Assembly: GCF_014489495.1 (NCBI RefSeq) | Contig: NZ_CP060780.1 | Coordinates: forward strand, 1,933,001-1,997,000 | Length of the DNA stretch: 64,000 nucleotides | From: Sphingomonas daechungensis | GTDB lineage: Bacteria; Pseudomonadota; Alphaproteobacteria; Sphingomonadales; Sphingomonadaceae | Reading direction: 5' to 3' | Shown: positions 1 through 64,000 of the stretch, one piece after another | How positions within the stretch are numbered: the first letter of the stretch is position 1 | Layout: the number at the start of each line of letters is the position of its first letter | Translations under genes and position numbers: made by a program | Notes under the pieces: generated by a model | Told to the model about the DNA's origin: nothing | What the model saw: the letters and a program-made list of their open reading frames with translations, nothing else | Database searches by the model: none

Positions 1-1447
1 CAAGGTTAAGCGCTCGCAGGACCGGCTTCAGTCGCTCGGTTTCTTCCAAGAGAACCTGGAGGTGAAGCAGACGGAAGGCTCGACCCCGACAAGGTCGTCC
101 TTGGCCTCAATGTCGAGGAAAAGTCGACCGGTGAGCTTCAGCTCTCGGCCGGTTATTCGAGCCTCGAGAAGTTCATCCTTTCGTTCTCGATCGCGCAGCG
201 CAACTTCATGGGCAAGGGCCAGGAGCTGAACGCTGGCGTGAACTGGTCGCGCTACTCCAAGTCGATTCAGCTTGGCTTTGTCGAACCGTACTTCCTCGAC
301 AAGAACATTCTGCTGGGCGGCGATATTTTCCGTCGCGATTACAACAGCTTCAACTATGTCGGAATTCCCGGAACACGACGTATTCCCAGACCAGCACGGG
401 TACTGCTTTGCGGCTCGGTTTCCCGCTGACCGAATATATGACGCTGGGTACCCGCTATTCGCTGGTCCAGGACAATATCACGCTGGACGAGAACACGTTT
501 TACACGGACCCGGATCTTGTCGCCGATCCGGACGGAAACGGCCCACTTACGGGTAGCAACGGGCCTCTTCCCCCACAGTGTGACCCCGGAAGGCAGGTCA
601 GTACCTCTGCGACGAGGTGGGCAAGCGCCTGACGTCCGCGATTGGATATTCGCTTGTCTACAACGACACGGACGGCATCCGTCCCACGCGCGGTCAGTCC
701 GTCGTGCTGTCGCAGGACTTCGCCGGGCTAGGCGGTGACGTGAAGTACATCCGCAGCCGACTTACCGGCATCAAATATTGGCAGCTTGGCTTGCTTGGCG
801 GTGGCTGGGTCCTTTCGGCCCGTGCTGAGGGTGGTTACATCCATCCGCTGGAAAAATCCCCTTCAACGGGCAGCGATCCGATCCGGATCACCGACCGCTT
901 CTTCGGCACGCAGCTGCGTGGCTTCGACATCCGCGGCATCGGTCCACGCATCATTCGCGAGCAATATGCGGCGGATGGCACGATCGACACGAGCCAGAAG
1001 AACCAGGTCAGCGACGCCTTGGGCGGCCGCGCATACTACATGGGTCGTATCGAGCTGGAATTCCCGACCAACTCGTCGCTCAAGAGCTTCGGCCTTCGTC
1101 CATCGGCGTTCATCGACGTCGGTTCGGTGTGGAGACTCACGACCCCCGTCACTGAAGACATCATCAAGTTCTGCTACAAGTCGGCGGCCCCTACGCAGGA
1201 AATCCGGCCACCGAGCACGAACCTCGACTGCGCCCAGTTCGGGGCAGGCTACGACAACACCAATTCATCGCCGGGTTTCCGGGAGCGTTACGTTGGCGAT
1301 TCCGCCAGGCCGCGTCTCTCGATCGGTATCGGCGTGAACTGGGTCTCGCCGTTCGGTCCGCTGCGGATCGACATCGCCAAGGCCCTCCTGAAGACAGAGG
1401 GTGACGAAACCAAATTGTTCAGCTTCAACGTAGGAACTCAATTCTAA
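1..1447 (+). CDS. bamA: Outer membrane protein assembly factor BamA (5' truncated, frame-broken)
   Basis: This is the C-terminal part (about 480 residues) of BamA, the Omp85-family barrel that inserts beta-barrel proteins into the outer membrane. The window opens in the last POTRA domain ([14 protein letters not shown]), followed by the barrel, with [18 protein letters not shown] and [11 protein letters not shown] near 120-300. The chain ends at 1447 on an aromatic residue (VGTQF), as expected of a Bam substrate signal. Three frame breaks near 88, 366 and 589 each behave as one missing base; two sit in C runs and one in an A run. Restoring one base at each gives continuous BamA sequence. Its stop overlaps the ompH start (TAATG), the usual bamA-ompH coupling. 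Confidence 0.95.
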
Positions 1448-2026
1448 TGCGCAAAATCGTCTTACTCGCCGCTGCTGCGGCAACCGTTGCCATTCCCGCC
1501 GCTGTCAACGCACAGGCTCGTGGTGGCATTATCATCGTCGACACGGACCAGATCCTGAAGACCTGCACCGCGTGCACGTCGGCAGCTTCGCAGCTTCAGC
1601 AGAAGCAGTCGACGCTCCGCAGCCGTGCACAGACGCTGCAGACGCAGCTGACCACGGAAGGCAAGCCGATCCAGGATGCTTTCCAGGCTCTCAACGGCAA
1701 AAAGCCCGATGCGGCCCTCCAGGCCCGGATCGACGCTTTCCAGACCAAGGAAGCGAACGCCCGCAAGGAGCTCGCGACTTCTGAGCAGCAGCTGCAGTCG
1801 ACTGCCCAAAACGTGCAGCAGCAGATCGCTGGCCGCCTCGTGCAGATCGTCGAGCAGGTTCGCGCCCGCCGCGGTGCTGCACTCGCGGTTTCGAAGGACG
1901 CTACGCTAGCCAATGACCCACTGGGATGTCACCAGCGAGGTTCTGGCCGCTCTCAACAGCGCGCTGCCTTCAGTCAGCGTCACGCCGTTGCCGCAGCAGC
2001 AGCAACAGCAGCCGCAGGGACGCTAA
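1447..2026 (+). CDS. Skp/OmpH family periplasmic chaperone (frame-broken near 1918)
   Basis: This is a small periplasmic chaperone of the OmpH/Skp family that escorts unfolded outer-membrane proteins to BamA. The first ~20 residues form a signal peptide ([14 protein letters not shown]...AQA). A long Gln/Ala/Lys-rich coiled-coil segment follows (about residues 40-130), then a Pro/Gln-rich tail ending PLPQ..QPQGR. As written, the frame continues past 1918 into fabZ and gives a spurious OmpH-FabZ fusion. Dropping into the neighbouring frame after NDP gives [16 protein letters not shown] and a stop at 2024-2026, six bases before fabZ. The break needs two missing bases close together (or one extra). 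Confidence 0.9.
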
Positions 2027-2031
2027 GTCGA

Positions 2032-2499
2032 ATGTCGGAAGGCGCCGCCCTCGGTCCGCTTGATGTGAAGCGGGTGATGGCGGCGCTTCCACATCGCTAC
2101 CCCCTGTTGCTTGTCGATCGGGTCGAGACCCTCGTCCCCGATCAGTCGATCGTCGCAATCAAGGCCGTGACGATAAACGAGCAGTTCTTCCAGGGTCATT
2201 TCCCAGGCCGTCCGATCATGCCGGGCGTCCTCATCGTCGAGGCGATGGCGCAGGCCGCCGGCGTGCTCGCGGTGGAGTCCCTTGGCCTCGCAAACTCCGG
2301 CAAGCTCGTCTACTTCATGGCGATCGACGGCGCAAAGTTTCGCACGCCGGTCGAACCCGGCGTCCTTCTCAAGCTCGAAGTCGAGTTCGTTCAGAAGCGG
2401 TCGTCTGTCTGCAAGTTCGCGGGCAAAGCGACGATCGACGGCAAGCTTGCCGCCGAGGCGAACTTCACGGCGATGATCGCCGATCCGCCTACCGCCTAA
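2032..2499 (+). CDS. fabZ: 3-hydroxyacyl-[acyl-carrier-protein] dehydratase FabZ
   Basis: FabZ dehydrates beta-hydroxyacyl-ACP in fatty acid elongation. The 155-residue hot-dog-fold protein is intact. It has the family opening ([16 protein letters not shown]) and the catalytic segment [21 protein letters not shown] split by the active-site His and Glu. The ATG at 2032 follows the ompH stop by five bases. In enterobacteria lpxD lies between skp and fabZ and lpxA follows; neither is here, and the gene after fabZ is on the opposite strand. The stop overlaps that gene's stop by four bases. Confidence 0.95.
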
Positions 2500-3208
2500 G
2501 CGTCTTCGAGGATACGCCAACCCGCTTGGACCCGATCGATCCTGAACGCTTTCGAAAGCTTCGGGGAGTTCAATATTTCCTCGGGGCTGCCATCCGCGGC
2601 AACGCTTCCGCGATCAATCAAGATCACGCGGTCGAATTCTGCAACCTGATCGAGGTCGTGAACCGAGACCAGCGCTGATGACGCATGCGCCGCGGTTTCG
2701 GACCGCAAGATCTTGAGGGTCTTCAGTACCCAATACGGGTCCAAGTTCGACAAGGGCTCATCGAGCAGAAGCAAGCTGGGGCAAGCTGCGAGCGCCCGAG
2801 CTATGAGCGCACGCGCTCTTTCGCCCGTCGATAAGCGACTCACCGGGCGGTCGACTAGGGCTTGCAACTCAAGCTGCTCGATCAGTCGCTCGATTCTGCC
2901 GGGATCAGGCGACGATAACCGAGGGCAATCACGTCACGCACGGATATCGGCCAGATCACATTACGCGACGCCGGCAGGAAAGACAGAAGACGCATGCGCC
3001 TGGAAGGCGACGCTTCGTCGGGGCTTTCTCCGCAAACTCTCACTGTGCCAGAGGTTGCTTCAATTCCAGCTAGTGCCCGAAGCAAGCTCGTTTTCCCCGA
3101 GCCATTCGGCCCTATGATCGCGATCATTTTTGACGGGCCAACCTCCAGGCTGGTCCTGTTCAGCCGCCTTGCCAGCTCAACATCTCGCGCTTCGAGAATC
3201 GGCGTCAT
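2496..3208 (-). CDS. btuD: Cobalamin ABC transporter ATP-binding protein, BtuD-like (frame-broken)
   Basis: This is the ATPase of a FecCD/BtuC-type importer. It carries Walker A ([11 protein letters not shown]), the Q-loop region ([13 protein letters not shown]), an ABC signature that departs from the usual LSGGE ([16 protein letters not shown]), Walker B ([12 protein letters not shown]) and the switch His (VSVHDLD). One frame break near 2875, in the helical domain, splits it. The start at 3208 is fixed by the ATGA overlap with the permease stop. As last gene of the riboswitch-led operon it is taken to import vitamin B12 across the inner membrane; iron-chelate specificity cannot be excluded from the protein alone. 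Confidence 0.88.
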
Positions 3209-4172
3209 GACGTCACCGTTCGGCGCATCCGGATCACGATCCAGATAAACAGCGGAGTCCCGATGGCCGTCGTGATGACACCAACCGGGATCGACCGCCC
3301 GCGGGAGCAAGCCGGACGAGCAGGTCAGCCGAAGTCAGCAGGATTCCTCCGATTGCGGCGGCCGGTACCAGCGCTCGTCCCGGGTGCCCGCGAACCATGG
3401 CCCTCGCCAGGAATGGCGCAATCAGGCCGACGAAGGCGATCGCACCGCAGACCGAAACACAGGCACCTACAGCAATCGCGCTCAAAGTGACGACCTCTAC
3501 CGCGAGGCGACGGGGCCGGTATCCGATCGAAGCAAGAACATCGTCGCCCAAGGCCATCATGTCGAGCGCCTGTGCTCTGCGGACAAGCAGGATTGAAGCT
3601 ATCGAGGCCGGCACGAGCGCAGCCAAGGCTTGCGGCATGCCTCGATCCACGAAGCTTCCCATCAGCCACTCGAAGCTATCGTAGAAGGCAAAAGGAGAAG
3701 GTGCGAGGGCGAGCAAGAGGCTGGTTCCAGCGCTTGCCGCCAGCGCGATCGCGACGCCGGCTAGAAGCAGCGTCGCGGTTTCGCTCCGCCGCCCGGCGAG
3801 TGCGATTAGGACCGCGAGCGCGACAAGGGCTCCGAGCGCTCCGCAGGCCGCGAGAGCAAGTGGACCGCTGATGCCGAGCCAATATGCTCCTGCGACTGCG
3901 CCAAGCGCGGCCCCGCTGCTACTCCCCGTGATGTCCGGAGAGGCGAGGGGGTTGGCGAACGTCGCCTGCAGAGCGGCCCCGGTAAGGCCGAGAACGGCTC
4001 CATATCCCAATGCCAGAAGGGTTCGTGGAAGGCGGAGTTCCTGGATCAACATCCAGGCGAGGCCTGGATCGGCGCGGCGTGTCTCAAGCAGACTGCCAAT
4101 GGGCAAGACGAGGCTGAGCGCTGCCGCGAGCGCAATCCCGGCTGCCAGGAGGAGAACCGATCTTCGGCTCAT
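3205..4172 (-). CDS. btuC: Cobalamin ABC transporter permease, BtuC/FecCD family (frame-broken near its 3' end)
   Basis: This is a roughly ten-helix inner-membrane permease of the FecCD family. Family marks are RLPRTLLALGYGAVLGLTGA near residue 50, NPLASPDITG, and GLIAPFLARAMVRGH in the coupling region. One missing base near 3300 scrambles the last ~30 residues. In the corrected frame they read IPVGVITTAIGTPLFIW then a basic tail, the normal FecCD C-terminus. Corrected, the stop (3205-3207) overlaps the ATPase start and its own ATG overlaps the binding-protein stop, both as ATGA, so the three are translationally coupled. Confidence 0.9.
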
Positions 4173-4911
4173 CGGATCAGTGAGCGCAGGCGCTCGATCT
4201 CAGGGATTACCAGCGGTCCCATGCACGTCCACCCTCGCCCATCCACTTCGACGCGCCTGGACTTGGCATTGCGGACGATCGGATGGCTGAGCCATGCGGC
4301 ACCTCGTGAGAACTGTCCGCTCCGGTAGCGGCTCTGCACCAGCACGGCAGGCGGACGCACGAGGATGGTTTCGAGCGAGACGCGATCGCCTTGCAAGGGT
4401 CGTTGCTTCAGGCCAGCCAGGCGCATCCAGTCGGCACCCACGCTGGGGACGGCGATGGTCTGCCCAGCGCCGCCGATCCAGATTGCGTCCATCTGACGCG
4501 ACCGAGCGGTGCTCCGCACATAATCCAGTCTCTTCAGCCATGCGCGAGCGCGGCCAGGATCGCCGATTGCGTCCGCTACCGCCCGGAGGTTCCAGGAGAC
4601 GTCTTCAAGCTTGCTGACGGGTCTAAGGTCGACGGCCCTGATGCCAAGGCGGGAGGCGATCAGCGAACTCGCCCGCCCACCGCCCCCATCGAGAGCACAA
4701 CCGCAGGCCTCTTTGCGAGCACATCCTCGAGCGAGCCGCGATTGGCGTGATGACCCTGTGCCAGCTTCCAGAGCGGGGACTCCTGCGGATCCTGCGACAG
4801 GAAGCTGACACTGGCGATCTCCGACGGCTTCGCGAGCAGGAGGAGATATTCGTCCGTGCAGAGGTTGAGGGAAGCGACGCTAACGGCCGCGAGCAAGGCG
4901 GATGCCGCCAT
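4169..4911 (-). CDS. btuF: Periplasmic cobalamin-binding protein, BtuF-like (frame-broken)
   Basis: This is a solute-binding protein of the helical-backbone metal/cobalamin receptor class. The ATG at 4911 follows GGGAGGAGC at good spacing and gives a signal peptide (MAASALLAAVSVASA-type), then the family opening SLNLCTDEYLLLLA. Later come the segment on residues that block receptor function (AKRPAVVLSMG) and a C-terminal half with IGGAGQTIAVPSVGADWM. One break near 4673 separates the halves; the corrected frame reads SSLIASRLGIRAVDLRP. The start lies inside the 3' end of btuB by about 30 bases. Its place between a riboswitch-controlled TonB receptor and a FecCD permease supports B12 as ligand. 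Confidence 0.85.
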
Positions 4912-6722
4912 AAATGCTCCTCCCTTCCGTCCGATACCCGAGCGCATCCTGATAATTCGCGTCGAAGGCGTTGGCGACACGAGTGAACAGCTGCACGCCT
5001 CTCGTGACTTCGAAGCCAAGGCGGGCGCCCGCCAGCCAGTATGAACCCAGCCTCACTCGCTGATAGGGGAAGACATCAAAGTCCGTGTCGATGCGGCTGC
5101 CGACGTAGGCCATCGACGCTCCGTAAGTGAAGCGATCGATCCGTCCGTCTGCGCTGATCGCGCCACTATGTTTCGGTCGCCGCGCCTCGCGGATCCCAGA
5201 GCCGAGGTCGTTCGGTTCACTGGCTCTCACGTACGAATAATTGGCCGAAATTCGCAGTTTCTCTCCCAGTGACCAGTCCGCTTGTGCCTCGATACCGGAG
5301 CGGCGGCTCGCAGTTTTGCGGTTGTCGGTGCTGGAGAGAAACGTACTCGGATCGAAGGTGTCGATGATCTCGTCCTTGAGCCGCTGGCGATAGGCCGTGA
5401 GCGATGCGCCAAAACTGGCCTTGCGGTATCGCAGCGATCCTTCGAATTCGCGTGAATTCTCCGGCTTAAGTGACGGATTTCCAACGAATGAGTTGGGAAA
5501 GAATCCGAAGAGATCGAAGAAGGTTGGTTGGGCGATTCCTTCGCCGTACGAGCCTGCGATGGAGAAGCCACGGCCGACCTTCGCAAGGAGCGAAGCCCGG
5601 ATCGTCGTCGCGTCCTTGAACCGGTTGAAGGCGTCGTGACGGACGGCGAGATCAGCCGAAATCGGTCCTGCGTCCGCGCGCCATTCGCCTGTCAATGACG
5701 AGTGCTTCCGGCTCTGGTCCTGGTCCGTCGCACCCCCGAAGTTGATGTCTCGCGCCTTGAAATCTTCGGTCTCGTGATCCGCCGCCAGGATGAAGCGATG
5801 GTCGACATCCCCTGTGCGGAAGCGATGCTGGACCTGCGCATCTAGAGCGGATCGTGTCCCCGACGTCCGGTTGAGCTCGATATCATCGAGGGAGTTGCGA
5901 TTGCGGGAGGAGAGGAACGAACCGCCGACACGGCCGCTCCAGGATGCGTCCGCCTCCCCGATTTCAGTCCATAAGCGAGCAGCGCTGAGGCGGTTTCGGC
6001 TGCTGTCGAATGTATCCGTATGCTGGAAAGGCGGGTTGGGATTGTACCCATCGAACTCGCTTCGCCCGAAAGGCTGAACGCAGCGGCGCCGAGTTTCACG
6101 CCCGGCCCGAGCGTCCAGCTCCCCCTGACGCGAGCGGACAGATTTCGGTATCCGTCCTTGTCGCCGTTGCCGTCGAAGGCGTCGATGCCGCTCGCTTTTT
6201 GCCAACCAATGCCAGCCGAAAGGTCTCCCTGCTCGCTGGCGATCGAGCCGGACGCCGAGCCCCGAAGGAAACCGAAGGACCCGCCTTCAAATCCGACCGC
6301 GTAGGAACTGCCTCGCGCGGCAAGGCCGTTGACGGCGACGACACCTCCAACTGCCTCGGAACCCCAAAGCGCCGATTGCGGCCCTCGCACCACCTCGATC
6401 CTCGAAGCGAGATCGGAGTTCAGCAGCTCGAACCGCGGCTGGTTCCCGGTCGCGGGATCGTTGGCACGAATGCCGTCGACGAAGAGTAGGGTGTGGTTAT
6501 TCTCCGAGCCACGAATCCGCACCTCGGTCAGGGAGCCGGCAGGGCCCGACGTCGACACGGAAACAGATGGAGTCAACCTGAGTAAGCTGGGATCAGCGGG
6601 TCACCAAGCCGCTCAATGGTGCGACCATCGATAATGCTGACGCTCGCGGGCGTGTCGGCGGCCTGTTCGGGTGCTCTTTCTGCGGTGATTACGATTTCGG
6701 TGCTTGGAACTGCGTCGATCAC
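4880..6722 (-). CDS. btuB: TonB-dependent vitamin B12 receptor, BtuB-like (frame-broken; no signal peptide visible)
   Basis: This outer-membrane barrel is of the BtuB type, about 610 residues. The TonB box region EIVITAERAPEQ lies near residue 10. The plug carries TEVRIRGSENNHTLLFVDGI, IEVVRGPQSALWGSEAVGGVV, and the barrel shows typical alternating strands, with a final VANAFDANYQDALGY and a short C-terminus. Frame breaks lie near 6590 and 6035. The best start is GTG at 6722, five bases after a perfect AAGGAGG, but it begins almost directly at the TonB box with no signal peptide. An ATG at 6727 abuts the RBS and hits a stop two codons later. Either bases are missing here or the N-terminus is really unusual. 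Confidence 0.88.
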
Positions 6723-6811
6723 TTCATCCTCCTTTGACGAACGTGTCGTCGCAGAGGATGCGAAGCACCCACGCCCTACGGCTGGTCCCGGCCGGAGAAA
6801 CGGACGACGGA

Positions 6812-6930
6812 CCAAGGCAAGTGTCTGACTCCCGTCCATTGGACGGACACAGTTGCGGGCACAGCGCCGGCTTCGTACCGGCTTCCTTCTTGGCCAGCGG
6901 CCGTAGCCGCCGGACCTCGATCCGCAGGTG
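6812..6930 (-). promoter_or_regulatory. Cobalamin (AdoCbl) riboswitch upstream of btuB
   Basis: On the minus strand the conserved cobalamin-aptamer core is plain. GGAAGCCGGTACGAAGCCGG is followed by the B12 box ending GCCCGCAACTGT (6849-6860), and the 3' element GTCAGACACTTGCC lies at 6816-6829. The AGGT element at about 6915 marks the 5' part. This class binds adenosylcobalamin and shuts off B12 uptake genes when the ligand is plentiful. About 90 bases lie between the aptamer and the btuB RBS, enough for an expression platform that hides AAGGAGG; I could not settle its fold by eye. Edges are approximate. Confidence 0.92.
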
Positions 6931-6931
6931 G

Positions 6932-6960
6932 GACTACGAGGGGGAGCCGAGCCTTGTCAA
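6932..6960 (-). promoter_or_regulatory. Candidate sigma70-type promoter for the B12 uptake operon
   Basis: A perfect -35 hexamer TTGACA lies at 6955-6960 on the minus strand, with a weak -10 (GTAGTC, 6932-6937) 17 bases downstream. This would place the transcript start around 6925, just at the 5' edge of the cobalamin aptamer, which is the main reason to believe it. Confidence 0.5.
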
Positions 6961-7038
6961 TTCGCGCTCTTTCCCCTAGGTGCGCCCGACATTCCCGGCT
7001 GCTGGTCGGAAACCAGCGCCAATTCAAGGAACATCCGC

Positions 7039-7269
7039 ATGAAATCCGGTACCCATCCCGACTACCACACCATTACCGTCCAGATGACGGACGGCACGAC
7101 CTTCCAGACGCGCTCCACGTGGGGCAAGGAAGGCGACACGCTGCACCTCGAGATCGATCCGACGTCGCACCCGGCGTGGACTGGCGGTTCGCAGCGCATG
7201 CTTGACGCTGGCGGCCAGGTAGCTCGCTTCAACAAGCGTTTCGGCGGCCTCTCGCTCGGCAAGAAGTAA
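7039..7269 (+). CDS. rpmE: 50S ribosomal protein L31
   Basis: This intact 76-residue ribosomal protein L31 opens [19 protein letters not shown] and ends [13 protein letters not shown], the alphaproteobacterial form. It has no cysteine at all, so it is the zinc-free (C-) type that cannot act as a zinc store. The ATG at 7039 is preceded by AAGGA (7026-7030). It is divergent from the B12 operon and three bases ahead of the acetyltransferase gene. Confidence 0.95.
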
Positions 7270-7272
7270 GCC

Positions 7273-7799
7273 ATGTCTCAGGCGCCGGTCCTCGAAACCG
7301 AGCGCCTGCGCTTGCGGCCGTGGCGGAAGGAAGACTTCCACCCGTATCATGCGCTCCTGCAGCATCCCGAGGTGCATCGGCACTTCGGTCCGCAGCCCAT
7401 GGGCGCGGAGGAGTGCTGGCGCCGCCTGACCTCGGCTGTCGGCGGCTGGGATCTCAACGGCTTCGGGACCTGGGCTGTCGAACGGAAGGGCGACGGCAGG
7501 CTGGTTGGCAACGCCGGCATCTTCACCGCATGGCGCGACCTTGAGCCTGAGTTCGGCGAGGAGCCGGAGATGGGCTGGATTTTCGCGGCCGAGACCCACG
7601 GGCAGGGCATGGCCTCTGAAGCGTGCAGGGCGGTGCTCGGCTGGACAGAGGCTAACCTGGCACCAACGCCGATCTGGGCAATTATCGCCCCGCGAACGAG
7701 CCGTCATTGAAGCTTGCCGCCAAGCTCGGCTTCGAGCGTGTTCAAGAAACGGCATACCACGACGATCCGACCGTCGTCCTCAAGCGCCCGGCCTGGTAG
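7273..7799 (+). CDS. GNAT family N-acetyltransferase, RimJ/RimL-like (frame-broken near 7690)
   Basis: This acetyl-CoA-dependent N-acetyltransferase of the ribosomal-protein/alanine acetyltransferase type has about 175 residues. It opens LETERLRLRPWRKEDF, the standard RimJ/RimL start, has the acetyl-CoA-binding region around GWIFAAETHGQGMASEA (a variant of the Q/RxxGxG/A loop), then WTEANLAPTPIWAIIAP. One C missing from a run near 7690 breaks the frame; restored, the chain reads ANEPSLKLAAKLGFERV and ends at 7799, directly against the stop of the opposing gene. Substrate unknown. Confidence 0.88.
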
Positions 7800-9700
7800 T
7801 TACCAGCCGCCACCACCGCCGCCGCCGCCACCTCCGCCGGACGATCCGCCCCCGCCCGAGCCGCTGCTCGATCCCGGTGCCGTCGATGCCGAGGTGACTG
7901 TACTTGCAAGCGAGGAGCCGACCGAGTCCGCGAAGCGGCCGGGGTTGTCCCACGGGCTATTCGAGCCGGAATACCAAGCGAAGCCTTGTTGCCCCTGCGC
8001 TGCAGCCGCCGCGAGGACGCCCGCGAACCGGTCTGCCCAGCGATTTTCTACGCCAAGAGCGATTGCGTAGGGGAGGTAGCGCTCGAAGAGCTCGGGCGTG
8101 TCCTGCGGCGGGTTCATCCGGTCCAGCCGCTCGCGCTCCGTGATCGACAGATAGTGTTTGAACCCTGCGATCTGGTCGAGAACCCTGCGGCCCTCCCTGG
8201 TCGGCGCTGCAATCCACCAGAAGGACGAGATAACGAGAGGCAGTGCCAATAGCGGCAGCAGGAGTGGCAGCCACCATCCCGTGTTGAGCGCCTCGATCAC
8301 CAACGGACCGCCGACGAACAAGGCTGCCACCGAGGCGGCCGCCATGCCGAGCGAGAGAAGGCACTTTCCGGTCTTCGACGAGCCGTGGATGACCATTGCC
8401 AGCAGGGCCGCGACCGCAATTGCGCCCAAAGTCACCAGGATCCGCCAGATCGCCGCGCCATCGGTCGCCGCAACGACGGCAGCCGCGACGACCCAGAAGG
8501 CTGCAGCAAAAAGGATCAAGCCCGCCCCGGCCCAACCCCAATTGCGATTGAACATCACGCCTTCGTAAGAATTCTTCAAAACACCATCCAAACCCTTCTT
8601 GGCGGACGAGAATTTTTCATGATTCTTCTGAACCATCATGACCTGCTCTCCGGTCATTGCGATCTCTCTGAGGGCCGCTTCTTCTTCGGCTGGGAGCGGG
8701 TGGGGCCGGCCAGGCGTTCGAGCATCGTCTTGTCGCTGGAGAAGAACCCGCCTTTCTCTTCCGACAGTCGAATATGCCCTCTTACGCCCATATCGACCAA
8801 GGCGGCCGCAAAGGCGCGGTCGTCGGCGCCCATCTTCACGATATAGCGCATGCCGGCAGGCGTCAGGTCGTCGGGTGGAGAGAAGAGGGGGACGACGGTT
8901 CCCGCTCGCGGGTTCCGGCCTGCTCGAGCCCACGCGAAGAAGTAGTAAATGCCCAGGCCGATGAGTGCCATGACGCCGACGACGGGCGGGCCGTAGTCGG
9001 CGATGAGCCATTTTGTGCGATCGGACTCGCTCGGCTCGTCCACCACTCCCTTCGGAAAGGCGACCGCAACAGTCAGGCCCTCGTACGGCCCAAGCGGCCC
9101 CGTCGTCTGGAAGACGATCTCGCCGGGCTTCTCCTCAGTCACTCTCGCCTGAGACTGCGTCGAGCCTTGGACGCCGGTATAGGCGGCGCGCTGACCGAAC
9201 GCGACGGCAGAGGGCAAACGGATCCTCGCTTCGGCGAAATCGATGGGAAACTGCCAGCCGTTGCCGGTCACGTTCCAATAGAGCTCGTCATAATCCTTGA
9301 AGCGGCCGACCTGGCGCGTCGTCTCGTAGCGGATGACATAGCGATGATCGCCGATGTCGACGAACGTGTCGGGGTCGCCGATCTTTATCCTGACGCCGTT
9401 TGAAACCGTCTCCGTAGACGCAGGGACCGGCTGCCCGTCGAGCGTGGCACCCTTGAAGGTGAATCCGACGTGGACCTGGGAGCCGTTTCTCCCTCCATAG
9501 CGGGTCGGGAAATCCCGGAAGATTCCGTGATTGATGGCATTGCGCTCGGCATGAACGTCAATGGTTTCAGTGACCTGGAGGGAAGAATCCTTCTGGATCT
9601 GGACGTCGCTGATGAAGCGCTGAATTCGTTCGTCGGCGCTGGCCGGCGCGGCTGCCACCAGCAACGCAATGGCGGTGATAACCCGCAACGGACCACGCAC
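7800..9700 (-). CDS. DUF2207 membrane protein with poly-Gly C-terminus (frame-broken near 8690)
   Basis: This is a DUF2207 (predicted membrane protein) family member of about 630 residues. A GTG at 9700 opens a signal peptide (VRGPLRVITAIALLVAAAPASA). An extracytoplasmic beta-rich domain follows (ITETIDVHAERNAINHGIFRDF-like), then a transmembrane helix near residue 240 (VVGVMALIGLGIYYFFAW) and a cytoplasmic segment. After the frame break near 8690 come several more helices and a tail of Ser then almost pure Gly ending in Trp, a hallmark of the family. Function is not established. It starts two bases after the lemA stop, and LemA/DUF2207 neighbours are common in bacteria, so the two probably act together at the envelope. 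Confidence 0.88.
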
Positions 9701-9702
9701 TG

Positions 9703-10274
9703 TCAGGCGCCTTGGCGCGGGAAGGACACCTTGGGGCGGACTGGATCGCCGGATCGTCGTCCTGATAGAAGGGCTCCTCATTGAAGCCCATCGGCCTCGC
9801 GATCATGACCGCGGGGAAACTCTGGATCGACGTGTTCAGGTCGCGAACCGTGGCGTTGTAATACCGCCGGGCGCCCTGAAGCTCGCCTTCGATGTTGGCG
9901 AGCTGATCCTGGAGTTGCAGGAAATTCGTGTTGGCCTTGAGTTCCGGATAGGCCTCAGCAACCGCGAACAGGCGGCCGAGAATTCCGGTCATCTGCGCGT
10001 CGGCCTGGGCGGTCGCTTCGACTCCGCCAGCATTCACAGAGGCTGCGCGGGCCTTCGAGACCTCCTCGAACACCTCACGCTCGTGGGTCGCGTAGCCCTG
10101 AACCGTCTCGACGAGATTCGGGATCAAGTCGGCACGGCGCCGAAGCTGTACTGTAATTCCGCTAAAGCCCTCTTTCACGAGGGCGCGGAGACGCACCAGC
10201 CGGTTGTAGATGCCGATGACGAGCACCAGCACGAGGACGACGACCGCAAGGACAATCCAGCCCAACATTCCCAT
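9703..10274 (-). CDS. lemA: LemA family protein (frame-broken near 9733)
   Basis: This is a single-pass membrane protein of the LemA family, about 190 residues. An N-terminal helix (WIVLAVVVLVLVLVIGIYN) is followed by LVKEGFSGITVQLRRRADLIPNL, the defining LemA stretch, and FPAVMIARPMGFNEEPFY near the end. Its biochemical role is unknown; the fold is a long helical bundle facing the periplasm. One missing C near 9733 alters the last dozen residues, and the corrected tail (APKVSFP) matches the family. It is coupled to the downstream DUF2207 gene. Confidence 0.92.
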
Positions 10275-10328
10275 GTGATATTCCCCCAGGTTCGACGCGC
10301 GCGAACATAGGGCTTACGGCTGTTCCCG

Positions 10329-11549
10329 CTAGAAGGCGCTCAGACCCGTGATCGCGCGTCCGAGGATCAGCGCGTGGACATCGTGCGTACCCTCGTAGGT
10401 GTTGACCGTCTCGAGGTTTGCCGCATGGCGCATGACCTGGAATTCGGCGCTGATACCGTTGCCGCCATGCATGTCGCGGGCGACACGGGCGATATCGAGC
10501 GCCTTGCCGCAATTGTTGCGCTTCAGGAGGCTGATCGTCTCCGGAATCAGCGTGCCCTCTTCGAGCCTGCGGCCAACGCGGAGTGCCGCTTGAAGGCCGA
10601 GCGTAATCTCGGTGACCATGTTAGCTAGCTTCAGCTGTACGATCTGGTTGGAGGCGAGGGGCCTTCCGAACTGCTTCCGATCGAGCGTGTACTGGCGCGC
10701 AGCGGCGTAGCAGGCTTCCGCAGCACCCATCGAGCCCCAGCCGATGCCGTAGCGGGCGCGGTTGAGGCAGCCGAACGGCCCCTTCAGGCCTTCGACATTG
10801 GGAAGGAGGGCGTCTTCGCCGACCTCGACATTGTCCATGACGATCTCGCCGGTGATCGAGGCGCGAAGCGACAGCTTCTCCTTGATCTTGGGAGCGCTGA
10901 GCCCGGGCATCCCCTTTTCGAGCACGAAGCCCCGGATCTTGCCGCCATGCGCATCGGACTTCGCCCAGACGACGAAAACGTCGGCGATCGGCGAGTTGGT
11001 AATCCACATCTTGGTGCCGGTGATGCGATAGCCGTTGGCCGTCTTCTCGGCGCGAGTGCGCATGCTGCTCGGGTCGGAGCCCGAGTCCGGCTCTGTCAGC
11101 CCGAAGCAGCCAACAAATTCTCCGCGGGCGAGTTTCGGCAGGTACTTCATCCTCTGCTCTTCGGAACCGTAAGCAAAGATCGGATACATCACGAGGCTCG
11201 ACTGGACCGAACAGGCCGAACGGTAGCCGCTATCCACACGCTCGACGGCACGCGCGATCAGACCGTAGCTGACGTAGCCGAGGCCCGCTCCGCCATATTG
11301 TTCGGGAACCGTGGCACCGAGCAGGCCAAGCTCGCCCATTTCGCTCATGATCTCGCGGTCGAAGCGCTCTTCCATGTAAGCGCTGGTGACCCGTGGCTGC
11401 AGGTTCTCCTGCGCGTAATTCTCGGCCGTGTCGCGAACGAGGCGCTCCTCCTCGGTCAGCTGATGCTCGAGGTCGTACGGATCCGCCCAGTCGAACGGCA
11501 AAATGGCGGGCTCGGGATGGTGAGCGTCCGCCTTGAGAGAAGTGGCCAC
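10329..11549 (-). CDS. gcdH: Glutaryl-CoA dehydrogenase-type acyl-CoA dehydrogenase
   Basis: This intact 406-residue flavoenzyme oxidises and decarboxylates glutaryl-CoA to crotonyl-CoA in lysine/tryptophan breakdown. Acyl-CoA dehydrogenase marks include [12 protein letters not shown] and [20 protein letters not shown]. The catalytic base Glu sits in [15 protein letters not shown] near the C-terminus, as in GCDH. The start is a GTG at 11549 giving [10 protein letters not shown]. Read without correcting the neighbour's frame, this gene appears fused to the tail of the upstream TonB receptor; that fusion is spurious. Specificity for glutaryl-CoA rather than another short acyl-CoA is inferred from overall similarity. 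Confidence 0.9.
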
Positions 11550-11593
11550 GTGAATACCCTGCGATTGAGAAAGTCGCGGGCTCCTTACAATTG

Positions 11594-13767
11594 TCAGTCG
11601 TCCTTCGCCACCCCAGTGCCGCCACCGCCGCCGAAGCTCTGCTTCATGGTGAAGCCGAAGCTGATGTGCCGGTTGCGCTCGCGAACCTCGCGAATGACGT
11701 CGATGGGCGTAGCGCGATTCGGGAAGAACAGCAGCCTCTCGCGGTTGCCGCTGGTGTCGAAGGCGTTGTCGACGTTGAAGCTGATCGCCGTTCGCGCGGT
11801 CGGGCGGTACTCGACGAAGGCCGTTCCATATGGGCCGCCATTGAAGTTCGAATCGAACTCGTCGGTGCGGTAGAAGGTGAAGCGGGCATTGTCGTTGACC
11901 GCGACGCCGTAGGACCATTTCCCGATGTCCCGGCGAACGTCGACGCTCCACTGCCAAGCCGGGAAGAACCCGCTGAACTTGCGTGGATCGCCCGTGATGG
12001 GTCGTCGACGCGGGTTCGCTGAATGGTCCCGTCAAACTTGACGCGAAGGCCATTCCACACGCGTGAAAGCGGTGCATCCAGCGTGAGGGTCGCGAACGTG
12101 CGCTTGCCAGTGCCGATGTTCCCCGGTGCGTCGAACGTATTGCCCTGGTCATCCGTGATGAGAATTCGATCCTGGAGCATGCTGATCAGGTCGTAGCCGA
12201 GGTCCAGCTTGATCAGGCCCTGGCCAAGGAACGGATGCTCGGCCATCGCCCGGAATTCCCAGGTCCGCTGCGGTTGGAGGTTCTCGTTGCCCGCATTGAC
12301 GCGGTCGGTCGAAAGCTCGGCCACGCTGATGAAGTCGTAGAAGTCCAGCTGGGCGACGACCCGGCGGATCGAGAAGCGCGAATGCCATCCGCCGCCCGGC
12401 TTCCAGTCCAGAGCGATGTTTGGCTTGAGGAATTTCAGCGTCCTGTCTGCCGAGGTATCGCCGGTCACGGTCAGGTGGGAGAACTCATAGTTCAATCCGC
12501 CGTCGATCCGGAGCACCGGTGACAGGTTCCGGCCGAGGCTAAAGTAGACCTCGCCGCGCTTCTCCTTGACCCGTGCGTCGTCGAGCGGAAGGTCGATGCG
12601 CACGCGATTGCCGCTCTGGTCGAAGGCGAACAGATCGACCGTGCTGTCGAGCGTGTTCAGCGCCGCTTCGGCGCCCGCTTCGAAGCTGAAGCCGGCAAGA
12701 TCCGCTCGGGTCCAGCTCAGCCGTCCGATCGTCTCATTGCGTTGCGCCTGAACGCGCTGGTCGAAGCCGCCCACAACCGATCCGCCATTGGAGATCAGGC
12801 CGTCGCGTTCGAGGTACGTATCCTTGTCGTCGCGCTGGCGGCGAGTGGCCAAGCCGACGAGCTTGATCGCGCCGCCAAGCAGGGGCTGCGTAATGTCGCC
12901 GCCGACCTCGATCACGGGGTCGCGATACTTCTGGAAAAGATTGTCGTCGTGCTGGGGACCGCCAACGGGCGAGACGCGATTATCCTGCGTCAGGTCGAAC
13001 CGGCTCGGCTGCCAGCGCAGGTTGATGCGGTACGCTTCCGATGCACTCTTCTCGAGCGCCCAGCTTCCCGCCAGGAACGGATCGCGGTTGAAGTAACTGT
13101 TGTGCTTGCGGCGGAATTCGACGGGCAAACCGGTGAGCTCGTCGGTGAGCGTGTCAGTGCCTTCCTCCAGCTGCCGGTTGCGGCCGGTGCCCGCCGACAG
13201 ATTGAAGCTGGACTGGCCGGTACGGATAAGCGCCGAGCCCTGGATGTCGGTGTTGATATAGCCATCGTACCGCCGCATCGTCGCAGCGGTGATGTTGGCG
13301 TCGATGCCCGACTGTTCCGACAGGATGACGTTCAGCACCTGGCTCTTGCCGGCATAGTCGGAACCGAAAAGGTCGCCTGGGCCGACCTCGACGCGAACGA
13401 CGCGCTGCGCCGGGATGCGGGAAAGAGTGACCTCCAGCGATTCGGCTTTCGATGTCGGGCGCGCCCCGTTGAAGACGACGTTACCCGCGGTACCTGCAAA
13501 ACCGCGCACGTCGACCTGGCCAAGATTGGTCTGCGTGCTTCCAAGGTCGAGGGTGAAGCCCGGAACCCGCCGCACAATGTCCAGCGCCGATCGCGGAGCA
13601 AACTGCGCAAAATAGGCAGCCCCATATGTCGTCGTTCGTGACGTTCCGGCTTGCGGCGTAGCCGCTGTGGATTGGGGGTCGCTCGGGCTCGGAGTCTGCG
13701 CCGCGGCGATGTCGGGCATCACCAACGAACTCGCTGCAATCGTTCCAAGCAATAAGGCTCGCGCCAT
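11594..13767 (-). CDS. TonB-dependent outer membrane receptor (frame-broken near 12000)
   Basis: This TonB-dependent receptor has about 725 residues. The ATG at 13767 gives a signal peptide ([24 protein letters not shown]). A short Ser/Thr/Pro-rich linker leads to a plug domain with [34 protein letters not shown] and [23 protein letters not shown]. The barrel ends [12 protein letters not shown] then a short charged tail, with [11 protein letters not shown] just before, typical of these receptors. One missing base near 12000 breaks the frame about 130 residues from the end. No substrate can be named. It follows the membrane SARP-type regulator on the same strand with a gap of about 190 bases, suggesting that regulator may control it. 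Confidence 0.88.
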
Positions 13768-13961
13768 CCGGATCCCCAAGTGATGTCTCGGGGCCGCTAA
13801 GGCAGGGACTTCGAACGAACGACGCGGGTTCGATCAATCGACGAACGGTTCGACCAGAGCCGTTGGTGCACGCACGGGTGGCTGGGCGGCGAAGCGGGAT
13901 ACGAGCGCTCTTCATGCCGGCGAACTGAGGCGCGCCCGTCAAAGGCGACGCGGCTCGACCG

Positions 13962-16599
13962 TCAATTCTTCGTCAAAAGTGCACCGTTACCGCGAATCCA
14001 AGTATCGCGCGCAATTGGCGACAAGCCAGCTTTAACCCGCTCAGCGTTCAACGCAGCTCGCAGCCGCTCGTCCGCCGCCGCCAATCTCTGGTCACCATTC
14101 AGAGATGCGAAAAGAGGGTTCTTGAGCAATGAGATTGGGGGAACCTGGTTGAGGCTGAGAGGTGACTTCCGCGATAGCTCGTCGAGTTTGGCAAGTGCTT
14201 CATCGCGACGGCCCGACAACGCAGCGATATTTGCCTCGTTGACCGTTCGGATGGCTCCCCGAGCCCCGCCTGAGGCAATTGCGAAGTGTTCTGCGCATAG
14301 GTTGCCAGCAAGCGGTTGGCGTCTGCTGTTCTGCCTGCACGCTGAAGTGCAAGCACCAATTCCGGGACGGCAACGGACGTAATGTCCACTTGGCCAGCCT
14401 GAATCGCTGGTCTGGTGCGATCATAGATTTCAACCAGGTCGGACCCGCGACCCATCAACAGGAGGAGCCTCGCCGAGCCCCAGAAGTTTGCACGGTCCCA
14501 GAAGTCGGGGCCGAGGGCCTTCGCTTCGGCGACCACTTTCTCAAGGTTACCGTTGAGGATTGCGATGGTCATCGGATCGAATGCGGCATGCCGCGAAGCC
14601 GCGCGAGTTTCCCCCAGCCAACCCAGGGCATTGGCCAGATAGAATTGCATCAGGCGCTCGTCGCCGAAGCGCGCCTCCAACGTCCGCGAATAGCGAAGGT
14701 TGTCGGCCAGGCGGTTCTCGGCGTTGGCAAAGCTTCGGAGCAGCTGGAGTTTGGCGCGATCGTCGCGGCTTAACGACAGGAAGCGACGCAACAAAGCGTG
14801 AGCCTCCTGATCGCGGCCAAGGAACAGCAGGGCGCCCGTCAAATGGTCGTAGTTGAGGCCCCAAAGGGGATCTAGTTCAACAGCGCGGCGATACTCGGCG
14901 ATGCCCTCGTCGAAACGGTTCGAGATCCACAGCACCTGACCGAGCCAGCGATGATAATCCGAGCGCTGCGGGCTGAGCTCGACCGCCTTCCGATAGTAGG
15001 GAAGGGAGCTCTTGTCGTAGATGTTGAGCAATCCCATCGCCGCGTAGGCGTCACCCAGGTTTGGATCCAACTGAATGGCCTTGCGAGCCAGCCGCGTGGC
15101 CTCGGCGCGCGCTTCGTTGAGCGGGCGCGATCCATAATTGGTCGGATGGTCCGACAGCAGCATCTGCGCCTGCGCCAATTCAGCATAGGCAGGAGCATAA
15201 TCGGGATCGAGGGCGATCGCCTGCTTCAACAGGTCGCTCGCCTCATTGAGCGGGTTTTCGCGACGTTCGCGAATCAGCTGCCGAGCTGCGAGGTACCGAT
15301 CATAGACATCGGGAGTAGTCGTTCGGGTCGAGGAGACTCCAAAGGATTGTGAAAGCCGCGACGCAACGGTCTTCGCAATGTCGCCCTGGACAGCAAAGAT
15401 GTCGCCGAGTTGCCGTTCGTATTTCTCGGACCACATCTGGGCACCATCGGACACGCGAGTGAGAGTGACGATCACGAGTACTCGATTGCCGGCGGTCCTG
15501 ACGCTTCCGTCGAGCAGGTGCGTGATGCCCAGCTGGCGCGCCGTCTCCAATGCATTTTGCCGTTGTGCAATTTCCTCCGCGGAGACCCGCCCCAGCACCC
15601 GGAGGCGTTGCTCATGCGAGAGAAGATTCAGGATCTCGTCGGAAACTCCCGTCGCGAAATAGTCCTGCGTCTTCTGCCCGACTTCCTCGAAGGGCAGGAC
15701 GGCAATGTTCGGCTGGGCTGCGGCCGTGCCCGGGCGGAGGAGATATACCCCGCAGCAAGGATCAACGCGCCGATCAGAAGGAGCGGGAAGAACCATTTCC
15801 ACCTGACCGCCCGTTGAGGAGGAAGGGAGTAAATCTCGTCGGCCTTCGACCTTGGAAAGCGTGCTGCCCTGCTCTCCAGAAGTGTTCGAGTCTCCTGAGA
15901 TGGCTTTAGTCCGAGCTCGTCGCCGAGCCGCTTCTCCAGTCGTTCGGTCCGCCGGTGTGCACCCGCTCGATCGCCCAGGGCGATGTCGGCTCTGACGCCG
16001 GCGTGGGCAGCTCGTTCATCGAGAGGATCGATCGCCTCAAGGGCATCCGCTATCCTTCGCGCGGACGCTGCGTCCTCGCTGGAGAGGGCAGCGTCCGCTG
16101 CATCGGTCCCCTTGCGCTGGATCAATGCGGACAGCCGGGTTCGTTCGGTCCGGAGCCACTCGTCGAACTCCGGCGTCAGGTCATCGAGGTCGGTAAGGGG
16201 AGGCCACTGAACTTCCTGCAGCCGGTCAGCCATCTCGACTGCATCCAGGTCTTCTTCAAAACTGCTGACGTCATTCGAAAGCCGCTTCGGTCCGAGCGCG
16301 ACCGATTCGCGACTCACGGTGAGGATCCCGGCGGTCGCCAGTTCACGCAGCTCGTAGAGGCTTTGACGAAGGCTCGCTTTGGCCTGTTCTTCTCCGCGAT
16401 CGCCCCACAAGAGCTCGGCCAGTCGAAACCGGGGAACCGGTCCGCGTGACAGTGCCACAATCGCCAGGACCGCCCGCGTCTTCCTGGCCTTGGGCGTGAG
16501 GTCGTTGCCCGCCTGATCCATGAGGCGCAGCGGCCCGAGCAGCGTCATTGCCGCTTCGCTGGTCCAGATGTCCTGCCGGCTGCTGCCCTGGTCCGCCAT
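13962..16599 (-). CDS. Membrane-anchored SARP-type transcriptional regulator with TolB-like domain and TPRs (frame-broken)
   Basis: A large (~880-residue) regulator in four parts. First is an N-terminal OmpR/SARP winged helix (residues ~15-105: LLGPLRL, TPKARKTRAVLAIVALSRG, ASLRQSLYELRELA). Second is a bacterial transcriptional activation (BTAD) helical domain (~110-250, ending ERLEKRLGDELGLKPS). One transmembrane helix (KWFFPLLLIGALILAAGY) follows. The third part is a periplasmic TolB/FlgO-like domain (NIAVLPFEEVGQKTQDYFATGVSDEI split at 20), and the fourth is a run of TPR repeats (ALDPDYAPAYAELAQAQ, AIQLDPNLGDAYAAMGLLN). Frame breaks lie near 15745 and 14240. The layout resembles CadC-like one-component sensors, where the periplasmic half senses and the cytoplasmic half binds DNA. 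Ligand and targets are unknown; the TonB receptor gene just downstream is the obvious candidate. Confidence 0.85.
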
Positions 16600-16645
16600 C
16601 AGGTGTAGTGCATAACTATTACAGTGCGCCTTGGCGAGTTGAACG

Positions 16646-16735
<90 letters not shown>

Positions 16736-16852
16736 TTCGTTCAGCTCTTGCCGCTATCGCGTGTCGGGATGGGACGTGCAAGGCGCGCGGCGAACACGGC
16801 TGGCGTTTATCGGCGTTTACCCCTTAGCCTTGCACGTGGAGGGAGTGACGAA

Positions 16853-17959
16853 TTGCGGTTGAGCAGCGCCTGGATTCTAGCCGCGGTGGCTTCGCTGGCA
16901 TGCGGACCGGCGAACGCACAGACGGACCCGCTCGCGCCGCTGGCTCAATCGCCTCGGCCGGCGCTGCAGCCCGTACAGACCATCAACATGCGCCCAGCCT
17001 TTGCCATGCCGTCGGCGTTCGATGCCTATAAGCTGTACCTCGCCGGTCTCGCCCGCAGCCAGGGGATCCGCGAGGCCACGATCCAGGCCAACGTCATGGA
17101 CCTCACGCTGAATCGCCGCGTGATGGAGCTTGACCAGGCCCAGCCCGGTGGCCCGCCGAACAGCAGCTACATCCCGCCTTCGCACCCTATCAGCGGGACC
17201 ACGTTACCCCCAGCCTGATCCGCCGCGGGCAAGACCGGTACTCCTCGAATTACAGCAGTCTCGCCCGCATCCAGGCGCGCTACGGCGTCGATCCGGGCAT
17301 CCTGATGGCCATCTACGGTCATGAGACGAGCTACGGCGCCGTAACCGGCGGATTCGACCTCCTGCAGGCCCTTGCCAGCCTCGCTTACGAAGGCCGCCGC
17401 CGACCGATGTTCGAGAGCGAATTCGTCTCGGCGCTCCGCCTGATCGACATGGGCGTGCCCCGATGGCGGCTGAAGGGCAGCTACGCAGGCGCGACCGGCT
17501 ATCCGCAGTTCATGCCCTCGGTCGTGGTCAAGCTGCGCGCCGACGGCGACGGCGACGGCTATGCGACATCTGGGGAAGCGAGGCGGACGGTCTCGCGTCG
17601 ATCGCCAATTATCTCCGCAATGCGGCTGGAAGGCCGGCGTTCCCTGGGGCGTAGCCGCGCGCGTGTCGCCGACGCTCAATCGCGCAGCGATTCGTTCGAC
17701 CCTTCGGGCTCCGAGATGCGAGCGTGTCTATGCGAGGCACAGCCGCTGGCTGACGGTCGGCCAATGGCGGGCGATCGGCGTTGTCCCGTACAGCTCGGCT
17801 CTCGCCAACACCGAGGTCGCAACCCTCCTCGAGCCCGACGGGCCCAACGGGACGGCGTACCTGCTTACCGGCAATTATCGGGCGATCCTCGATTACAATT
17901 GCTCGAATTTCTACGCGTTGTCGGTCGGCCTTCTCGCAAACGCGATCACCGGGCGCTGA
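16853..17959 (+). CDS. Lytic murein transglycosylase, MltB/SLT_2 family (frame-broken)
   Basis: This exported peptidoglycan-cleaving enzyme has about 370 residues. The likely start is TTG at 16853, nine bases after GGAGGGAG, opening a signal peptide (LRLSSAWILAAVASLACGPANA). The MltB fold follows: RSQGIREATIQANVMDLTLN, then YGVDPGILMAIYGHETSYG with the catalytic Glu in HETSYG, then YAGATGYPQFMPS and NTEVATLLEPDGPNGTAYLLTGNYRAI, ending NYRAILDYNCSNFYALSVG. Three frame breaks (near 17180, 17565, 17625) each fit one missing base. It leads a plus-strand run of cell-wall and replication genes. Confidence 0.88.
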
Positions 17960-18030
17960 ACCCCTCGCGCCAGCCGAATCGCGGCGATAGGAAGGTCACT
18001 CACCTAGCCAAGCAGGACATTTCCGAGTCG

Positions 18031-19203
18031 ATGAAACGCGCAGTACTGATTGCTTCCGTCACCGCCCTGACTCTAGCCTCCGGAGCGCCTGCCAAGGCTC
18101 CCCATTCGATACGCCCGCCAGGGTTGCCTATCTGATCGACCTGACTTCGGGGGCGGTCTTGCTTTCGAAGAATGCTGACGTCCGGATGCCGCCCGCGTCG
18201 ATGGCCAAGATGATGACCACCAACGTCGCCTTCGAGCTGATCAAGAAGGGCGACCTCAAGACTGACAAGAAGTGCACGGTCCGCCCGGAGACGTGGCAGA
18301 AATGGCATGGCCGCAAGCCGGCTCGACCATGTTCCTCAGTCCGAACGAGCAGGTGTCGGTCGACGAGTTGCTGAAAGGGATCATCACCTTGTCGGGCAAC
18401 GACGCTTCGGTCGTGCTCGCAGAGTGCATCGCGGGGACGGAGGAAGCCTTCGCCAACGTCATGAACGAGAATGCAAAGCGGCTGGGGCTGACGAATAGCC
18501 ATTTTGGCAATTCGAACGGCTGGCCGGACGAGGGCCGGACCTACGTCACCGCTCGAGACCTGGCTACTCTGGCCCGAGCGGAGATCGAGAACTACCCGAT
18601 CTCTATAAGAAATATTACAGCCTTACCGAGTACACGCACGGGCAGACGCTGGGGTCGGGCGCCGCGATCACTCAGGCCAACCGCAACCCTTTGCTCGGCC
18701 GTGTCCCGGGCGCTGATGGACTGAAGACCGGCCATACCGAGGAGGCAGGCTATGGCTTCACCGGTTCTGCGGAGCAGAACGGACGCCGCCTGATCATGGT
18801 CGTGGCGGGTCTCGACAGCTTCAATCAGCGGATCACGGAGTCGGTTCGGCTGATGCAGTGGGGCTTCAACGCCTGGCAGTCGAAGCCCTTGTTCAAAGCC
18901 GGCGCAAGCATCGGATCCGCGAAGGTCCAACTGGGCAGCAGTAGCGAAGTCCCGCTGGTGGCGCCGCGTGACCTGGCCGTGACGATCCCGGCGGGAGTGC
19001 TCTCCAAGACCGGAGCGATGAAGATCCGCTACCAGGGACCGGTCAAGGCTCCGATTGCCAAGGGGCAGCACATTGCCGATCTGGTCGTGGCCATGCCAGA
19101 TGGAGAGCAGGTGATGCCGCTCGTCGCCGGAGAAGCCGTTGGCGAAGCGGGCTTTTTCGGTCGCGCGTGGATCGGCCTCAAGCAGCTGTTCGGCATGGCG
19201 TGA
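18031..19203 (+). CDS. dacC: D-alanyl-D-alanine carboxypeptidase, PBP5/6 (DacC) type (frame-broken)
   Basis: This peptidase S11 low-molecular-mass penicillin-binding protein trims the terminal D-Ala from peptidoglycan stems in the periplasm. It has a signal peptide (MKRAVLIASVTALTLASGAPAKA) and the active-site tetrad ASMAKMM (SxxK), SGND (SxN) and DGLKTGHTEEAGYG (KTG). A C-terminal PBP5_C beta domain follows, ending in an amphipathic membrane-anchoring helix FFGRAWIGLKQLFGMA. Three single-base losses near 18100, 18315 and 18605 break it. The stop overlaps the tmk start as GTGA. Confidence 0.93.
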
Positions 19204-19826
19204 GCGACGGACCGCGCTTCATCACGCTCGAAGGCGGAGAGGGCGTCGGCAAGTCGACCCAGCTGAAGGCCCTTCATGCCGCGCTGGCGGAAAGGGGCCT
19301 GCACTGCGCTATTACGCGCGAGCCGGGAGGCAGCGAGGGCGCCGAAGCGATCCGCGCTCTCGTACTCAGCGGCGACGACTCCCGTTGGTCCTCAGAGGCC
19401 GAAGCCCTGCTGTTCGCCGCTGCGCGTGCGGATCATGTCGAAAAAACGATCCGACCGGCGCTGGAGCAGGGCCACTGGGTGCTCAGCGATCGCTTTCTGG
19501 ACTCGTCGCTTGCATATCAAGGCGGTGCGCTCGGTCTCGGAGTAGAGCGCGTTCGTGAACTTTACCGCTTCGCGTGTGGCGACTTCCTGCCGGACAGGAC
19601 GCTCGTTCTGGTCCTCGATGAGGGTGCGGAGCGAGCCAGAGCCCGCGACACTGAAGGTTCTGATCGGATCGGTGGACGCTCCGACGCCTTCCATAGGGCG
19701 GTGGACGTCGCATTCCGTCAGATCGCCGCTCAAGAACCCGATCGCGTGCGACTAATCGACGCTTCAGGAACGCCACAGGACGTTACGGCGCGTCTTCTCG
19801 ACAATCTCGCGGACCTGCTGCCATGA
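19200..19826 (+). CDS. tmk: Thymidylate kinase
   Basis: This intact 208-residue enzyme phosphorylates dTMP to dTDP. It has a P-loop LEGGEGVGKSTQ, the DR(Y/F) motif SDRFLDSSLAYQG and a LID region with several arginines (ERARARDTEGSDRIGGR). The GTG at 19200 is chosen because it overlaps the upstream stop (GTGA) and puts the P-loop about ten residues in. Its stop overlaps the holB ATG by four bases. Confidence 0.95.
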   Translation: MSDGPRFITLEGGEGVGKSTQLKALHAALAERGLHCAITREPGGSEGAEAIRALVLSGDDSRWSSEAEALLFAAARADHVEKTIRPALEQGHWVLSDRFLDSSLAYQGGALGLGVERVRELYRFACGDFLPDRTLVLVLDEGAERARARDTEGSDRIGGRSDAFHRAVDVAFRQIAAQEPDRVRLIDASGTPQDVTARLLDNLADLLP

Positions 19827-20792
19827 TCTTCGGACAGGACCGAGCCGTTGAGCAATTCACCGCAGCGCGGCAGAGTGGTGCTCTTCACCATGCATGGCTT
19901 CTTTCGGGTCCAAAGGGCGTTGGAAAGGCAAGCTTTGCGAGGCTGGCGGCAACCCGCTTGCTCTCAGAGGCCGCAGGCCCTGCCTTCTCTGCCGCTGGCC
20001 TCGAGACTCCGGAAGATCATCGGATCGCCAAGCTGGTCGAAGCCGGAAGCCATCCCGACCTGCGCTGGCTGGAGCGGCTTACCAACGAAAAGACCGGTAA
20101 TCTCGCTCGGAATATCAGCGTCGACCAGGTTCGCGCGCTCGGCGAACTGTTCGACCTGACGCCGCGCTGTCGCCTTGGCGCGCAGTGGTCATCGATTCGA
20201 TCGACGACCTCGAAAAATCCGCCGCCAACGCTCTTCTCAAGATGCTGGAGGAGCCGCCGGCGAATACCATTTTCTTCCTGGTCACGCATGCACCGGGGAG
20301 ATTGCTACCGACGATCCGGTCTCGTTGCCGGCGGCTCGACTTCCAGCCGCTGGACGATGACGCCATGACGTCGATCCTGGCGAAGGCCCTGCCGATGCAA
20401 AAGGATTTCGAGAGGACGCGCGTCATCTCGGCGGCCGCAGGCTCCGCTGGAAGGGCTTTGGCACTGGCTGAGCTCGACCTCATTTCCCTGGAGGACAAGG
20501 CGCTTCGCATTCTCCGCCAGGGCGATCCGACCAACGGCCGACGATCCGACCTGGCGACGGAACTCGGCAAACGCGGCGCAGGCGACCGCTACGCAGCCTT
20601 CCTTGAGATCCTGCCGTCCGTCATCGCCCGCGAAGCCCGTTCGCTGAGCGGCGCCCCAGGCAAAGGGCAGTGGATGCCTATTCTCGCACCCGCGAGCTGG
20701 TGGCGATCGCTCCCCGCCTATCGCTCGATCCCGCGGCAACGGTGTTCCAGCTAGGGGGAATTCTCGCTTCGGTTGCCGACCCGCTTCCTTGA
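19823..20792 (+). CDS. holB: DNA polymerase III subunit delta' (frame-broken)
   Basis: This is the AAA+ clamp-loader subunit, about 320 residues, opening IFGQDRAVEQF and HAWLLSGPKGVGKASFAR (Walker A). The sensor/arginine-finger region lies around SIDDLEKSAANALLKMLEEPP and HAPGRLLPTIRSRCRRLDF, classic delta'. Breaks near 20165 and 20670 are single missing bases; the corrected C-terminus (ELVAIAPRLSLDPAATVFQL) stops at 20792. The tmk-holB-metG-tatD order is shared by many alphaproteobacteria. Confidence 0.92.
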
Positions 20793-20800
20793 AGCCCCAA

Positions 20801-20819
20801 ACCGCCCCGCTAGGGCGGT
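20801..20819 (+). repeat. Short GC-rich hairpin overlapping the metG ribosome-binding region
   Basis: ACCGCCC and GGGCGGT form a perfect 7-bp stem around a five-base loop, ending five bases before the metG ATG. The only SD-like bases (GGTGA, 20817-20821) lie in the 3' arm, so the stem would cover them. No T-tract follows, so it is not a terminator. Whether it affects metG translation is untested. Confidence 0.5.
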
Positions 20820-20824
20820 GACGA

Positions 20825-22318
20825 ATGTCCGAACCTTTCTACATCACCACCGCGATCAGCTACCCGAACGGGCCGCCGCACATCGGCCATGCCTATGAGG
20901 CCATCGCGGCTGACGTGATCGCACGCTTCCGGCGATCTCAGGGATGCGACGTCCGGTTCCAGACAGGAACGGACGAGCATGGGCTCAAGATGGCCCAGGC
21001 GGCCCGTGCGGAGAATATCGAGCCTCGTGGCCTTGCGGACAGAATGTCGCGTCTTTTCCAGGAGATGTGCGACACGCTTAATGTCTCGTACGATCGTTTC
21101 ATTCGCACCTCCCAGCCCGACCATTACCGCGCAAGCCAGGCGATCTGGAAAGCAATGGAGGAGAGGGGGACCTCTATCTCGATCGCTACGAAGGTTGGTA
21201 CTCGGTCCGCGACGAGGCCTACTACGAGGAAGACGAGCTCATCATCGGCGAAGGCGGCGAGAAGCTGTCACCGCAGGGAACTCCGGTCGAATGGACTGTC
21301 GAAGAGAGTTGGTTCTTTCGGCTGTCGAAATATCAGCAGCCGTTGCTCGACCTCTACGCGTCAAACCCCGAGTTCATCCAGCCGGACACCCGGCGCAACG
21401 AGATCGTCCGCTTCGTCGAAGGCGGCCTGAAGGATCTCAGCATCTCGCGCACCAGCTTCGACTGGGGTGTCCCGGTGCCGGGCAGCGACAACCATGTGAT
21501 GTACGTCTGGCTGGACGCGCTGACGAACTACATCACCGGGCTTGGCTATCCCGACGAGACTGAACTGTGGGAGCGCTACTGGCCCGCGAACGTCCACCTG
21601 ATCGGGAAGGACGTGGTCCGCTTCCACGCCGTCTATTGGCCGGCGTTCCTGATGTCGGCGGGGATTGCGTTGCCGAAGATGGTCTACGGTCACGGCTTTC
21701 TGCTGATCCGCGGCGAGAAGATGTCGAAGAGCGTCGGCAATGTCGTCGACCCCTTGCGCTCGCGCGGGCTTTGGCGTCGACCAGTTGCGCTACTTCCTCA
21801 TGCGCGAAGTCACCTTCGGTCAGGACGGGAGCTACAGCGCCGAAGCAATCGTCAACCGCGTGAACGCCGAGCTCGCGAACAGTTTCGGCAATCTGGCGCA
21901 GCGCACTTTATCGATGGTCTTCAAGAACTTGAATGGAGTACTTCCTGCTGCAGGGGAACTCGCAGAAGATATCGATCTACTTCGTAAGGTTGATCAGGCC
22001 TGTGCGGATCTCAATGCGCGATTTGACGAGTATGCTTTCTCGGCGGGGTTAGAGGCCTGGATGGGCGCGGTCTTCGCCTGCAATGCCTATGTGGACGCAC
22101 AGGCGCCGTGGGCGCTTCGCAAGACCGACGCGAACCGCATGGCAGCCGTGCTCGGCACGCTGGTGAGCGCCGTGCGGCAACTCGCTGAAGCTGTTGCACC
22201 AGTGATACCGTCCGCGTCGGCTGCGTTACTGAGCCAGATCGCGGAGGGGGACGACGGCAACCCGATTGCGCAGCCCCAACCTCTGTTCCCGCGGCTGGAA
22301 CTGGAAGACGAGGCGTGA
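20825..22318 (+). CDS. metG: Methionyl-tRNA synthetase (frame-broken)
   Basis: This class I synthetase, about 500 residues, charges tRNA-Met. It opens [20 protein letters not shown] (HIGH motif), has [14 protein letters not shown] and the second signature [14 protein letters not shown] (KMSKS), and an anticodon-binding helical domain at the C-terminus ([21 protein letters not shown]). There is no CxxC zinc knuckle between the signatures, so this is the zinc-free short form, and no C-terminal dimerisation domain. Three single-base losses lie near 21172, 21750 and 21770. The stop overlaps the tatD GTG start. Confidence 0.94.
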
Positions 22319-23093
22319 AGCTGATCGATAGCCATTGCCACCTGAACTACGCGGGCCTCGCCGAGCGCCAGGACGAGGTGCTCAATAGTGCCCGAGACAG
22401 AGGGGTAGCCGGGTTCCTCAACATTTCGACCCGTCAAAGCGAATGGGGAGACGTCCTTGGCGCCGCCGAGCGCAATCCCGATGTCTGGGCCACCGTCGGT
22501 GTCCACCCGCACGAGGCGGACGCCCATCCCGACCTCGGCGCCGCGGCCTTGATCGAGGGGGCCAACAACAGCCGGATCATCGCCATCGGGAGTGCGGGCT
22601 CGATTATCATTACGACAAAAGCGATCGTGCCGCGCAGAGGGACCGCTTCCAAGCCCATATCGACGCGGCGCGCGAAACGGGCCTTCCGCTGGTCGTCCAT
22701 ACCCGCGACGCCGAAGACGACACGGCCGAGATCCTGGGCCGCGCCGTGCGAGAAGGGGGCATTTCTGGCGTGCTCCACTGCTTCACAGGGACGGCAGACC
22801 TCGCCCGCAAGGCATTGGATTTCGGCTTCTTTATCTCGCTGTCCGGCATCGTGACCTTCAAGAATGCGAAGGATCTGCAGGACACCGCGAAATGGCTTCC
22901 GTCGGACCGCGTCCTGATCGAGACGGATTCGCCATTCCTCGCACCCGTTCCCCATCGCGGGCAGACTTGCGAACCGGCATTTGTCGCGGACACGGCCGCG
23001 TTTGTTGCCGATCTGCGAGGTGAGGGCGTCGACAAGCTCGCGGAAACCACGACCGCCAACTTCTTTCGGCTATTCTCCCGGGCCGCTGCGTGA
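22315..23093 (+). CDS. tatD: TatD family metal-dependent hydrolase (frame-broken near 22590)
   Basis: This TIM-barrel metallohydrolase of the TatD DNase family has about 259 residues. The first metal motif is DSHCHLNY (HxH), then VGVHPHEA, a Glu in GECGLDYHYD (corrected frame), VHTRDAEDD, VLHCFTG and LIETDSPFLAP with the last metal Asp. The protein acts on DNA 3' ends or D-aminoacyl substrates in characterised relatives; here the role is open. One missing G near 22590 breaks the frame. The GTG start at 22315 overlaps the metG stop. Confidence 0.92.
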
Positions 23094-23854
23094 AGGTTCG
23101 CGTTCTCGGCTGCGGAACATCCTTCGGAGTTCCGCGGATCGGGAATGACTGGGGCCTTTGCGACCCTCATGAGCCCAGGAACCGCCGTCTCCGCTCGTCG
23201 ATCCTGCTCCAGGTCGACGGGCAGCGCCTGCTCGTGGATTGCGGGCCAGACGTCAGACAGCAGCTTCTCGAGGCCGAAGTCAGATCCCTCGACGCTGTAA
23301 TCGTTACGCATGATCATGCCGATCATTGCCACGGGATCGACGAACTTCGCGCCGTTTCCCAGGCTAACGGCGGCCCGATCCGCCTGCTTGCGCGCGCCGG
23401 CGTCCTGATAGGGCTCGAACGCCGCTTCGGATACATCTTCAAGAACCGGGGCCTTTACGAAGCTGTTGCCGAGCCCGATCCGGTCGGCTCTGAACTATTG
23501 TTCGGAGGCGCACGGATACGCTTTGTCGATCAGCCACACGGCGGGATCACATCGCTCGGAATGCGGGTCGATCACGCAGATAAATCGATCGCCTATTCGA
23601 TCGATTTCAATGCGCTAACCGAGGAAATGCGTGCGTTGTATCAGGGCGTTGACGTCTGGATCAGCGACTGCCTGGGCCGCAAGCCGCATCCGACGCACGC
23701 CCATCTCGAAGCCGTGTTGCGCTGGGGCGAAGAGATGAAGGTCGGGAAACTGTACCTCTCACACCTCAACAACAGCATGGACTATCAAACGCTCGTAAGG
23801 GAGCTGCCTGATTGGGCGGCGCCGGCGCATGACGGACTGGAGATCGCGTTCTGA
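23090..23854 (+). CDS. MBL-fold metallo-hydrolase, PhnP/YycJ-like
   Basis: This intact 254-residue metallo-beta-lactamase-fold hydrolase has the motif THDHADHCHG near residue 75 and opens VLGCGTSFGVPRIGNDWGLC, typical of PhnP-like phosphodiesterases. The downstream metal ligands are in SIDFNA/SDCLGRKPHPTHAH and YLSHLNN. No phn genes lie nearby, so a carbon-phosphorus role is unlikely; cyclic phosphodiesterase activity is plausible. The GTG start overlaps the tatD stop. Confidence 0.85.
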   Translation: MKVRVLGCGTSFGVPRIGNDWGLCDPHEPRNRRLRSSILLQVDGQRLLVDCGPDVRQQLLEAEVRSLDAVIVTHDHADHCHGIDELRAVSQANGGPIRLLARAGVLIGLERRFGYIFKNRGLYEAVAEPDPVGSELLFGGARIRFVDQPHGGITSLGMRVDHADKSIAYSIDFNALTEEMRALYQGVDVWISDCLGRKPHPTHAHLEAVLRWGEEMKVGKLYLSHLNNSMDYQTLVRELPDWAAPAHDGLEIAF

Positions 23855-24435
23855 TGGCTGAGAAGGGGCCTTACATCGTCTATTATGTGATCGCGGCAAC
23901 CTTCGTCGCGAGCGCTTTGTTCGGAATGCGCCAGCCGATCGGGAAGACACTCAAAATGGTGTTGGCCTGGGTCGCGATTTTTGGGGTGGCGTTCATTCTC
24001 TTCTCATTCCGAGGTGAATTCAGCAGCTTCGGGCAGCGACTGAAGGCGGAAGCGCTCGGAACTCCAATCGAAGACGGCAAAGCTTTGCGGATCCCGATGG
24101 CGGACGACGGGCATTTCTGGGTCAACGCAAAGATCAACGGCCGCGATGTGCGGCTCATGGTCGACAGCGGCGCATCTATCACCACCGTTTCGAGGAACGT
24201 GGCCGAGGCCGCCGGCATGGAAATTGGCAACGAACACGTCCTTGTCAGCACGGCGAACGGCATGGCGCGCGCGACCAAGGGCTGGGCGAGCCGGCTGGAG
24301 GTCGGATCGATTGCACGGACCGACTTCCCCGTCGACATCAATGAGAACGATGACGTCAATCTGCTTGGAATGAACTTCCTCTCGTCGTTGTCCAGCTGGC
24401 GAGTGGAAGGCAATTACCTGGTGCTGCAGCCATGA
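23854..24435 (+). CDS. Membrane-anchored retropepsin-like aspartic protease (first of a tandem pair)
   Basis: This intact 193-residue clan AA protein has two N-terminal membrane helices (about residues 8-25 and 33-52). A periplasmic domain follows, starting RIPMADDGHFWVNAKINGRDV and carrying the catalytic motif LMVDSGASITTVSR. A second signature is NLLGMNFLSSLSSW. Single-DSG proteins like this dimerise to make the active site. Substrate unknown. The next gene is a clear paralogue. Confidence 0.85.
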   Translation: MAEKGPYIVYYVIAATFVASALFGMRQPIGKTLKMVLAWVAIFGVAFILFSFRGEFSSFGQRLKAEALGTPIEDGKALRIPMADDGHFWVNAKINGRDVRLMVDSGASITTVSRNVAEAAGMEIGNEHVLVSTANGMARATKGWASRLEVGSIARTDFPVDINENDDVNLLGMNFLSSLSSWRVEGNYLVLQP

Positions 24436-25021
24436 TGACCAACAGCCTGATGCTGGGGGCGTCTACCTGCTGATGGCACTAATGCTCGTTCTCGGCAGCC
24501 TAATGGCCCGACGTGAGCCGTTTGCCAGGACGATCACGATTATCCTTGCCTGGATTGCGATATTCTCCGGAGGGTTCGTTCTCTTCACGTTTCGGGACGA
24601 CCTAGGATACGTAGCCCAGCGGTTGCGGTCGGAGGCGACTGGCGAGCCGGTTAGGCATGGCCGCGAAATCCGCATTCCGATGGCCATCGACGGCCATTTC
24701 TGGGTCGATGCACGCGTCAACGGAAAGCCAATCAAATTCCTGATCGACAGCGGCGCGACCATGACCACGATTGGACGCCAGACGGCTGCGGACGTAGGCG
24801 TGCCCGTAAGTCCGAACCGGAACCAGATCGTGCGGACCGGTAACGGCTTCATTCGCGTCGCAACCGGCACAGCGAAGGATCTGCAGGTCGGCGACATCGA
24901 AAGACAGAACCTGCCGCTGCACATTGCCGATGACGATGATTTGAATGTGCTGGGGATGAATTTCTTGTCCTCGCTACGGCGTTGGGGCGTGGAAGGGCGT
25001 TGGCTGATCCTTGAGCCCTGA
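24432..25021 (+). CDS. Membrane-anchored retropepsin-like aspartic protease (second of a tandem pair, frame-broken near 24455)
   Basis: This is a paralogue of the preceding gene with the same layout: short membrane-helix region, RIPMAIDGHFWVDARVNG, catalytic FLIDSGATMTTIGR, and NVLGMNFLSSLRRWGVEGRW at the end. The real start is most likely the ATG at 24432, which overlaps the upstream stop. One G missing from a run near 24455 breaks the frame, and restoring it joins MMTNSLMLGA to VYLLMALMLVLGSL as a first helix. The two copies form an obvious tandem duplication that has diverged, particularly in the DSGAS versus DSGAT loop. Confidence 0.85.
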
Positions 25022-25066
25022 ATCTAGTGTAGTTTTACATAATACATATTATCATACTTTTAAAAT
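25022..25066 (+). promoter_or_regulatory. AT-rich intergenic spacer, candidate mazG promoter
   Basis: This stretch is strikingly AT-rich in a GC-rich window. It holds TTTACA (25034-25039) and a -10-like TAAAAT (25061-25066), but their spacing is too long to pair them with each other. If mazG starts at the TTG at 25097, which has a good AAGGAG ahead of it, a transcript beginning near 25073 would fit. No hairpin is evident. Confidence 0.35.
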
Positions 25067-25849
25067 ATGCGGTCTCAGCATGACGAAGGAGCCCTCTTGA
25101 GCCTCGAACGCCTAGTTTCGATCATGAAGCGCCTGCGCGACCCGGTCAGTGGTTGCGAATGGGACAGCGTGCAGACATTTGCGACGATTGCGCCCTACAC
25201 GATCGAGGAAGCGTACGAAGTCGCAGACGCGATCGCGCGCGAAGACATGGACGCACTGGCCGACGAGCTTGGCGATCTGCAGCTTCAGGTCGTATTCCAC
25301 TCCCGAATGGCCGAGGAAGCCGGCAAGTTCACGCTCGACGACGTCCTGAACCGCATCTGCGACAAGATGGAACGCCGACATCCGCACATTTTCGGGAACG
25401 CCAAGGATGGCGGCCATCACCTGTGGGAAATCATCAAGGCCGAAGAGCGCGCCGCAAACCCGGACAAGAGCGCGCTTGCGGGAGTCGCGCTGGCGCTACC
25501 GGCATTGGAGCGCGCCGCGAAGCTCCAAAGGCGGGCCGCAAGAACGGGATTCGACTGGCCTGACGCATCCGGAGCCCGCGCCAAAGTCTATGAAGAACTC
25601 GACGAGCTGGAACGCGAAACCGAACACCAGCCCATGTTCGAGGAAATGGGCGACCTCCTCTTCGCTGTCGTCAACTTAGCACGGAAACTTGATATCGAAC
25701 CTGAAGCTGCTCTTCGCGCAGCCAACTACAAGTTCGAACGACGCTTTCGCGAAATCGAAAGGGCCCCAGGATTTTCAGACATGTCGCTCGACGAGATGGA
25801 AGATCTCTGGACCAGCGCGAAGAAGTCTCAGGCCGCTTCCATCGCCTGA
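25067..25849 (+). CDS. mazG: Nucleoside triphosphate pyrophosphohydrolase MazG
   Basis: This intact two-domain MazG hydrolyses NTPs/dNTPs to monophosphates. The first domain carries the metal motif IEEAYEVADAI...DELGDLQLQVVFH (about residues 45-80); the second repeats it as YEELDELERE...EEMGDLLFAVVN. The family opening LERLVSIMKRLRDP...CEWDSVQTFATIAPYT is present. The ATG at 25067 has no clear RBS; TTG at 25097, six bases after AAGGAG, fits the family N-terminus better. The 3' end overlaps the convergent hflX by about 22 bases. Confidence 0.93.
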   Translation: MRSQHDEGALLSLERLVSIMKRLRDPVSGCEWDSVQTFATIAPYTIEEAYEVADAIAREDMDALADELGDLQLQVVFHSRMAEEAGKFTLDDVLNRICDKMERRHPHIFGNAKDGGHHLWEIIKAEERAANPDKSALAGVALALPALERAAKLQRRAARTGFDWPDASGARAKVYEELDELERETEHQPMFEEMGDLLFAVVNLARKLDIEPEAALRAANYKFERRFREIERAPGFSDMSLDEMEDLWTSAKKSQAASIA

Positions 25850-27126
25850 AACCGGGCCCAATTGTCCGCCGAGAGCCGCACGGACACTTCGAGCGCATCT
25901 CCGGCAACACGTTGCTCAAGCACTTCACCTCGCGAGTGCAGCCATGCCAGCCGGCTTCCATCTGCCGCGTCGAGGCGAACCTGATGAATCTCGGTCCTTG
26001 CTGAAGCGTTTGGGCGATGCGCTCTCGAAGATGATCCACGCCCCAACCGCTCAGGGCAGAGATTGGCACCACGTCTTCCCGCCGTTCTGCCTCTGCTAAA
26101 AGGGCTTGGCGCTCTTCCTCGTCGAGCAAATCGACTTTGTTCCAGGCCTCGAACCGTGGCGGCCCGCGCCCTCTTCCAGCCCAACGACGCGAGCACGTCT
26201 TCGACATCCGCGGCCTGCGCATCACGATCCGGGTGCGCCATGTCGCGGACGTGAACCAAGAGGTCCGCCGAAGCCACCTCTTCCAATGTGGCCCGAAAAG
26301 CGGCGATCAATTCGGTCGGGAGGTCGGAAACGAAACCCACGGTGTCGGACAGGATCGCCTTGTCAAAGCCCGGTATCCGGATGTTGCGCATCGTCGGATC
26401 GAGAGTCGCGAACAACATGTCTTCAGCCAGCACGCCGTCACCCGTCAACGTGTTGAATAACGTCGACTTTCCGGCGTTCGTGTAGCCAACCAAGGCAATG
26501 ACTGGCCAGGGTGCGCGCTGCCGCCGGCCGCGATGAAGAGCACGGGTCCGCTTGACCTGCTCCAACTCTCGCCGAATGCGCGCCATGCGATCGCGGATCA
26601 GGCGCCGGTCCGCTTCGATCTGCGTCTCGCCGGGACCGCCCAAGAAGCCAAAGCCGCCGCGCTGGCGCTCCAGGTGGGTCCAAGTCCGCACAAGGCGTCC
26701 GGCCTGATAATCGAGATGCGCCAACTCGACCTGCAGTCGGCCTTCCGCGGTCGCCGCCCGCTCGCCGAAGATCTCCAGGATGAGGCTGGTCCGGTCGACG
26801 ACCTTGGCGCCAACTTCCTCCTCCAGCGACTTCTGCTGGACCGGGCTCAGCGGAGCATCAACGATCAGCAGTCGCGCGTCATTCTCCTTGGCGATGTCGG
26901 CGATTTCCTCGACCTGCCCCTTCCCCAGCAGCGTTGCAGGCCGGATTTGCCGCAATCTGAAGGCCTTGCTGGCAACAACATCAACGCCAATCGCCCCGGC
27001 GAGGCCTTCTGCCTCCTCCAGTCGCGCCTCAGTCGAGCGGCGGGACCCTTCCCCTACCCGCTCAGGTACGACCACCACGGCACGCTCGCCGCGCGTGACG
27101 TCATTTTCGCTATCGTAAGTCGTCAT
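25828..27126 (-). CDS. hflX: GTPase HflX (frame-broken)
   Basis: This ribosome-associated GTPase splits stalled or stressed ribosomes. The N-terminal HflX domain contains [15 protein letters not shown] and [15 protein letters not shown], then the [19 protein letters not shown] linker, and the G domain: G1 [14 protein letters not shown]3 [13 protein letters not shown]4 NKVDLLD. Three missing bases (two near 26165-26190, one near 26010) displace the G4 region; without correction the frame rejoins by chance and looks continuous but wrong there. The start overlaps the hfq stop as ATGA, the widely conserved hfq-hflX pair. Confidence 0.94.
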
Positions 27127-27598
27127 GCCGCTGGCGTTTCATGTTCGCCCAGATCAAGCGCGTGCGGAGGCTGCAACGTGGAGATTGCGTGTTTATAAAC
27201 GAGCTGCAGTTGCCCGTCCCGCTCCAGCAGCACCGAAAACTGGTCATATCCCGAGACCTGACCCTGAAGCATCACCCCGTTTACGAGAAAGAGCGTCATC
27301 GGCTGCTTCTCGCGAGCAGCCGCGGCGAGGAACGTATCCTGCAAAGATGGGCGGCCATTGGGATCGGGTGAGATCTCTGGCAGATCAGTCGGCGATCTCT
27401 GCGGCATGATGGTCGAGATGGCGTGCTTGTACACGAGCTGTGAGGTGGAATCGCGCCGTAACAGCAGGGAAAAAGCGTCGAACCAAGTGATGACCCCTGA
27501 AGCTTCACGCCTTTTACAAGGAAGATCACGGCGGGCGATTTCGAGCGTCGAACGGTGTTCAGGAAATGGTCCTGCAGGCTTTGCGGCTTATCGACCAT
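27123..27598 (-). CDS. hfq: Tandem (two-domain) RNA chaperone Hfq (frame-broken near 27502)
   Basis: Hfq, the Sm-like RNA chaperone for small RNAs, is here present twice in one chain of about 158 residues. Domain 1 (residues ~1-65) has [40 protein letters not shown] and [13 protein letters not shown]. After a ~20-residue Pro-rich linker, domain 2 (~85-150) has [34 protein letters not shown] and [13 protein letters not shown]. Both keep the Sm2 YKHAIST motif; the rim basic patch is RRSK in the first and AREK in the second. One base is missing within domain 1. A fused dimer would make a six-domain ring from three chains. Flanked by ntrX and hflX as usual. Confidence 0.92.
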
Positions 27599-27616
27599 TC
27601 AAACTTCCGCTCAGGC

Positions 27617-28996
27617 TCACTCATCTCCGTCGCGCTTATCGGCGATGCCCAATGCCTTGAGCTTCCGATGCAGCGCCGACCGCTCCATTCCGATGAACGA
27701 CGCTGTGCGCGAGATGTTGCCCGAGAAGCGGCGGATCTGGATTTTCAGATACTCGCGCTCGAAGGACTCACGAGCTTCGCGAAGTGGACTGCCCATGATC
27801 GTCAGCGTCGCGCTGGAAATGCCGGTCGAGCCTTGGTTGTCGAGAATTTCGGAGGGCAGTTGCTCAACATCGATGCTGGTGACGTCGCCCGGCGCGAGGA
27901 TCACGGTCCGCTCGATGATGTTCCGCAGCTGGCGGACGTTCCCCGGCCACTCATGCGCCTGCAACGCCGCAACGGCTTCCTCCGACAAGTTCGGCGGCGT
28001 GATTCGGCGGTCCGAGGCGAAACGCGTGAGGAAATGATTCGCCAGTTCGGGAATATCCTCCCGGCGCTCGCGCAGAGGCGGAATCCGCACCGGCACGACA
28101 TTGAGCCGATAGTAGAGATCTTCCCGGAAGCGCCCGTTCTCGATCTCGTCGGCCAGGTTCCGGGACGTCGCCGAAAGCACGCGGACGTCGACCTTGATCG
28201 GACGCTGCCCGCCAATGCGGTGGTAGCTCTGGTCGGTGAGGACGCGGAGGATCTTGCCCTGCGTAGTCAGCGGCATGTCCGCGATTTCATCGAGGAACAA
28301 GGTGCCGCCGTGAGCCTGTTCGAGGAGACCAGGCCGAGCGACGCCGTCGGACTCGCTTCCGAAGAGTTCTTCTTCCACTCGGTCAGGGCTCATTGTCGCT
28401 GACGAGACCACGATGAAGGGCGCTTTCGCGCGCGGGCTCCAGTTGTGGATCATCCGCGCGGCGATTTCCTTGCCGACACCGGCAGGCCCCGTAATCAGCA
28501 CCCGGCTGCCGGTCGGAGCGACGCGCTTCAAGGTCGCACGCACGTTGTTGATGGCAATGGACGTGCCGTTGAGCTCGTCGTCCTGGCCGACCTGCTGCCT
28601 GAGATTTTCGTTCTCGCGGCGAAGCCTGTCCGTCTCCGTCGCTCGAGCGACGAGGTGGACGAGGCGCTCGGCCTCGAACGGCTTCTCGATAAAGTCGATT
28701 GCGCCTTCGCGGATGGCCGCAACGGCAGTGTCGAGATTGCCGTGTCCAGAAATCATCAGCACAGGGAGGTTCGGATCGCGTCGCTTCACCTCCTGCAGGA
28801 TCTGCAAGCCGTCGAGGCGCGAGCCCTGCAGCCAGACGTCGAGCAGAACCAGCGACGGGCGTCGCTCCTCGATCGCATCGAGCGCGGCCGTGCTGTCGGC
28901 CGCAGACCGGACGCTATAGCCCTCATCCTCCAGCACTCCGCTGACCAGCTCGCGGATGTCGGCTTCGTCGTCGACTACGAGAACCTCAAGCGCCAT
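27617..28996 (-). CDS. ntrX: Nitrogen regulation response regulator NtrX
   Basis: This intact 459-residue response regulator pairs with NtrY. The receiver domain carries VVDDEADIRE, the phospho-acceptor Asp in LVLLDVWLQG and the Lys in IEKPFE. The AAA+ domain has Walker A ITGPAGVGKE, Walker B GGTLFLDEIADMP and GRFREDLYYRLNVVP. A Fis-type HTH closes it (NISRTASFIGMERSALHRKLK). The sigma54-contact loop GAFTGA is absent: the sequence runs ELFGSESDGVARPGLLEQA, so this protein probably does not activate sigma54 in the standard way. It overlaps the ntrY stop by 11 bases. Confidence 0.94.
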   Translation of the reverse strand: MALEVLVVDDEADIRELVSGVLEDEGYSVRSAADSTAALDAIEERRPSLVLLDVWLQGSRLDGLQILQEVKRRDPNLPVLMISGHGNLDTAVAAIREGAIDFIEKPFEAERLVHLVARATETDRLRRENENLRQQVGQDDELNGTSIAINNVRATLKRVAPTGSRVLITGPAGVGKEIAARMIHNWSPRAKAPFIVVSSATMSPDRVEEELFGSESDGVARPGLLEQAHGGTLFLDEIADMPLTTQGKILRVLTDQSYHRIGGQRPIKVDVRVLSATSRNLADEIENGRFREDLYYRLNVVPVRIPPLRERREDIPELANHFLTRFASDRRITPPNLSEEAVAALQAHEWPGNVRQLRNIIERTVILAPGDVTSIDVEQLPSEILDNQGSTGISSATLTIMGSPLREARESFEREYLKIQIRRFSGNISRTASFIGMERSALHRKLKALGIADKRDGDE

Positions 28997-31276
28997 CAGT
29001 TACTCCACCGTCTTCTTCTTCAGTTTTCAGTTCCCCCATTTCGGAACTTTCATTTGGCTCTTCGTGAGCCTCCGATTCGAGCGTCGCGAGGTGCTGGGCA
29101 TCGAAGGCGATCCGCACATGCGTGCCGCCGCCGGGACGATCGAGAAATGCGATCTCGCCAAGATGCTCCTCGACGATCTTTTTGACGATGGCGAGCCCGA
29201 GCCCCGTCCCCCGCACCCGTGTCGTCATATACGGCTCAGTCAGCCGCTCCCGTTCTTCCGGCAGGCCCACGCCCGTATCGATGACGTCGATGATCAGCTG
29301 GCCCTGTGCCTCGTGGATTTTGAGGTCCACGCGGTCGCCGGCGAAATTATGCTCTCCCCTGCTCCGCCGCGCTTCGATCGCCTCGACGGCATTTTTCACC
29401 ACGTTGCTGAGAGCCTGGCCGAGCTGCCGCCGATCGCAAACCATCTCGATCGGCCCTTCGGCCGGTGACAGCGAGAAGTTGACGCCGGGATGCGCAACCT
29501 CGTGGAGGAATAGCGACTGCCGCGCGATTTCGTGGATGTTTTCTTTCCGAAAGACCGGCTTCGGCATGCGCGCGAAGTTCGAGAATTCGTCCACCATCCG
29601 GCGAAGGTCGCCAACTTGGCGGACAATCGTTCCAGTCAGTCGCTCGAACGTCTCCGGCTCCGACTGGACTTCCTTGCCGAAACGCCGCTGAAGCCGCTCG
29701 GCCGCAAGCTGGATCGGGGTCAGCGGGTTCTTGATCTCGTGCGCAATCCGCCGGGCGATATCCGACCAGGCCGCACGGCGCTGGTCACTGAGCTGATCTG
29801 TGATATCGTCAAAGGTAATGACCGCACCTTGCTGATAACGAACACGTTTTACCGCCAAAGTGCGCTGCCCTGACTTAGAGACGATGAGAACGTCGGCTTC
29901 CCTTTGCTCCCCGCCATGAATTCGTCGAGTTCCGGCGAAACGTCTTGCAGGGAAACTCCCTCCAAGGCCTCATCCTCATGCTGAAGCAGGCTTTCGGCCG
30001 AGCGATTGATCAGGAGGATACGATTCCTGGCGTCTAGGGCAACAACGCCCGAGGTCACACTGGAGAGAACAGCCTCGGTGAAAGCGCGACGCGTCTCGAG
30101 TTGAGCGTTCGCCGACATCAAAGCGCTAGTCTGCTCGTCAAGACGTCCGGTCATGCGATTGAAGGCACTGGCGAGCGTCTGAATCTCGTCTTCGGTTTTC
30201 GTAACCGGCACGCGGGCGGAGAAATCACCCTCCTCGATGCGTCCAGCGGCCGCCACCAGTTGGCCCATCGGCCGAACGAGGCGATCCGCAAGCTTGAGAG
30301 CAGCTGCGATCGCGAAGCCGACGATGACCAACGCCACCACCAGGAGCGCGCCGTTGAACCTAAGCTGGTTGTTCCGGGATCGCGAAAGCAGGGACTGATA
30401 GTCCTTCAGGACCTGCGTTCCCCGGTCGATCTGCTTCTGGAACTCCGGATCGAACACCCTTGCTGCATAAAGGTACGTGTTCGGGCCGTAATCGAGACGG
30501 GTGAGCGCTCCGATCCGATCCGAAGAATTGAGATTGATAACCCGTTGGTTCTGCAGCTTCCGAATCTGGTCCGCGGTGACTACGGACTCGAGATTTCGCG
30601 CATATGGGTCGACGAGCGCGATCGATTGGACGAGGCCCTTGTCGGAGACGTTCAGGATGACCGCCTCGGAGAGGTAACGATTGAGGACCTGTCGAGCAAA
30701 ACCTTCCTGAAAGCGCGGATCTTCGATCGTAACCAGCCGCAGATATTCTGCGACGTCACTGCTCATCACTGTCGTTTCGTTCGCGACACGCTCCTCTTCC
30801 GCACTGTACGCGGCCTGAGGGATCGCAACCGTGTTCTCGAGCATGTTGCGCGCACGGTCTGAGAACCAGAACTCCATTCCGCTCTGGAACAGCAGTGACG
30901 CGAAGATCGCCACGAGCACGGTCGGGACCGCCGCCAACACTGAAAACAGCGTCACAAGCCTGGCGTGAAGCTTGCCGCTGCCCAGCCCTTCCCGCTTTGC
31001 GCGCTGACGGGCCACGCGGCGCGAATAGAGCACCATCAGAGCAATGGCCGGAATGAGATTTGCGACCAGCAGCAACGCAATCAGTGGAGGAGACAGCAAG
31101 GACCCAGGTTGGGCGCTTCGCGTCAGGACCCAAGTGCTGAAGGCGACTGTGGTGATGAGGACGGCCGCCACGCCCAACGTGGCGAAGCGCGACACGCGGC
31201 CAGTCGCCCGATTCCGGGCAAGCCAGCTCGAAAAATCGTTCTTATTCAACTGCGATTCGACGGCAGGCGCATCCAC
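28986..31276 (-). CDS. ntrY: Sensor histidine kinase NtrY (frame-broken near 29915)
   Basis: This membrane histidine kinase has about 760 residues and four N-terminal helices (e.g. FATLGVAAVLITTVAFSTWV, LVTLFSVLAAVPTVLVAIFA), with an extracytoplasmic sensor region between helices 3 and 4. Next come a HAMP domain (LADRLVRPMGQLVAAAGRIE), a PAS domain (VLSSVTSGVVALDARNRI), and the kinase core: H-box IARRIAHEIKNPLTPIQ, N-box LSNVVKNAVEAIEARRS, G1 DTGVGLPEE and G2 GTGLGLAIVKKI. One missing base lies in the PAS-kinase link. It lies 63 bases downstream of dusB; ntrB and ntrC, often found between them, are absent. Confidence 0.94.
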
Positions 31277-31339
31277 GCGCGCCGCCTAGCACAGCAGTTG
31301 CATGAAAAACACACTTACTGAAGCCGAATTGCCGCTTTT

Positions 31340-32338
31340 TCAGGCCGCCGCGCGCGAGAGCCAAGGCGAATAGAACTCGCGAAGCATCGAAACGACGGTC
31401 TTGGGATCGTCCTGCTGGTTCACCGTGTTGCGAAGCTCGGCCGAACCAGGAAGCCCCTTTGTGTACCAGCCGATGTGCTTCCGAGCGAGATTCACGCCGG
31501 TGTGCGTTCCGTACAGCTCTAGCATATCCTCATATTGCTCGAGCATCGTCGTCAGCTGCTCATCGAGCGTCGGATCGACCTTTTGTCCACTCTCGCCGAG
31601 GTCTGCCATCGTCTGACCAAGCAACCACGGTCGGCCATAAGCACCACGGCCGATCATCACTCCGTCAGCACCCGACTGCCGCAAAGCCTCCCGCGCGTCT
31701 TCGATCGAGCAGATGTCGCCATTCGCGATCACCGGGACGGACACCGCGTCCTTCACGCTGCGGATGAACCCCCAATCCGCGCTACCCTTGTACATCTGGC
31801 ATCGCGTGCGACCGTGAACGGTGATCATCTTGATCCCGAGATCCTCGGCGATGCGGGCCAGCTCCGGCGCGTTGAGGCTGGAGTGATCCCAGCCCATGCG
31901 CATCTTCAGCGTGACCGGCACCTTCACCGCCTTCACTGTGGCGTCGATCAGTGCCGCCGCCAGCGGAAGATCGCGCATCAGCGCCGAACCCGCATCGCCG
32001 TTGACGACCTTTCGGACCGGGCAGCCCATGTTGATGTCGATGATCGCCGCGCCGCGCTGTTCGTTGAGCTTGGCGGCTTCGGCCATAACGTCCGGCTCGC
32101 AACCGGCCAGCTGGAGCGAAACCGGCTCCTCACTCGGATCCCACAGCGCCTTCTGCAGCGACTGGCGCGTCTCCCGGATCATCGCCTGGCTGGCGATCAT
32201 CTCGCTGACCGTGAGGCCGGCGCCGAAGCGCTTCACGACCTTGCGGAACGGCAGGTCGGTGACGCCGGTCATCGGAGCCAGAATCACTGGCGACGCGATC
32301 TGGACGGGGCCGATCGAGATAGGCTTCAGCGCGGTCAT
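31340..32338 (-). CDS. dusB: tRNA dihydrouridine synthase DusB
   Basis: This intact 332-residue flavoenzyme (nifR3 family) reduces uridine in the tRNA D-loop. Marks include ILAPMTGVTDLPFRKVVKRF at the start, the catalytic Cys in DINMGCPVRKVVNGDAGSAL, VKMRMGWD-type and VHGRTRCQMYKGSADW, and ANGDI. The ATG at 32338 is picked by the family N-terminus; the frame stays open upstream but reads into the divergent ispDF gene. It is the first gene of the dusB-ntrY-ntrX-hfq-hflX run. Confidence 0.95.
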   Translation of the reverse strand: MTALKPISIGPVQIASPVILAPMTGVTDLPFRKVVKRFGAGLTVSEMIASQAMIRETRQSLQKALWDPSEEPVSLQLAGCEPDVMAEAAKLNEQRGAAIIDINMGCPVRKVVNGDAGSALMRDLPLAAALIDATVKAVKVPVTLKMRMGWDHSSLNAPELARIAEDLGIKMITVHGRTRCQMYKGSADWGFIRSVKDAVSVPVIANGDICSIEDAREALRQSGADGVMIGRGAYGRPWLLGQTMADLGESGQKVDPTLDEQLTTMLEQYEDMLELYGTHTGVNLARKHIGWYTKGLPGSAELRNTVNQQDDPKTVVSMLREFYSPWLSRAAA

Positions 32339-32404
32339 GGGTTGGGCGCATGTAAGGGAAGAGCCCTTGGCGGACAAGGCAAGCGGCCCTAAGGCGCGCG
32401 CCGA

Positions 32405-33545
32405 ATGTCCGTCACTGCCCTCATCGTCGCCGCCGGGAAGGGCGAACGCCTCGGCGGCGAGGTTCCTAAGCAATATCAGAGCTTGGGGGCCGCCCGGTCC
32501 TTCGTTGGGCGGTGGAGGCCCTCATCAGGCATCCGTCGATCGATCAGGTCCGGGTAGTTATCGGGGAAGGCCAGGACGGTCACGCCCGCGAGGCGCTAGA
32601 CGGGCTTGCTGTCGGCGATCTGATCATAGGAGGTGCGGAGCGTTCAAATAGCGTGCTCAACGGTCTGCATGCGATCGGCGAAGGCGCTGTGCTGGTTCAC
32701 GATGCCGCCCGACCCTTCTGCCCACCTGAGGTCGTCGAACGGCTGTTGGCGGCGCTTGAACAGGCGGATGGCTCGGTTCCGGTTCTCCCGGTCGCCGACA
32801 CTCTCGCCTCAGGCGGCCAGTTTCTCGAGGCGCCGGTTGACCGACGAAACCTGTTCCGCGTGCAGACCCCCAGGCCTTCCACGTGGAGGACCTGATACAT
32901 GCGTACCAAGAAGCAGGCGGAGCTTCGGCGACGGACGAATCGACGGTAATGCTGTCCGCAGGGCTGAAAGTCGCTACGGTTGAGGGCGATCCGATGCTTG
33001 AGAAGCTCACCATGCGCGCAGATTGGGAACGAGCGGAAGCCATTCTCGCATCGCGACTGGTGTCACGAACCGGTATGGGGTTCGACGTCCACGCCTTCGC
33101 GGGTGAGGGACCAATCATGTTGGGCGGTATCCCCGTCCCGCATTTGCGCGGTCTGTCGGGCCACAGCGACGCGGACGTCGCCCTTCACGCCATCACCGAC
33201 GCCCTGCTCGGCGCGGCCGGCCTGGGTGACATTGGCGAGCACTTCCCGCCGTCCGATCCGCAGTGGAAGGGCGCATCATCCGATCTGTTCCTGAAGCACG
33301 CGGCGACGTTGATCAGAGACCAGGGCGGGCTAATCGATCACGTTGACGTCACCATCGTCGCCGAGGAGCCAAAGATCGGACCCCATCGTTCCGCGATCCG
33401 GGCACGTATCGCGGAGATCCTGCAGATGGCCATCGAACAGGTGAGCGTGAAGGCGACGACCACAGAGGGACTCGGCTTCACCGGGCGCCGCGAGGGCATG
33501 GCTGCGCAGGCCGTGGCAAGCATCCGTCTAGGCTTTATTCGGTGA
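32405..33545 (+). CDS. ispDF: Bifunctional IspD/IspF enzyme of the MEP isoprenoid pathway (frame-broken)
   Basis: This is a fusion of 2-C-methyl-D-erythritol 4-phosphate cytidylyltransferase and 2,4-cyclodiphosphate synthase. The IspD half (residues ~1-220) has [29 protein letters not shown] and the ESTVML segment. The IspF half has [20 protein letters not shown] (metal Asp/His), [31 protein letters not shown] and [13 protein letters not shown]. Breaks near 32490 (a G run) and 32872 are single missing bases. The fusion is common in alphaproteobacteria. IspE, acting between the two steps, lies at 55954-56759. The gene is divergent from dusB. Confidence 0.94.
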
Positions 33546-34045
33546 GCGAAAATCTTCTCCCAAAGGCGCTGGTCGACAAAGCTCGTGAAGTCGTCGAAGC
33601 CAATCGCGCGGCCGGTAAAAGGATCGCCGTTGCCGAGAGCTGCACGGGTGGCCTGGTCAGCGCCGCGATAACCGAGATCGCTGGGTCGTCGGATGTCTTC
33701 GAAGCGGGTTACGTCACCTATTCGAACGCCGCCAAGATCGCCGACCTTCACGTCAGCCAGGAAGTGGTGGAGACTTTTGGCGCCGTCAGCATTGCCACCG
33801 CCTGGGCCATGGCGCGTGGCGCCCTTCAAGCCAGCGAGGCCGATACGGCGGTTGCGATTACGGGAATCGCCGGGCCGGGCGGCGGAAGCCCCAGCAAGCC
33901 TGTCGGAACGGTGGTCTTCGCCCGCGCCGACCGCGGCAAGGACCCTTCGGAGATCCACGCCGATCAGAAATTCTTCGACGAGCCGGGACGCGCCGGCGTT
34001 CGCCTTCAGGCGGCGCTCTGCGCGCTCGACTTGTTGATGCCGTAG
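33542..34045 (+). CDS. pncC: CinA C-terminal family nicotinamide-nucleotide amidohydrolase (PncC)
   Basis: This intact 167-residue stand-alone CinA C-terminal domain converts NMN to nicotinate mononucleotide and ammonia in NAD recycling. The signature [20 protein letters not shown] is at residue 30, followed by [10 protein letters not shown] and [13 protein letters not shown]. The GTG start at 33542 overlaps the ispDF stop. It overlaps the convergent COQ10-like gene by about 40 bases. Confidence 0.9.
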
Positions 34046-34467
34046 AGAACGGCGGCGCGTTCCTCGAATGCCCGTGTCATGCGTCGGAGCGCTCGATCGA
34101 ACATTTGGCCGGCTAGTGCTTCGAATATTCGCGACTTGAATGCGAAGTCGACCGAGAAACAGAGGTTCGTGCCGCCATCCGCTGCAGGTTCGAACTTCCA
34201 CTCATTGTGGAGAAACTTGAGTGGGCCGTCGACATAGTCGACGAGAATGCGGTTCGGCCGGTCCTTGTCGACCCGACTCGTGAAGCGTTCCTTGAAGGCG
34301 TTGAACCCGACGACGAGATCGGCGACCGTTTGGGTTGGGCTGGACGACCGGATGCGCACTGCCACGACCCAGGGCAGGAACTCATCGTAGCGGGCAACAT
34401 CGGCAACGAGGTCGAACAATTGCTCCGGAGTATACGGGAGGTGCTTCGTCTCCGTGTGACGCGGCAT
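34006..34467 (-). CDS. COQ10/RatA-like START-domain protein
   Basis: This intact 153-residue polyketide-cyclase/START-type protein is of the COQ10 family, which binds ubiquinone and supports respiration; RatA belongs to the same family. Typical opening [27 protein letters not shown], then [31 protein letters not shown] and [13 protein letters not shown]. The ATG overlaps the lipA stop by one base (TGATG); a lipA-COQ10 pair is standard in alphaproteobacteria, and the context favours the ubiquinone role over a toxin. Confidence 0.9.
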
Positions 34468-35383
34468 CAGCCGTTCGCTCGCTCCAGTTGGGCGTTGCGG
34501 GCGTCCTGCAATTTCTTGAAGTCGTCTCCCGCGTGATAGCTCGACCGCGTGAGAGGCGAGGCTGCAACGAGAAGGAACCCCTTGGCCCGGGCGATCGCCG
34601 AGTAGGCGTCGAACGCTTGCGGAGTGACAAACTCCTCGACTTTCGCGTGCTTGGGCGTCGGCTGCAAATACTGCCCCATGGTCAGGAAATCGACGCCCGC
34701 AGAGCGCATGTCGTCCATGACCTGATGCACTTCGAGCCGCTGCTCGCCAAGCCCGACCATCACGCCCGACTTGGTGAAGATATGCGGCGCCTTGCGCTTC
34801 ACGCTCTCCAGCAGCCGTAATGACGCGTAATAGCGGGCCCCGGGCGGATCGTCGGATAGAGCCTCGGGACGGTCTCGAGATTGTGGTTGTAAACATCCGG
34901 GCCAGCCTCGACGATCGCGTCGACAGCCGCCTCGCTCTTGTTGCGGAAGTCCGGCGTCAGGATTTCGATGGTCGTTTGCGGCGTCCGCTTCCGGAGCGCC
35001 TGGATCACCTTCACGAACTGCGAAGCACCGCCGTCGGGAAGGTCATCGCGATCGACCGATGTCACGACGATATGCTCGAGGCCGAGCTCGGCGGCCGCGA
35101 TCGCGACATGCTCGGGCTCCAGCGGGTCGACCGCTCGCGGCATCCCGGTCTTCACGTTGCAGAAGGCGCAAGCCCGCGTGCAGGTATCGCCGAGAATCAT
35201 CACGGTGGCGTGCTTCTTGGTCCAGCACTCGCCGATGTTCGGACAGGCCGCTTCCTCGCACACGGTCGCAAGGCCGAGATCGCGCATCAGCCGGCGCGTC
35301 GAATGATAAGCTGGACTTGTCGGCGCCTTGACGCGGATCCAGTCTGGCTTGCGCTGTCGAAGGACCGGTGCGGGATCGTTCAT
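34467..35383 (-). CDS. lipA: Lipoyl synthase (frame-broken near 34840)
   Basis: This radical SAM enzyme inserts two sulfurs into octanoyl-protein. It has the auxiliary-cluster cysteines in [13 protein letters not shown] and the radical SAM CxxxCxxC in [15 protein letters not shown], then [28 protein letters not shown] and MVGLGE, with the conserved RSSYHA (Ser ligand) near the C-terminus. One missing base near 34840 breaks the frame in a C/G run. Uses Fe-S clusters that the desulfurases further along the window could help supply. Confidence 0.95.
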
Positions 35384-35448
35384 GCTGGCCAGATAGCGAT
35401 TGGTCCCGCCGCTTGCCACCCCCGCCCTGCACCGGCTAGCGGGCACCG

Positions 35449-36093
35449 ATGCCCTACCTGAACCAGCTCATCGAAGGTTATCGCCGCTTCCGCGCCAACG
35501 ACTGGGAGCATGAGAGGGACCGCTGGTCGGAGCTTGCCGAGGGCCAGAACCCGCGGGTTATGATCCTCTCTTGCGCTGACAGCCGGGTCGACCCCGCGCA
35601 GATCTTCGATGCTCGGCCCGGAGAGATGTTCGTAGCGCGCAACATTGCCGCGCTCGCCCCGCCCTATGAAACCAGCCAGGGCTTTCACGGCGTGTCCGCC
35701 GCGCTCGAGTTTGCGGTAACGCAGCTAAAAGTCGGCGAGATCCTGGTAATGGGTCACGGCCTGTGCGGCGGCTGCGCCGCCGCGCTGACCGGTCAATTCG
35801 ACGACACTGCGCCAGGCGAAGGCCACTTCATCGCTGACTGGGTGCAAATGCTGAAGGGCGCGAGAGATTCGGTCCGGGCTCGTCACAGCGAAATCGACAA
35901 CGAGGCGTTCCTCGAAATGGAGCAAGAGGCGGTGAAGGTCAGTCTCGCCAATTTGCGGACGTTTCCGTGGATCGCCGAGCGTGAGCAGGCCGGTGAGCTC
36001 AAGCTGCATGGCGCGCATTTTTCAATCGCCGAGGGCCAGCTCTACATACTGGACGAGGCGGAAGATACCTTCCGCCCCGTCTCAATGAACTAA
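35449..36093 (+). CDS. Beta-class carbonic anhydrase
   Basis: This intact 214-residue beta-carbonic anhydrase interconverts CO2 and bicarbonate. Zinc ligands and active-site dyad are in [15 protein letters not shown] (Cys, Asp-Arg), and the second pair is in [13 protein letters not shown] (His and Cys). The family segment [12 protein letters not shown] is present, and there is no signal peptide, so it is cytoplasmic. The gene stands alone between lipA (divergent) and a small lipoprotein gene (convergent). Confidence 0.95.
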
Positions 36094-36102
36094 TCTAACT
36101 TA

Positions 36103-36435
36103 TTAGCAACGCGTGTTATAATCGTAGACCGGACGTCCGTACTGGTCGACGTAATAGCAATAGCCGCGGGTGTCGCGGTAATACTGCTTGCCCTTGATGA
36201 CCGCGCCGAGGACGCCGCCCAGAACGGCACCGGCGATTGCGCCCTCGACTGGGCTGACTCCGCCAACCACAGCGCCGACCGCGGCACCGCCAACGGCGCC
36301 GACTGCGGCACCCGTCGCGACACGGCGACCCTGGTCGTTCTGGTAATAGGGGTCGTTGTAGCCGTAAGGGTTCGTTGCGCATCCCGTTACAGCGATACTC
36401 GCGGTCAGAACCGCGGCAATTGCAGTTTTCCTCAT
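36103..36435 (-). CDS. Small glycine-zipper lipoprotein
   Basis: This exported lipoprotein of 110 residues starts at the ATG 36435 behind GGAGGAAC. The signal peptide ends at a lipobox-like SIAVTGC. The middle is a glycine zipper (GAAVGAVGGAAVGAVVGG ... GAVLGGVLGAVIKG) that should form a membrane-embedded hairpin. The C-terminus is Tyr-rich (GKQYYRDTRGYCYYVDQYG). It resembles the 17-kDa surface antigen/SlyB type outer-membrane lipoproteins; function is not known. Confidence 0.85.
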   Translation of the reverse strand: MRKTAIAAVLTASIAVTGCATNPYGYNDPYYQNDQGRRVATGAAVGAVGGAAVGAVVGGVSPVEGAIAGAVLGGVLGAVIKGKQYYRDTRGYCYYVDQYGRPVYDYNTRC

Positions 36436-36548
36436 CGACTGTTCCTCCAAGCCCGTTATTTCCATCCCAATGCGGTTTCAGTGCTCGAACAGGCGTTTCG
36501 TTCCCGCACCGAACCATTAAGACACGGCGACATGAACGGATTCAGAAT

Positions 36549-37277
36549 ATGAATGAGCGGCACGACGAACGCGAGGACAACATCGCCCTGCTCATCGATG
36601 CAGACAATGCCAGTCCGGAGCATCTCGATGAAGTCCTCCTTGTTCTCGGCGAGCTCGGCGCCATCAATGTCCGCCGCGCCTACGGCAATTGGGCGAAAAC
36701 CAGCCTCAAAGGCTGGGGTAACCTGACCGGCATCCACTCGATCGTCCCAATGCAGCAATTTGACGTCGCCAAGGGCAAGAGCGCAACGGACATGCGCATG
36801 ACGATCGATGCCATGGACCTACTCTACCGGGGGCATGTCGACGGCTTTGGCATCATGTCGAGCGACAGCGATTTTCTGCCCCTCGCCCAGCGGATCCGCG
36901 AAGAAGGGCTGCCTGTTTACGGCTTCGGTACGGCGAAGACGCCGCTCGGCTTTCGGCAGGCGTGCACGCGGTTCTTTGACGTTGCGGCCCTGCAGCTGCC
37001 GCATGACGCGCAAACCGCGGATGCTGCAACGGCCGACAGCGAGAACCCCGTCGATGCTGAGCTCATCGACCTCCTCGGCCAAGCGTACAAAGCGTCCAAG
37101 CGCGACGACGAAGGCTATGCGTCCCTTTCAGAACTCGGGCAGCGGGCAACTGCCGTGTCGAGCTTCGCTGCCCGGAATTACGGCTTCACCCGCTTATCGG
37201 ATCTCATTCGGTCAATCCCGAACTTCGAGGTCAAATCCAATCCAGACGGCAGCCTGCTCGTCAAACGGCTGAGATAA
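36549..37277 (+). CDS. NYN domain protein (LabA/DUF88-like) with C-terminal OST-HTH domain
   Basis: This intact 242-residue protein is predicted to be a PIN-like endoribonuclease. The NYN domain (residues ~10-150) has the acidic residues of the family in ALLIDADNASPE, KSATDMRMTIDAMDLL and IMSSDSDFLPLAQRIRE. A linker of ~25 residues leads to an OST-HTH/LOTUS domain (~170-240: YKASKRDDEGYASLSELGQ, RLSDLIRSIPNFEV), an RNA-binding module. Bacterial members of this architecture are largely uncharacterised. The start at 36549 is preceded only by a weak purine stretch. Confidence 0.85.
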   Translation: MNERHDEREDNIALLIDADNASPEHLDEVLLVLGELGAINVRRAYGNWAKTSLKGWGNLTGIHSIVPMQQFDVAKGKSATDMRMTIDAMDLLYRGHVDGFGIMSSDSDFLPLAQRIREEGLPVYGFGTAKTPLGFRQACTRFFDVAALQLPHDAQTADAATADSENPVDAELIDLLGQAYKASKRDDEGYASLSELGQRATAVSSFAARNYGFTRLSDLIRSIPNFEVKSNPDGSLLVKRLR

Positions 37278-37395
37278 CAAGCGAATTTGTTGCTTCGCTG
37301 ACACAGGACAAAGCAATCCGAAAATCCCGGAACTCGGTACCGCTACAGCAGTTTGCATTCAGGATTAGGGATCAGGATTTAAGTCGGACGAACGA

Positions 37396-37955
37396 ATGCT
37401 GGATTCAAGCAGTCCGGAAGCATTGCTTAGTTGCGCGCTTGCTGCTGTCGACGACGAGGCAGCGTTCCGGGCAGAACTCGATAAAATCCCCGTGCCGGCT
37501 TACACCGCCGATCGAGACGGGCAGATCACGTATTGGAATCGAGCTTGCGTGGACTTCGCCGGTCGCGCGCCTCAGCTCGGCCAGGACAAGTGGTGCGTAA
37601 CGTGGCGCCTTTTCACGCTGGATGGGGAACTGCTGCCACCGGAGGAATACCCACTGGCCAAGGCGATCAAGGAGCGCCGATCGATCCGGACCGACGTCGC
37701 TGTGGCGATGCGCCCCAACGGGTCTCGGGTTGCCTTCCGCCCTACCCTACTCCGGTTTTCGACAAGGACGGGCAGTTGAAGGGTGCCGTCAACATGCTGA
37801 TCGACATCAGCGAGGAGCAGGTCGAATCTCTTCAGGAGCAGGCGGCCCGACGCAGACGGCTCGCGAATGCCACCGACGACGGTTCCGCGCGCGAAATCCT
37901 GCGGTCGATGGCCAACGGCTATGAGGATTCGGCCGACGCGCTCCGCAAGTCCTAG
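37396..37955 (+). CDS. Single PAS-domain protein (frame-broken near 37742)
   Basis: This protein of ~185 residues contains one PAS domain (residues ~30-130): IPVPAYTADRDGQITYWNRA, WRLFTLDGELLPPEEYPLA and corrected PTPVFDKDGQLKGAVNMLIDI, the usual PAS end leading into a helix. The rest is a charged C-terminal helix (EEQVESLQEQAARRRRLA) and a short tail. No kinase, GGDEF or HTH domain follows, so it may signal by interaction with another protein. One missing C near 37742 breaks it. A gap of ~120 bases upstream shows no clear promoter. Confidence 0.8.
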
Positions 37956-37982
37956 GGCAAAACCCCCTCGGGCTACCGGTGC

Positions 37983-38270
37983 CTAGAGGAGCTCCAAGAC
38001 CAGATGCACGAGATCGTTGGCGATGATTCCAGCCTCGCGGCGAACCTGTGCCTTCACGGGTAGGATGTAGCCACCGCTCTTCTGCGGAAACACGGATGTC
38101 CGCCAGGTGACGTCATTGATCGTCGCCTCCACGCGCACCGACCCGAACCCACCGCGATTCAGAAGGCTGTGCGCTCTTATCTCGCCTGAAAGATTCTCGG
38201 GCACAGTGACAAAGTGCCAGCTCGCGCTCTCACCGCTCCAGATCCAGAGGGGTGCCGTAAGTTCGATCAA
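37983..38270 (-). CDS. DUF1905 domain protein
   Basis: This small protein of about 95 residues matches the DUF1905 fold: WIWSGESASWHFVTVPENLS, AHSLLNRGGFGSVRVEATIND and TWRTSVFPQKSGGYILPVKAQVRRE. The frame is open to 38324, but a TTG at 38270 overlaps the upstream transporter stop (TTGA) and gives a family-like start (MIELTAPLW). Function is unknown; relatives are fused to or sit near small-molecule enzymes. Confidence 0.75.
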   Translation of the reverse strand: MIELTAPLWIWSGESASWHFVTVPENLSGEIRAHSLLNRGGFGSVRVEATINDVTWRTSVFPQKSGGYILPVKAQVRREAGIIANDLVHLVLELL

Positions 38271-39184
38271 ACCGCTGGGACCGCTGCCGGCCCTTCTCTC
38301 AATCGTCGCTGGTGCTCCCGCCAAGCCGTGTAAATGCCGCTGCCAGTAATCAGAGCGGCACCTGCCACCGTGTGCATGCTCGGAACGTCCGAAAACAACA
38401 TCCAGCCGAAAATCGTCGCAGCCACGATTTGAAGGTAGTCGAAGGGTGAAACCACGGAAACGGGCGCGCGCAGCGATGACGTCATCAGCAACTGCCCTAC
38501 CCCGCCTGCCAAGCCACCCACAGCGACTAGAGCGAATGCGCGAGGTGCATGCATCTGGCCGAAGACCGGCATCAGAAGTGCGCCGACGAGGATACCGGCC
38601 GCAGCGAACCAGAACACGATCGCCGCGACATTTTCGCTTCGCTGAAGATGGCGGAGGGTTGTCGTCACACCCGCTTGCCCTACTGCACCGATCAGCGCGA
38701 TCGTCACGCCGAGCAATGGCAGGCTGGACCCACCCGGACGAGCGACGATCAATACACCAACGAAGCCCAGAGCCACCGCGGCCCAGCGATGAGCACCGAC
38801 ATGCTCGCGAAGGATCAGGAACGACAGGATCGTCGCGAAGATCGGCGCAGTGAAATTGATGGCCGTCGCATCCGCCAGCGGAAGCAGGATCAAGGCCTGA
38901 AAGGTCAGCCCCATTGAAGTCAGTCCAAGCGCGCTCCGCCAGACGTGCGCCAGCGGGCGCTTCGGTCTGAGAGAGGCGAGGCTCTCGCGATTCAGGACCC
39001 AGATAAGGACGACCGGCAGGCTAAACAGCGAGCGGTAGAAGACCAGCTCCGGCGCATTCAACCCTTCCATGGACGCCAGCTTCAGCAAGGCGCCCATGCT
39101 TGAAAAACTCAGCCCGGAGCCGATCCTGCAGAGGATGCCGCTGACGACATGATCGTGGTCATGTCGAGCAGCGGCCCACCGCAT
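38267..39184 (-). CDS. DMT superfamily (EamA) transporter
   Basis: This intact inner-membrane protein of 305 residues has ten predicted helices in two EamA repeats (e.g. GSGLSFSSMGALLKLASMEG, SALGLTSMGLTFQALILLPL, AAVALGFVGVLIVARPGG, AGALITGSG-type near the end). Substrate unknown; family members export amino acids, nucleosides or other metabolites. The ATG at 39184 lies just past the ettA stop. Confidence 0.88.
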   Translation of the reverse strand: MRWAAARHDHDHVVSGILCRIGSGLSFSSMGALLKLASMEGLNAPELVFYRSLFSLPVVLIWVLNRESLASLRPKRPLAHVWRSALGLTSMGLTFQALILLPLADATAINFTAPIFATILSFLILREHVGAHRWAAVALGFVGVLIVARPGGSSLPLLGVTIALIGAVGQAGVTTTLRHLQRSENVAAIVFWFAAAGILVGALLMPVFGQMHAPRAFALVAVGGLAGGVGQLLMTSSLRAPVSVVSPFDYLQIVAATIFGWMLFSDVPSMHTVAGAALITGSGIYTAWREHQRRLREGPAAVPAV

Positions 39185-39186
39185 AT

Positions 39187-40866
<1,680 letters not shown>

Positions 40867-40939
40867 GGGGTCGCTTGTCTTCCTTTGGGTTCGGGATTTG
40901 AACGCGAGTTAGGCGATGAGCGGCGGGATTTCCACCCCG

Positions 40940-42543
40940 TCAGCCGCGGCCGATCATTTCCTCGGCATTTGCAAAGCGATAATCCTTGAACCTCTCGCGA
41001 AGGCGAAGCTTCGAAAGCTTACCGGTCGCCGTATGCGGCAGCTCGTCGACGAATTCGATTGCGTCCGGCATCCACCAGGAGGCGACATGCTTGCGAAGCT
41101 GGTCGCGGATTTCGCCCTCGGTCACCGCGCTGCCATTTGCCCTGACAACGCAGAGCAGCGGCCGTTCGTCCCACTTGGGATGCGGGATACCAATTGCGGC
41201 CGCCTCCGAAACTCCGGGGCAGCCGACAGCGGCATTCTCAAGCTCGATAGAGCTGATCCATTCGCCCCGGACTTGATCACGTCCTTCGACCGATCGGTGA
41301 TCTGCATGGTGCCGTCGGGATGGAGCACGGCGACGTCACCCGTATCAAACCACTGCTCCTCGTCCGTCGCGTCCTCGGTCGCCTTGAAATAGCGTTTGAT
41401 GACCCATGGCCCACGGCACTGCAGCCGACCTGAAGACTTGCCGTCACGAGGCTGCACGCATCCCTCGTCGTCGACGATCCGGAGCTCGACTCCGAAGGGA
41501 ACCCGTCCCTGTCGAGCAATGTATTCGACCTGGTCTTCATCGCTCAGATCGTCGAAGCCCGCCGGAGGCGCCCCGCACGTCCCGATCGGCGACGTTTCAG
41601 TCATTCCCCAGGCATGTCCAACCTGAACCCCGCGGTCGCGCAGCCAACGGATCATAGCCCGCGGCGCCGCCGACCCACCAATCGTGACCTGCTTGAGATC
41701 GGGGAATGTCTCACCGGTCCGCTCGACATGGTCGATCATGGTCAGCCACACCGTCGGCACGCCAGCGGAATGCGTGACCTTCTCGTCGCGAAAGAGCTGG
41801 CACATCTTCTCGGGCCGATAGTCCGACGACATCACCAGCTTTGCGCCGCAGGCTGGAGCCGCCCACGGCACACCCCAGGCATTGGCATGGAACATCGGGA
41901 CAATCGGCAGGACGACAGCCTGCTTGGACATTCCCATGATGTCGGGAGTCATCTGCGCGAGCGTATGAAGCATCGTCGAACGATGCTCGTAGAGGACGCC
42001 CTTCGGATTGCCCGTCGTCCCGCTCGTGTAGCAGAGGCCGATCGGATCCCGCTCGTCGCCATCGACCCAGGCGTAATTGCCATCTTCGACGTCGATCCAG
42101 TCGCGGAAACCTGGCTCACCCACCGGGGGATCGAAGCAGATGAAATGTTCGATCGTCGTCCACTTCGGCTTCATGCGCTCCACGATCGGTGCGAACGCAC
42201 GATCGTAGAGGAGGACGCGATCCTCGGCGTGATTGGCGATATATTCCAGCTGGTCGTCGAACAGCCGGGGATTGATGGTGTGCAGCACGGCTCCCATCCC
42301 GGTCGTGCCGTACCAGGAAATCAGATGATACTCGTGGTTCATCGCGAGCGTCGCGACACGGTCACCGCGCTTGATTCCCAGGCGCTCGAGTGCCTGCGCC
42401 ATCTTGCGCGCGTCGCGAGCCACGTTTCGCCAATTGGTCCGGGTCAGGCGCCCGTCCGCCCAAGCGGTGACCACCTCCCCTTCGCCATGCTCACGTTCGG
42501 CGTGGTCGATCAGCCGCGTAACGCGCAGCGACCAGTCTTGCAT
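40940..42543 (-). CDS. Long-chain/medium-chain fatty acyl-CoA synthetase (frame-broken near 41270)
   Basis: This AMP-forming acyl-CoA ligase has about 535 residues. Motifs: P-loop [72 protein letters not shown] and C-terminal catalytic Lys in [15 protein letters not shown]. The opening matches the medium/long-chain ligase group ([19 protein letters not shown]). One missing base near 41270 interrupts the hinge; corrected [13 protein letters not shown]. It is likely to feed beta-oxidation; exact chain length cannot be told. Confidence 0.92.
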
Positions 42544-42642
42544 TGCCCCTAGCTGCACAGCGCTCTCCCAACCGCAGCGCCGGCAGTTTGGACTGTCAGG
42601 ACGAAACCGACAACTGGTTCGTTATTGCTACGGTCCGCTAAG

Positions 42643-42972
42643 CTAGAAGGGCAGCTTCATGCCCGGCGGCAACGGAAGTCCGCTGGTGACTTTCTGCATC
42701 TCCGAATTGGCTGCCTGATCGGCTTTCGCGCGCGCGTCGTTCAAAGCAGCCGCGATAAGGTCCTCGACCATCGCTTTTTCGGACGGCTGGAGCAGGCTCT
42801 CGTCGATGTCGATCCCCAGGATCGTTCCTTTGGCCGTGGCGCGAATCTTCACGAGGCCGCCGCCCGCAAGCCCCTCGACCTCGATGCCATCCAGGCTCTG
42901 CTGCGCCCGCTGAAGCTCGGCCTGCGCATTCTGAGCCATTTCCATGATCTTGTTCAGGTCGAGATCGGGCAT
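42643..42972 (-). CDS. ybaB: YbaB/EbfC family nucleoid-associated protein
   Basis: This intact 109-residue DNA-binding protein forms a tweezer-shaped dimer. It opens LNKIMEMAQNAQAELQRAQQ and has VEGLAGGGLVKI and the SEMQKVTSGLPLPPGMKLPF C-terminus, all standard. It lies three bases downstream of dnaX on the same strand, the conserved dnaX-ybaB pair, usually followed by recR, which is not here. Confidence 0.95.
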   Translation of the reverse strand: MPDLDLNKIMEMAQNAQAELQRAQQSLDGIEVEGLAGGGLVKIRATAKGTILGIDIDESLLQPSEKAMVEDLIAAALNDARAKADQAANSEMQKVTSGLPLPPGMKLPF

Positions 42973-42975
42973 CTG

Positions 42976-44602
42976 TCAGGCGCCTTTCGTAGTAGTAAAG
43001 GATTCCAGCGTCGCATCCGGGAACGCTTCGAACGCAGCTCGCACGGCCGGATCAGCGAGCACTTCCGACCGAACGCGCTCCTCGGCCATTTTCTCCCGGT
43101 CATGCAAGGACGGCTCTCCGGCCTCGTCCGAGAGCGAGACCTGCCATGCCTTGCCAGTTGCCTCCTTGAGCGCGGCGGCAAGGTCACGCGGCCAGTCCGT
43201 CCCAAGCGGCCGCATCGGCTTCAGGACGAGTTCCGGGGGAGCGAAGCGCACGAGGCCGACTTGGTCGTGGAGCTGTACTGCGAGCTGATGCTTCCCGCGT
43301 GCTTCGAGCAGCGCGACTAGGCCCGGCAAATCTGACGGAACTTGCGCAGTGATTCCGCTCGGTTTCGCCTGCGAAGTGGGTATTACCGGCGATCCAGCCG
43401 CCTCCCCGAGAGGCGGGAGAGGACGCTGGCCGGGTCAGGAAGATCAGCCGCGTGAATCAGGCGAAGGAGCGCCATCATCGCCGCCTCACGCGGGTCAGGC
43501 GCGACCTGGACATCGGCAAGGCCCTTCAGGAGCATCTGCCAGACACGATGGATCTGCGCCCAGCCGAGCTGGTTGGCGAGTCTCTCGGCTGCTTCGCGTT
43601 GCTCTGCGGGAAGAGCTTCGGGGCTTGCGCCCGCCTTTGTGCGGGTCGCGAGGTGAAGCTCCTCCATCAGCCCACGGACGAGAGACGCCGGGTCGATACC
43701 GAGGTCATGCGCTTCGTCGAGATCGGCGAGCGTGGCACCGGCATCACCTGTAAGGACGTGCTCCAGCAGCCGCCGAATGCGTCCCCGATCAGCTAGGCCG
43801 AGCATGTCCCGGACCTGTTCCGCGGTAACGGTGCCGCCGCCATGTGCAATCGCCTGGTCGAGGATGGACAGGCCATCGCGTGCCGAGCCCTCGGCCGCGC
43901 GCGCGATCATCCGAAGGGCATCGTCCTCGACAGTAACGCCTTCCGCCTTGGACACCTCCGCAAAGTGAGCCGCGAGCTTCTCAGCAGGAATGCGACGGAG
44001 GTCGAAGCGCTGCGTTCGCGACAGGACCGTTAGCGGCACCTTGTCGACCTCGGTCGTAGCGAACAGGAATTTCACATGCTCAGGCGGTTCCTCAAGAGTC
44101 TTCAACAACGCGTTGAAGGCGTTCTTGGAAAGCATGTGGACTTCGTCGATGATGTAGATCTTGTAGCGCGCATTGACCGAGGCATAACGGACCGCGTCGA
44201 TGATCTCACGGACATCGTCCACACCGGTGTGTGACGCGGCGTCCATTTCGATCACATCAATGTGTCGCCCTTCGGCAATCGCCTTGCACTGTTCACATAC
44301 GCCGCACGGATTGATCGTCGGACCGCCGAGCCCATCGGTGCCGACGCAGTTGAGCGCCTTCGCAACAAGACGCGCCGTTGAGGTCTTCCCCACTCCGCGA
44401 ACGCCGGTAAGCAGGAACGCGTGCGCGATCCGGCCGCGCTCGATCGCGTTGGCGAGGGTTTGCACCATCGCATCCTGGCCGATCAGCTCGGAGAAATTCT
44501 GAGGACGATACTTCCGCGCCAGCACGCGATACGGGATCCGGGAGCCGTTTTGGGCACCTCAGGCAAGTCTAGGCCGAGGCCAAGCGATTCGGGTTCGTCC
44601 AT
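42976..44602 (-). CDS. dnaX: DNA polymerase III subunits gamma/tau (frame-broken)
   Basis: This is the clamp-loader ATPase, about 540 residues. After a ~30-residue N-terminal extension (ATG at 44602) comes YRVLARKYRPQNFSELIGQ, Walker A LTGVRGVGKTSTARL, the zinc cysteines in PCGVCEQCKAI, YIIDEVHMLSKNAFNALLKTLEEPP (Walker B) and LSRTQRFDLRRI (sensor 1 region). The tau-specific C-terminal region ends at 42976. Breaks are near 44540 and 43405, each a missing base. The one at 43405 falls at the start of the tau tail, where some bacteria use programmed -1 shifting to make gamma, but there is no A-run slippery site here, so I treat it like the others. Confidence 0.93.
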
Positions 44603-44649
44603 CAGTTACGGTTTAGGAGCGCTGAAGGGTCCGCGCCAAGGCTTGAAGG

Positions 44650-44740
44650 TGGGAGCCGGAACGACCCGAGACGAAATCGTTGTGGCTGCTTCCTTCCGGA
44701 TCTGACCAGGTTGGCGACAGCCTCGTCCGCCCGACTCCCG
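44650..44740 (-). ncRNA. ffs: Signal recognition particle RNA (4.5S, small bacterial type)
   Basis: Minus-strand RNA of roughly 90-95 nt. The ends pair: GGGAGTCGG (5') with CCGGCTCCC (3'). The apical domain carries the invariant SRP core CTGGTCAGATCCGGAAGGAA with the GGAA tetraloop and then GCAGCCA. It binds Ffh and targets membrane proteins to SecYEG. The adjacency to dnaX is seen in many alphaproteobacteria. Ends are read from base pairing and may be off by a few bases. Confidence 0.93.
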
Positions 44741-44852
44741 CGGCGCATATGGGTCAAGACCCTGGGACACGCAAGGTCGCCACCGGTCATCACTTCATGG
44801 ATCATTCACGAGAGCTGCAGAATGTCGCAATGCCCGAGCCGGAGACTTCCGC

Positions 44853-45568
44853 ATGCTTCTTCTCGCCTTGATTCCTTTTCTCGCATCCGCAGCGCAGGCA
44901 GAGGAACCGTCCGATCCTATCGTCGTCACGGCATATCCCTGGGCGCCGTTCATCAGCCCGATGGGTGAGCCGTTCCGATCACGCGGGCCTGATGATGATC
45001 CGTTTGTACGCTGGTTCTACCAGGTAGACCGGAATCGTGACGGAGTGCTGACCTCCGACGAGATGCGTATCGACGCAGACACGTTCTTCGCCAAGATTGA
45101 CGCCAACCAGGACGGCAGGATCGATTCCGAGGAACGCATGGCTTACGAAGCCCAAATCGCACCGGAAGTTCAATCTAGCTCGAATTGGAAGCTCACGCAC
45201 CAGGAAAGCGCCGCACAGCGCCAGTCCGGCGATCACTCCAAGGATAGCGAACGACATCGGCGATGGGCGAATGACATCGACGGATACCAGCCGGACGGCC
45301 TCCAGGGAGCGGCCCGCTACGGCCTGCTCAATCTCCCCGAACCTGTTGCTGGCGCGGATGCGGATTTCGACCGATATGTGACGCTGGAAGAGTTTCGGAG
45401 CGCCGCCTCATATCGCTTTCAGCTGCTCGACAGCGACCACTCTGGCAAACTGACAATGGACAACCTCAAACCTCTGATTCCTTCCCGGCCGAAGGAAGGA
45501 AAGCGCATCAAGCGCCGCAAGAATGCCCCGACACGAGGATCGGACTCCCCCTGCCGGAGGGGAACTAG
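44853..45568 (+). CDS. Exported EF-hand calcium-binding protein (frame-broken near 45525)
   Basis: This periplasmic protein of about 238 residues has a signal peptide (MLLLALIPFLASAAQA) and at least two good EF-hand loops, DRNRDGVLTSDE and DANQDGRIDSEE (about residues 65-105). Two weaker ones lie near residues 170-200, DADFDRYVTLEE and DSDHSGKLTMDN. The tail is basic (KRIKRRKN). One C missing near 45525 shifts the last residues; corrected, it ends DTRIGLPLPEGN at 45568, facing the ferredoxin gene. Probable role in calcium binding at the envelope; partner unknown. Confidence 0.85.
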
Positions 45569-45582
45569 GTTCTCGACGACGT

Positions 45583-45918
45583 CTAGCCGTAAAGCCAATT
45601 CTTCGACCCCGCCGGGATGCGGACGTCGAGAGTCTCCATATCCTCGGTCAGGATGATCTGGCAGGCGAGCCGCGACGTTCGCGTCGCGTGCGCCGCAAGA
45701 TCGAGGAGATCTTCCTCCTCGTCGCTCGCTCGCAGAAGCTTCTCGAAGTCGGCTTTGTCGACGATCACATGGCAGGTCGAACAGGCCATCACACCCTCGC
45801 ACGCGCCCTCCAGAGGTTGTTTGGCTGCCCAGGCAATGTCGAGCAGGCGCTGTCCCGGCTTGGCCTCGACTTCCTTGTCCAGCGTGCCGTCTGGCTTGTG
45901 AAAGCGGATCTTGATCAT
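45583..45918 (-). CDS. fdx: Adrenodoxin-type [2Fe-2S] ferredoxin
   Basis: This intact 111-residue ferredoxin has cluster cysteines in GACEGVMACSTCHV and a fourth in SRLACQIILTED, the vertebrate-type (adrenodoxin-like) pattern used in Fe-S assembly and P450 electron transfer. The start overlaps the upstream desulfurase stop as ATGA, so a role as reductant in Fe-S biogenesis is likely. Confidence 0.93.
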   Translation of the reverse strand: MIKIRFHKPDGTLDKEVEAKPGQRLLDIAWAAKQPLEGACEGVMACSTCHVIVDKADFEKLLRASDEEEDLLDLAAHATRTSRLACQIILTEDMETLDVRIPAGSKNWLYG

Positions 45919-47024
45919 GCAGCGAGCCCTTGCTGGGCGCGGGCTGCCGCATCGATGCGGTTCAAAGCCTCGATAATTTCTTCTGCGGATGTGTATCGCC
46001 CGAACCCGAGCCGGATTGACGAGCGGGCATCACGATCGCTGAGCCCGATTGCCCGAAGCACATGGCTCGGCCGGCCGGAACCGCTGGCGCAGGCACTCCC
46101 GAGAGAGAAAGCGATTTCGCGCTCGTCCGCGATGATCCGGGCCACGTCCACGTCCGGCAAACACAGGTTGAGGTTGCCGTGGTAGCGCCGAGTCATGCTT
46201 CCGTTGACGGTCCAGTCGGGTAGCGTTGACGAAGCTGCGGTGTTCCACAGTCGCTCGACGTGATCTTGATCGGCTTGCCGCCGTTCCGAAGCTAGCTTGG
46301 CCGCTGCGCCAAACCCTACGCACAGTGCGGGCGAGAGCGTTCCCGACCGGATGCCGAGTTCTTGGCCCCGCCGTGGATGAGCGGCGCCGGCTCGGCACCC
46401 TGCCTCATCCATAGCGCTCCAATGCCCTTCGGACCGTGGATCTTGTGAGCCGAGACCGCGACGAGGTCCGGACCTTCGGGAATATCGACGCGGCCAAGCC
46501 CTGAACCGCGTCGCAGAGCATCAACGCCCCGAACTCGTGCGCAAGTCTCGAAATTTCTCCGATGGGTTGAATGACGCCAATCTCGTTGTTGACGAGCATG
46601 ACGGCGACAATCGCCACGTTCTCATCCACGGCGGCTTTGACGTCGTCCAGATCGAGCAACCCTTCCGAACCGACCGGAAGCCTCGTGACGTCATAGCCCT
46701 GCCTTCCAGCCACTCGCAGGTATCCAGCACCGCCGCATGCTCGGTGGCAACGGTGACAATGCGGTTTCGCCCTCCGCGCGCCCTAGCGTGCCCTTGAGCG
46801 CCCAGTTTAGAGCCTCCGTCGCGCCCCCAGTGAAGGCAATCCGTCCACCATGCAGGCCAATCGCCTCGTCGACCTGCTTGCGGGCCACGTCGATCGCTGC
46901 ATCGGCTTCTCGCCCCAGCGCGATGGCGAATGTGGATTGGCAAACTTCTCCTCGATCCACGGCTGCATCGCGTCCGCGACCTCGGGCGCAAGGGGGTGGT
47001 CGCCTGGTAATCGAGGTAGATCAT
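45915..47024 (-). CDS. Cysteine desulfurase (IscS/NifS family), downstream copy (six frame breaks)
   Basis: This PLP enzyme takes sulfur from cysteine. The corrected chain is about 370 residues: [16 protein letters not shown], then [55 protein letters not shown], the PLP-lysine [13 protein letters not shown], and the catalytic-Cys loop [17 protein letters not shown]. At least six single-base losses are needed (near 46990, 46945, 46770, 46700, 46505 and 46375), the densest in the window, so a true pseudogene cannot be excluded, though every motif survives. It overlaps the ferredoxin start; a second desulfurase lies directly upstream. Confidence 0.85.
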
Positions 47025-48095
47025 GCGGCCTTGGAAACTGCTCGTTCGCGAATCCGCAGCCATTCGCTGAGAAATCGGTCGACCTCTGCTTCGCCAGTAT
47101 CCGGGCCGAAGCTCACGCGCACGAAGCAGGAGGCGATCTCGGGCGGCAGGCCCATGGCTTCCAGCACCAGGCTGGGCTTCATGCTTCCCGATGAACAGGC
47201 GCTTCCCGCCGACACCGCAATACCGGCAAGATCGAACTGCACCAGCTGCGTTGAGCTAGCGACGCCTGGCATCGCATAAGCTCCGATGATTGAAACCCGC
47301 GAGACGTCCGCACCGATCACGACACCACCCGCAGCGACAATTTCATGTTCAAGCCGCGCTCGCAGGCTCTTCAGCCGCTCCATGTCGTAAGGCCGGGCAG
47401 CGAGAGCCGCAGCAAATCCTGCGGCGCACGGCACATCCTGCGTGCCTCGGCGATAGCCCTTTTCCTGGCCGCCGACTGGCGCCAGCGTTCCGAGATCCTT
47501 GACCAGCAGCACACCAACGCCCGGCGGACCGCCGAGCTTGTGGGCGCACGCAGCGATGAAATCGGCATCCGGCAGCGGGATCTTGCCGGCCCTTGAGCGC
47601 AATCCGCAAGCAGAAGCGATCCCGCAGCACGAATGCGTGGCGCCAGTCGTTCCAGCGGCTGAATGATCCCGGTCTCGTTATTGACCTGCTGAATGGCGAT
47701 CAGCGTCCGCCCTTCGGCGAGGATTGCATCGAGCGCCTCTTCGTCAATCAGGCCGTTCGATTGAACCGGGATGACCTTTGAGCCCGTGCCCATGGAATGA
47801 GGCACGATGGCATGCTCAGTCGCGCCATGGGCTCTGTTCGGCACTCGCGCCCGCCTCGCGGCGATTTCCACAGCCTCACTAGCGCCGGACGTCAGAATGG
47901 TCTCACCGCGCCAGCCAAGCACATCGGCAATCGTCCGGCGCGCCTTCTCCAACGAAGAACGAGCGGCACGACCCTCAGCATAGGGCGAATTTGGGTTCCC
48001 CAGGTCCTCAGCGCGTCGGCAATTGCCGCCTGCGCTGCCGGGAGCACATGCGTGGTTGCCGCGTGATCGAGGTGGATGCGAGTCTTACGAGTCAA
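47021..48095 (-). CDS. Cysteine desulfurase (IscS/NifS family), upstream copy (frame-broken)
   Basis: This second desulfurase has about 358 residues and diverges from its neighbour. Motifs are RIHLDHAATTHVLPAA, TSGASEAVEIAARRA, EHAIVPHSMG, QQVNNETGIIQPL, LLADCAQ, PLP-lysine in ACAHKLGGPPGVGVLLV, and the Cys loop SAGSACSSGSMKPSLVL. Breaks near 47985 and 47600 are single missing bases (a G and a C run). No ATG fits; a TTG at 48095 is the best start. The stop overlaps the start of the second copy. Divergent alpha/beta hydrolase gene 113 bases away. Confidence 0.88.
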
Positions 48096-48208
48096 AACGC
48101 CCGGATTTCCTGCAATTGCCAGTTGAAGCGGCACCCCTATATAGGAGCCGCCGCCGCGGTGCACCCGCACTCGCGGCCAACAGTCGTTACGCGAGCTACA
48201 AAACATTC

Positions 48209-48878
48209 ATGCCTGAAGTTATTTTCCCAGGGCCGGACGGCCGTCTCGAAGGTCGTTTTCACCCCGGCACACGTCCGCGCGCACCGGTAGCGATGATCCT
48301 GCATTCGCACCCGCAAGCGGGCGGCACGATGAACAACAAGATCGTGCAATTGCTCTATCAAACCTTCGTGAAGCGCGGCTTCGCAACCTTGCGGTTCAAC
48401 TTCCGCGGAGTCGGCAAGAGCCAGGGCACATTCGACAACGGCATCGGCGAACTCAGCGACGCAGCTTCCGCCCTTGATTGGGTGCAGCAGATACATCCGG
48501 AAGCGGAGACCACCTGGATCGCCGGCGTCAGCTTCGGCGCGTGGATCGGAATGCAACTCTTGATGCGCCGCCCGGAAATCCGCGGCTTTATCTCCATCGC
48601 GCCGCCGGCGAACATGTACGACTTCAGCTTCCTCGCGCCCTGCCCTCCTCGGGCATCATCATCCAGGGCGAGGCGGACGAAGTCGTGACGCCAAGCGCCG
48701 TCCAAAAGCTCGTCGACAAGCTGCGTACGCAGCGGCACATCACCATTCATCACGATACGATCCAGGCGCGAACCACTTCTTTGCGAACGAGCTCGACTTG
48801 CTGATGAAGAGCGTCGACGACTATCTCGACATGCGGCTGGCGACCGACAAGCCGGCGCCTGCGATCACCAAGCGCTAA
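48209..48878 (+). CDS. Alpha/beta hydrolase, COG2945-like (frame-broken)
   Basis: This serine hydrolase of about 222 residues opens VIFPGPDGRLEGRFHPGT, then MILHSHPQAGGTMNNKIV, the family's FATLRFNFRGVGKSQGTFDNG and nucleophile elbow VSFGAWIGM (Gly-Val-Ser-Phe-Gly). Near the end are the acidic residue region GEADEVVTP and a His in ANHFFANELDLLM (corrected). Losses near 48640 and 48765. Substrate unknown. In several alphaproteobacteria this family lies beside cysteine desulfurase/suf genes, as here. Confidence 0.88.
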
Positions 48879-49042
48879 ATCGTCCAGATCAGGACGTTTC
48901 CGACCAGCACGGCCGCGGCGACCAGCATGAGGGCGCCGCGCCATCTGGTCGGCTTGGCCATGGCCAGCTTCACTCCGCCGATCGCGAGGAGGAAAGCTGC
49001 GATCATCGTGATCGCCAATGCCGCCGAACCAAATCCCTGCAA
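48875..49042 (-). CDS. Small two-helix membrane protein (55 aa)
   Basis: This short, previously easy-to-miss frame starts at a TTG (49042), behind GGGAG with about seven bases between. It encodes two hydrophobic helices, AALAITMIAAFLLAIGGVKLA and ALMLVAAAVLVGNVLIW (each given in part), separated by a basic KPTRWRG turn. It fills the gap exactly: its stop overlaps the stop of the alpha/beta hydrolase. No family recognised. Confidence 0.6.
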   Translation of the reverse strand: MQGFGSAALAITMIAAFLLAIGGVKLAMAKPTRWRGALMLVAAAVLVGNVLIWTI

Positions 49043-49084
49043 TTCACTGCTCCCGTTTCACTAAGGCTTAACCGCTGCGAGTGC

Positions 49085-49348
49085 ATGACGCCATTCATGC
49101 CGACCAATGAGCAGCAGGCGCGCCTCGAAGAGGCATTCGACAAGATCGAGGAAACGATCCTGCCGTGCATCGCAATGATGCTTGAGACCCTGCTGGAAGC
49201 GTCGGAGGGCGTCGCAAAGACCGATCCCAAGGTTCTCGCTGCTGAGCTACAGACCTTGGCGGCCGAGCTTGAGGAACTTACTCGCGCGGTCGAACGCAGC
49301 AGCCCGGTTCATCTCGAACCTGGAGAGTACAAGACCGCAGCGGCTTAA
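49085..49348 (+). CDS. Small alpha-helical hypothetical protein (87 aa)
   Basis: This is a small, acidic, almost wholly helical protein with no signal peptide or membrane segment. Heptad-like Leu/Glu spacing in LAAELQTLAAELEELTRAVE suggests a coiled coil, and the first half is EEQQARLEEAFDKIEE-like. It starts at ATG 49085; weak RBS. The stop overlaps the stop of the convergent dehydratase gene, and codon usage looks like the neighbours, which supports a real gene. I do not recognise the family. Confidence 0.65.
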   Translation: MTPFMPTNEQQARLEEAFDKIEETILPCIAMMLETLLEASEGVAKTDPKVLAAELQTLAAELEELTRAVERSSPVHLEPGEYKTAAA

Positions 49349-50298
49349 GCCTGCTCTGCCACGATCTGTGCGTGGAGCACTGGATCGATATTCCCGCCCG
49401 ACAGAACGACAACGGTTCCTTCCACGGACGCGATTTCGCCTGACAGCAGTGCCGCCAGCGCGATCGCACCACCCGGTTCGACCACGAGCTGATGCTTTTC
49501 CCACGCCCATCGTACAGCGTCCCGGACAGCGCCTTCGCTGGCGGTCACCGCTCTCACTTGCCGATCCTGCAGAATTCCGAAGGTGATCGGCGACACGTGG
49601 GGCGTTTGCAGCGCATCGCAGAGGGTCGCGGGCGCATCGACTCCCACCGGGACGATTTTCCCCTGGGCCAGCGAGTTTTTCATGTCGTCCCAGCCTTCCG
49701 GCTCGACGATGACGATCTCCGCCTCCGGGCAAGCCAATGCGATGCCTGACGCCAATCCTCCACCGCCGCACGGCACGATAATGCGCTTGGGCGCCGTCGG
49801 CATTTGCTCGAGGATCTCGAGCCCGCCGTCCCTTGCCCGCGACAATGTGCACATCGTCGAAGCTCGGAACGACCGTGCCGCCGGTTTCGCCCGAGATTTG
49901 AGCGGCAATTCCTTCGCGGCTCTCGCGATAACGGTCGAAAAAGACGATCTCGGCGCCTTCGGCTCTCGTTCCCTCGACCTTCACGGCCGGAGCGTCTTTC
50001 GGCATGACGATGATCGCCGGAATCCCCAGCCGTCTGGCCGCGATCGCCACACCCCGCGCATGATTTCCCGACGAGAAGGCGACCACGCCGCGCTGTCGTT
50101 CGTCTTCGGAAAGCTGAAGTAACCGATTGCTTGCACCCCTCAGCTTGAAAGCTCCTCCGGTCTCCAGGCATTCGCATTTGAGCCAGATTCGCTGCCCCGA
50201 ACCTCGGATTCGATCAAGGGCGTGCGTTCAATCGAACCGGCAATGCGCTTGCCCGCCGTGATGACGTCCTCTCGAGTGACTTTCTCCGTCTCGCTCAA
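49345..50298 (-). CDS. Threonine/serine dehydratase-like PLP enzyme (frame-broken)
   Basis: This fold-type II PLP enzyme of the serine racemase/threonine dehydratase group has about 318 residues. It contains ERTPLIES near the start, the PLP lysine in ETGGAFKLRGASNR (corrected frame), SSGNHARGVAIAARRLGI, and the phosphate loop PCGGGGLASGIAL. It ends VVLSGGNIDP. No ACT regulatory domain, so the catabolic/short type. Breaks lie near 50190 and 49840. The start is uncertain: TTG at 50298 reads LSETEKVTREDVITAGKRIAG, a normal opening, but there is no clear RBS. Confidence 0.85.
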
Positions 50299-50383
50299 CT
50301 CTCTGATTTCCTTGCTGTTTCGTTCAACCGTTGCAGAACGGCGACAAAAGTTCCGCTTCGCGAATTAAGGCTTCCGAAAAATC

Positions 50384-50412
50384 TTTACTTGAGGGTACCC
50401 CCTACATATATC
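50384..50412 (+). promoter_or_regulatory. Candidate promoter of the polyamine gene pair
   Basis: TTTACT (50384-50389) and TATATC (50407-50412) are spaced 17 bases and each match the sigma70 consensus at four of six positions, in a locally AT-richer patch of the 190-base gap. It would start a transcript around 50419, about 70 bases before the decarboxylase TTG. Confidence 0.4.
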
Positions 50413-50489
50413 GCGCTCCCGCTGCCCCATGGGACTTCCAACCGCAAGGCAGCTCTTTCGTCGAACTACCCAGTTGGAGGTCCCTTGAG

Positions 50490-51711
50490 TTGCACAAGCA
50501 TCATCGCGCGCTGGGGCTAGCTGCCGCCCTTTCGGCAACCCGGTTGCCGACATCGCAAATAGCCGACCGGTTCAGCCGGTTACGCTTCTCCGCCCGCATG
50601 CTGCGCGCCGCGCGGCACGTTTCTTCGTGGACAAGTTCCCTGGGCGGTCGCTGTACGCGGTGAAGGCGAATCCGTCGCCGTCGCTGTTGCAGATCCTGTG
50701 GGAAGAAGGCGTCACTCACTACGACGTCGCGTCGATCGGCGAGGTTCGCTTGGTCCACGAGACGCTGCCCGAGGCTGTGCTCTGCTTCATGCACCCGGTG
50801 AAGGCCGCCGAGGCGATCGCCGAGGCCTATTTCGAGCATGGCGTGAAGACCTTCAGCCTCGACACGCTCGAGGAACTGGAGAAGATCGTCGAGGCGACGT
50901 CAAAGGATGGCGCGGCGGCGACCGATCTCAACCTGCTCGTCCGGCTCCAGGTCAACAACGAGCACGCCAAGCTCAGCCTCGGCGCGAAGTTCGGTGCGCA
51001 GGCCGAAGACGTGAAGGCACTGCTCTTCGCCGCTCGCCAGGCCTCCGACGCGCTCGGCATCTGCTTCCACGTCGGCAGCCAGGCGATGTCGCCTGCCGCC
51101 TACGCTGAAGCCATGGGCCGCGTTCGTGACGCGATCGTCGAAGCGGCGGTCACCGTCGACATCGTCGATGTCGGCGGCGGCTTCCCGTCGACCTATCCGG
51201 GCATGGAGCCCCGCCGCTCGAGGCCTATTTCGACGTCATCCACTCGACGTTCGAAGCGCTGCCAATCAGCTATTCGGCGGAGCTTTGGTGCGAGCCGGGC
51301 CGTGCGCTGTGCGCCGAATATGCGAGCCTGCTGGTCCGCGTCGAAAAGCGCCGTGGCAGCGAGTTGTACATCAACGACGGTGCCTATGGCGCCCTGTTCG
51401 ACGCGGCGCACATCGGCTGGCGTTACCCGGTCCGGCTCGTGACGGAGCATGAGACGCCGGTTCGCCCGATGGACTTCAGCTTTTACGGGCCGACCTGCGA
51501 CGACCTCGACCACATGACGGGACCGTTCCAGCTTCCGGGCGACGTTGCTGCCGGCGACTACATCGAAGTCGGAATGCTGGGCGCCTATGGCTGCGCAATG
51601 CGCACCGCCTTCAACGGCTTCGGCGCCGAGCGCACCGAGATCGTCGAGGACGAGCCGATGGCGACGCTCTACGGCGGCCAGCTCGCTCAATCGAACGTGG
51701 TGACGCTGTAA
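50490..51711 (+). CDS. Ornithine/lysine decarboxylase, fold III PLP type (frame-broken)
   Basis: This eukaryote-like ornithine decarboxylase family enzyme has about 407 residues. PLP lysine is in RSLYAVKANPSPSLLQ, then FHVGSQAMSP, VDIVDVGGGFPSTYPG, AELWCEPGRALCAEYASLL, INDGAYGALFD and the catalytic Cys in FSFYGPTCDDLDHM. The likely start is TTG 50490 with GGAGG nine bases ahead. Breaks lie near 50535 and 51215. It makes putrescine (and possibly cadaverine), the substrate the next gene product would be expected to use. The two are separated by ~118 bases and read together. Confidence 0.9.
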
Positions 51712-51829
51712 GGAACCCTCCTCTCCTGCTCGCGTAGGCGGGAATGGGGTGAGGCTGTCCCCCGCTAACAAAACGACATGCCCTTTTCCGATGTCGAGCC
51801 TATAGGCGCGGCAACCATTGGAGCATGAC

Positions 51830-52912
51830 ATGACGACCGACACGCTGAACAAGGTTCAGGATGCCGAGCGCATCAACGACACGCGCAAGGCCGAGCTTCT
51901 CGCGACGCCGATCGAGCACATCGACATCACCAAGTTCGACGCCCGCCCGATCATCGATTCGATGGGCAAGATGAGCTTCACCAGCCGCGATCTTTCGCGC
52001 GCTACGGGCATCTACAACCAGATGCTGGAGGACAAGGACTGCTCGATCATCCTGGTGATTGCGGGCTCGACCTCGGCCGGCGGCTGCATGGATCTCTATG
52101 CCGAACTCGTGAAGTCCAACATGGTCGACGCGATCGTCGCTACCGGCGCCTCGATCGTCGACATGGATTTCTTCGAAGCGCTTGGCCACAAGCACTACCA
52201 AGCCAATGAAATCCCTGACGATGATACGCTGCGGTCGCTTTACATCGACCGCATCTACGACACGTACATCGATGAGCAGCAGCTGCAGGATTGTGACTTC
52301 ACGATCGGCAAGATCGCCGACAGCCTGGAGCCGCGCGCCTACTCCAGCCGCGCCTTCATCCGCGAGATGGGCAAGTGGCTGAGCGAGGGTAACGCCAAGA
52401 AGCAGGGCAGCCTCGTCCAGCTCGCCTACGAGCATGACGTGCCGATCTTCTGCCCGGCGTTCGTGGACAGCTCAGCCGGGTTCGGCCTCGTGAAGCATCA
52501 GGTCGACGCGATGAAGCGGGGCGGCCACTACATGGTGCTCGACGCCATCGCCGACTTCCGTGAACTCACCGACATCAAGATCAAGGCGGGCACTACCGGC
52601 CTGCTGATGATCGGCGGCGGCGTTCCGAAGAACTTCACGCAGGACACCGTCGTTTGCGCCGAGATCCTCGGCCATGACGACGTCGAGGTCCACAAATATG
52701 CCGTGCAGATCACCGTCGCTGACGTCCGCGATGGCGCGTGCTCCTCCTCGACGCTTCAGGAAGCGGCGAGCTGGGGCAAGGTCTCGACCGCGATGGAGCA
52801 GATGGTGTTTGCCGAGGCGACCAGCGTCCTTCCGCTCCTGGCGTCGGACGCCTGGCACCGTGGCGCGTGGCGCAACCGCGAGAAGCGCCGCTTCGCCAAG
52901 CTCTTCGACTAA
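51830..52912 (+). CDS. Deoxyhypusine synthase-like protein, putative homospermidine synthase
   Basis: This intact 360-residue member of the deoxyhypusine synthase family transfers an aminobutyl group from spermidine or putrescine in an NAD-dependent reaction through an enzyme-imine lysine. The NAD/polyamine region is IAGSTSAGGCMDLYAELVK...VATGASIVDMDFFEALG; GGHYMVLDAIADF and IGGGVPKNFTQDT follow, and the catalytic lysine lies in EAASWGKVST at residue 317. Bacteria lack eIF5A, the eukaryotic substrate. With an ODC directly upstream and sym-homospermidine typical of sphingomonads, homospermidine synthesis is the best inference. The ATG at 51830 has GGAG six bases ahead. Confidence 0.88.
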   Translation: MTTDTLNKVQDAERINDTRKAELLATPIEHIDITKFDARPIIDSMGKMSFTSRDLSRATGIYNQMLEDKDCSIILVIAGSTSAGGCMDLYAELVKSNMVDAIVATGASIVDMDFFEALGHKHYQANEIPDDDTLRSLYIDRIYDTYIDEQQLQDCDFTIGKIADSLEPRAYSSRAFIREMGKWLSEGNAKKQGSLVQLAYEHDVPIFCPAFVDSSAGFGLVKHQVDAMKRGGHYMVLDAIADFRELTDIKIKAGTTGLLMIGGGVPKNFTQDTVVCAEILGHDDVEVHKYAVQITVADVRDGACSSSTLQEAASWGKVSTAMEQMVFAEATSVLPLLASDAWHRGAWRNREKRRFAKLFD

Positions 52913-52940
52913 AGATTGCCAACCGTAACGAACTGAAGCA

Positions 52941-52968
52941 GCCTCCCTGGAAACAGGGGAGGCTTTTT
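52941..52968 (+). terminator. Rho-independent terminator after the polyamine genes
   Basis: GCCTCCCTG, a GAAA loop, then CAGGGGAGGC and TTTTT, 28 bases after the stop. The 3' arm has one base more than the 5' arm; an extra C in the C run would make a perfect 10-bp stem, which matches the kind of base loss seen in the genes. It ends just before the MAPEG gene. Confidence 0.85.
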
Positions 52969-52969
52969 C

Positions 52970-53419
52970 ATGCACTACAGCCCGATACTCGCGCCCGTGG
53001 TGGCACTCGTCGCCTGGACGCTGATCGTCATGTTCTGGATGCTGCTCACCCGCATCCCGGCGATGCGGAAGGCTGGCATTACGTTAGGTACGGCGCGCCG
53101 CGGAGGCAGAGGCGCTAACCTGGACGGCGTCCTTCCCGACGATGTCCAGTGGAAATCCCACAACTACAATCACCTGATGGAGCAACCGACGATCTTCTAT
53201 GCGATCGCGTTGACCCTCGCGCTCATGGATATGGGCTATGGCATCAACGTCTGGCTCGCCTGGGGCTACGTTGGGCTACGAGTGCTCCACAGCATCATCC
53301 AGGCGACCGTAAACGTCGTACTCTACCGCTTTACATGCTTTGCCCTGTCGTCGTTCTGCCTGCTGGGCCTGACCGTGCACGCTGGTGCACGCATCCTGCA
53401 CGACTGCGGGATCCTCTAG
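52970..53419 (+). CDS. MAPEG family membrane protein
   Basis: This intact 149-residue four-helix integral membrane protein is of the MAPEG (membrane-associated eicosanoid/glutathione metabolism) family. Helices: ILAPVVALVAWTLIVMFWML, then HNYNHLMEQPTIFYAIALTLAL (with the family's N-x-x-E-type polar residues), INVWLAWGYVGLRVLHS and CFALSSFCLLGLTVHAGAR. Bacterial members are sometimes glutathione transferases or peroxidases; substrate unknown. The stop overlaps that of the convergent methyltransferase. Confidence 0.87.
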   Translation: MHYSPILAPVVALVAWTLIVMFWMLLTRIPAMRKAGITLGTARRGGRGANLDGVLPDDVQWKSHNYNHLMEQPTIFYAIALTLALMDMGYGINVWLAWGYVGLRVLHSIIQATVNVVLYRFTCFALSSFCLLGLTVHAGARILHDCGIL

Positions 53420-54586
53420 CGAGTGAAAGCGGCTGCAAGCTCGACATGGGTCGACCAGCGGAATTGGCCAACAGGTCGCAGCCATTCGAGCCGGTAGCCG
53501 CCGTTCACGAGCGATCTCGCGTCCCGGGCGAAGGTCGCAGGATTGCAGCTGACGTAGGCGATCTTGGCCACTGCGGATTTCGCCAGAGCCGCGACCTGCT
53601 GTTCAGCGCCCGCCCTCGGCGGATCGAGGACGACGGCGTCAAAAGCACTGAGTTCCGCGGCGTCGAGTGGCCGCCGATAAAGATCGCGATGCTCCGCAGC
53701 GATATGCGGAGCGGCTCTCTTGAGAGCCAGAACCGCATTACGCGAAGCCTCTGCGGCATAAACCTTGCCTAAAAGCGCTAGTGCGAATGTCCCCAGCCCC
53801 GCAAACAGGTCCGCAGTTCGCTCGGGCTCGCTGGTAGCCTCTAGAACAGCGCCAACGAGCGCGTTCTCCCGTCATCGGTAGCTTGAAGGAAGCCGCCGAC
53901 CGGAAATCCAACGGCAACTCCGGAGAGCGTGACCGTTGCAGGAACGGGTTCGTAGAGCGTCTCCGGGCCCAATCCCTGATCGATTGACAGTCGTGCCAGC
54001 CCGTGGCGCTCGCAGAATGCCGTGAGCGCCTCCATTGCCTCATACCCTTCAGGCTCCACTCCCTTCAGGAGCAGGTCCAGTCCGCGATCGACCAGCGTCA
54101 TCTGCACCTCAGCCGTAGCCCGGGCTGCAACAACCCTCCCAGCAACTTTCGAAGAGGGGCGGCCAGCGCGAACAGCTCCGGACGCAGGATATGGCATTCG
54201 CGCATGTCCACGATGCGGTTCGACTTCTCGGCGTTGAAGCCGATCACGGCGCCCTGCCCCGTCATCAGCGTACGGAGGCTCGCACGGCGCCGGCTGTTCG
54301 GCGCGGATAGATGCGGTTCGCGGATATCGGTGGCGAGACCGTGCTGAGCCAGCGCCGTCTCTACCCGGGAGACCAAATACTGCAGGTAAGCCTGGTCGTC
54401 GACGTGCTGAAGCTGGCATCCGCCGCATTCCGGAAAGTGACGGCATGGCGGCACTTGATGGTGCGGCCCATGCCTCAGGGCGCCGTCCTCCTGAAGGATA
54501 TCACCGGGAGCTGCGAAGGGAACGTGGGAGCCGTAGTCGGTCACGCCATCGCCCCGTGCAGCGATGCGGATGACGGTCTCAGTCAT
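53416..54586 (-). CDS. rlmD: Class I SAM-dependent RNA methyltransferase, RlmD/RumA family (frame-broken)
   Basis: This 5-methyluridine methyltransferase acts probably on 23S rRNA and has about 390 residues. Iron-sulfur cysteines are in CRHFPECGGCQLQH; the SAM site is TADLFAGLGTFAL (corrected frame); catalytic Cys in IAYVSCNPATFARD and the PPRAGAE motif near the end confirm TrmA/RlmD class. There is no clear TRAM domain before the cysteine cluster, so the N-terminus is short. Breaks near 54125 and 53870. The start is inside the last bases of the downstream-reading neighbour (8-base overlap with the NAD(P)HX gene). Confidence 0.88.
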
Positions 54587-55942
54587 TCAGGTGGTCGAAC
54601 GCGCTCGGAATTGCTTCGACCAGGTCGTCGGCGATCATGCCTGAACCCGCGATCTCCGCGGCGCGACCATGGAGCCAAACGGCCGCGCAAGCCGCTTCGA
54701 ACGCAGCCATGCCGCGTGCCCGCAGAGCTCCAATCATTCCCGACAGCACGTCGCCCGTTCCAGCCGATGCCAGCCAGGTCGGGGCGGGAGGCGCAAAGCC
54801 TAGCCGCCCATCTGGCGATGCGACGAGCGTATCCGGTCCCTTGTAGACCACCACGGCCCCGGAACGCCGGGCGGCCGCGAGAGCCCGCTCCGCCTTCGAG
54901 CCTTCGAGCTTTCCAAACAGTCGCACGAATTCGCCCTCGTGCGGGGTCAAGACCGCGTCCTGTTCTCGAAGCCGTTCCGGCTCGCCCAGCTGCGCGATGG
55001 CATCCGCATCGATGACCTTCGGTGCATGAGAAGTGAGTGCCAGACTCAGAACCTGCGGCAAGTCTCCCATCCCCGGCCCAACGACAAGGCAGCCGATCCT
55101 TTCGTCATTGATTTGACCTATATCGGTCTGGACGATGGCGTACGGCAGGCCTTCGATCGATCGCGAGGTACTCACACGGACGTAACCCGCACCCGAACGA
55201 GCCGCCGCCTTAGCTGACAAGGCGATCGCGCCGGGCATTTTCCCTGCCAGCAGGTGGACCAGCCCGCGGCTGTACTTATGCGCCTCAGGATCGATCTGCG
55301 GCAAAGCCGAGCGGCCGATTTCCGACCAATCGCTTCCCGCAGCGACCCCGATATCCGCAAGGACGACACGTCCGCACCTTTGCATTGCCGGCATCAACCG
55401 ATGGGCGGGCTTGAGAGCGCCGAACGTGACCGTCATGTCGAAGTCTGGAATCTCGCTCAGCATTACGCCGCTATCGCTGTCGACACCGCTTGGCACATCA
55501 CACGCGATGCGTGTTTGAGCGCCTCGGTTCAGTCTGGAAAACTGTTCTAGTAGAGAAGCCTCTAGTCCACACCTGAGTCCGGTTCCGAATAGAGCATCAA
55601 TGACGAGAGGCGCAGGATCTGTGCTTCCCCCAGTATCTCCACCTGACCAGGCCACCGCCCACGGGCCCACTTCCCAGCCTCGCTTTTCGGCTCGGAGCTC
55701 GCGGCAACGCGAACGGCCACTCCCCGTTCGGCAAGATGGCGGGCAACGATATAGCCGTCTCCGCCGTTGTTCCCCGGTCCGCAGAGGATCAACGCCGGCA
55801 TCTTCCCAACAAATCCGAACGCTGCTTCGGCGAGGGCAGCCCCGGCGCGCTCCATCAAAGTTTCGACCGGAGTTCCCGCGTCGATCGCACGCTTCTCAGC
55901 GGCGATCATCGCCTCCGTCGTCAGGATCGGTCTGCAAGTCAT
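54579..55942 (-). CDS. nnr: Bifunctional NAD(P)HX epimerase/dehydratase (frame-broken near 55672)
   Basis: This repairs hydrated NAD(P)H (NADHX/NADPHX). The N-terminal YjeF_N domain (epimerase, residues ~1-200) has ETLMERAGAALAEAA and ILCGPGNNGGDGYIVARHL. The C-terminal carbohydrate-kinase-like domain (ADP-dependent dehydratase) has VVVGPGMGDLP-like, VLTPHEGEFVRLFG, VVVYKGPDTLVASPDG and the anion-hole APTWLASAGTGDVLSGMIGA (in part). One missing C near 55672. ATG at 55942 reads MTCRPILTTEAMIAAE, as expected for the family. Confidence 0.92.
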
Positions 55943-55953
55943 CCTGCGCGCGC

Positions 55954-56759
55954 TTAGCGCAGATAGGTCGCCAGCCGCCACCATTCCCGCGGGACGGCGA
56001 TTTCGGCATGATCCCTGGCATCCTCGCTTTCGAACAGGGCGAAACAAGTCGCACCGCTCCCCGACATTCGTGCGAAGCTGACGCCGTTCTGAACTGAGAG
56101 CCACGCCAGGACCGTCCCAACGAGCGGCACCTGTTCGATGGCGGCCACCTCGAGGTCATTCCTGCCTGCGCGCCAATCGCCGAGAGGGCCCTTATCCTCC
56201 CCGTTCCAAGCTGCGAATACATCGGCAGTCTTGAGCTCAACCCGCGGATTCACGAGCAGAACGGGTGTGCCGCTGACGCCTGCGTCCACGGGCACCAGCT
56301 CATCCCCGCCCCATCTCCCCTGACACTCATGCTTAGCAAACAGGCAGGGACGTCCGCGCCGAGGCCAGGCGCAACGGCACTCGCATGCGCAGGATCGATG
56401 CTCCACAATCGCGTCAGCAAACGAAGCGCGGCGGCCGCGTCAGCCGATCCTCCACCAATGCCTGATGCGACTGGGAGACTTTTGGTTAGCGTAAGCCTAG
56501 CGCCCCGATCGGTCCCGGCATGCTCACGAAGCGCGTTGGCGGCGCGAAGAGCCAAATTATCGGCAGGATTGCCAAGATCGCCGGCGAATGGGCCTCGAAC
56601 ATCAAGAGACAAGTTGTCGGCGTCAGCGGCGGACAACTCGTCACCATCTGTGCAGAAGGCAAAGATCGTTTCGATCCGGTGGCGTCCGTCGGGCAACTTG
56701 CCACGAACATGCAGCGCGAGGTTGAGCTTTGCCGGCGCCGGCTCGCAATATTCCGTCAA
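55954..56759 (-). CDS. ispE: 4-diphosphocytidyl-2-C-methyl-D-erythritol kinase (frame-broken near 56320)
   Basis: This GHMP kinase of the MEP pathway acts between IspD and IspF, which are encoded at 32405-33545. Motifs are APAKLNLALHVRGKLPDG, ATP-loop LPVASGIGGGSADAAA and SFARMSGSGATCFALF. One missing base near 56320 lies in a C-rich stretch. The start is TTG 56759, whose TTGA overlaps the stop of the upstream TPR gene. The TPR-ispE order recurs in alphaproteobacteria. Confidence 0.93.
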
Positions 56760-58401
56760 GGCGCGGCGTTCGCCGGAGTCAGGCCATTGTCGAGCTTGGC
56801 CTTGAGACGGACCGCGTCATCATTCTCCGCAGTAATGAGCGCTGCGGACCAGGAATAACGCGCCTCGAACTTGTTGCCGGCCTTGTAGAGGGCGTCGCCA
56901 AGATGCTCGTGGATCTCCGCCTGTGCCGGATCGCCCTTCGCGGCGCGGGTCAGGATTTCGATCGCCTCCTTTGTCCTCCCGCGCTTGAAAACGGCCCAGC
57001 CGAGCGAATCCGTGATCGAAGCATCGTCAGGAGCAAGCGCGCTGGCCTTGCGGATCATCGCCTCGGCCGTGTCGAGGTCTTCGCCACGTTCCAGCTTCGC
57101 ATAACCCAGGAAATTCAGAATGATTGGCTGGTCCGGAGCGAGGGCAAGCGCTTGGCCAAGGAGATCGCGCGTTTCCGGCCAATGGTTCGCCTCCTCCAGA
57201 GACGTCGCCTCGAGGAACAGCAACGGCCAACGCTCTTCGGGTTTGGCATTGGGGCCAAGCATCTGGACCGCGCGGTTATACGCACCGGCGCTCTCTTCAT
57301 AGCGCTTCAAATTGGAGAGGACGTCGCCAAGTCGGGCGTAATCACTCACCCCAGCGTTCGCAGCGGAAGCGGACTTCTGCGCGACCTGGAGGGCCTCCGC
57401 ATCCCGATCCGCACTGACTAGCGAGCGCACCTCCGTATCGCGGGCCTGGGCCGCGAGCGGATCCGCAGCCGGGATCCCCGGAGAACCCCAATTGCTTCAT
57501 CCGCACGGCCACGCTGGCCGAGCATCAGGCCGAGCGTATGGGCCGTCGCGCTGCTCTCGGGCGCAGCGTAACGAGCGACCTGCGCGAACGACACAGGAAG
57601 CTTCTCGTTGCGCATACGGTCGAATTCGACGGCGATGAAATCGAGCAACTCGGCAAATGCCCGCCGGCTATTGTCGATGCGAATGCTCGACGACTTGCCT
57701 TGCAGGACCTTTTCCGCGGCCGGTGCGGCGCCCCTGTTCAAGCCCTGAAGGATCGTCTGGGCCCGATCCTTGTCTCCTGCGGCAACCAAGGCGTCCGCGA
57801 AAGCGAGACGCATGCGGAGCGAGCGGATGCCGCCGCCTTTCAAGGCCTGGTCGATAAACGGCTGAGCTTGTGCGGTTCGGCGGAACTTGATCAGGATGAG
57901 AGCGCGGTTCTCGGGTTCCAGGGCAGCCAGCAGGTTGTTTGGAGCCACGCCGTCCAAGGCCGCAATCGCCTTTGCCTCGTTGCCCGCATCGGCCTCGACC
58001 CATGCCTCGAGGAACGGCCCAGCAAATCCGACGTCTCCTGCCTCGGTCGGTTGCCGCAGCAGAGCGAGCGCGAGCTTGTTGTCGTTGGACCGCAGTGCCT
58101 CGGCAACCTGCAACATGCGCGCTTCGATCGGCGTACTTGCCGCAGGAAGGCTGCCAACGAGCTTCAGTGCCAACTTCATGTCGCCGGCGCTGATCGCCTG
58201 GGCCAGCGCTTCCCTGACCACTGGCTGGCTCGACGGGTTCGTGTCCGCCAGTTGGGCAAGGAGCTGCGCGGATCGGGCATGATTGCCATCGATCGCCGCC
58301 GCCCGACCTTCGAGATAGATTCGGGAGGCATTCGAAGTGGCAACGGCTCCAGCAGGCGCCGACGCGGCTGAAGCGATCAGCGCCAGCGCGACGGTGGTGA
58401 C
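56756..58401 (-). CDS. Exported TPR-repeat protein (frame-broken near 57475; start uncertain)
   Basis: This protein of about 545 residues has a signal-peptide-like start (VTTVALALIASAASAPAGAVA) and then many TPR-like helix pairs, clearest at the C-terminus (YARLGDVLSNLKRYEESAGAYNRA, DSLGWAVFKRGRTKEAIEILTRAA, EHLGDALYKAGNKFEARYSWSAAL, each in part). TPRs scaffold protein complexes; partner unknown. The frame is open further upstream into the ETF-QO gene, with no usable start codon just before the signal peptide, so the start is set near the ETF-QO stop. Another missing base is likely there. Confidence 0.82.
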
Positions 58402-58402
58402 C

Positions 58403-60050
58403 CTACATGTTCGGGTAATTCGGCCCTCCGCCGCCTTCCGGGGTGACCCAGTTGATGTTCTGGGTCGGGTCCTTGATGTCGCAGGTCTTACAGTGGACGC
58501 AGTTCTGGGCATTGATTTGCAGCCGGGGCTTTCCGTTCGGTTCTTCGACAAACTCGTAGACGCCCGCCGGACAATAACGCTGTTCGGGCCCGTCGTAGAG
58601 CGCCAAATTCACGTCCACGGGTACGGTCGCATCCTTTAGCGTCAGGTGAACGGGCTGGTCTTCCTCATGGTTCGTGTTCGACAGGAACACCGATGTCAGA
58701 CGATCGAAGGTCAGCACGCCATCCGGCTTCGGATAGTCGATTTTCTTGGCTTCGCTCTTCCTACGAAGCGTCGTGTTGTCGGCCTTGTGCTTCAGCGTCC
58801 AGGGCAGTCGAATGCCCAACTGGCCCAACCAGATGTCGAAACCCGCATAAAGCGTCCCAAGCAGGCCGCCGAAATGCGCTACCGCGGGCTGGGCGTTGCG
58901 CACCATCCGCAATTCCTTGTCGATCCAACTGGAGCGGACGGAGGGCTCGTAAGCTTCGAGAAGGTCACTGGACCGGTCCTTGCAGAGCGCGTCGAACGCG
59001 GCCTCGGCGGCCAGCATCCCCGACTTCATCGCCGTGTGCGTGCCCTTGATCCGGGGCACGTTCACGAACCCGGCCGAGCATCCGATCAGGGCGCCGCCGG
59101 GAAAGCGAGCTGGGGAATGGCTTGCCAGCCCCCTCATTAATGGCGCGGGCGCCGTACGACAGTCGACGGCCGCCTTCGATTTCGGCGCGAATGGCCGGAT
59201 GCGTCTTCCAGCGCTGGAATTCCTCGAACGGCGACAAATAAGGGTTCGAGTAATCGAGGGCGACCACGAAGCCCAAGGCGACTTGGTTGTTCTCCTGATG
59301 ATAGAGAAATCCGCCGCCCCAGGCGTCATCCAGGGGCCAGCCCTGCGAATGAATGACTCGTCCAGGCTTATGCTTGTCAGCAGGAATCTCCCACAACTCT
59401 TTGACACCCAGACCGAAAACCTGTGGTCCGGACTGATCACGCAGCCCGAATATGCGGGTCAGTTCCTTGGTCAGACTGCCGCGGGCACCCTCCGCAAAGA
59501 ACGTGTACTTGGCATGCAGTTCCATACCTGGCTGGTAGTCCGGACGGTGTGAGCCATCGCGAGCAAGGCCCATGTCGCCTGTCGCGACGCCCTTTACCGA
59601 GCCGTCCTCGTTGAACAGCACTTCGGCGGCCGGAAATCCTGGAAAAATCTCGACGCCGAGTTCCTCGGCCTGCCCGGCCAGCCAGCGGCAGAAATTCCCA
59701 AGACTGAGGGTGTACGTCCCTTTGTTCCGCATGAACGGTGGCAAGGCGACATGCGGCATGCCGAACTTGCCGGTTTTCGACAGGACCCAGTGGTGATTTT
59801 CAGTGACCGGGACGGTGAGCGGCGAGCCTTTGTCGTTCCAGTCGGGTATGAGCTCAGTGAGGGCCTTGGGGTCGATTACCGCACCGGACAAAATGTGTGC
59901 CCCGACTTCGCTGCCCTTCTCGAGGATGCAGACCGAGATCTCGCGCCCGGCCTCGGCGGCAAGTTGCTTCAGACGGATCGCGGCGGACAAGCCGGCAGGC
60001 CCCGCGCCGACGATCACCACGTCATAGGCCATGGATTCGCGTTCGCTCAT
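58403..60050 (-). CDS. Electron transfer flavoprotein-ubiquinone oxidoreductase (frame-broken near 59125)
   Basis: This is an FAD and [4Fe-4S] enzyme of about 550 residues that passes electrons from acyl-CoA dehydrogenases, via ETF, to ubiquinone. FAD motif [19 protein letters not shown], then [18 protein letters not shown]. The C-terminal cluster-binding part has [10 protein letters not shown] and [17 protein letters not shown]. One base is missing near 59125 inside the FAD domain (IGCSAGFVN follows). It works downstream of GcdH (10329-11549) and other dehydrogenases. ETF subunits are not in the window. Confidence 0.94.
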
Positions 60051-60141
60051 CGTTCCCCTCGTCGCACAGGCAGGGCGCCTCGCCCACGACAGCCCTGCTT
60101 TTCCTTGACCGCGCCGTCAATGCTAGTGGAGAATCCGTGGC

Positions 60142-60855
60142 ATGGGTGGGGAGCACGACCGTTTGAGCGCGGCCGAGGCTGCCAGCGTGCTTGGCTGGTG
60201 GCTGGAAGCTGGCGTCGATGTCGCAATTCAGGAGCAGCCGCGCGCGTGGCTGGGCGCGGCGGCCGCTTCCACGCCGGAGGCGCACGTCATTGACGCATCT
60301 GAATCCATTGAAGAAGTACCCGCCAGCCTTGACGCATTCCGATCCTGGCTCGGTGAAACTCCCACTCTACCATTTGCGAAAGCCCATTCGCGTCGAGTGC
60401 TTCCCATTGGGGCGGAGGCGGCCGAGATCATGCTTCTGTTCGACATGCCGTCGGCCGAAGACGTGGCGGAGGGCCAGCCGATCGCTGGGCCTGCTTGGGA
60501 ACTAACCGAACGAATGCTGGCAGCCATCGGCTTCAACGCGGAGCAGGCGTATGTCGGAAACATCTCCTGCGTTCATACTCCCGGATCGCGCCTCACGGCG
60601 GCGGAGCTGGAAGCTTGCGCGGCGATTGCCCGGCGACAGATCGCACTCGCAAAGCCCAAGAGACTTCTCCTGCTCGGAGATGGCCCCAGCAAGGCACTTT
60701 TGGGCAAGCCCGCGGCGGCAGCCCGCGGCCACGTTCACAAAATCGAAGGGGTGCGCACGGTAGCCACGTTCCACCCGCGGTTCCTGCTCGACCGGCCATC
60801 GAACAAGGCACTCGCGTGGGGCGACCTTCTGCTTCTGATGGAGGACGAAGTTTGA
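60142..60855 (+). CDS. Divergent uracil-DNA glycosylase superfamily protein
   Basis: This intact 237-residue protein shows similarity to family 4/5 UDG over its second half: GQPIAGPAWELTERMLAAIGF, AYVGNISCVHTPGSR, LLLGDGPSKALLG and VATFHPRFLLDRPSNKALAW. It lacks the family-4 GEAPG motif (it has LFDMPSAED instead), and cysteines for an N-terminal [4Fe-4S] cluster are not seen, so catalysis on uracil is doubtful. The first ~75 residues are unlike UDG. The stop overlaps the TTG start of the transglycosylase. Confidence 0.75.
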   Translation: MGGEHDRLSAAEAASVLGWWLEAGVDVAIQEQPRAWLGAAAASTPEAHVIDASESIEEVPASLDAFRSWLGETPTLPFAKAHSRRVLPIGAEAAEIMLLFDMPSAEDVAEGQPIAGPAWELTERMLAAIGFNAEQAYVGNISCVHTPGSRLTAAELEACAAIARRQIALAKPKRLLLLGDGPSKALLGKPAAAARGHVHKIEGVRTVATFHPRFLLDRPSNKALAWGDLLLLMEDEV

Positions 60856-62697
60856 GCATCCACCTAATTCTTGCAGCAGCCGCGGCAGCGGCCACGCAGG
60901 GCCAGGCGTCGGACCCGCTCGCTCCGCTGCCGGCTCAACCGGCGGTCAGCCCTCCTGCCATCCTCGTTCCGGTACCCAGTACCCAGCAATCGCCGGCTGT
61001 GATCAGTCCGAACGCCACCCCTCCAGGGTCCTTGGTCGTCCAGCCTCCGTTTCCAACCACGAATTCACCGCCGGCCCCGTCGTAGCAATTCGCGTGCCCC
61101 GCAATTGGGCCGAGGTGTTCTCGGCGATCCGCGGCGGCCGTTGGGCTGAGGCGCAAGCCGGGATCGTCGCCCTCCCTCAAGACACCCTGACGCCTGTCGC
61201 CAAGGCAGAGCTCTACACCGCCAAAGGCTCGCCCGTCGTATCGCTTGGCCAAATCCAGGCGCTTCTCGCCGAAGCTCCGGATTTGCCGCAGGCAGAGCAG
61301 CTATCGCGCCTCGCTTTGACGCGGGGGATGACGAACTATCCTATTATGTCGCGAAGAAGCCGGTCACCTGGCTCGGCAATTCGCCCAGCCGAATGAAGGC
61401 GAAGGCCGTCGCTGGCGAGCCCGCCGCGGATCAGCTTCGGTCGCAGCTCGATCCGCTGATCAAGGCTGACGACGCGGTCAATGCCGAGTTGCTGCTAATC
61501 CAGGCCGCTCCGTCGCTCAGCTATGAAGCACGCGCCGAAGCGGGACAGCGGGTCGCATGGTCATATTACTCGATCAGCCGCGATACCGACGCGCGACGAG
61601 TGGCCGATACCTATCGGCAAGGCGCTACGGGCGATTGGGCAAGCCAATCGGCCTGGGTATCCGGCCTTGCATCGTGGCGGCTCAACGACTGCAACGCAGC
61701 CTCCTTCTCATTCAAAGAAGTGGGAAGCCGGGCGCAGCAGCGCGAGCTTTCCGCCGCGGGCTACTACTGGGCCGCACGTTCTGAGCAGATGTGCCGCAGG
61801 CCTGCAGCAGTTGCTCCATTGCTCCGGCTGGCATCCAACTCGCCTGAAAGCTTTTACGGCCTGCTCGCCCGCGAGACTTTAGGCGTCGATCGCCGCCTGC
61901 CGCCCGATATTCACAACGGCATCAGCCGTATCGCCAACCTGCCCAACGTCCGGCGCGCGGAAGAGCTGAGAAACATCGGCCAGCCCTGGCTCGCTGAGGA
62001 ATTGATCGAGCACCAGGCCCAAATCGGCCGGGTCCAGGATCATCACGCGTTGATCGAGCTGGCCCGCAAGCTCGACCTTCCGTCGGCGCAATACTGGCTC
62101 GCTCACAATGGACAGTATGGCGCCGTTGTCGATGCGGTCGATCGCTATCCTGTCCCGCGCTGGATGCCGCGTAATGGCTGGCGCATCGACCCGGCCCTCG
62201 CACTCGCACACATGCGGCAGGAATCGAACTTCCGCACCGACGTGGTCAGCCCCGCCGGCGCCGTTGGCCTGATGCAGGTCCTGCCGACGACCGCCAATGC
62301 CATGGCCCGGCGCAACGGCTACGATGCCGGGAGCCTCTACGACCCGACCGCGAACATCGAATACGGCCAGAGCTTCATTGAAGCGATGCGGTCGTCTTCA
62401 GCCACCCAGGGCCAGCTTCCGAAGATTATCGCTGCCTATAACGCCGGACCGCTGCCCGTAGCGCGCTGGGCCTATATGGCTCCCGCCGACCCGCTGCTTT
62501 GGATTGAATCCATCCCCTACTGGGAGACCCGCTACTACGTTCCGGCAGTTCTTCGAAACCTGTGGGTTTACCAAGGGATAGCGGGCGCAGAGACGCCGAC
62601 GCTCGACGCACTGGTCCAGCATCGCTGGCCGGCCTTTCCGACCGCCAAGACCAATCTGGCCGCCGCTTCTGAACTCCGGTCCGCCGGCGAACCCTGA
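60852..62697 (+). CDS. slt: Soluble lytic murein transglycosylase, Slt70 type (frame-broken)
   Basis: This exported enzyme of about 615 residues cleaves peptidoglycan to 1,6-anhydro products. The TTG start at 60852 (TTGA overlap) opens a signal peptide (MSIHLILAAAAAAATQGQA), followed by a Pro-rich linker and a helical superhelix (alpha/alpha) region. The catalytic SLT domain near the C-terminus has LAHMRQESNFRTDVVSPAGA (Glu in RQES), GLMQVLPTTANAMA and YNAGPLPVARW. Breaks near 61075 and 61330 lie before the superhelix. It is the second lytic transglycosylase in the window. Confidence 0.93.
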
Positions 62698-62742
62698 GTC
62701 TTTGTTCTTGTTTCGTTCTGGCGTGCGGCGTAATTTCGCGAC

Positions 62743-63813
62743 ATGCCAATCGAGTCGATCAAGGGGCGCGGAGCGACGCGCAATCCAATCCCGACGCGCT
62801 TCAATCTCCAGAAGCGGCTGACGGAAGGAGAATGGCTGGATTCGGTTGAGGCGTTAGACGGCGTGCCGAAGCGACGGACGACGGTCACGATCGAACATCC
62901 CAAGTCTATCCTGAACCGCAACAAGTCGCCCGACATCGGTTTCGACCGATCGGTCAACGCCTATCGGGGCTGCGAGCACGGCTGCATCTACTGCTTCGCG
63001 AGGCCGACGCACGCCTTTCACGACCTCTCGCCTGGCGTAGATTTCGAATCCCGGCTGTTCGCCAAGCCCAATGCAGCGCAGCTTCTTCATGCGGCCTTGT
63101 CGCGGTCCGGATACGACTGCGCTCCAATCGCGATGGGGACGAACACCGACCCCTATCAGCCAATCGAGGAACGATGGCGAATCACCCGAGCGCTCATCGA
63201 GTTGCTGGTCGAGACGCGGCACCCCTTCTCCATCACTACCAAGTCCGACCGGGTGCTGCGGGACCTGGACCTGCTGAAGCCCGCGGGTGAGCTTGGGATC
63301 GTGTCCGTGGCGCTGTCCGTGACGTCACTCGACCCAAAGACGGCTCGGGCGCTGGAGCCGAGGGCCCCCGCTCCACACCGGCGCGTTGCCGCGATCAAGG
63401 CGCTCAACGATGCGGGCGTTCCTTGCCACATCGCCATCGCCCCGGTCGTGCCCCAGATCACCGACCACGAGATGGAAGCTCTAGTCGAGGCCGGAGCGAA
63501 GGCCGGAGCTCGCGGCGGCTTCTACCTCCCGGTCCGTCTCCCCCACGAGGTGGCACCCCTCTTCCGTGCTTGGCTCGACGAGCATTTTCCCGACCGTGCA
63601 GGGAAGGTCATGGCAACCATCCAGTCCCTTCGCGGAGGACGGGACAACGATCCCAATTTCTTCAGCCGAATGCAGGGTCAGGGTCCATGGGCCGATCTCC
63701 TGCGGACGCGCTTCGAGAAAGCCGCGAAGAAATACGGCCTGCCGCAGTCCAGGTTCGGGCTCCGGCGCGACCTTTTCCAACCACCGCAGGGCAATCAACT
63801 GAGGCTGCTTTGA
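62743..63813 (+). CDS. PA0069-family radical SAM protein
   Basis: This intact 356-residue radical SAM protein is of the PA0069/SplB-like group. It has the cluster motif GCEHGCIYCFARPTH (CxxxCxxC) after a typical ~60-residue N-terminal extension (SIKGRGATRNPIPTRF), then MGTNTDPYQPIEERWRITR and APVVPQITDHEM. C-terminal part: FFSRMQGQGPWADLLRTRF. Its substrate has not been determined; relatives repair thymine spore photoproduct, which is not expected here. Confidence 0.9.
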   Translation: MPIESIKGRGATRNPIPTRFNLQKRLTEGEWLDSVEALDGVPKRRTTVTIEHPKSILNRNKSPDIGFDRSVNAYRGCEHGCIYCFARPTHAFHDLSPGVDFESRLFAKPNAAQLLHAALSRSGYDCAPIAMGTNTDPYQPIEERWRITRALIELLVETRHPFSITTKSDRVLRDLDLLKPAGELGIVSVALSVTSLDPKTARALEPRAPAPHRRVAAIKALNDAGVPCHIAIAPVVPQITDHEMEALVEAGAKAGARGGFYLPVRLPHEVAPLFRAWLDEHFPDRAGKVMATIQSLRGGRDNDPNFFSRMQGQGPWADLLRTRFEKAAKKYGLPQSRFGLRRDLFQPPQGNQLRLL

Positions 63814-63876
63814 TGGATTTGGGCGCGCTTTTTATCGAACGCCGGGGTGACTTCGCCCGGCTCCCTGCCCTACGCA

Positions 63877-64000
63877 ATGCCCATGCGTAATCCGTTCATT
63901 GCCGCGCTTCTGCTCGCGACTGCCGCTCCAGCTTTGTCTCAGGCTGTGCCTCCCCAAGTCTCCGGCCTCCGCGATGCCGCGTTGAAGGACGACTATGCCT
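63877..64000 (+). CDS. Exported peptidase, probably M28 family (3' truncated by window end)
   Basis: The first ~41 residues of a gene cut by the window edge: ATG 63877 gives a signal peptide (MRNPFIAALLLATAAPALSQ) followed by VSGLRDAALKDDYA. The last stretch matches the opening of exported M28/M20-type metallopeptidases in sphingomonads, from memory; with so little sequence the family call is tentative. Confidence 0.55.
   Translation, partial: MPMRNPFIAALLLATAAPALSQAVPPQVSGLRDAALKDDYA

What the first reader, a model, noticed from the sequence alone, without database searches (positions are those of the whole stretch)
1..64000. About sixty single-base losses: a homopolymer-undercall assembly, not gene decay
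Nearly every broken gene is rescued by adding one base, nearly always in the same direction (a reading-frame move of -1). Many sites are G or C runs of about five (C run at 88, 589, 7690, 9733; G run at 24455 and 32490; also 47985). While reading I noticed no G or C run of six or more in the whole window. Essential genes (bamA, metG, holB, dnaX, dacC, ispDF, lipA) are hit as often as others, and coding motifs continue past each break. The terminator at 52941-52968 shows the same one-base asymmetry. This fits systematic read errors (long-read or flow-based sequencing) and should be fixed before any functional reading.
Basis: partly seen in the sequence, partly recalled or inferred. Interest (0 to 1): 0.75.

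Follow-up and report, generated by a model that had tools for sequence, protein, structure and literature searches.

The report
Sequencing error, not gene decay
The dozens of broken genes in this stretch of an environmental Sphingomonas genome are almost certainly sequencing mistakes, in which a base was dropped from runs of G or C, so they say nothing about the living organism.

Summary
The window is from a Sphingomonas assembly (2 contigs, 3.01 Mb, completeness 86.6%). Frame-aware alignment with proteins of seven relatives gives 43 single-base losses and no single-base gain, each seen by at least 4 relatives, over 56 kb. bamA adds three. Twelve relatives tested the same way show 0-2 losses each.

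The losses favour G/C runs. The estimated chance of loss rises with true run length: 0.02%, 0.5%, 8%, 35% and 100% for 2 to 6 bases. Flanking bases do not matter. The one 23S rRNA gene found, far outside the window, lacks single bases at 7 places where five other alphaproteobacteria have one; decay of reading frames cannot explain that. Third codon positions stay the variable ones after breaks.

Two other assemblies of the group show a weaker form: S. sediminicola NZ_CP060782, and G062, which was picked only for low completeness. All three need polishing before any pseudogene or fusion claim. No raw reads were available, so the platform (probably unpolished nanopore) is inferred.

The parts
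1..64000 (.). Whole window: 43 single-base losses seen by at least 4 relatives over 56 kb with an orthologue, plus 3 in bamA; no single-base gain at that support
1..1444 (+). 3' half of bamA, three breaks (about 85, 363, 584)
   Evidence: alignment; BamA family match of the orthologue and of window piece 617-1447
1447..2499 (+). One open frame joining two neighbouring genes (an upstream gene plus fabZ) across a frame change near 1916; likely a false fusion
   Evidence: (net -2 in 4 relatives, at only 43-49% identity)
4889..6719 (-). BtuB-like TonB-dependent receptor, 2 breaks
18031..19200 (+). DacA/DacC-type D-Ala-D-Ala carboxypeptidase, 3 breaks
19823..20789 (+). holB (DNA polymerase III delta'), 2 breaks
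20825..22309 (+). metG, 2 breaks (the second not a simple -1 step)
32476..33545 (+). ispD/ispF, breaks near 32476-32490 and 32868
34470..35419 (-). lipA, 1 break
42979..44531 (-). dnaX (gamma/tau), break near 43400; a second call near 44540 lies at or before the gene start and may reflect an over-extended start in the relatives
45918..47063 (-). IscS/NifS-like cysteine desulfurase with 6 breaks, the most in any listed gene; codon-position constraint intact
52941..52968 (+). Terminator-like hairpin whose arms differ by one base of a C/G run
   Evidence: sequence printed

Best explanation
The breaks are consensus sequencing errors. The assembly under-calls the length of G and C runs by one base, with a probability that climbs steeply with run length. 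Shown here: the direction, the run association, the length dependence, losses in a non-coding rRNA gene, preserved coding constraint after breaks, and near absence of the pattern in 12 relatives. Inferred: the platform is a long-read one (probably nanopore, not polished with accurate reads), and the low completeness estimate of 86.6% is a consequence.
For: Direction: 43 of -1, 0 of +1, 4 other, each seen by 4 or more of 7 relatives. Controls by the same test: losses 0, 0, 0, 0, 0, 0, 1, 0, 2, 0, 0, 0 in G032, G028, G061, G030, G058, G069, G047, G038, G007, G012, G010, G004; one gain, in G038; G028, G010 and G004 had only 8, 30 and 34 kb covered; seven of the twelve also supplied the proteins (self-hits left out). 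Run association: 43 of 56 sites touch a G/C run of 3 or more (12.9 expected), 24 of 56 one of 4 or more (2.7 expected). Dose response for G/C, 48 of 56 sites used (3 or more relatives), each given to the longest run it touches: 1/5729, 6/1144, 16/210, 15/43, 6/6 for true length 2, 3, 4, 5, 6; the longest run was A/T at 4 of 48 sites. Anchored runs pooled over relatives, so one window run may count more than once: 2 of 2 fives and 2 of 2 sixes shorter by one, 1 of 54 fours. 23S rRNA: 7 single-base losses, 6 at G/C runs, 0 insert columns; the five references show 0, 0, 0, 1, 2 losses and 0, 2, 0, 1, 7 insert columns. Codon positions after breaks against S. sediminicola: 13.0%, 8.6%, 47.3% substituted. 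No flank preference, P = 0.28-0.99 in four tests of 39 lost against 259 kept runs. Prediction met: G062, picked for 93% completeness, has 11 losses, 9 of 11 with a G/C run of 4 or more within 6 nt.
Against: 7 of the 43 firm sites have no G/C run of 3 or more within 6 nt, so run length does not explain all; some may be misplaced or another error type. Site density is uneven (2-kb bins, mean 1.50, variance 2.52), with 6 breaks in one desulfurase gene, 2 of which coincide with S. sediminicola's (P = 0.035 when chance is drawn at G/C runs). 4 firm sites are not simple -1 steps. A/T runs of true length 4 are also hit at 2 of 89. No reads were available.
Confidence: 0.97

Rival explanations
1. Real genome decay: the lineage is accumulating frameshift pseudogenes through slippage at G/C runs, as reduced or host-restricted genomes do.
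For: Slippage also acts at runs, and 38 of 55 genes with an orthologue are broken. S. sediminicola, the nearest named relative, also has many breaks (26 of 61 genes).
Against: Slippage is expected to add bases as well as remove them (general knowledge, no call); 43 to 0 was seen. Essential genes are among those hit (metG, holB, dnaX, bamA, lipA). 23S rRNA is hit too. Third codon positions stay about five times more variable than second ones after breaks. In-frame stops are few (10 in 305 aligned pairs, 3.2 per 100 kb; 1.2-7.3 in nine relatives). The genome is not reduced (3.0 Mb against 1.6-3.2 Mb in the genus list).
Confidence: 0.02
2. The organism tolerates or uses the breaks: programmed or compensated frameshifting, or slippery transcription at runs.
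For: Compensation by transcriptional slippage is known for A/T tracts in some reduced symbionts (recalled, no call).
Against: Sites are mostly at G/C runs, seldom A/T (4 of 48). No flanking motif. Twelve relatives have 0-2 losses in the same region. 23S rRNA is not translated yet is affected.
Confidence: 0.005
3. The errors are tied to DNA methylation or another motif rather than to run length.
For: Modified bases can produce systematic nanopore errors (recalled). 7 of 43 firm sites lack a G/C run of 3 or more.
Against: Bases at -2, -1, +1 and +2 of 39 lost runs do not differ from those of 259 kept runs of 4-5, P = 0.28-0.99; the length dose response suffices for most sites. Longer motifs were not searched.
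Confidence: 0.03

Closest known systems
Systematic homopolymer indel errors of nanopore assemblies (Homopolish paper, PMC8011154; passages seen)
   Same: Indels in homopolymers, reading-frame shifts, an excess of false pseudogenes that homologous sequences expose; in one isolate four polishers lowered insertions but raised deletions
   Different: Here the platform is not recorded and the errors are nearly all losses, mostly in G/C runs
Gene-fragmenting errors in long-read assemblies (Kastor paper, PMC12007338; passages seen)
   Same: Deletion errors mostly follow runs of one base; high rate of pseudogenes (23.3% before correction in their example)
   Different: They had reads; their example has substitutions and insertions as well

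Membership tests
Homopolymer under-call of a long-read assembly | Breaks are indels in runs, mostly losses | tested here: met
   43 losses to 0 gains; 43 of 56 sites touch G/C runs of 3 or more, 12.9 expected
Homopolymer under-call of a long-read assembly | Error chance rises with run length | tested here: met
   0.02%, 0.5%, 7.6%, 35%, 100% for true G/C length 2 to 6, 48 of 56 sites used
Homopolymer under-call of a long-read assembly | Not confined to coding sequence or to dispensable genes | tested here: met
   7 losses in the one 23S gene found; essential genes among those hit; rates by essentiality not compared
Homopolymer under-call of a long-read assembly | Absent from accurate assemblies of relatives | tested here: met
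   0-2 losses in each of 12 relatives; 18 and 11 in two further assemblies; how the relatives were sequenced is not known here
Homopolymer under-call of a long-read assembly | Accurate reads of the same strain show longer runs | not testable with these tools
   No reads held
Pseudogene decay | Relaxed constraint after the break | tested here: not met
   Codon positions 1, 2, 3 after breaks: 13.0%, 8.6%, 47.3% substituted against S. sediminicola; before the first break 16.4%, 10.8%, 43.5%
Pseudogene decay | Gains and losses, and stop codons by substitution | tested here: not met
   43 losses to 0 gains; 10 stop events in 305 aligned pairs, within the range of nine relatives

The most novel reading that the evidence does not exclude
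A small part of the breaks is real: the second IscS/NifS-like cysteine desulfurase (45918-47063) is truly inactivated, or read through a frameshift, in the lineage that holds this strain and S. sediminicola, since two of its six break sites coincide in both assemblies.
Probability: 0.03. Interest if true: 0.3.

Novelty: not a real feature. Interest (0 to 1): 0.1.

Why it matters
Anyone annotating this genome as it stands would report false pseudogenes (38 of 55 testable genes in this window look broken), false fusions and damaged essential genes. A weaker form of the fault is in the S. sediminicola KACC 15039 chromosome deposited as complete. Others use an assembly of that strain as a reference (PMC9861922 compares its own isolate with GCA_014489515.1; passages seen; that this accession holds NZ_CP060782 is likely but was not checked). 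Among the 46 genomes of the genus list in at most 10 contigs, three are below 98% completeness: own 86.6%, G049 90%, G062 93%. Own and G062 are affected; so is G021, which matching coordinates suggest is the same record as G049. Low completeness in a nearly closed genome is thus a cheap warning sign.

Tried and rejected
Placing each lost base by pairwise nucleotide alignment failed first with a script error and then gave blurred places because third codon positions differ: of 311 -1 events in the window, 117 were dropped for other gaps and 67 for low identity. It was replaced by protein scores summed over relatives.

A base preference next to lost runs was looked for and not found. Sharing of break sites with S. 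sediminicola looked striking at first (8 of 27, 0.45-0.67 expected). By my reading most of these were gene-end or shadow-frame artefacts with few relatives behind them; with sites seen by 4 or more relatives it fell to 2 of 16. A first-order Markov null for long runs (32 runs of 6 or more expected) was rejected as unfair, since relatives also have few; relatives were used instead. A 23S comparison within the genus was not possible: the search found none in G030, G049 or G021, so 23S genes on plasmid records were used. The platform of NZ_CP060782 was not found: one paper was searched for the words nanopore, MinION and PacBio, none present (listing).

In the gene-level count, the controls' broken genes (3-9 of 51-70 in nine genomes) count any frame step seen by the best-scoring relative alone, gene ends included; the 4-relative count is the cleaner one. 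Alignments under 80% coverage or 70% coverage or under 50% identity were dropped before counting; in the window 305 of 331 passed the stricter filter.

Full report
What it is. The window is contig 1, 1,933,001-1,997,000, of a 3.01-Mb, 2-contig genome with completeness 86.59%. Its nearest named relative in the scan is Sphingomonas sediminicola KACC 15039, NZ_CP060782, collinear over nearly the whole window in four aligned pieces of 72-78% nucleotide identity.

Test of the breaks. I took conserved proteins (found in at least two other relatives) from seven nearly complete relatives (G030, G058, G069, G047, G038, G007, G012; 415 proteins) and aligned them to the window and to other genomes with a frame-aware aligner. 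In the window, 305 of 331 alignments passed the filter (80% coverage, 50% identity). They held 311 single-base losses and 12 gains (100 and 3.9 per 100 kb of aligned codons), 18 two-base losses, 13 two-base gains and 10 stops. Nine relatives had 0.5-8.2 losses and 1.1-4.9 gains per 100 kb, and S. sediminicola 39.7 losses and 3.1 gains. Clustered, 65 window sites have 2 or more relatives behind them, 55 of them net -1. With 4 or more relatives the window has 43 losses, 0 gains and 4 others in 56 kb. In 12 relatives the losses are 0-2 each, with one gain in all; three of the twelve had only 8, 30 and 34 kb covered. S. sediminicola (G021) has 18 losses and G062 has 11. bamA, cut by the window edge, adds three.

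Why at those places. The lost base lies in or next to G/C runs: 43 of 56 placed sites touch a run of 3 or more (12.9 expected from random coding positions), 24 of 56 a run of 4 or more (2.7 expected). Dividing lost by lost plus kept for each true length, with 48 of 56 sites (3 or more relatives) and each site given to the longest run it touches, yields 1/5729, 6/1144, 16/210, 15/43 and 6/6 for G/C runs of 2 to 6. S. sediminicola shows a similar, weaker climb: 0/6863, 1/1352, 11/223, 8/33, 1/2, from 21 of 27 sites. A/T runs carry 4 of the 48 window sites and none of the 21. The flanking bases of lost and kept runs do not differ.

Genome-wide. In 400 kb sampled elsewhere (2,500 bases masked) there are 2.0 six-base G/C runs per 100 kb, against 6.2-21 runs of 6 or more per 100 kb in the 12 controls. 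Open frames of 300 codons or more cover 28-74% of the 20 sampled stretches and 47% of the window, against 69-84% in nine relatives and 65% in S. sediminicola. The 23S gene described next lies about 0.87 Mb from the window. So the fault is not confined to the window.

Why it is not biology. First, the one 23S rRNA gene found lacks single bases at seven places where five other alphaproteobacterial 23S genes all have one; five of the seven have at least 7 of 10 flanking columns identical, and six lie at G/C runs. It has no insert column, while the references have 0, 0, 0, 1, 2 losses and 0, 2, 0, 1, 7 insert columns. Reading frames play no part in rRNA. Second, substitutions against S. sediminicola after the breaks keep the coding pattern: 13.0%, 8.6% and 47.3% at codon positions 1, 2 and 3, against 16.4%, 10.8%, 43.5% before the first break and 8.5%, 4.1%, 41.9% in unbroken genes. 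The worst gene, a cysteine desulfurase with six breaks, keeps it too (55/383, 29/384, 184/377). Third, essential genes are among those broken, though rates by essentiality were not compared. Fourth, a prediction held. Of 46 genomes of the genus list in at most 10 contigs, three fall below 98% completeness: own, G049 and G062. G062 (93%) had not been tested; it showed 11 losses, 9 of them within 6 nt of a G/C run of 4 or more, while G032 and G061, fetched with it as controls, showed none over 71 and 64 kb, and G028 none over 8 kb. G049 was not tested under that name; its coordinates suggest that it is G021.

What stays open. Seven of 43 firm sites have no G/C run of 3 or more within 6 nt, and site density is uneven. 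Two sites in the desulfurase coincide with sites in S. sediminicola (0.31 expected, P = 0.035); a conserved run mis-read twice is the simplest reading. The platform is not known. A 2.88-Mb contig with losses and no firm gains suggests nanopore reads without accurate polishing; two papers describe such errors and the false pseudogenes they cause (PMC8011154, PMC12007338; passages seen).

Runs at breaks now read mostly 3-5 bases, not 'about five'. The firm number of losses is 43 plus 3 in bamA rather than sixty. The absence of long G/C runs is by itself only moderate evidence. Two other assemblies, one of them deposited as a complete chromosome, show the same kind of fault, so comparison with a single 'finished' genome could have misled.

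Noticed in passing
L079-L082 (NZ_CP060782, S. sediminicola KACC 15039, 1138001-1218000): A chromosome deposited as complete shows 18 single-base losses and no gain in 66 kb, with a similar G/C run-length dependence; 26 of 61 genes appear broken.
   Followed up: partly
L109-L112 (G062:C1:975001-1055000): A further single-contig genome of the genus with 11 losses near G/C runs, found by its 93% completeness.
   Followed up: yes
window 1447-2499 +: A single open frame joins an upstream gene (by position perhaps ompH/skp, recalled) to fabZ; a net frame change near 1916 in four relatives, at 43-49% identity, suggests a false fusion made by the errors.
   Followed up: partly
window 45918-48167 -: Two neighbouring IscS/NifS-like cysteine desulfurase genes overlap by about 40 bases; the downstream one has six breaks, two at places also broken in S. 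sediminicola.
   Followed up: partly
window 6799-6934 -: Cobalamin riboswitch just upstream of a BtuB-like receptor gene.
   Followed up: no
window 51780-52909 +: Gene whose G030 orthologue (97% identical protein) matches the deoxyhypusine-synthase-like 1,9-bis(guanidino)-5-aza-nonane synthase family above its cut-off, beside a LysA-like decarboxylase gene.
   Followed up: no
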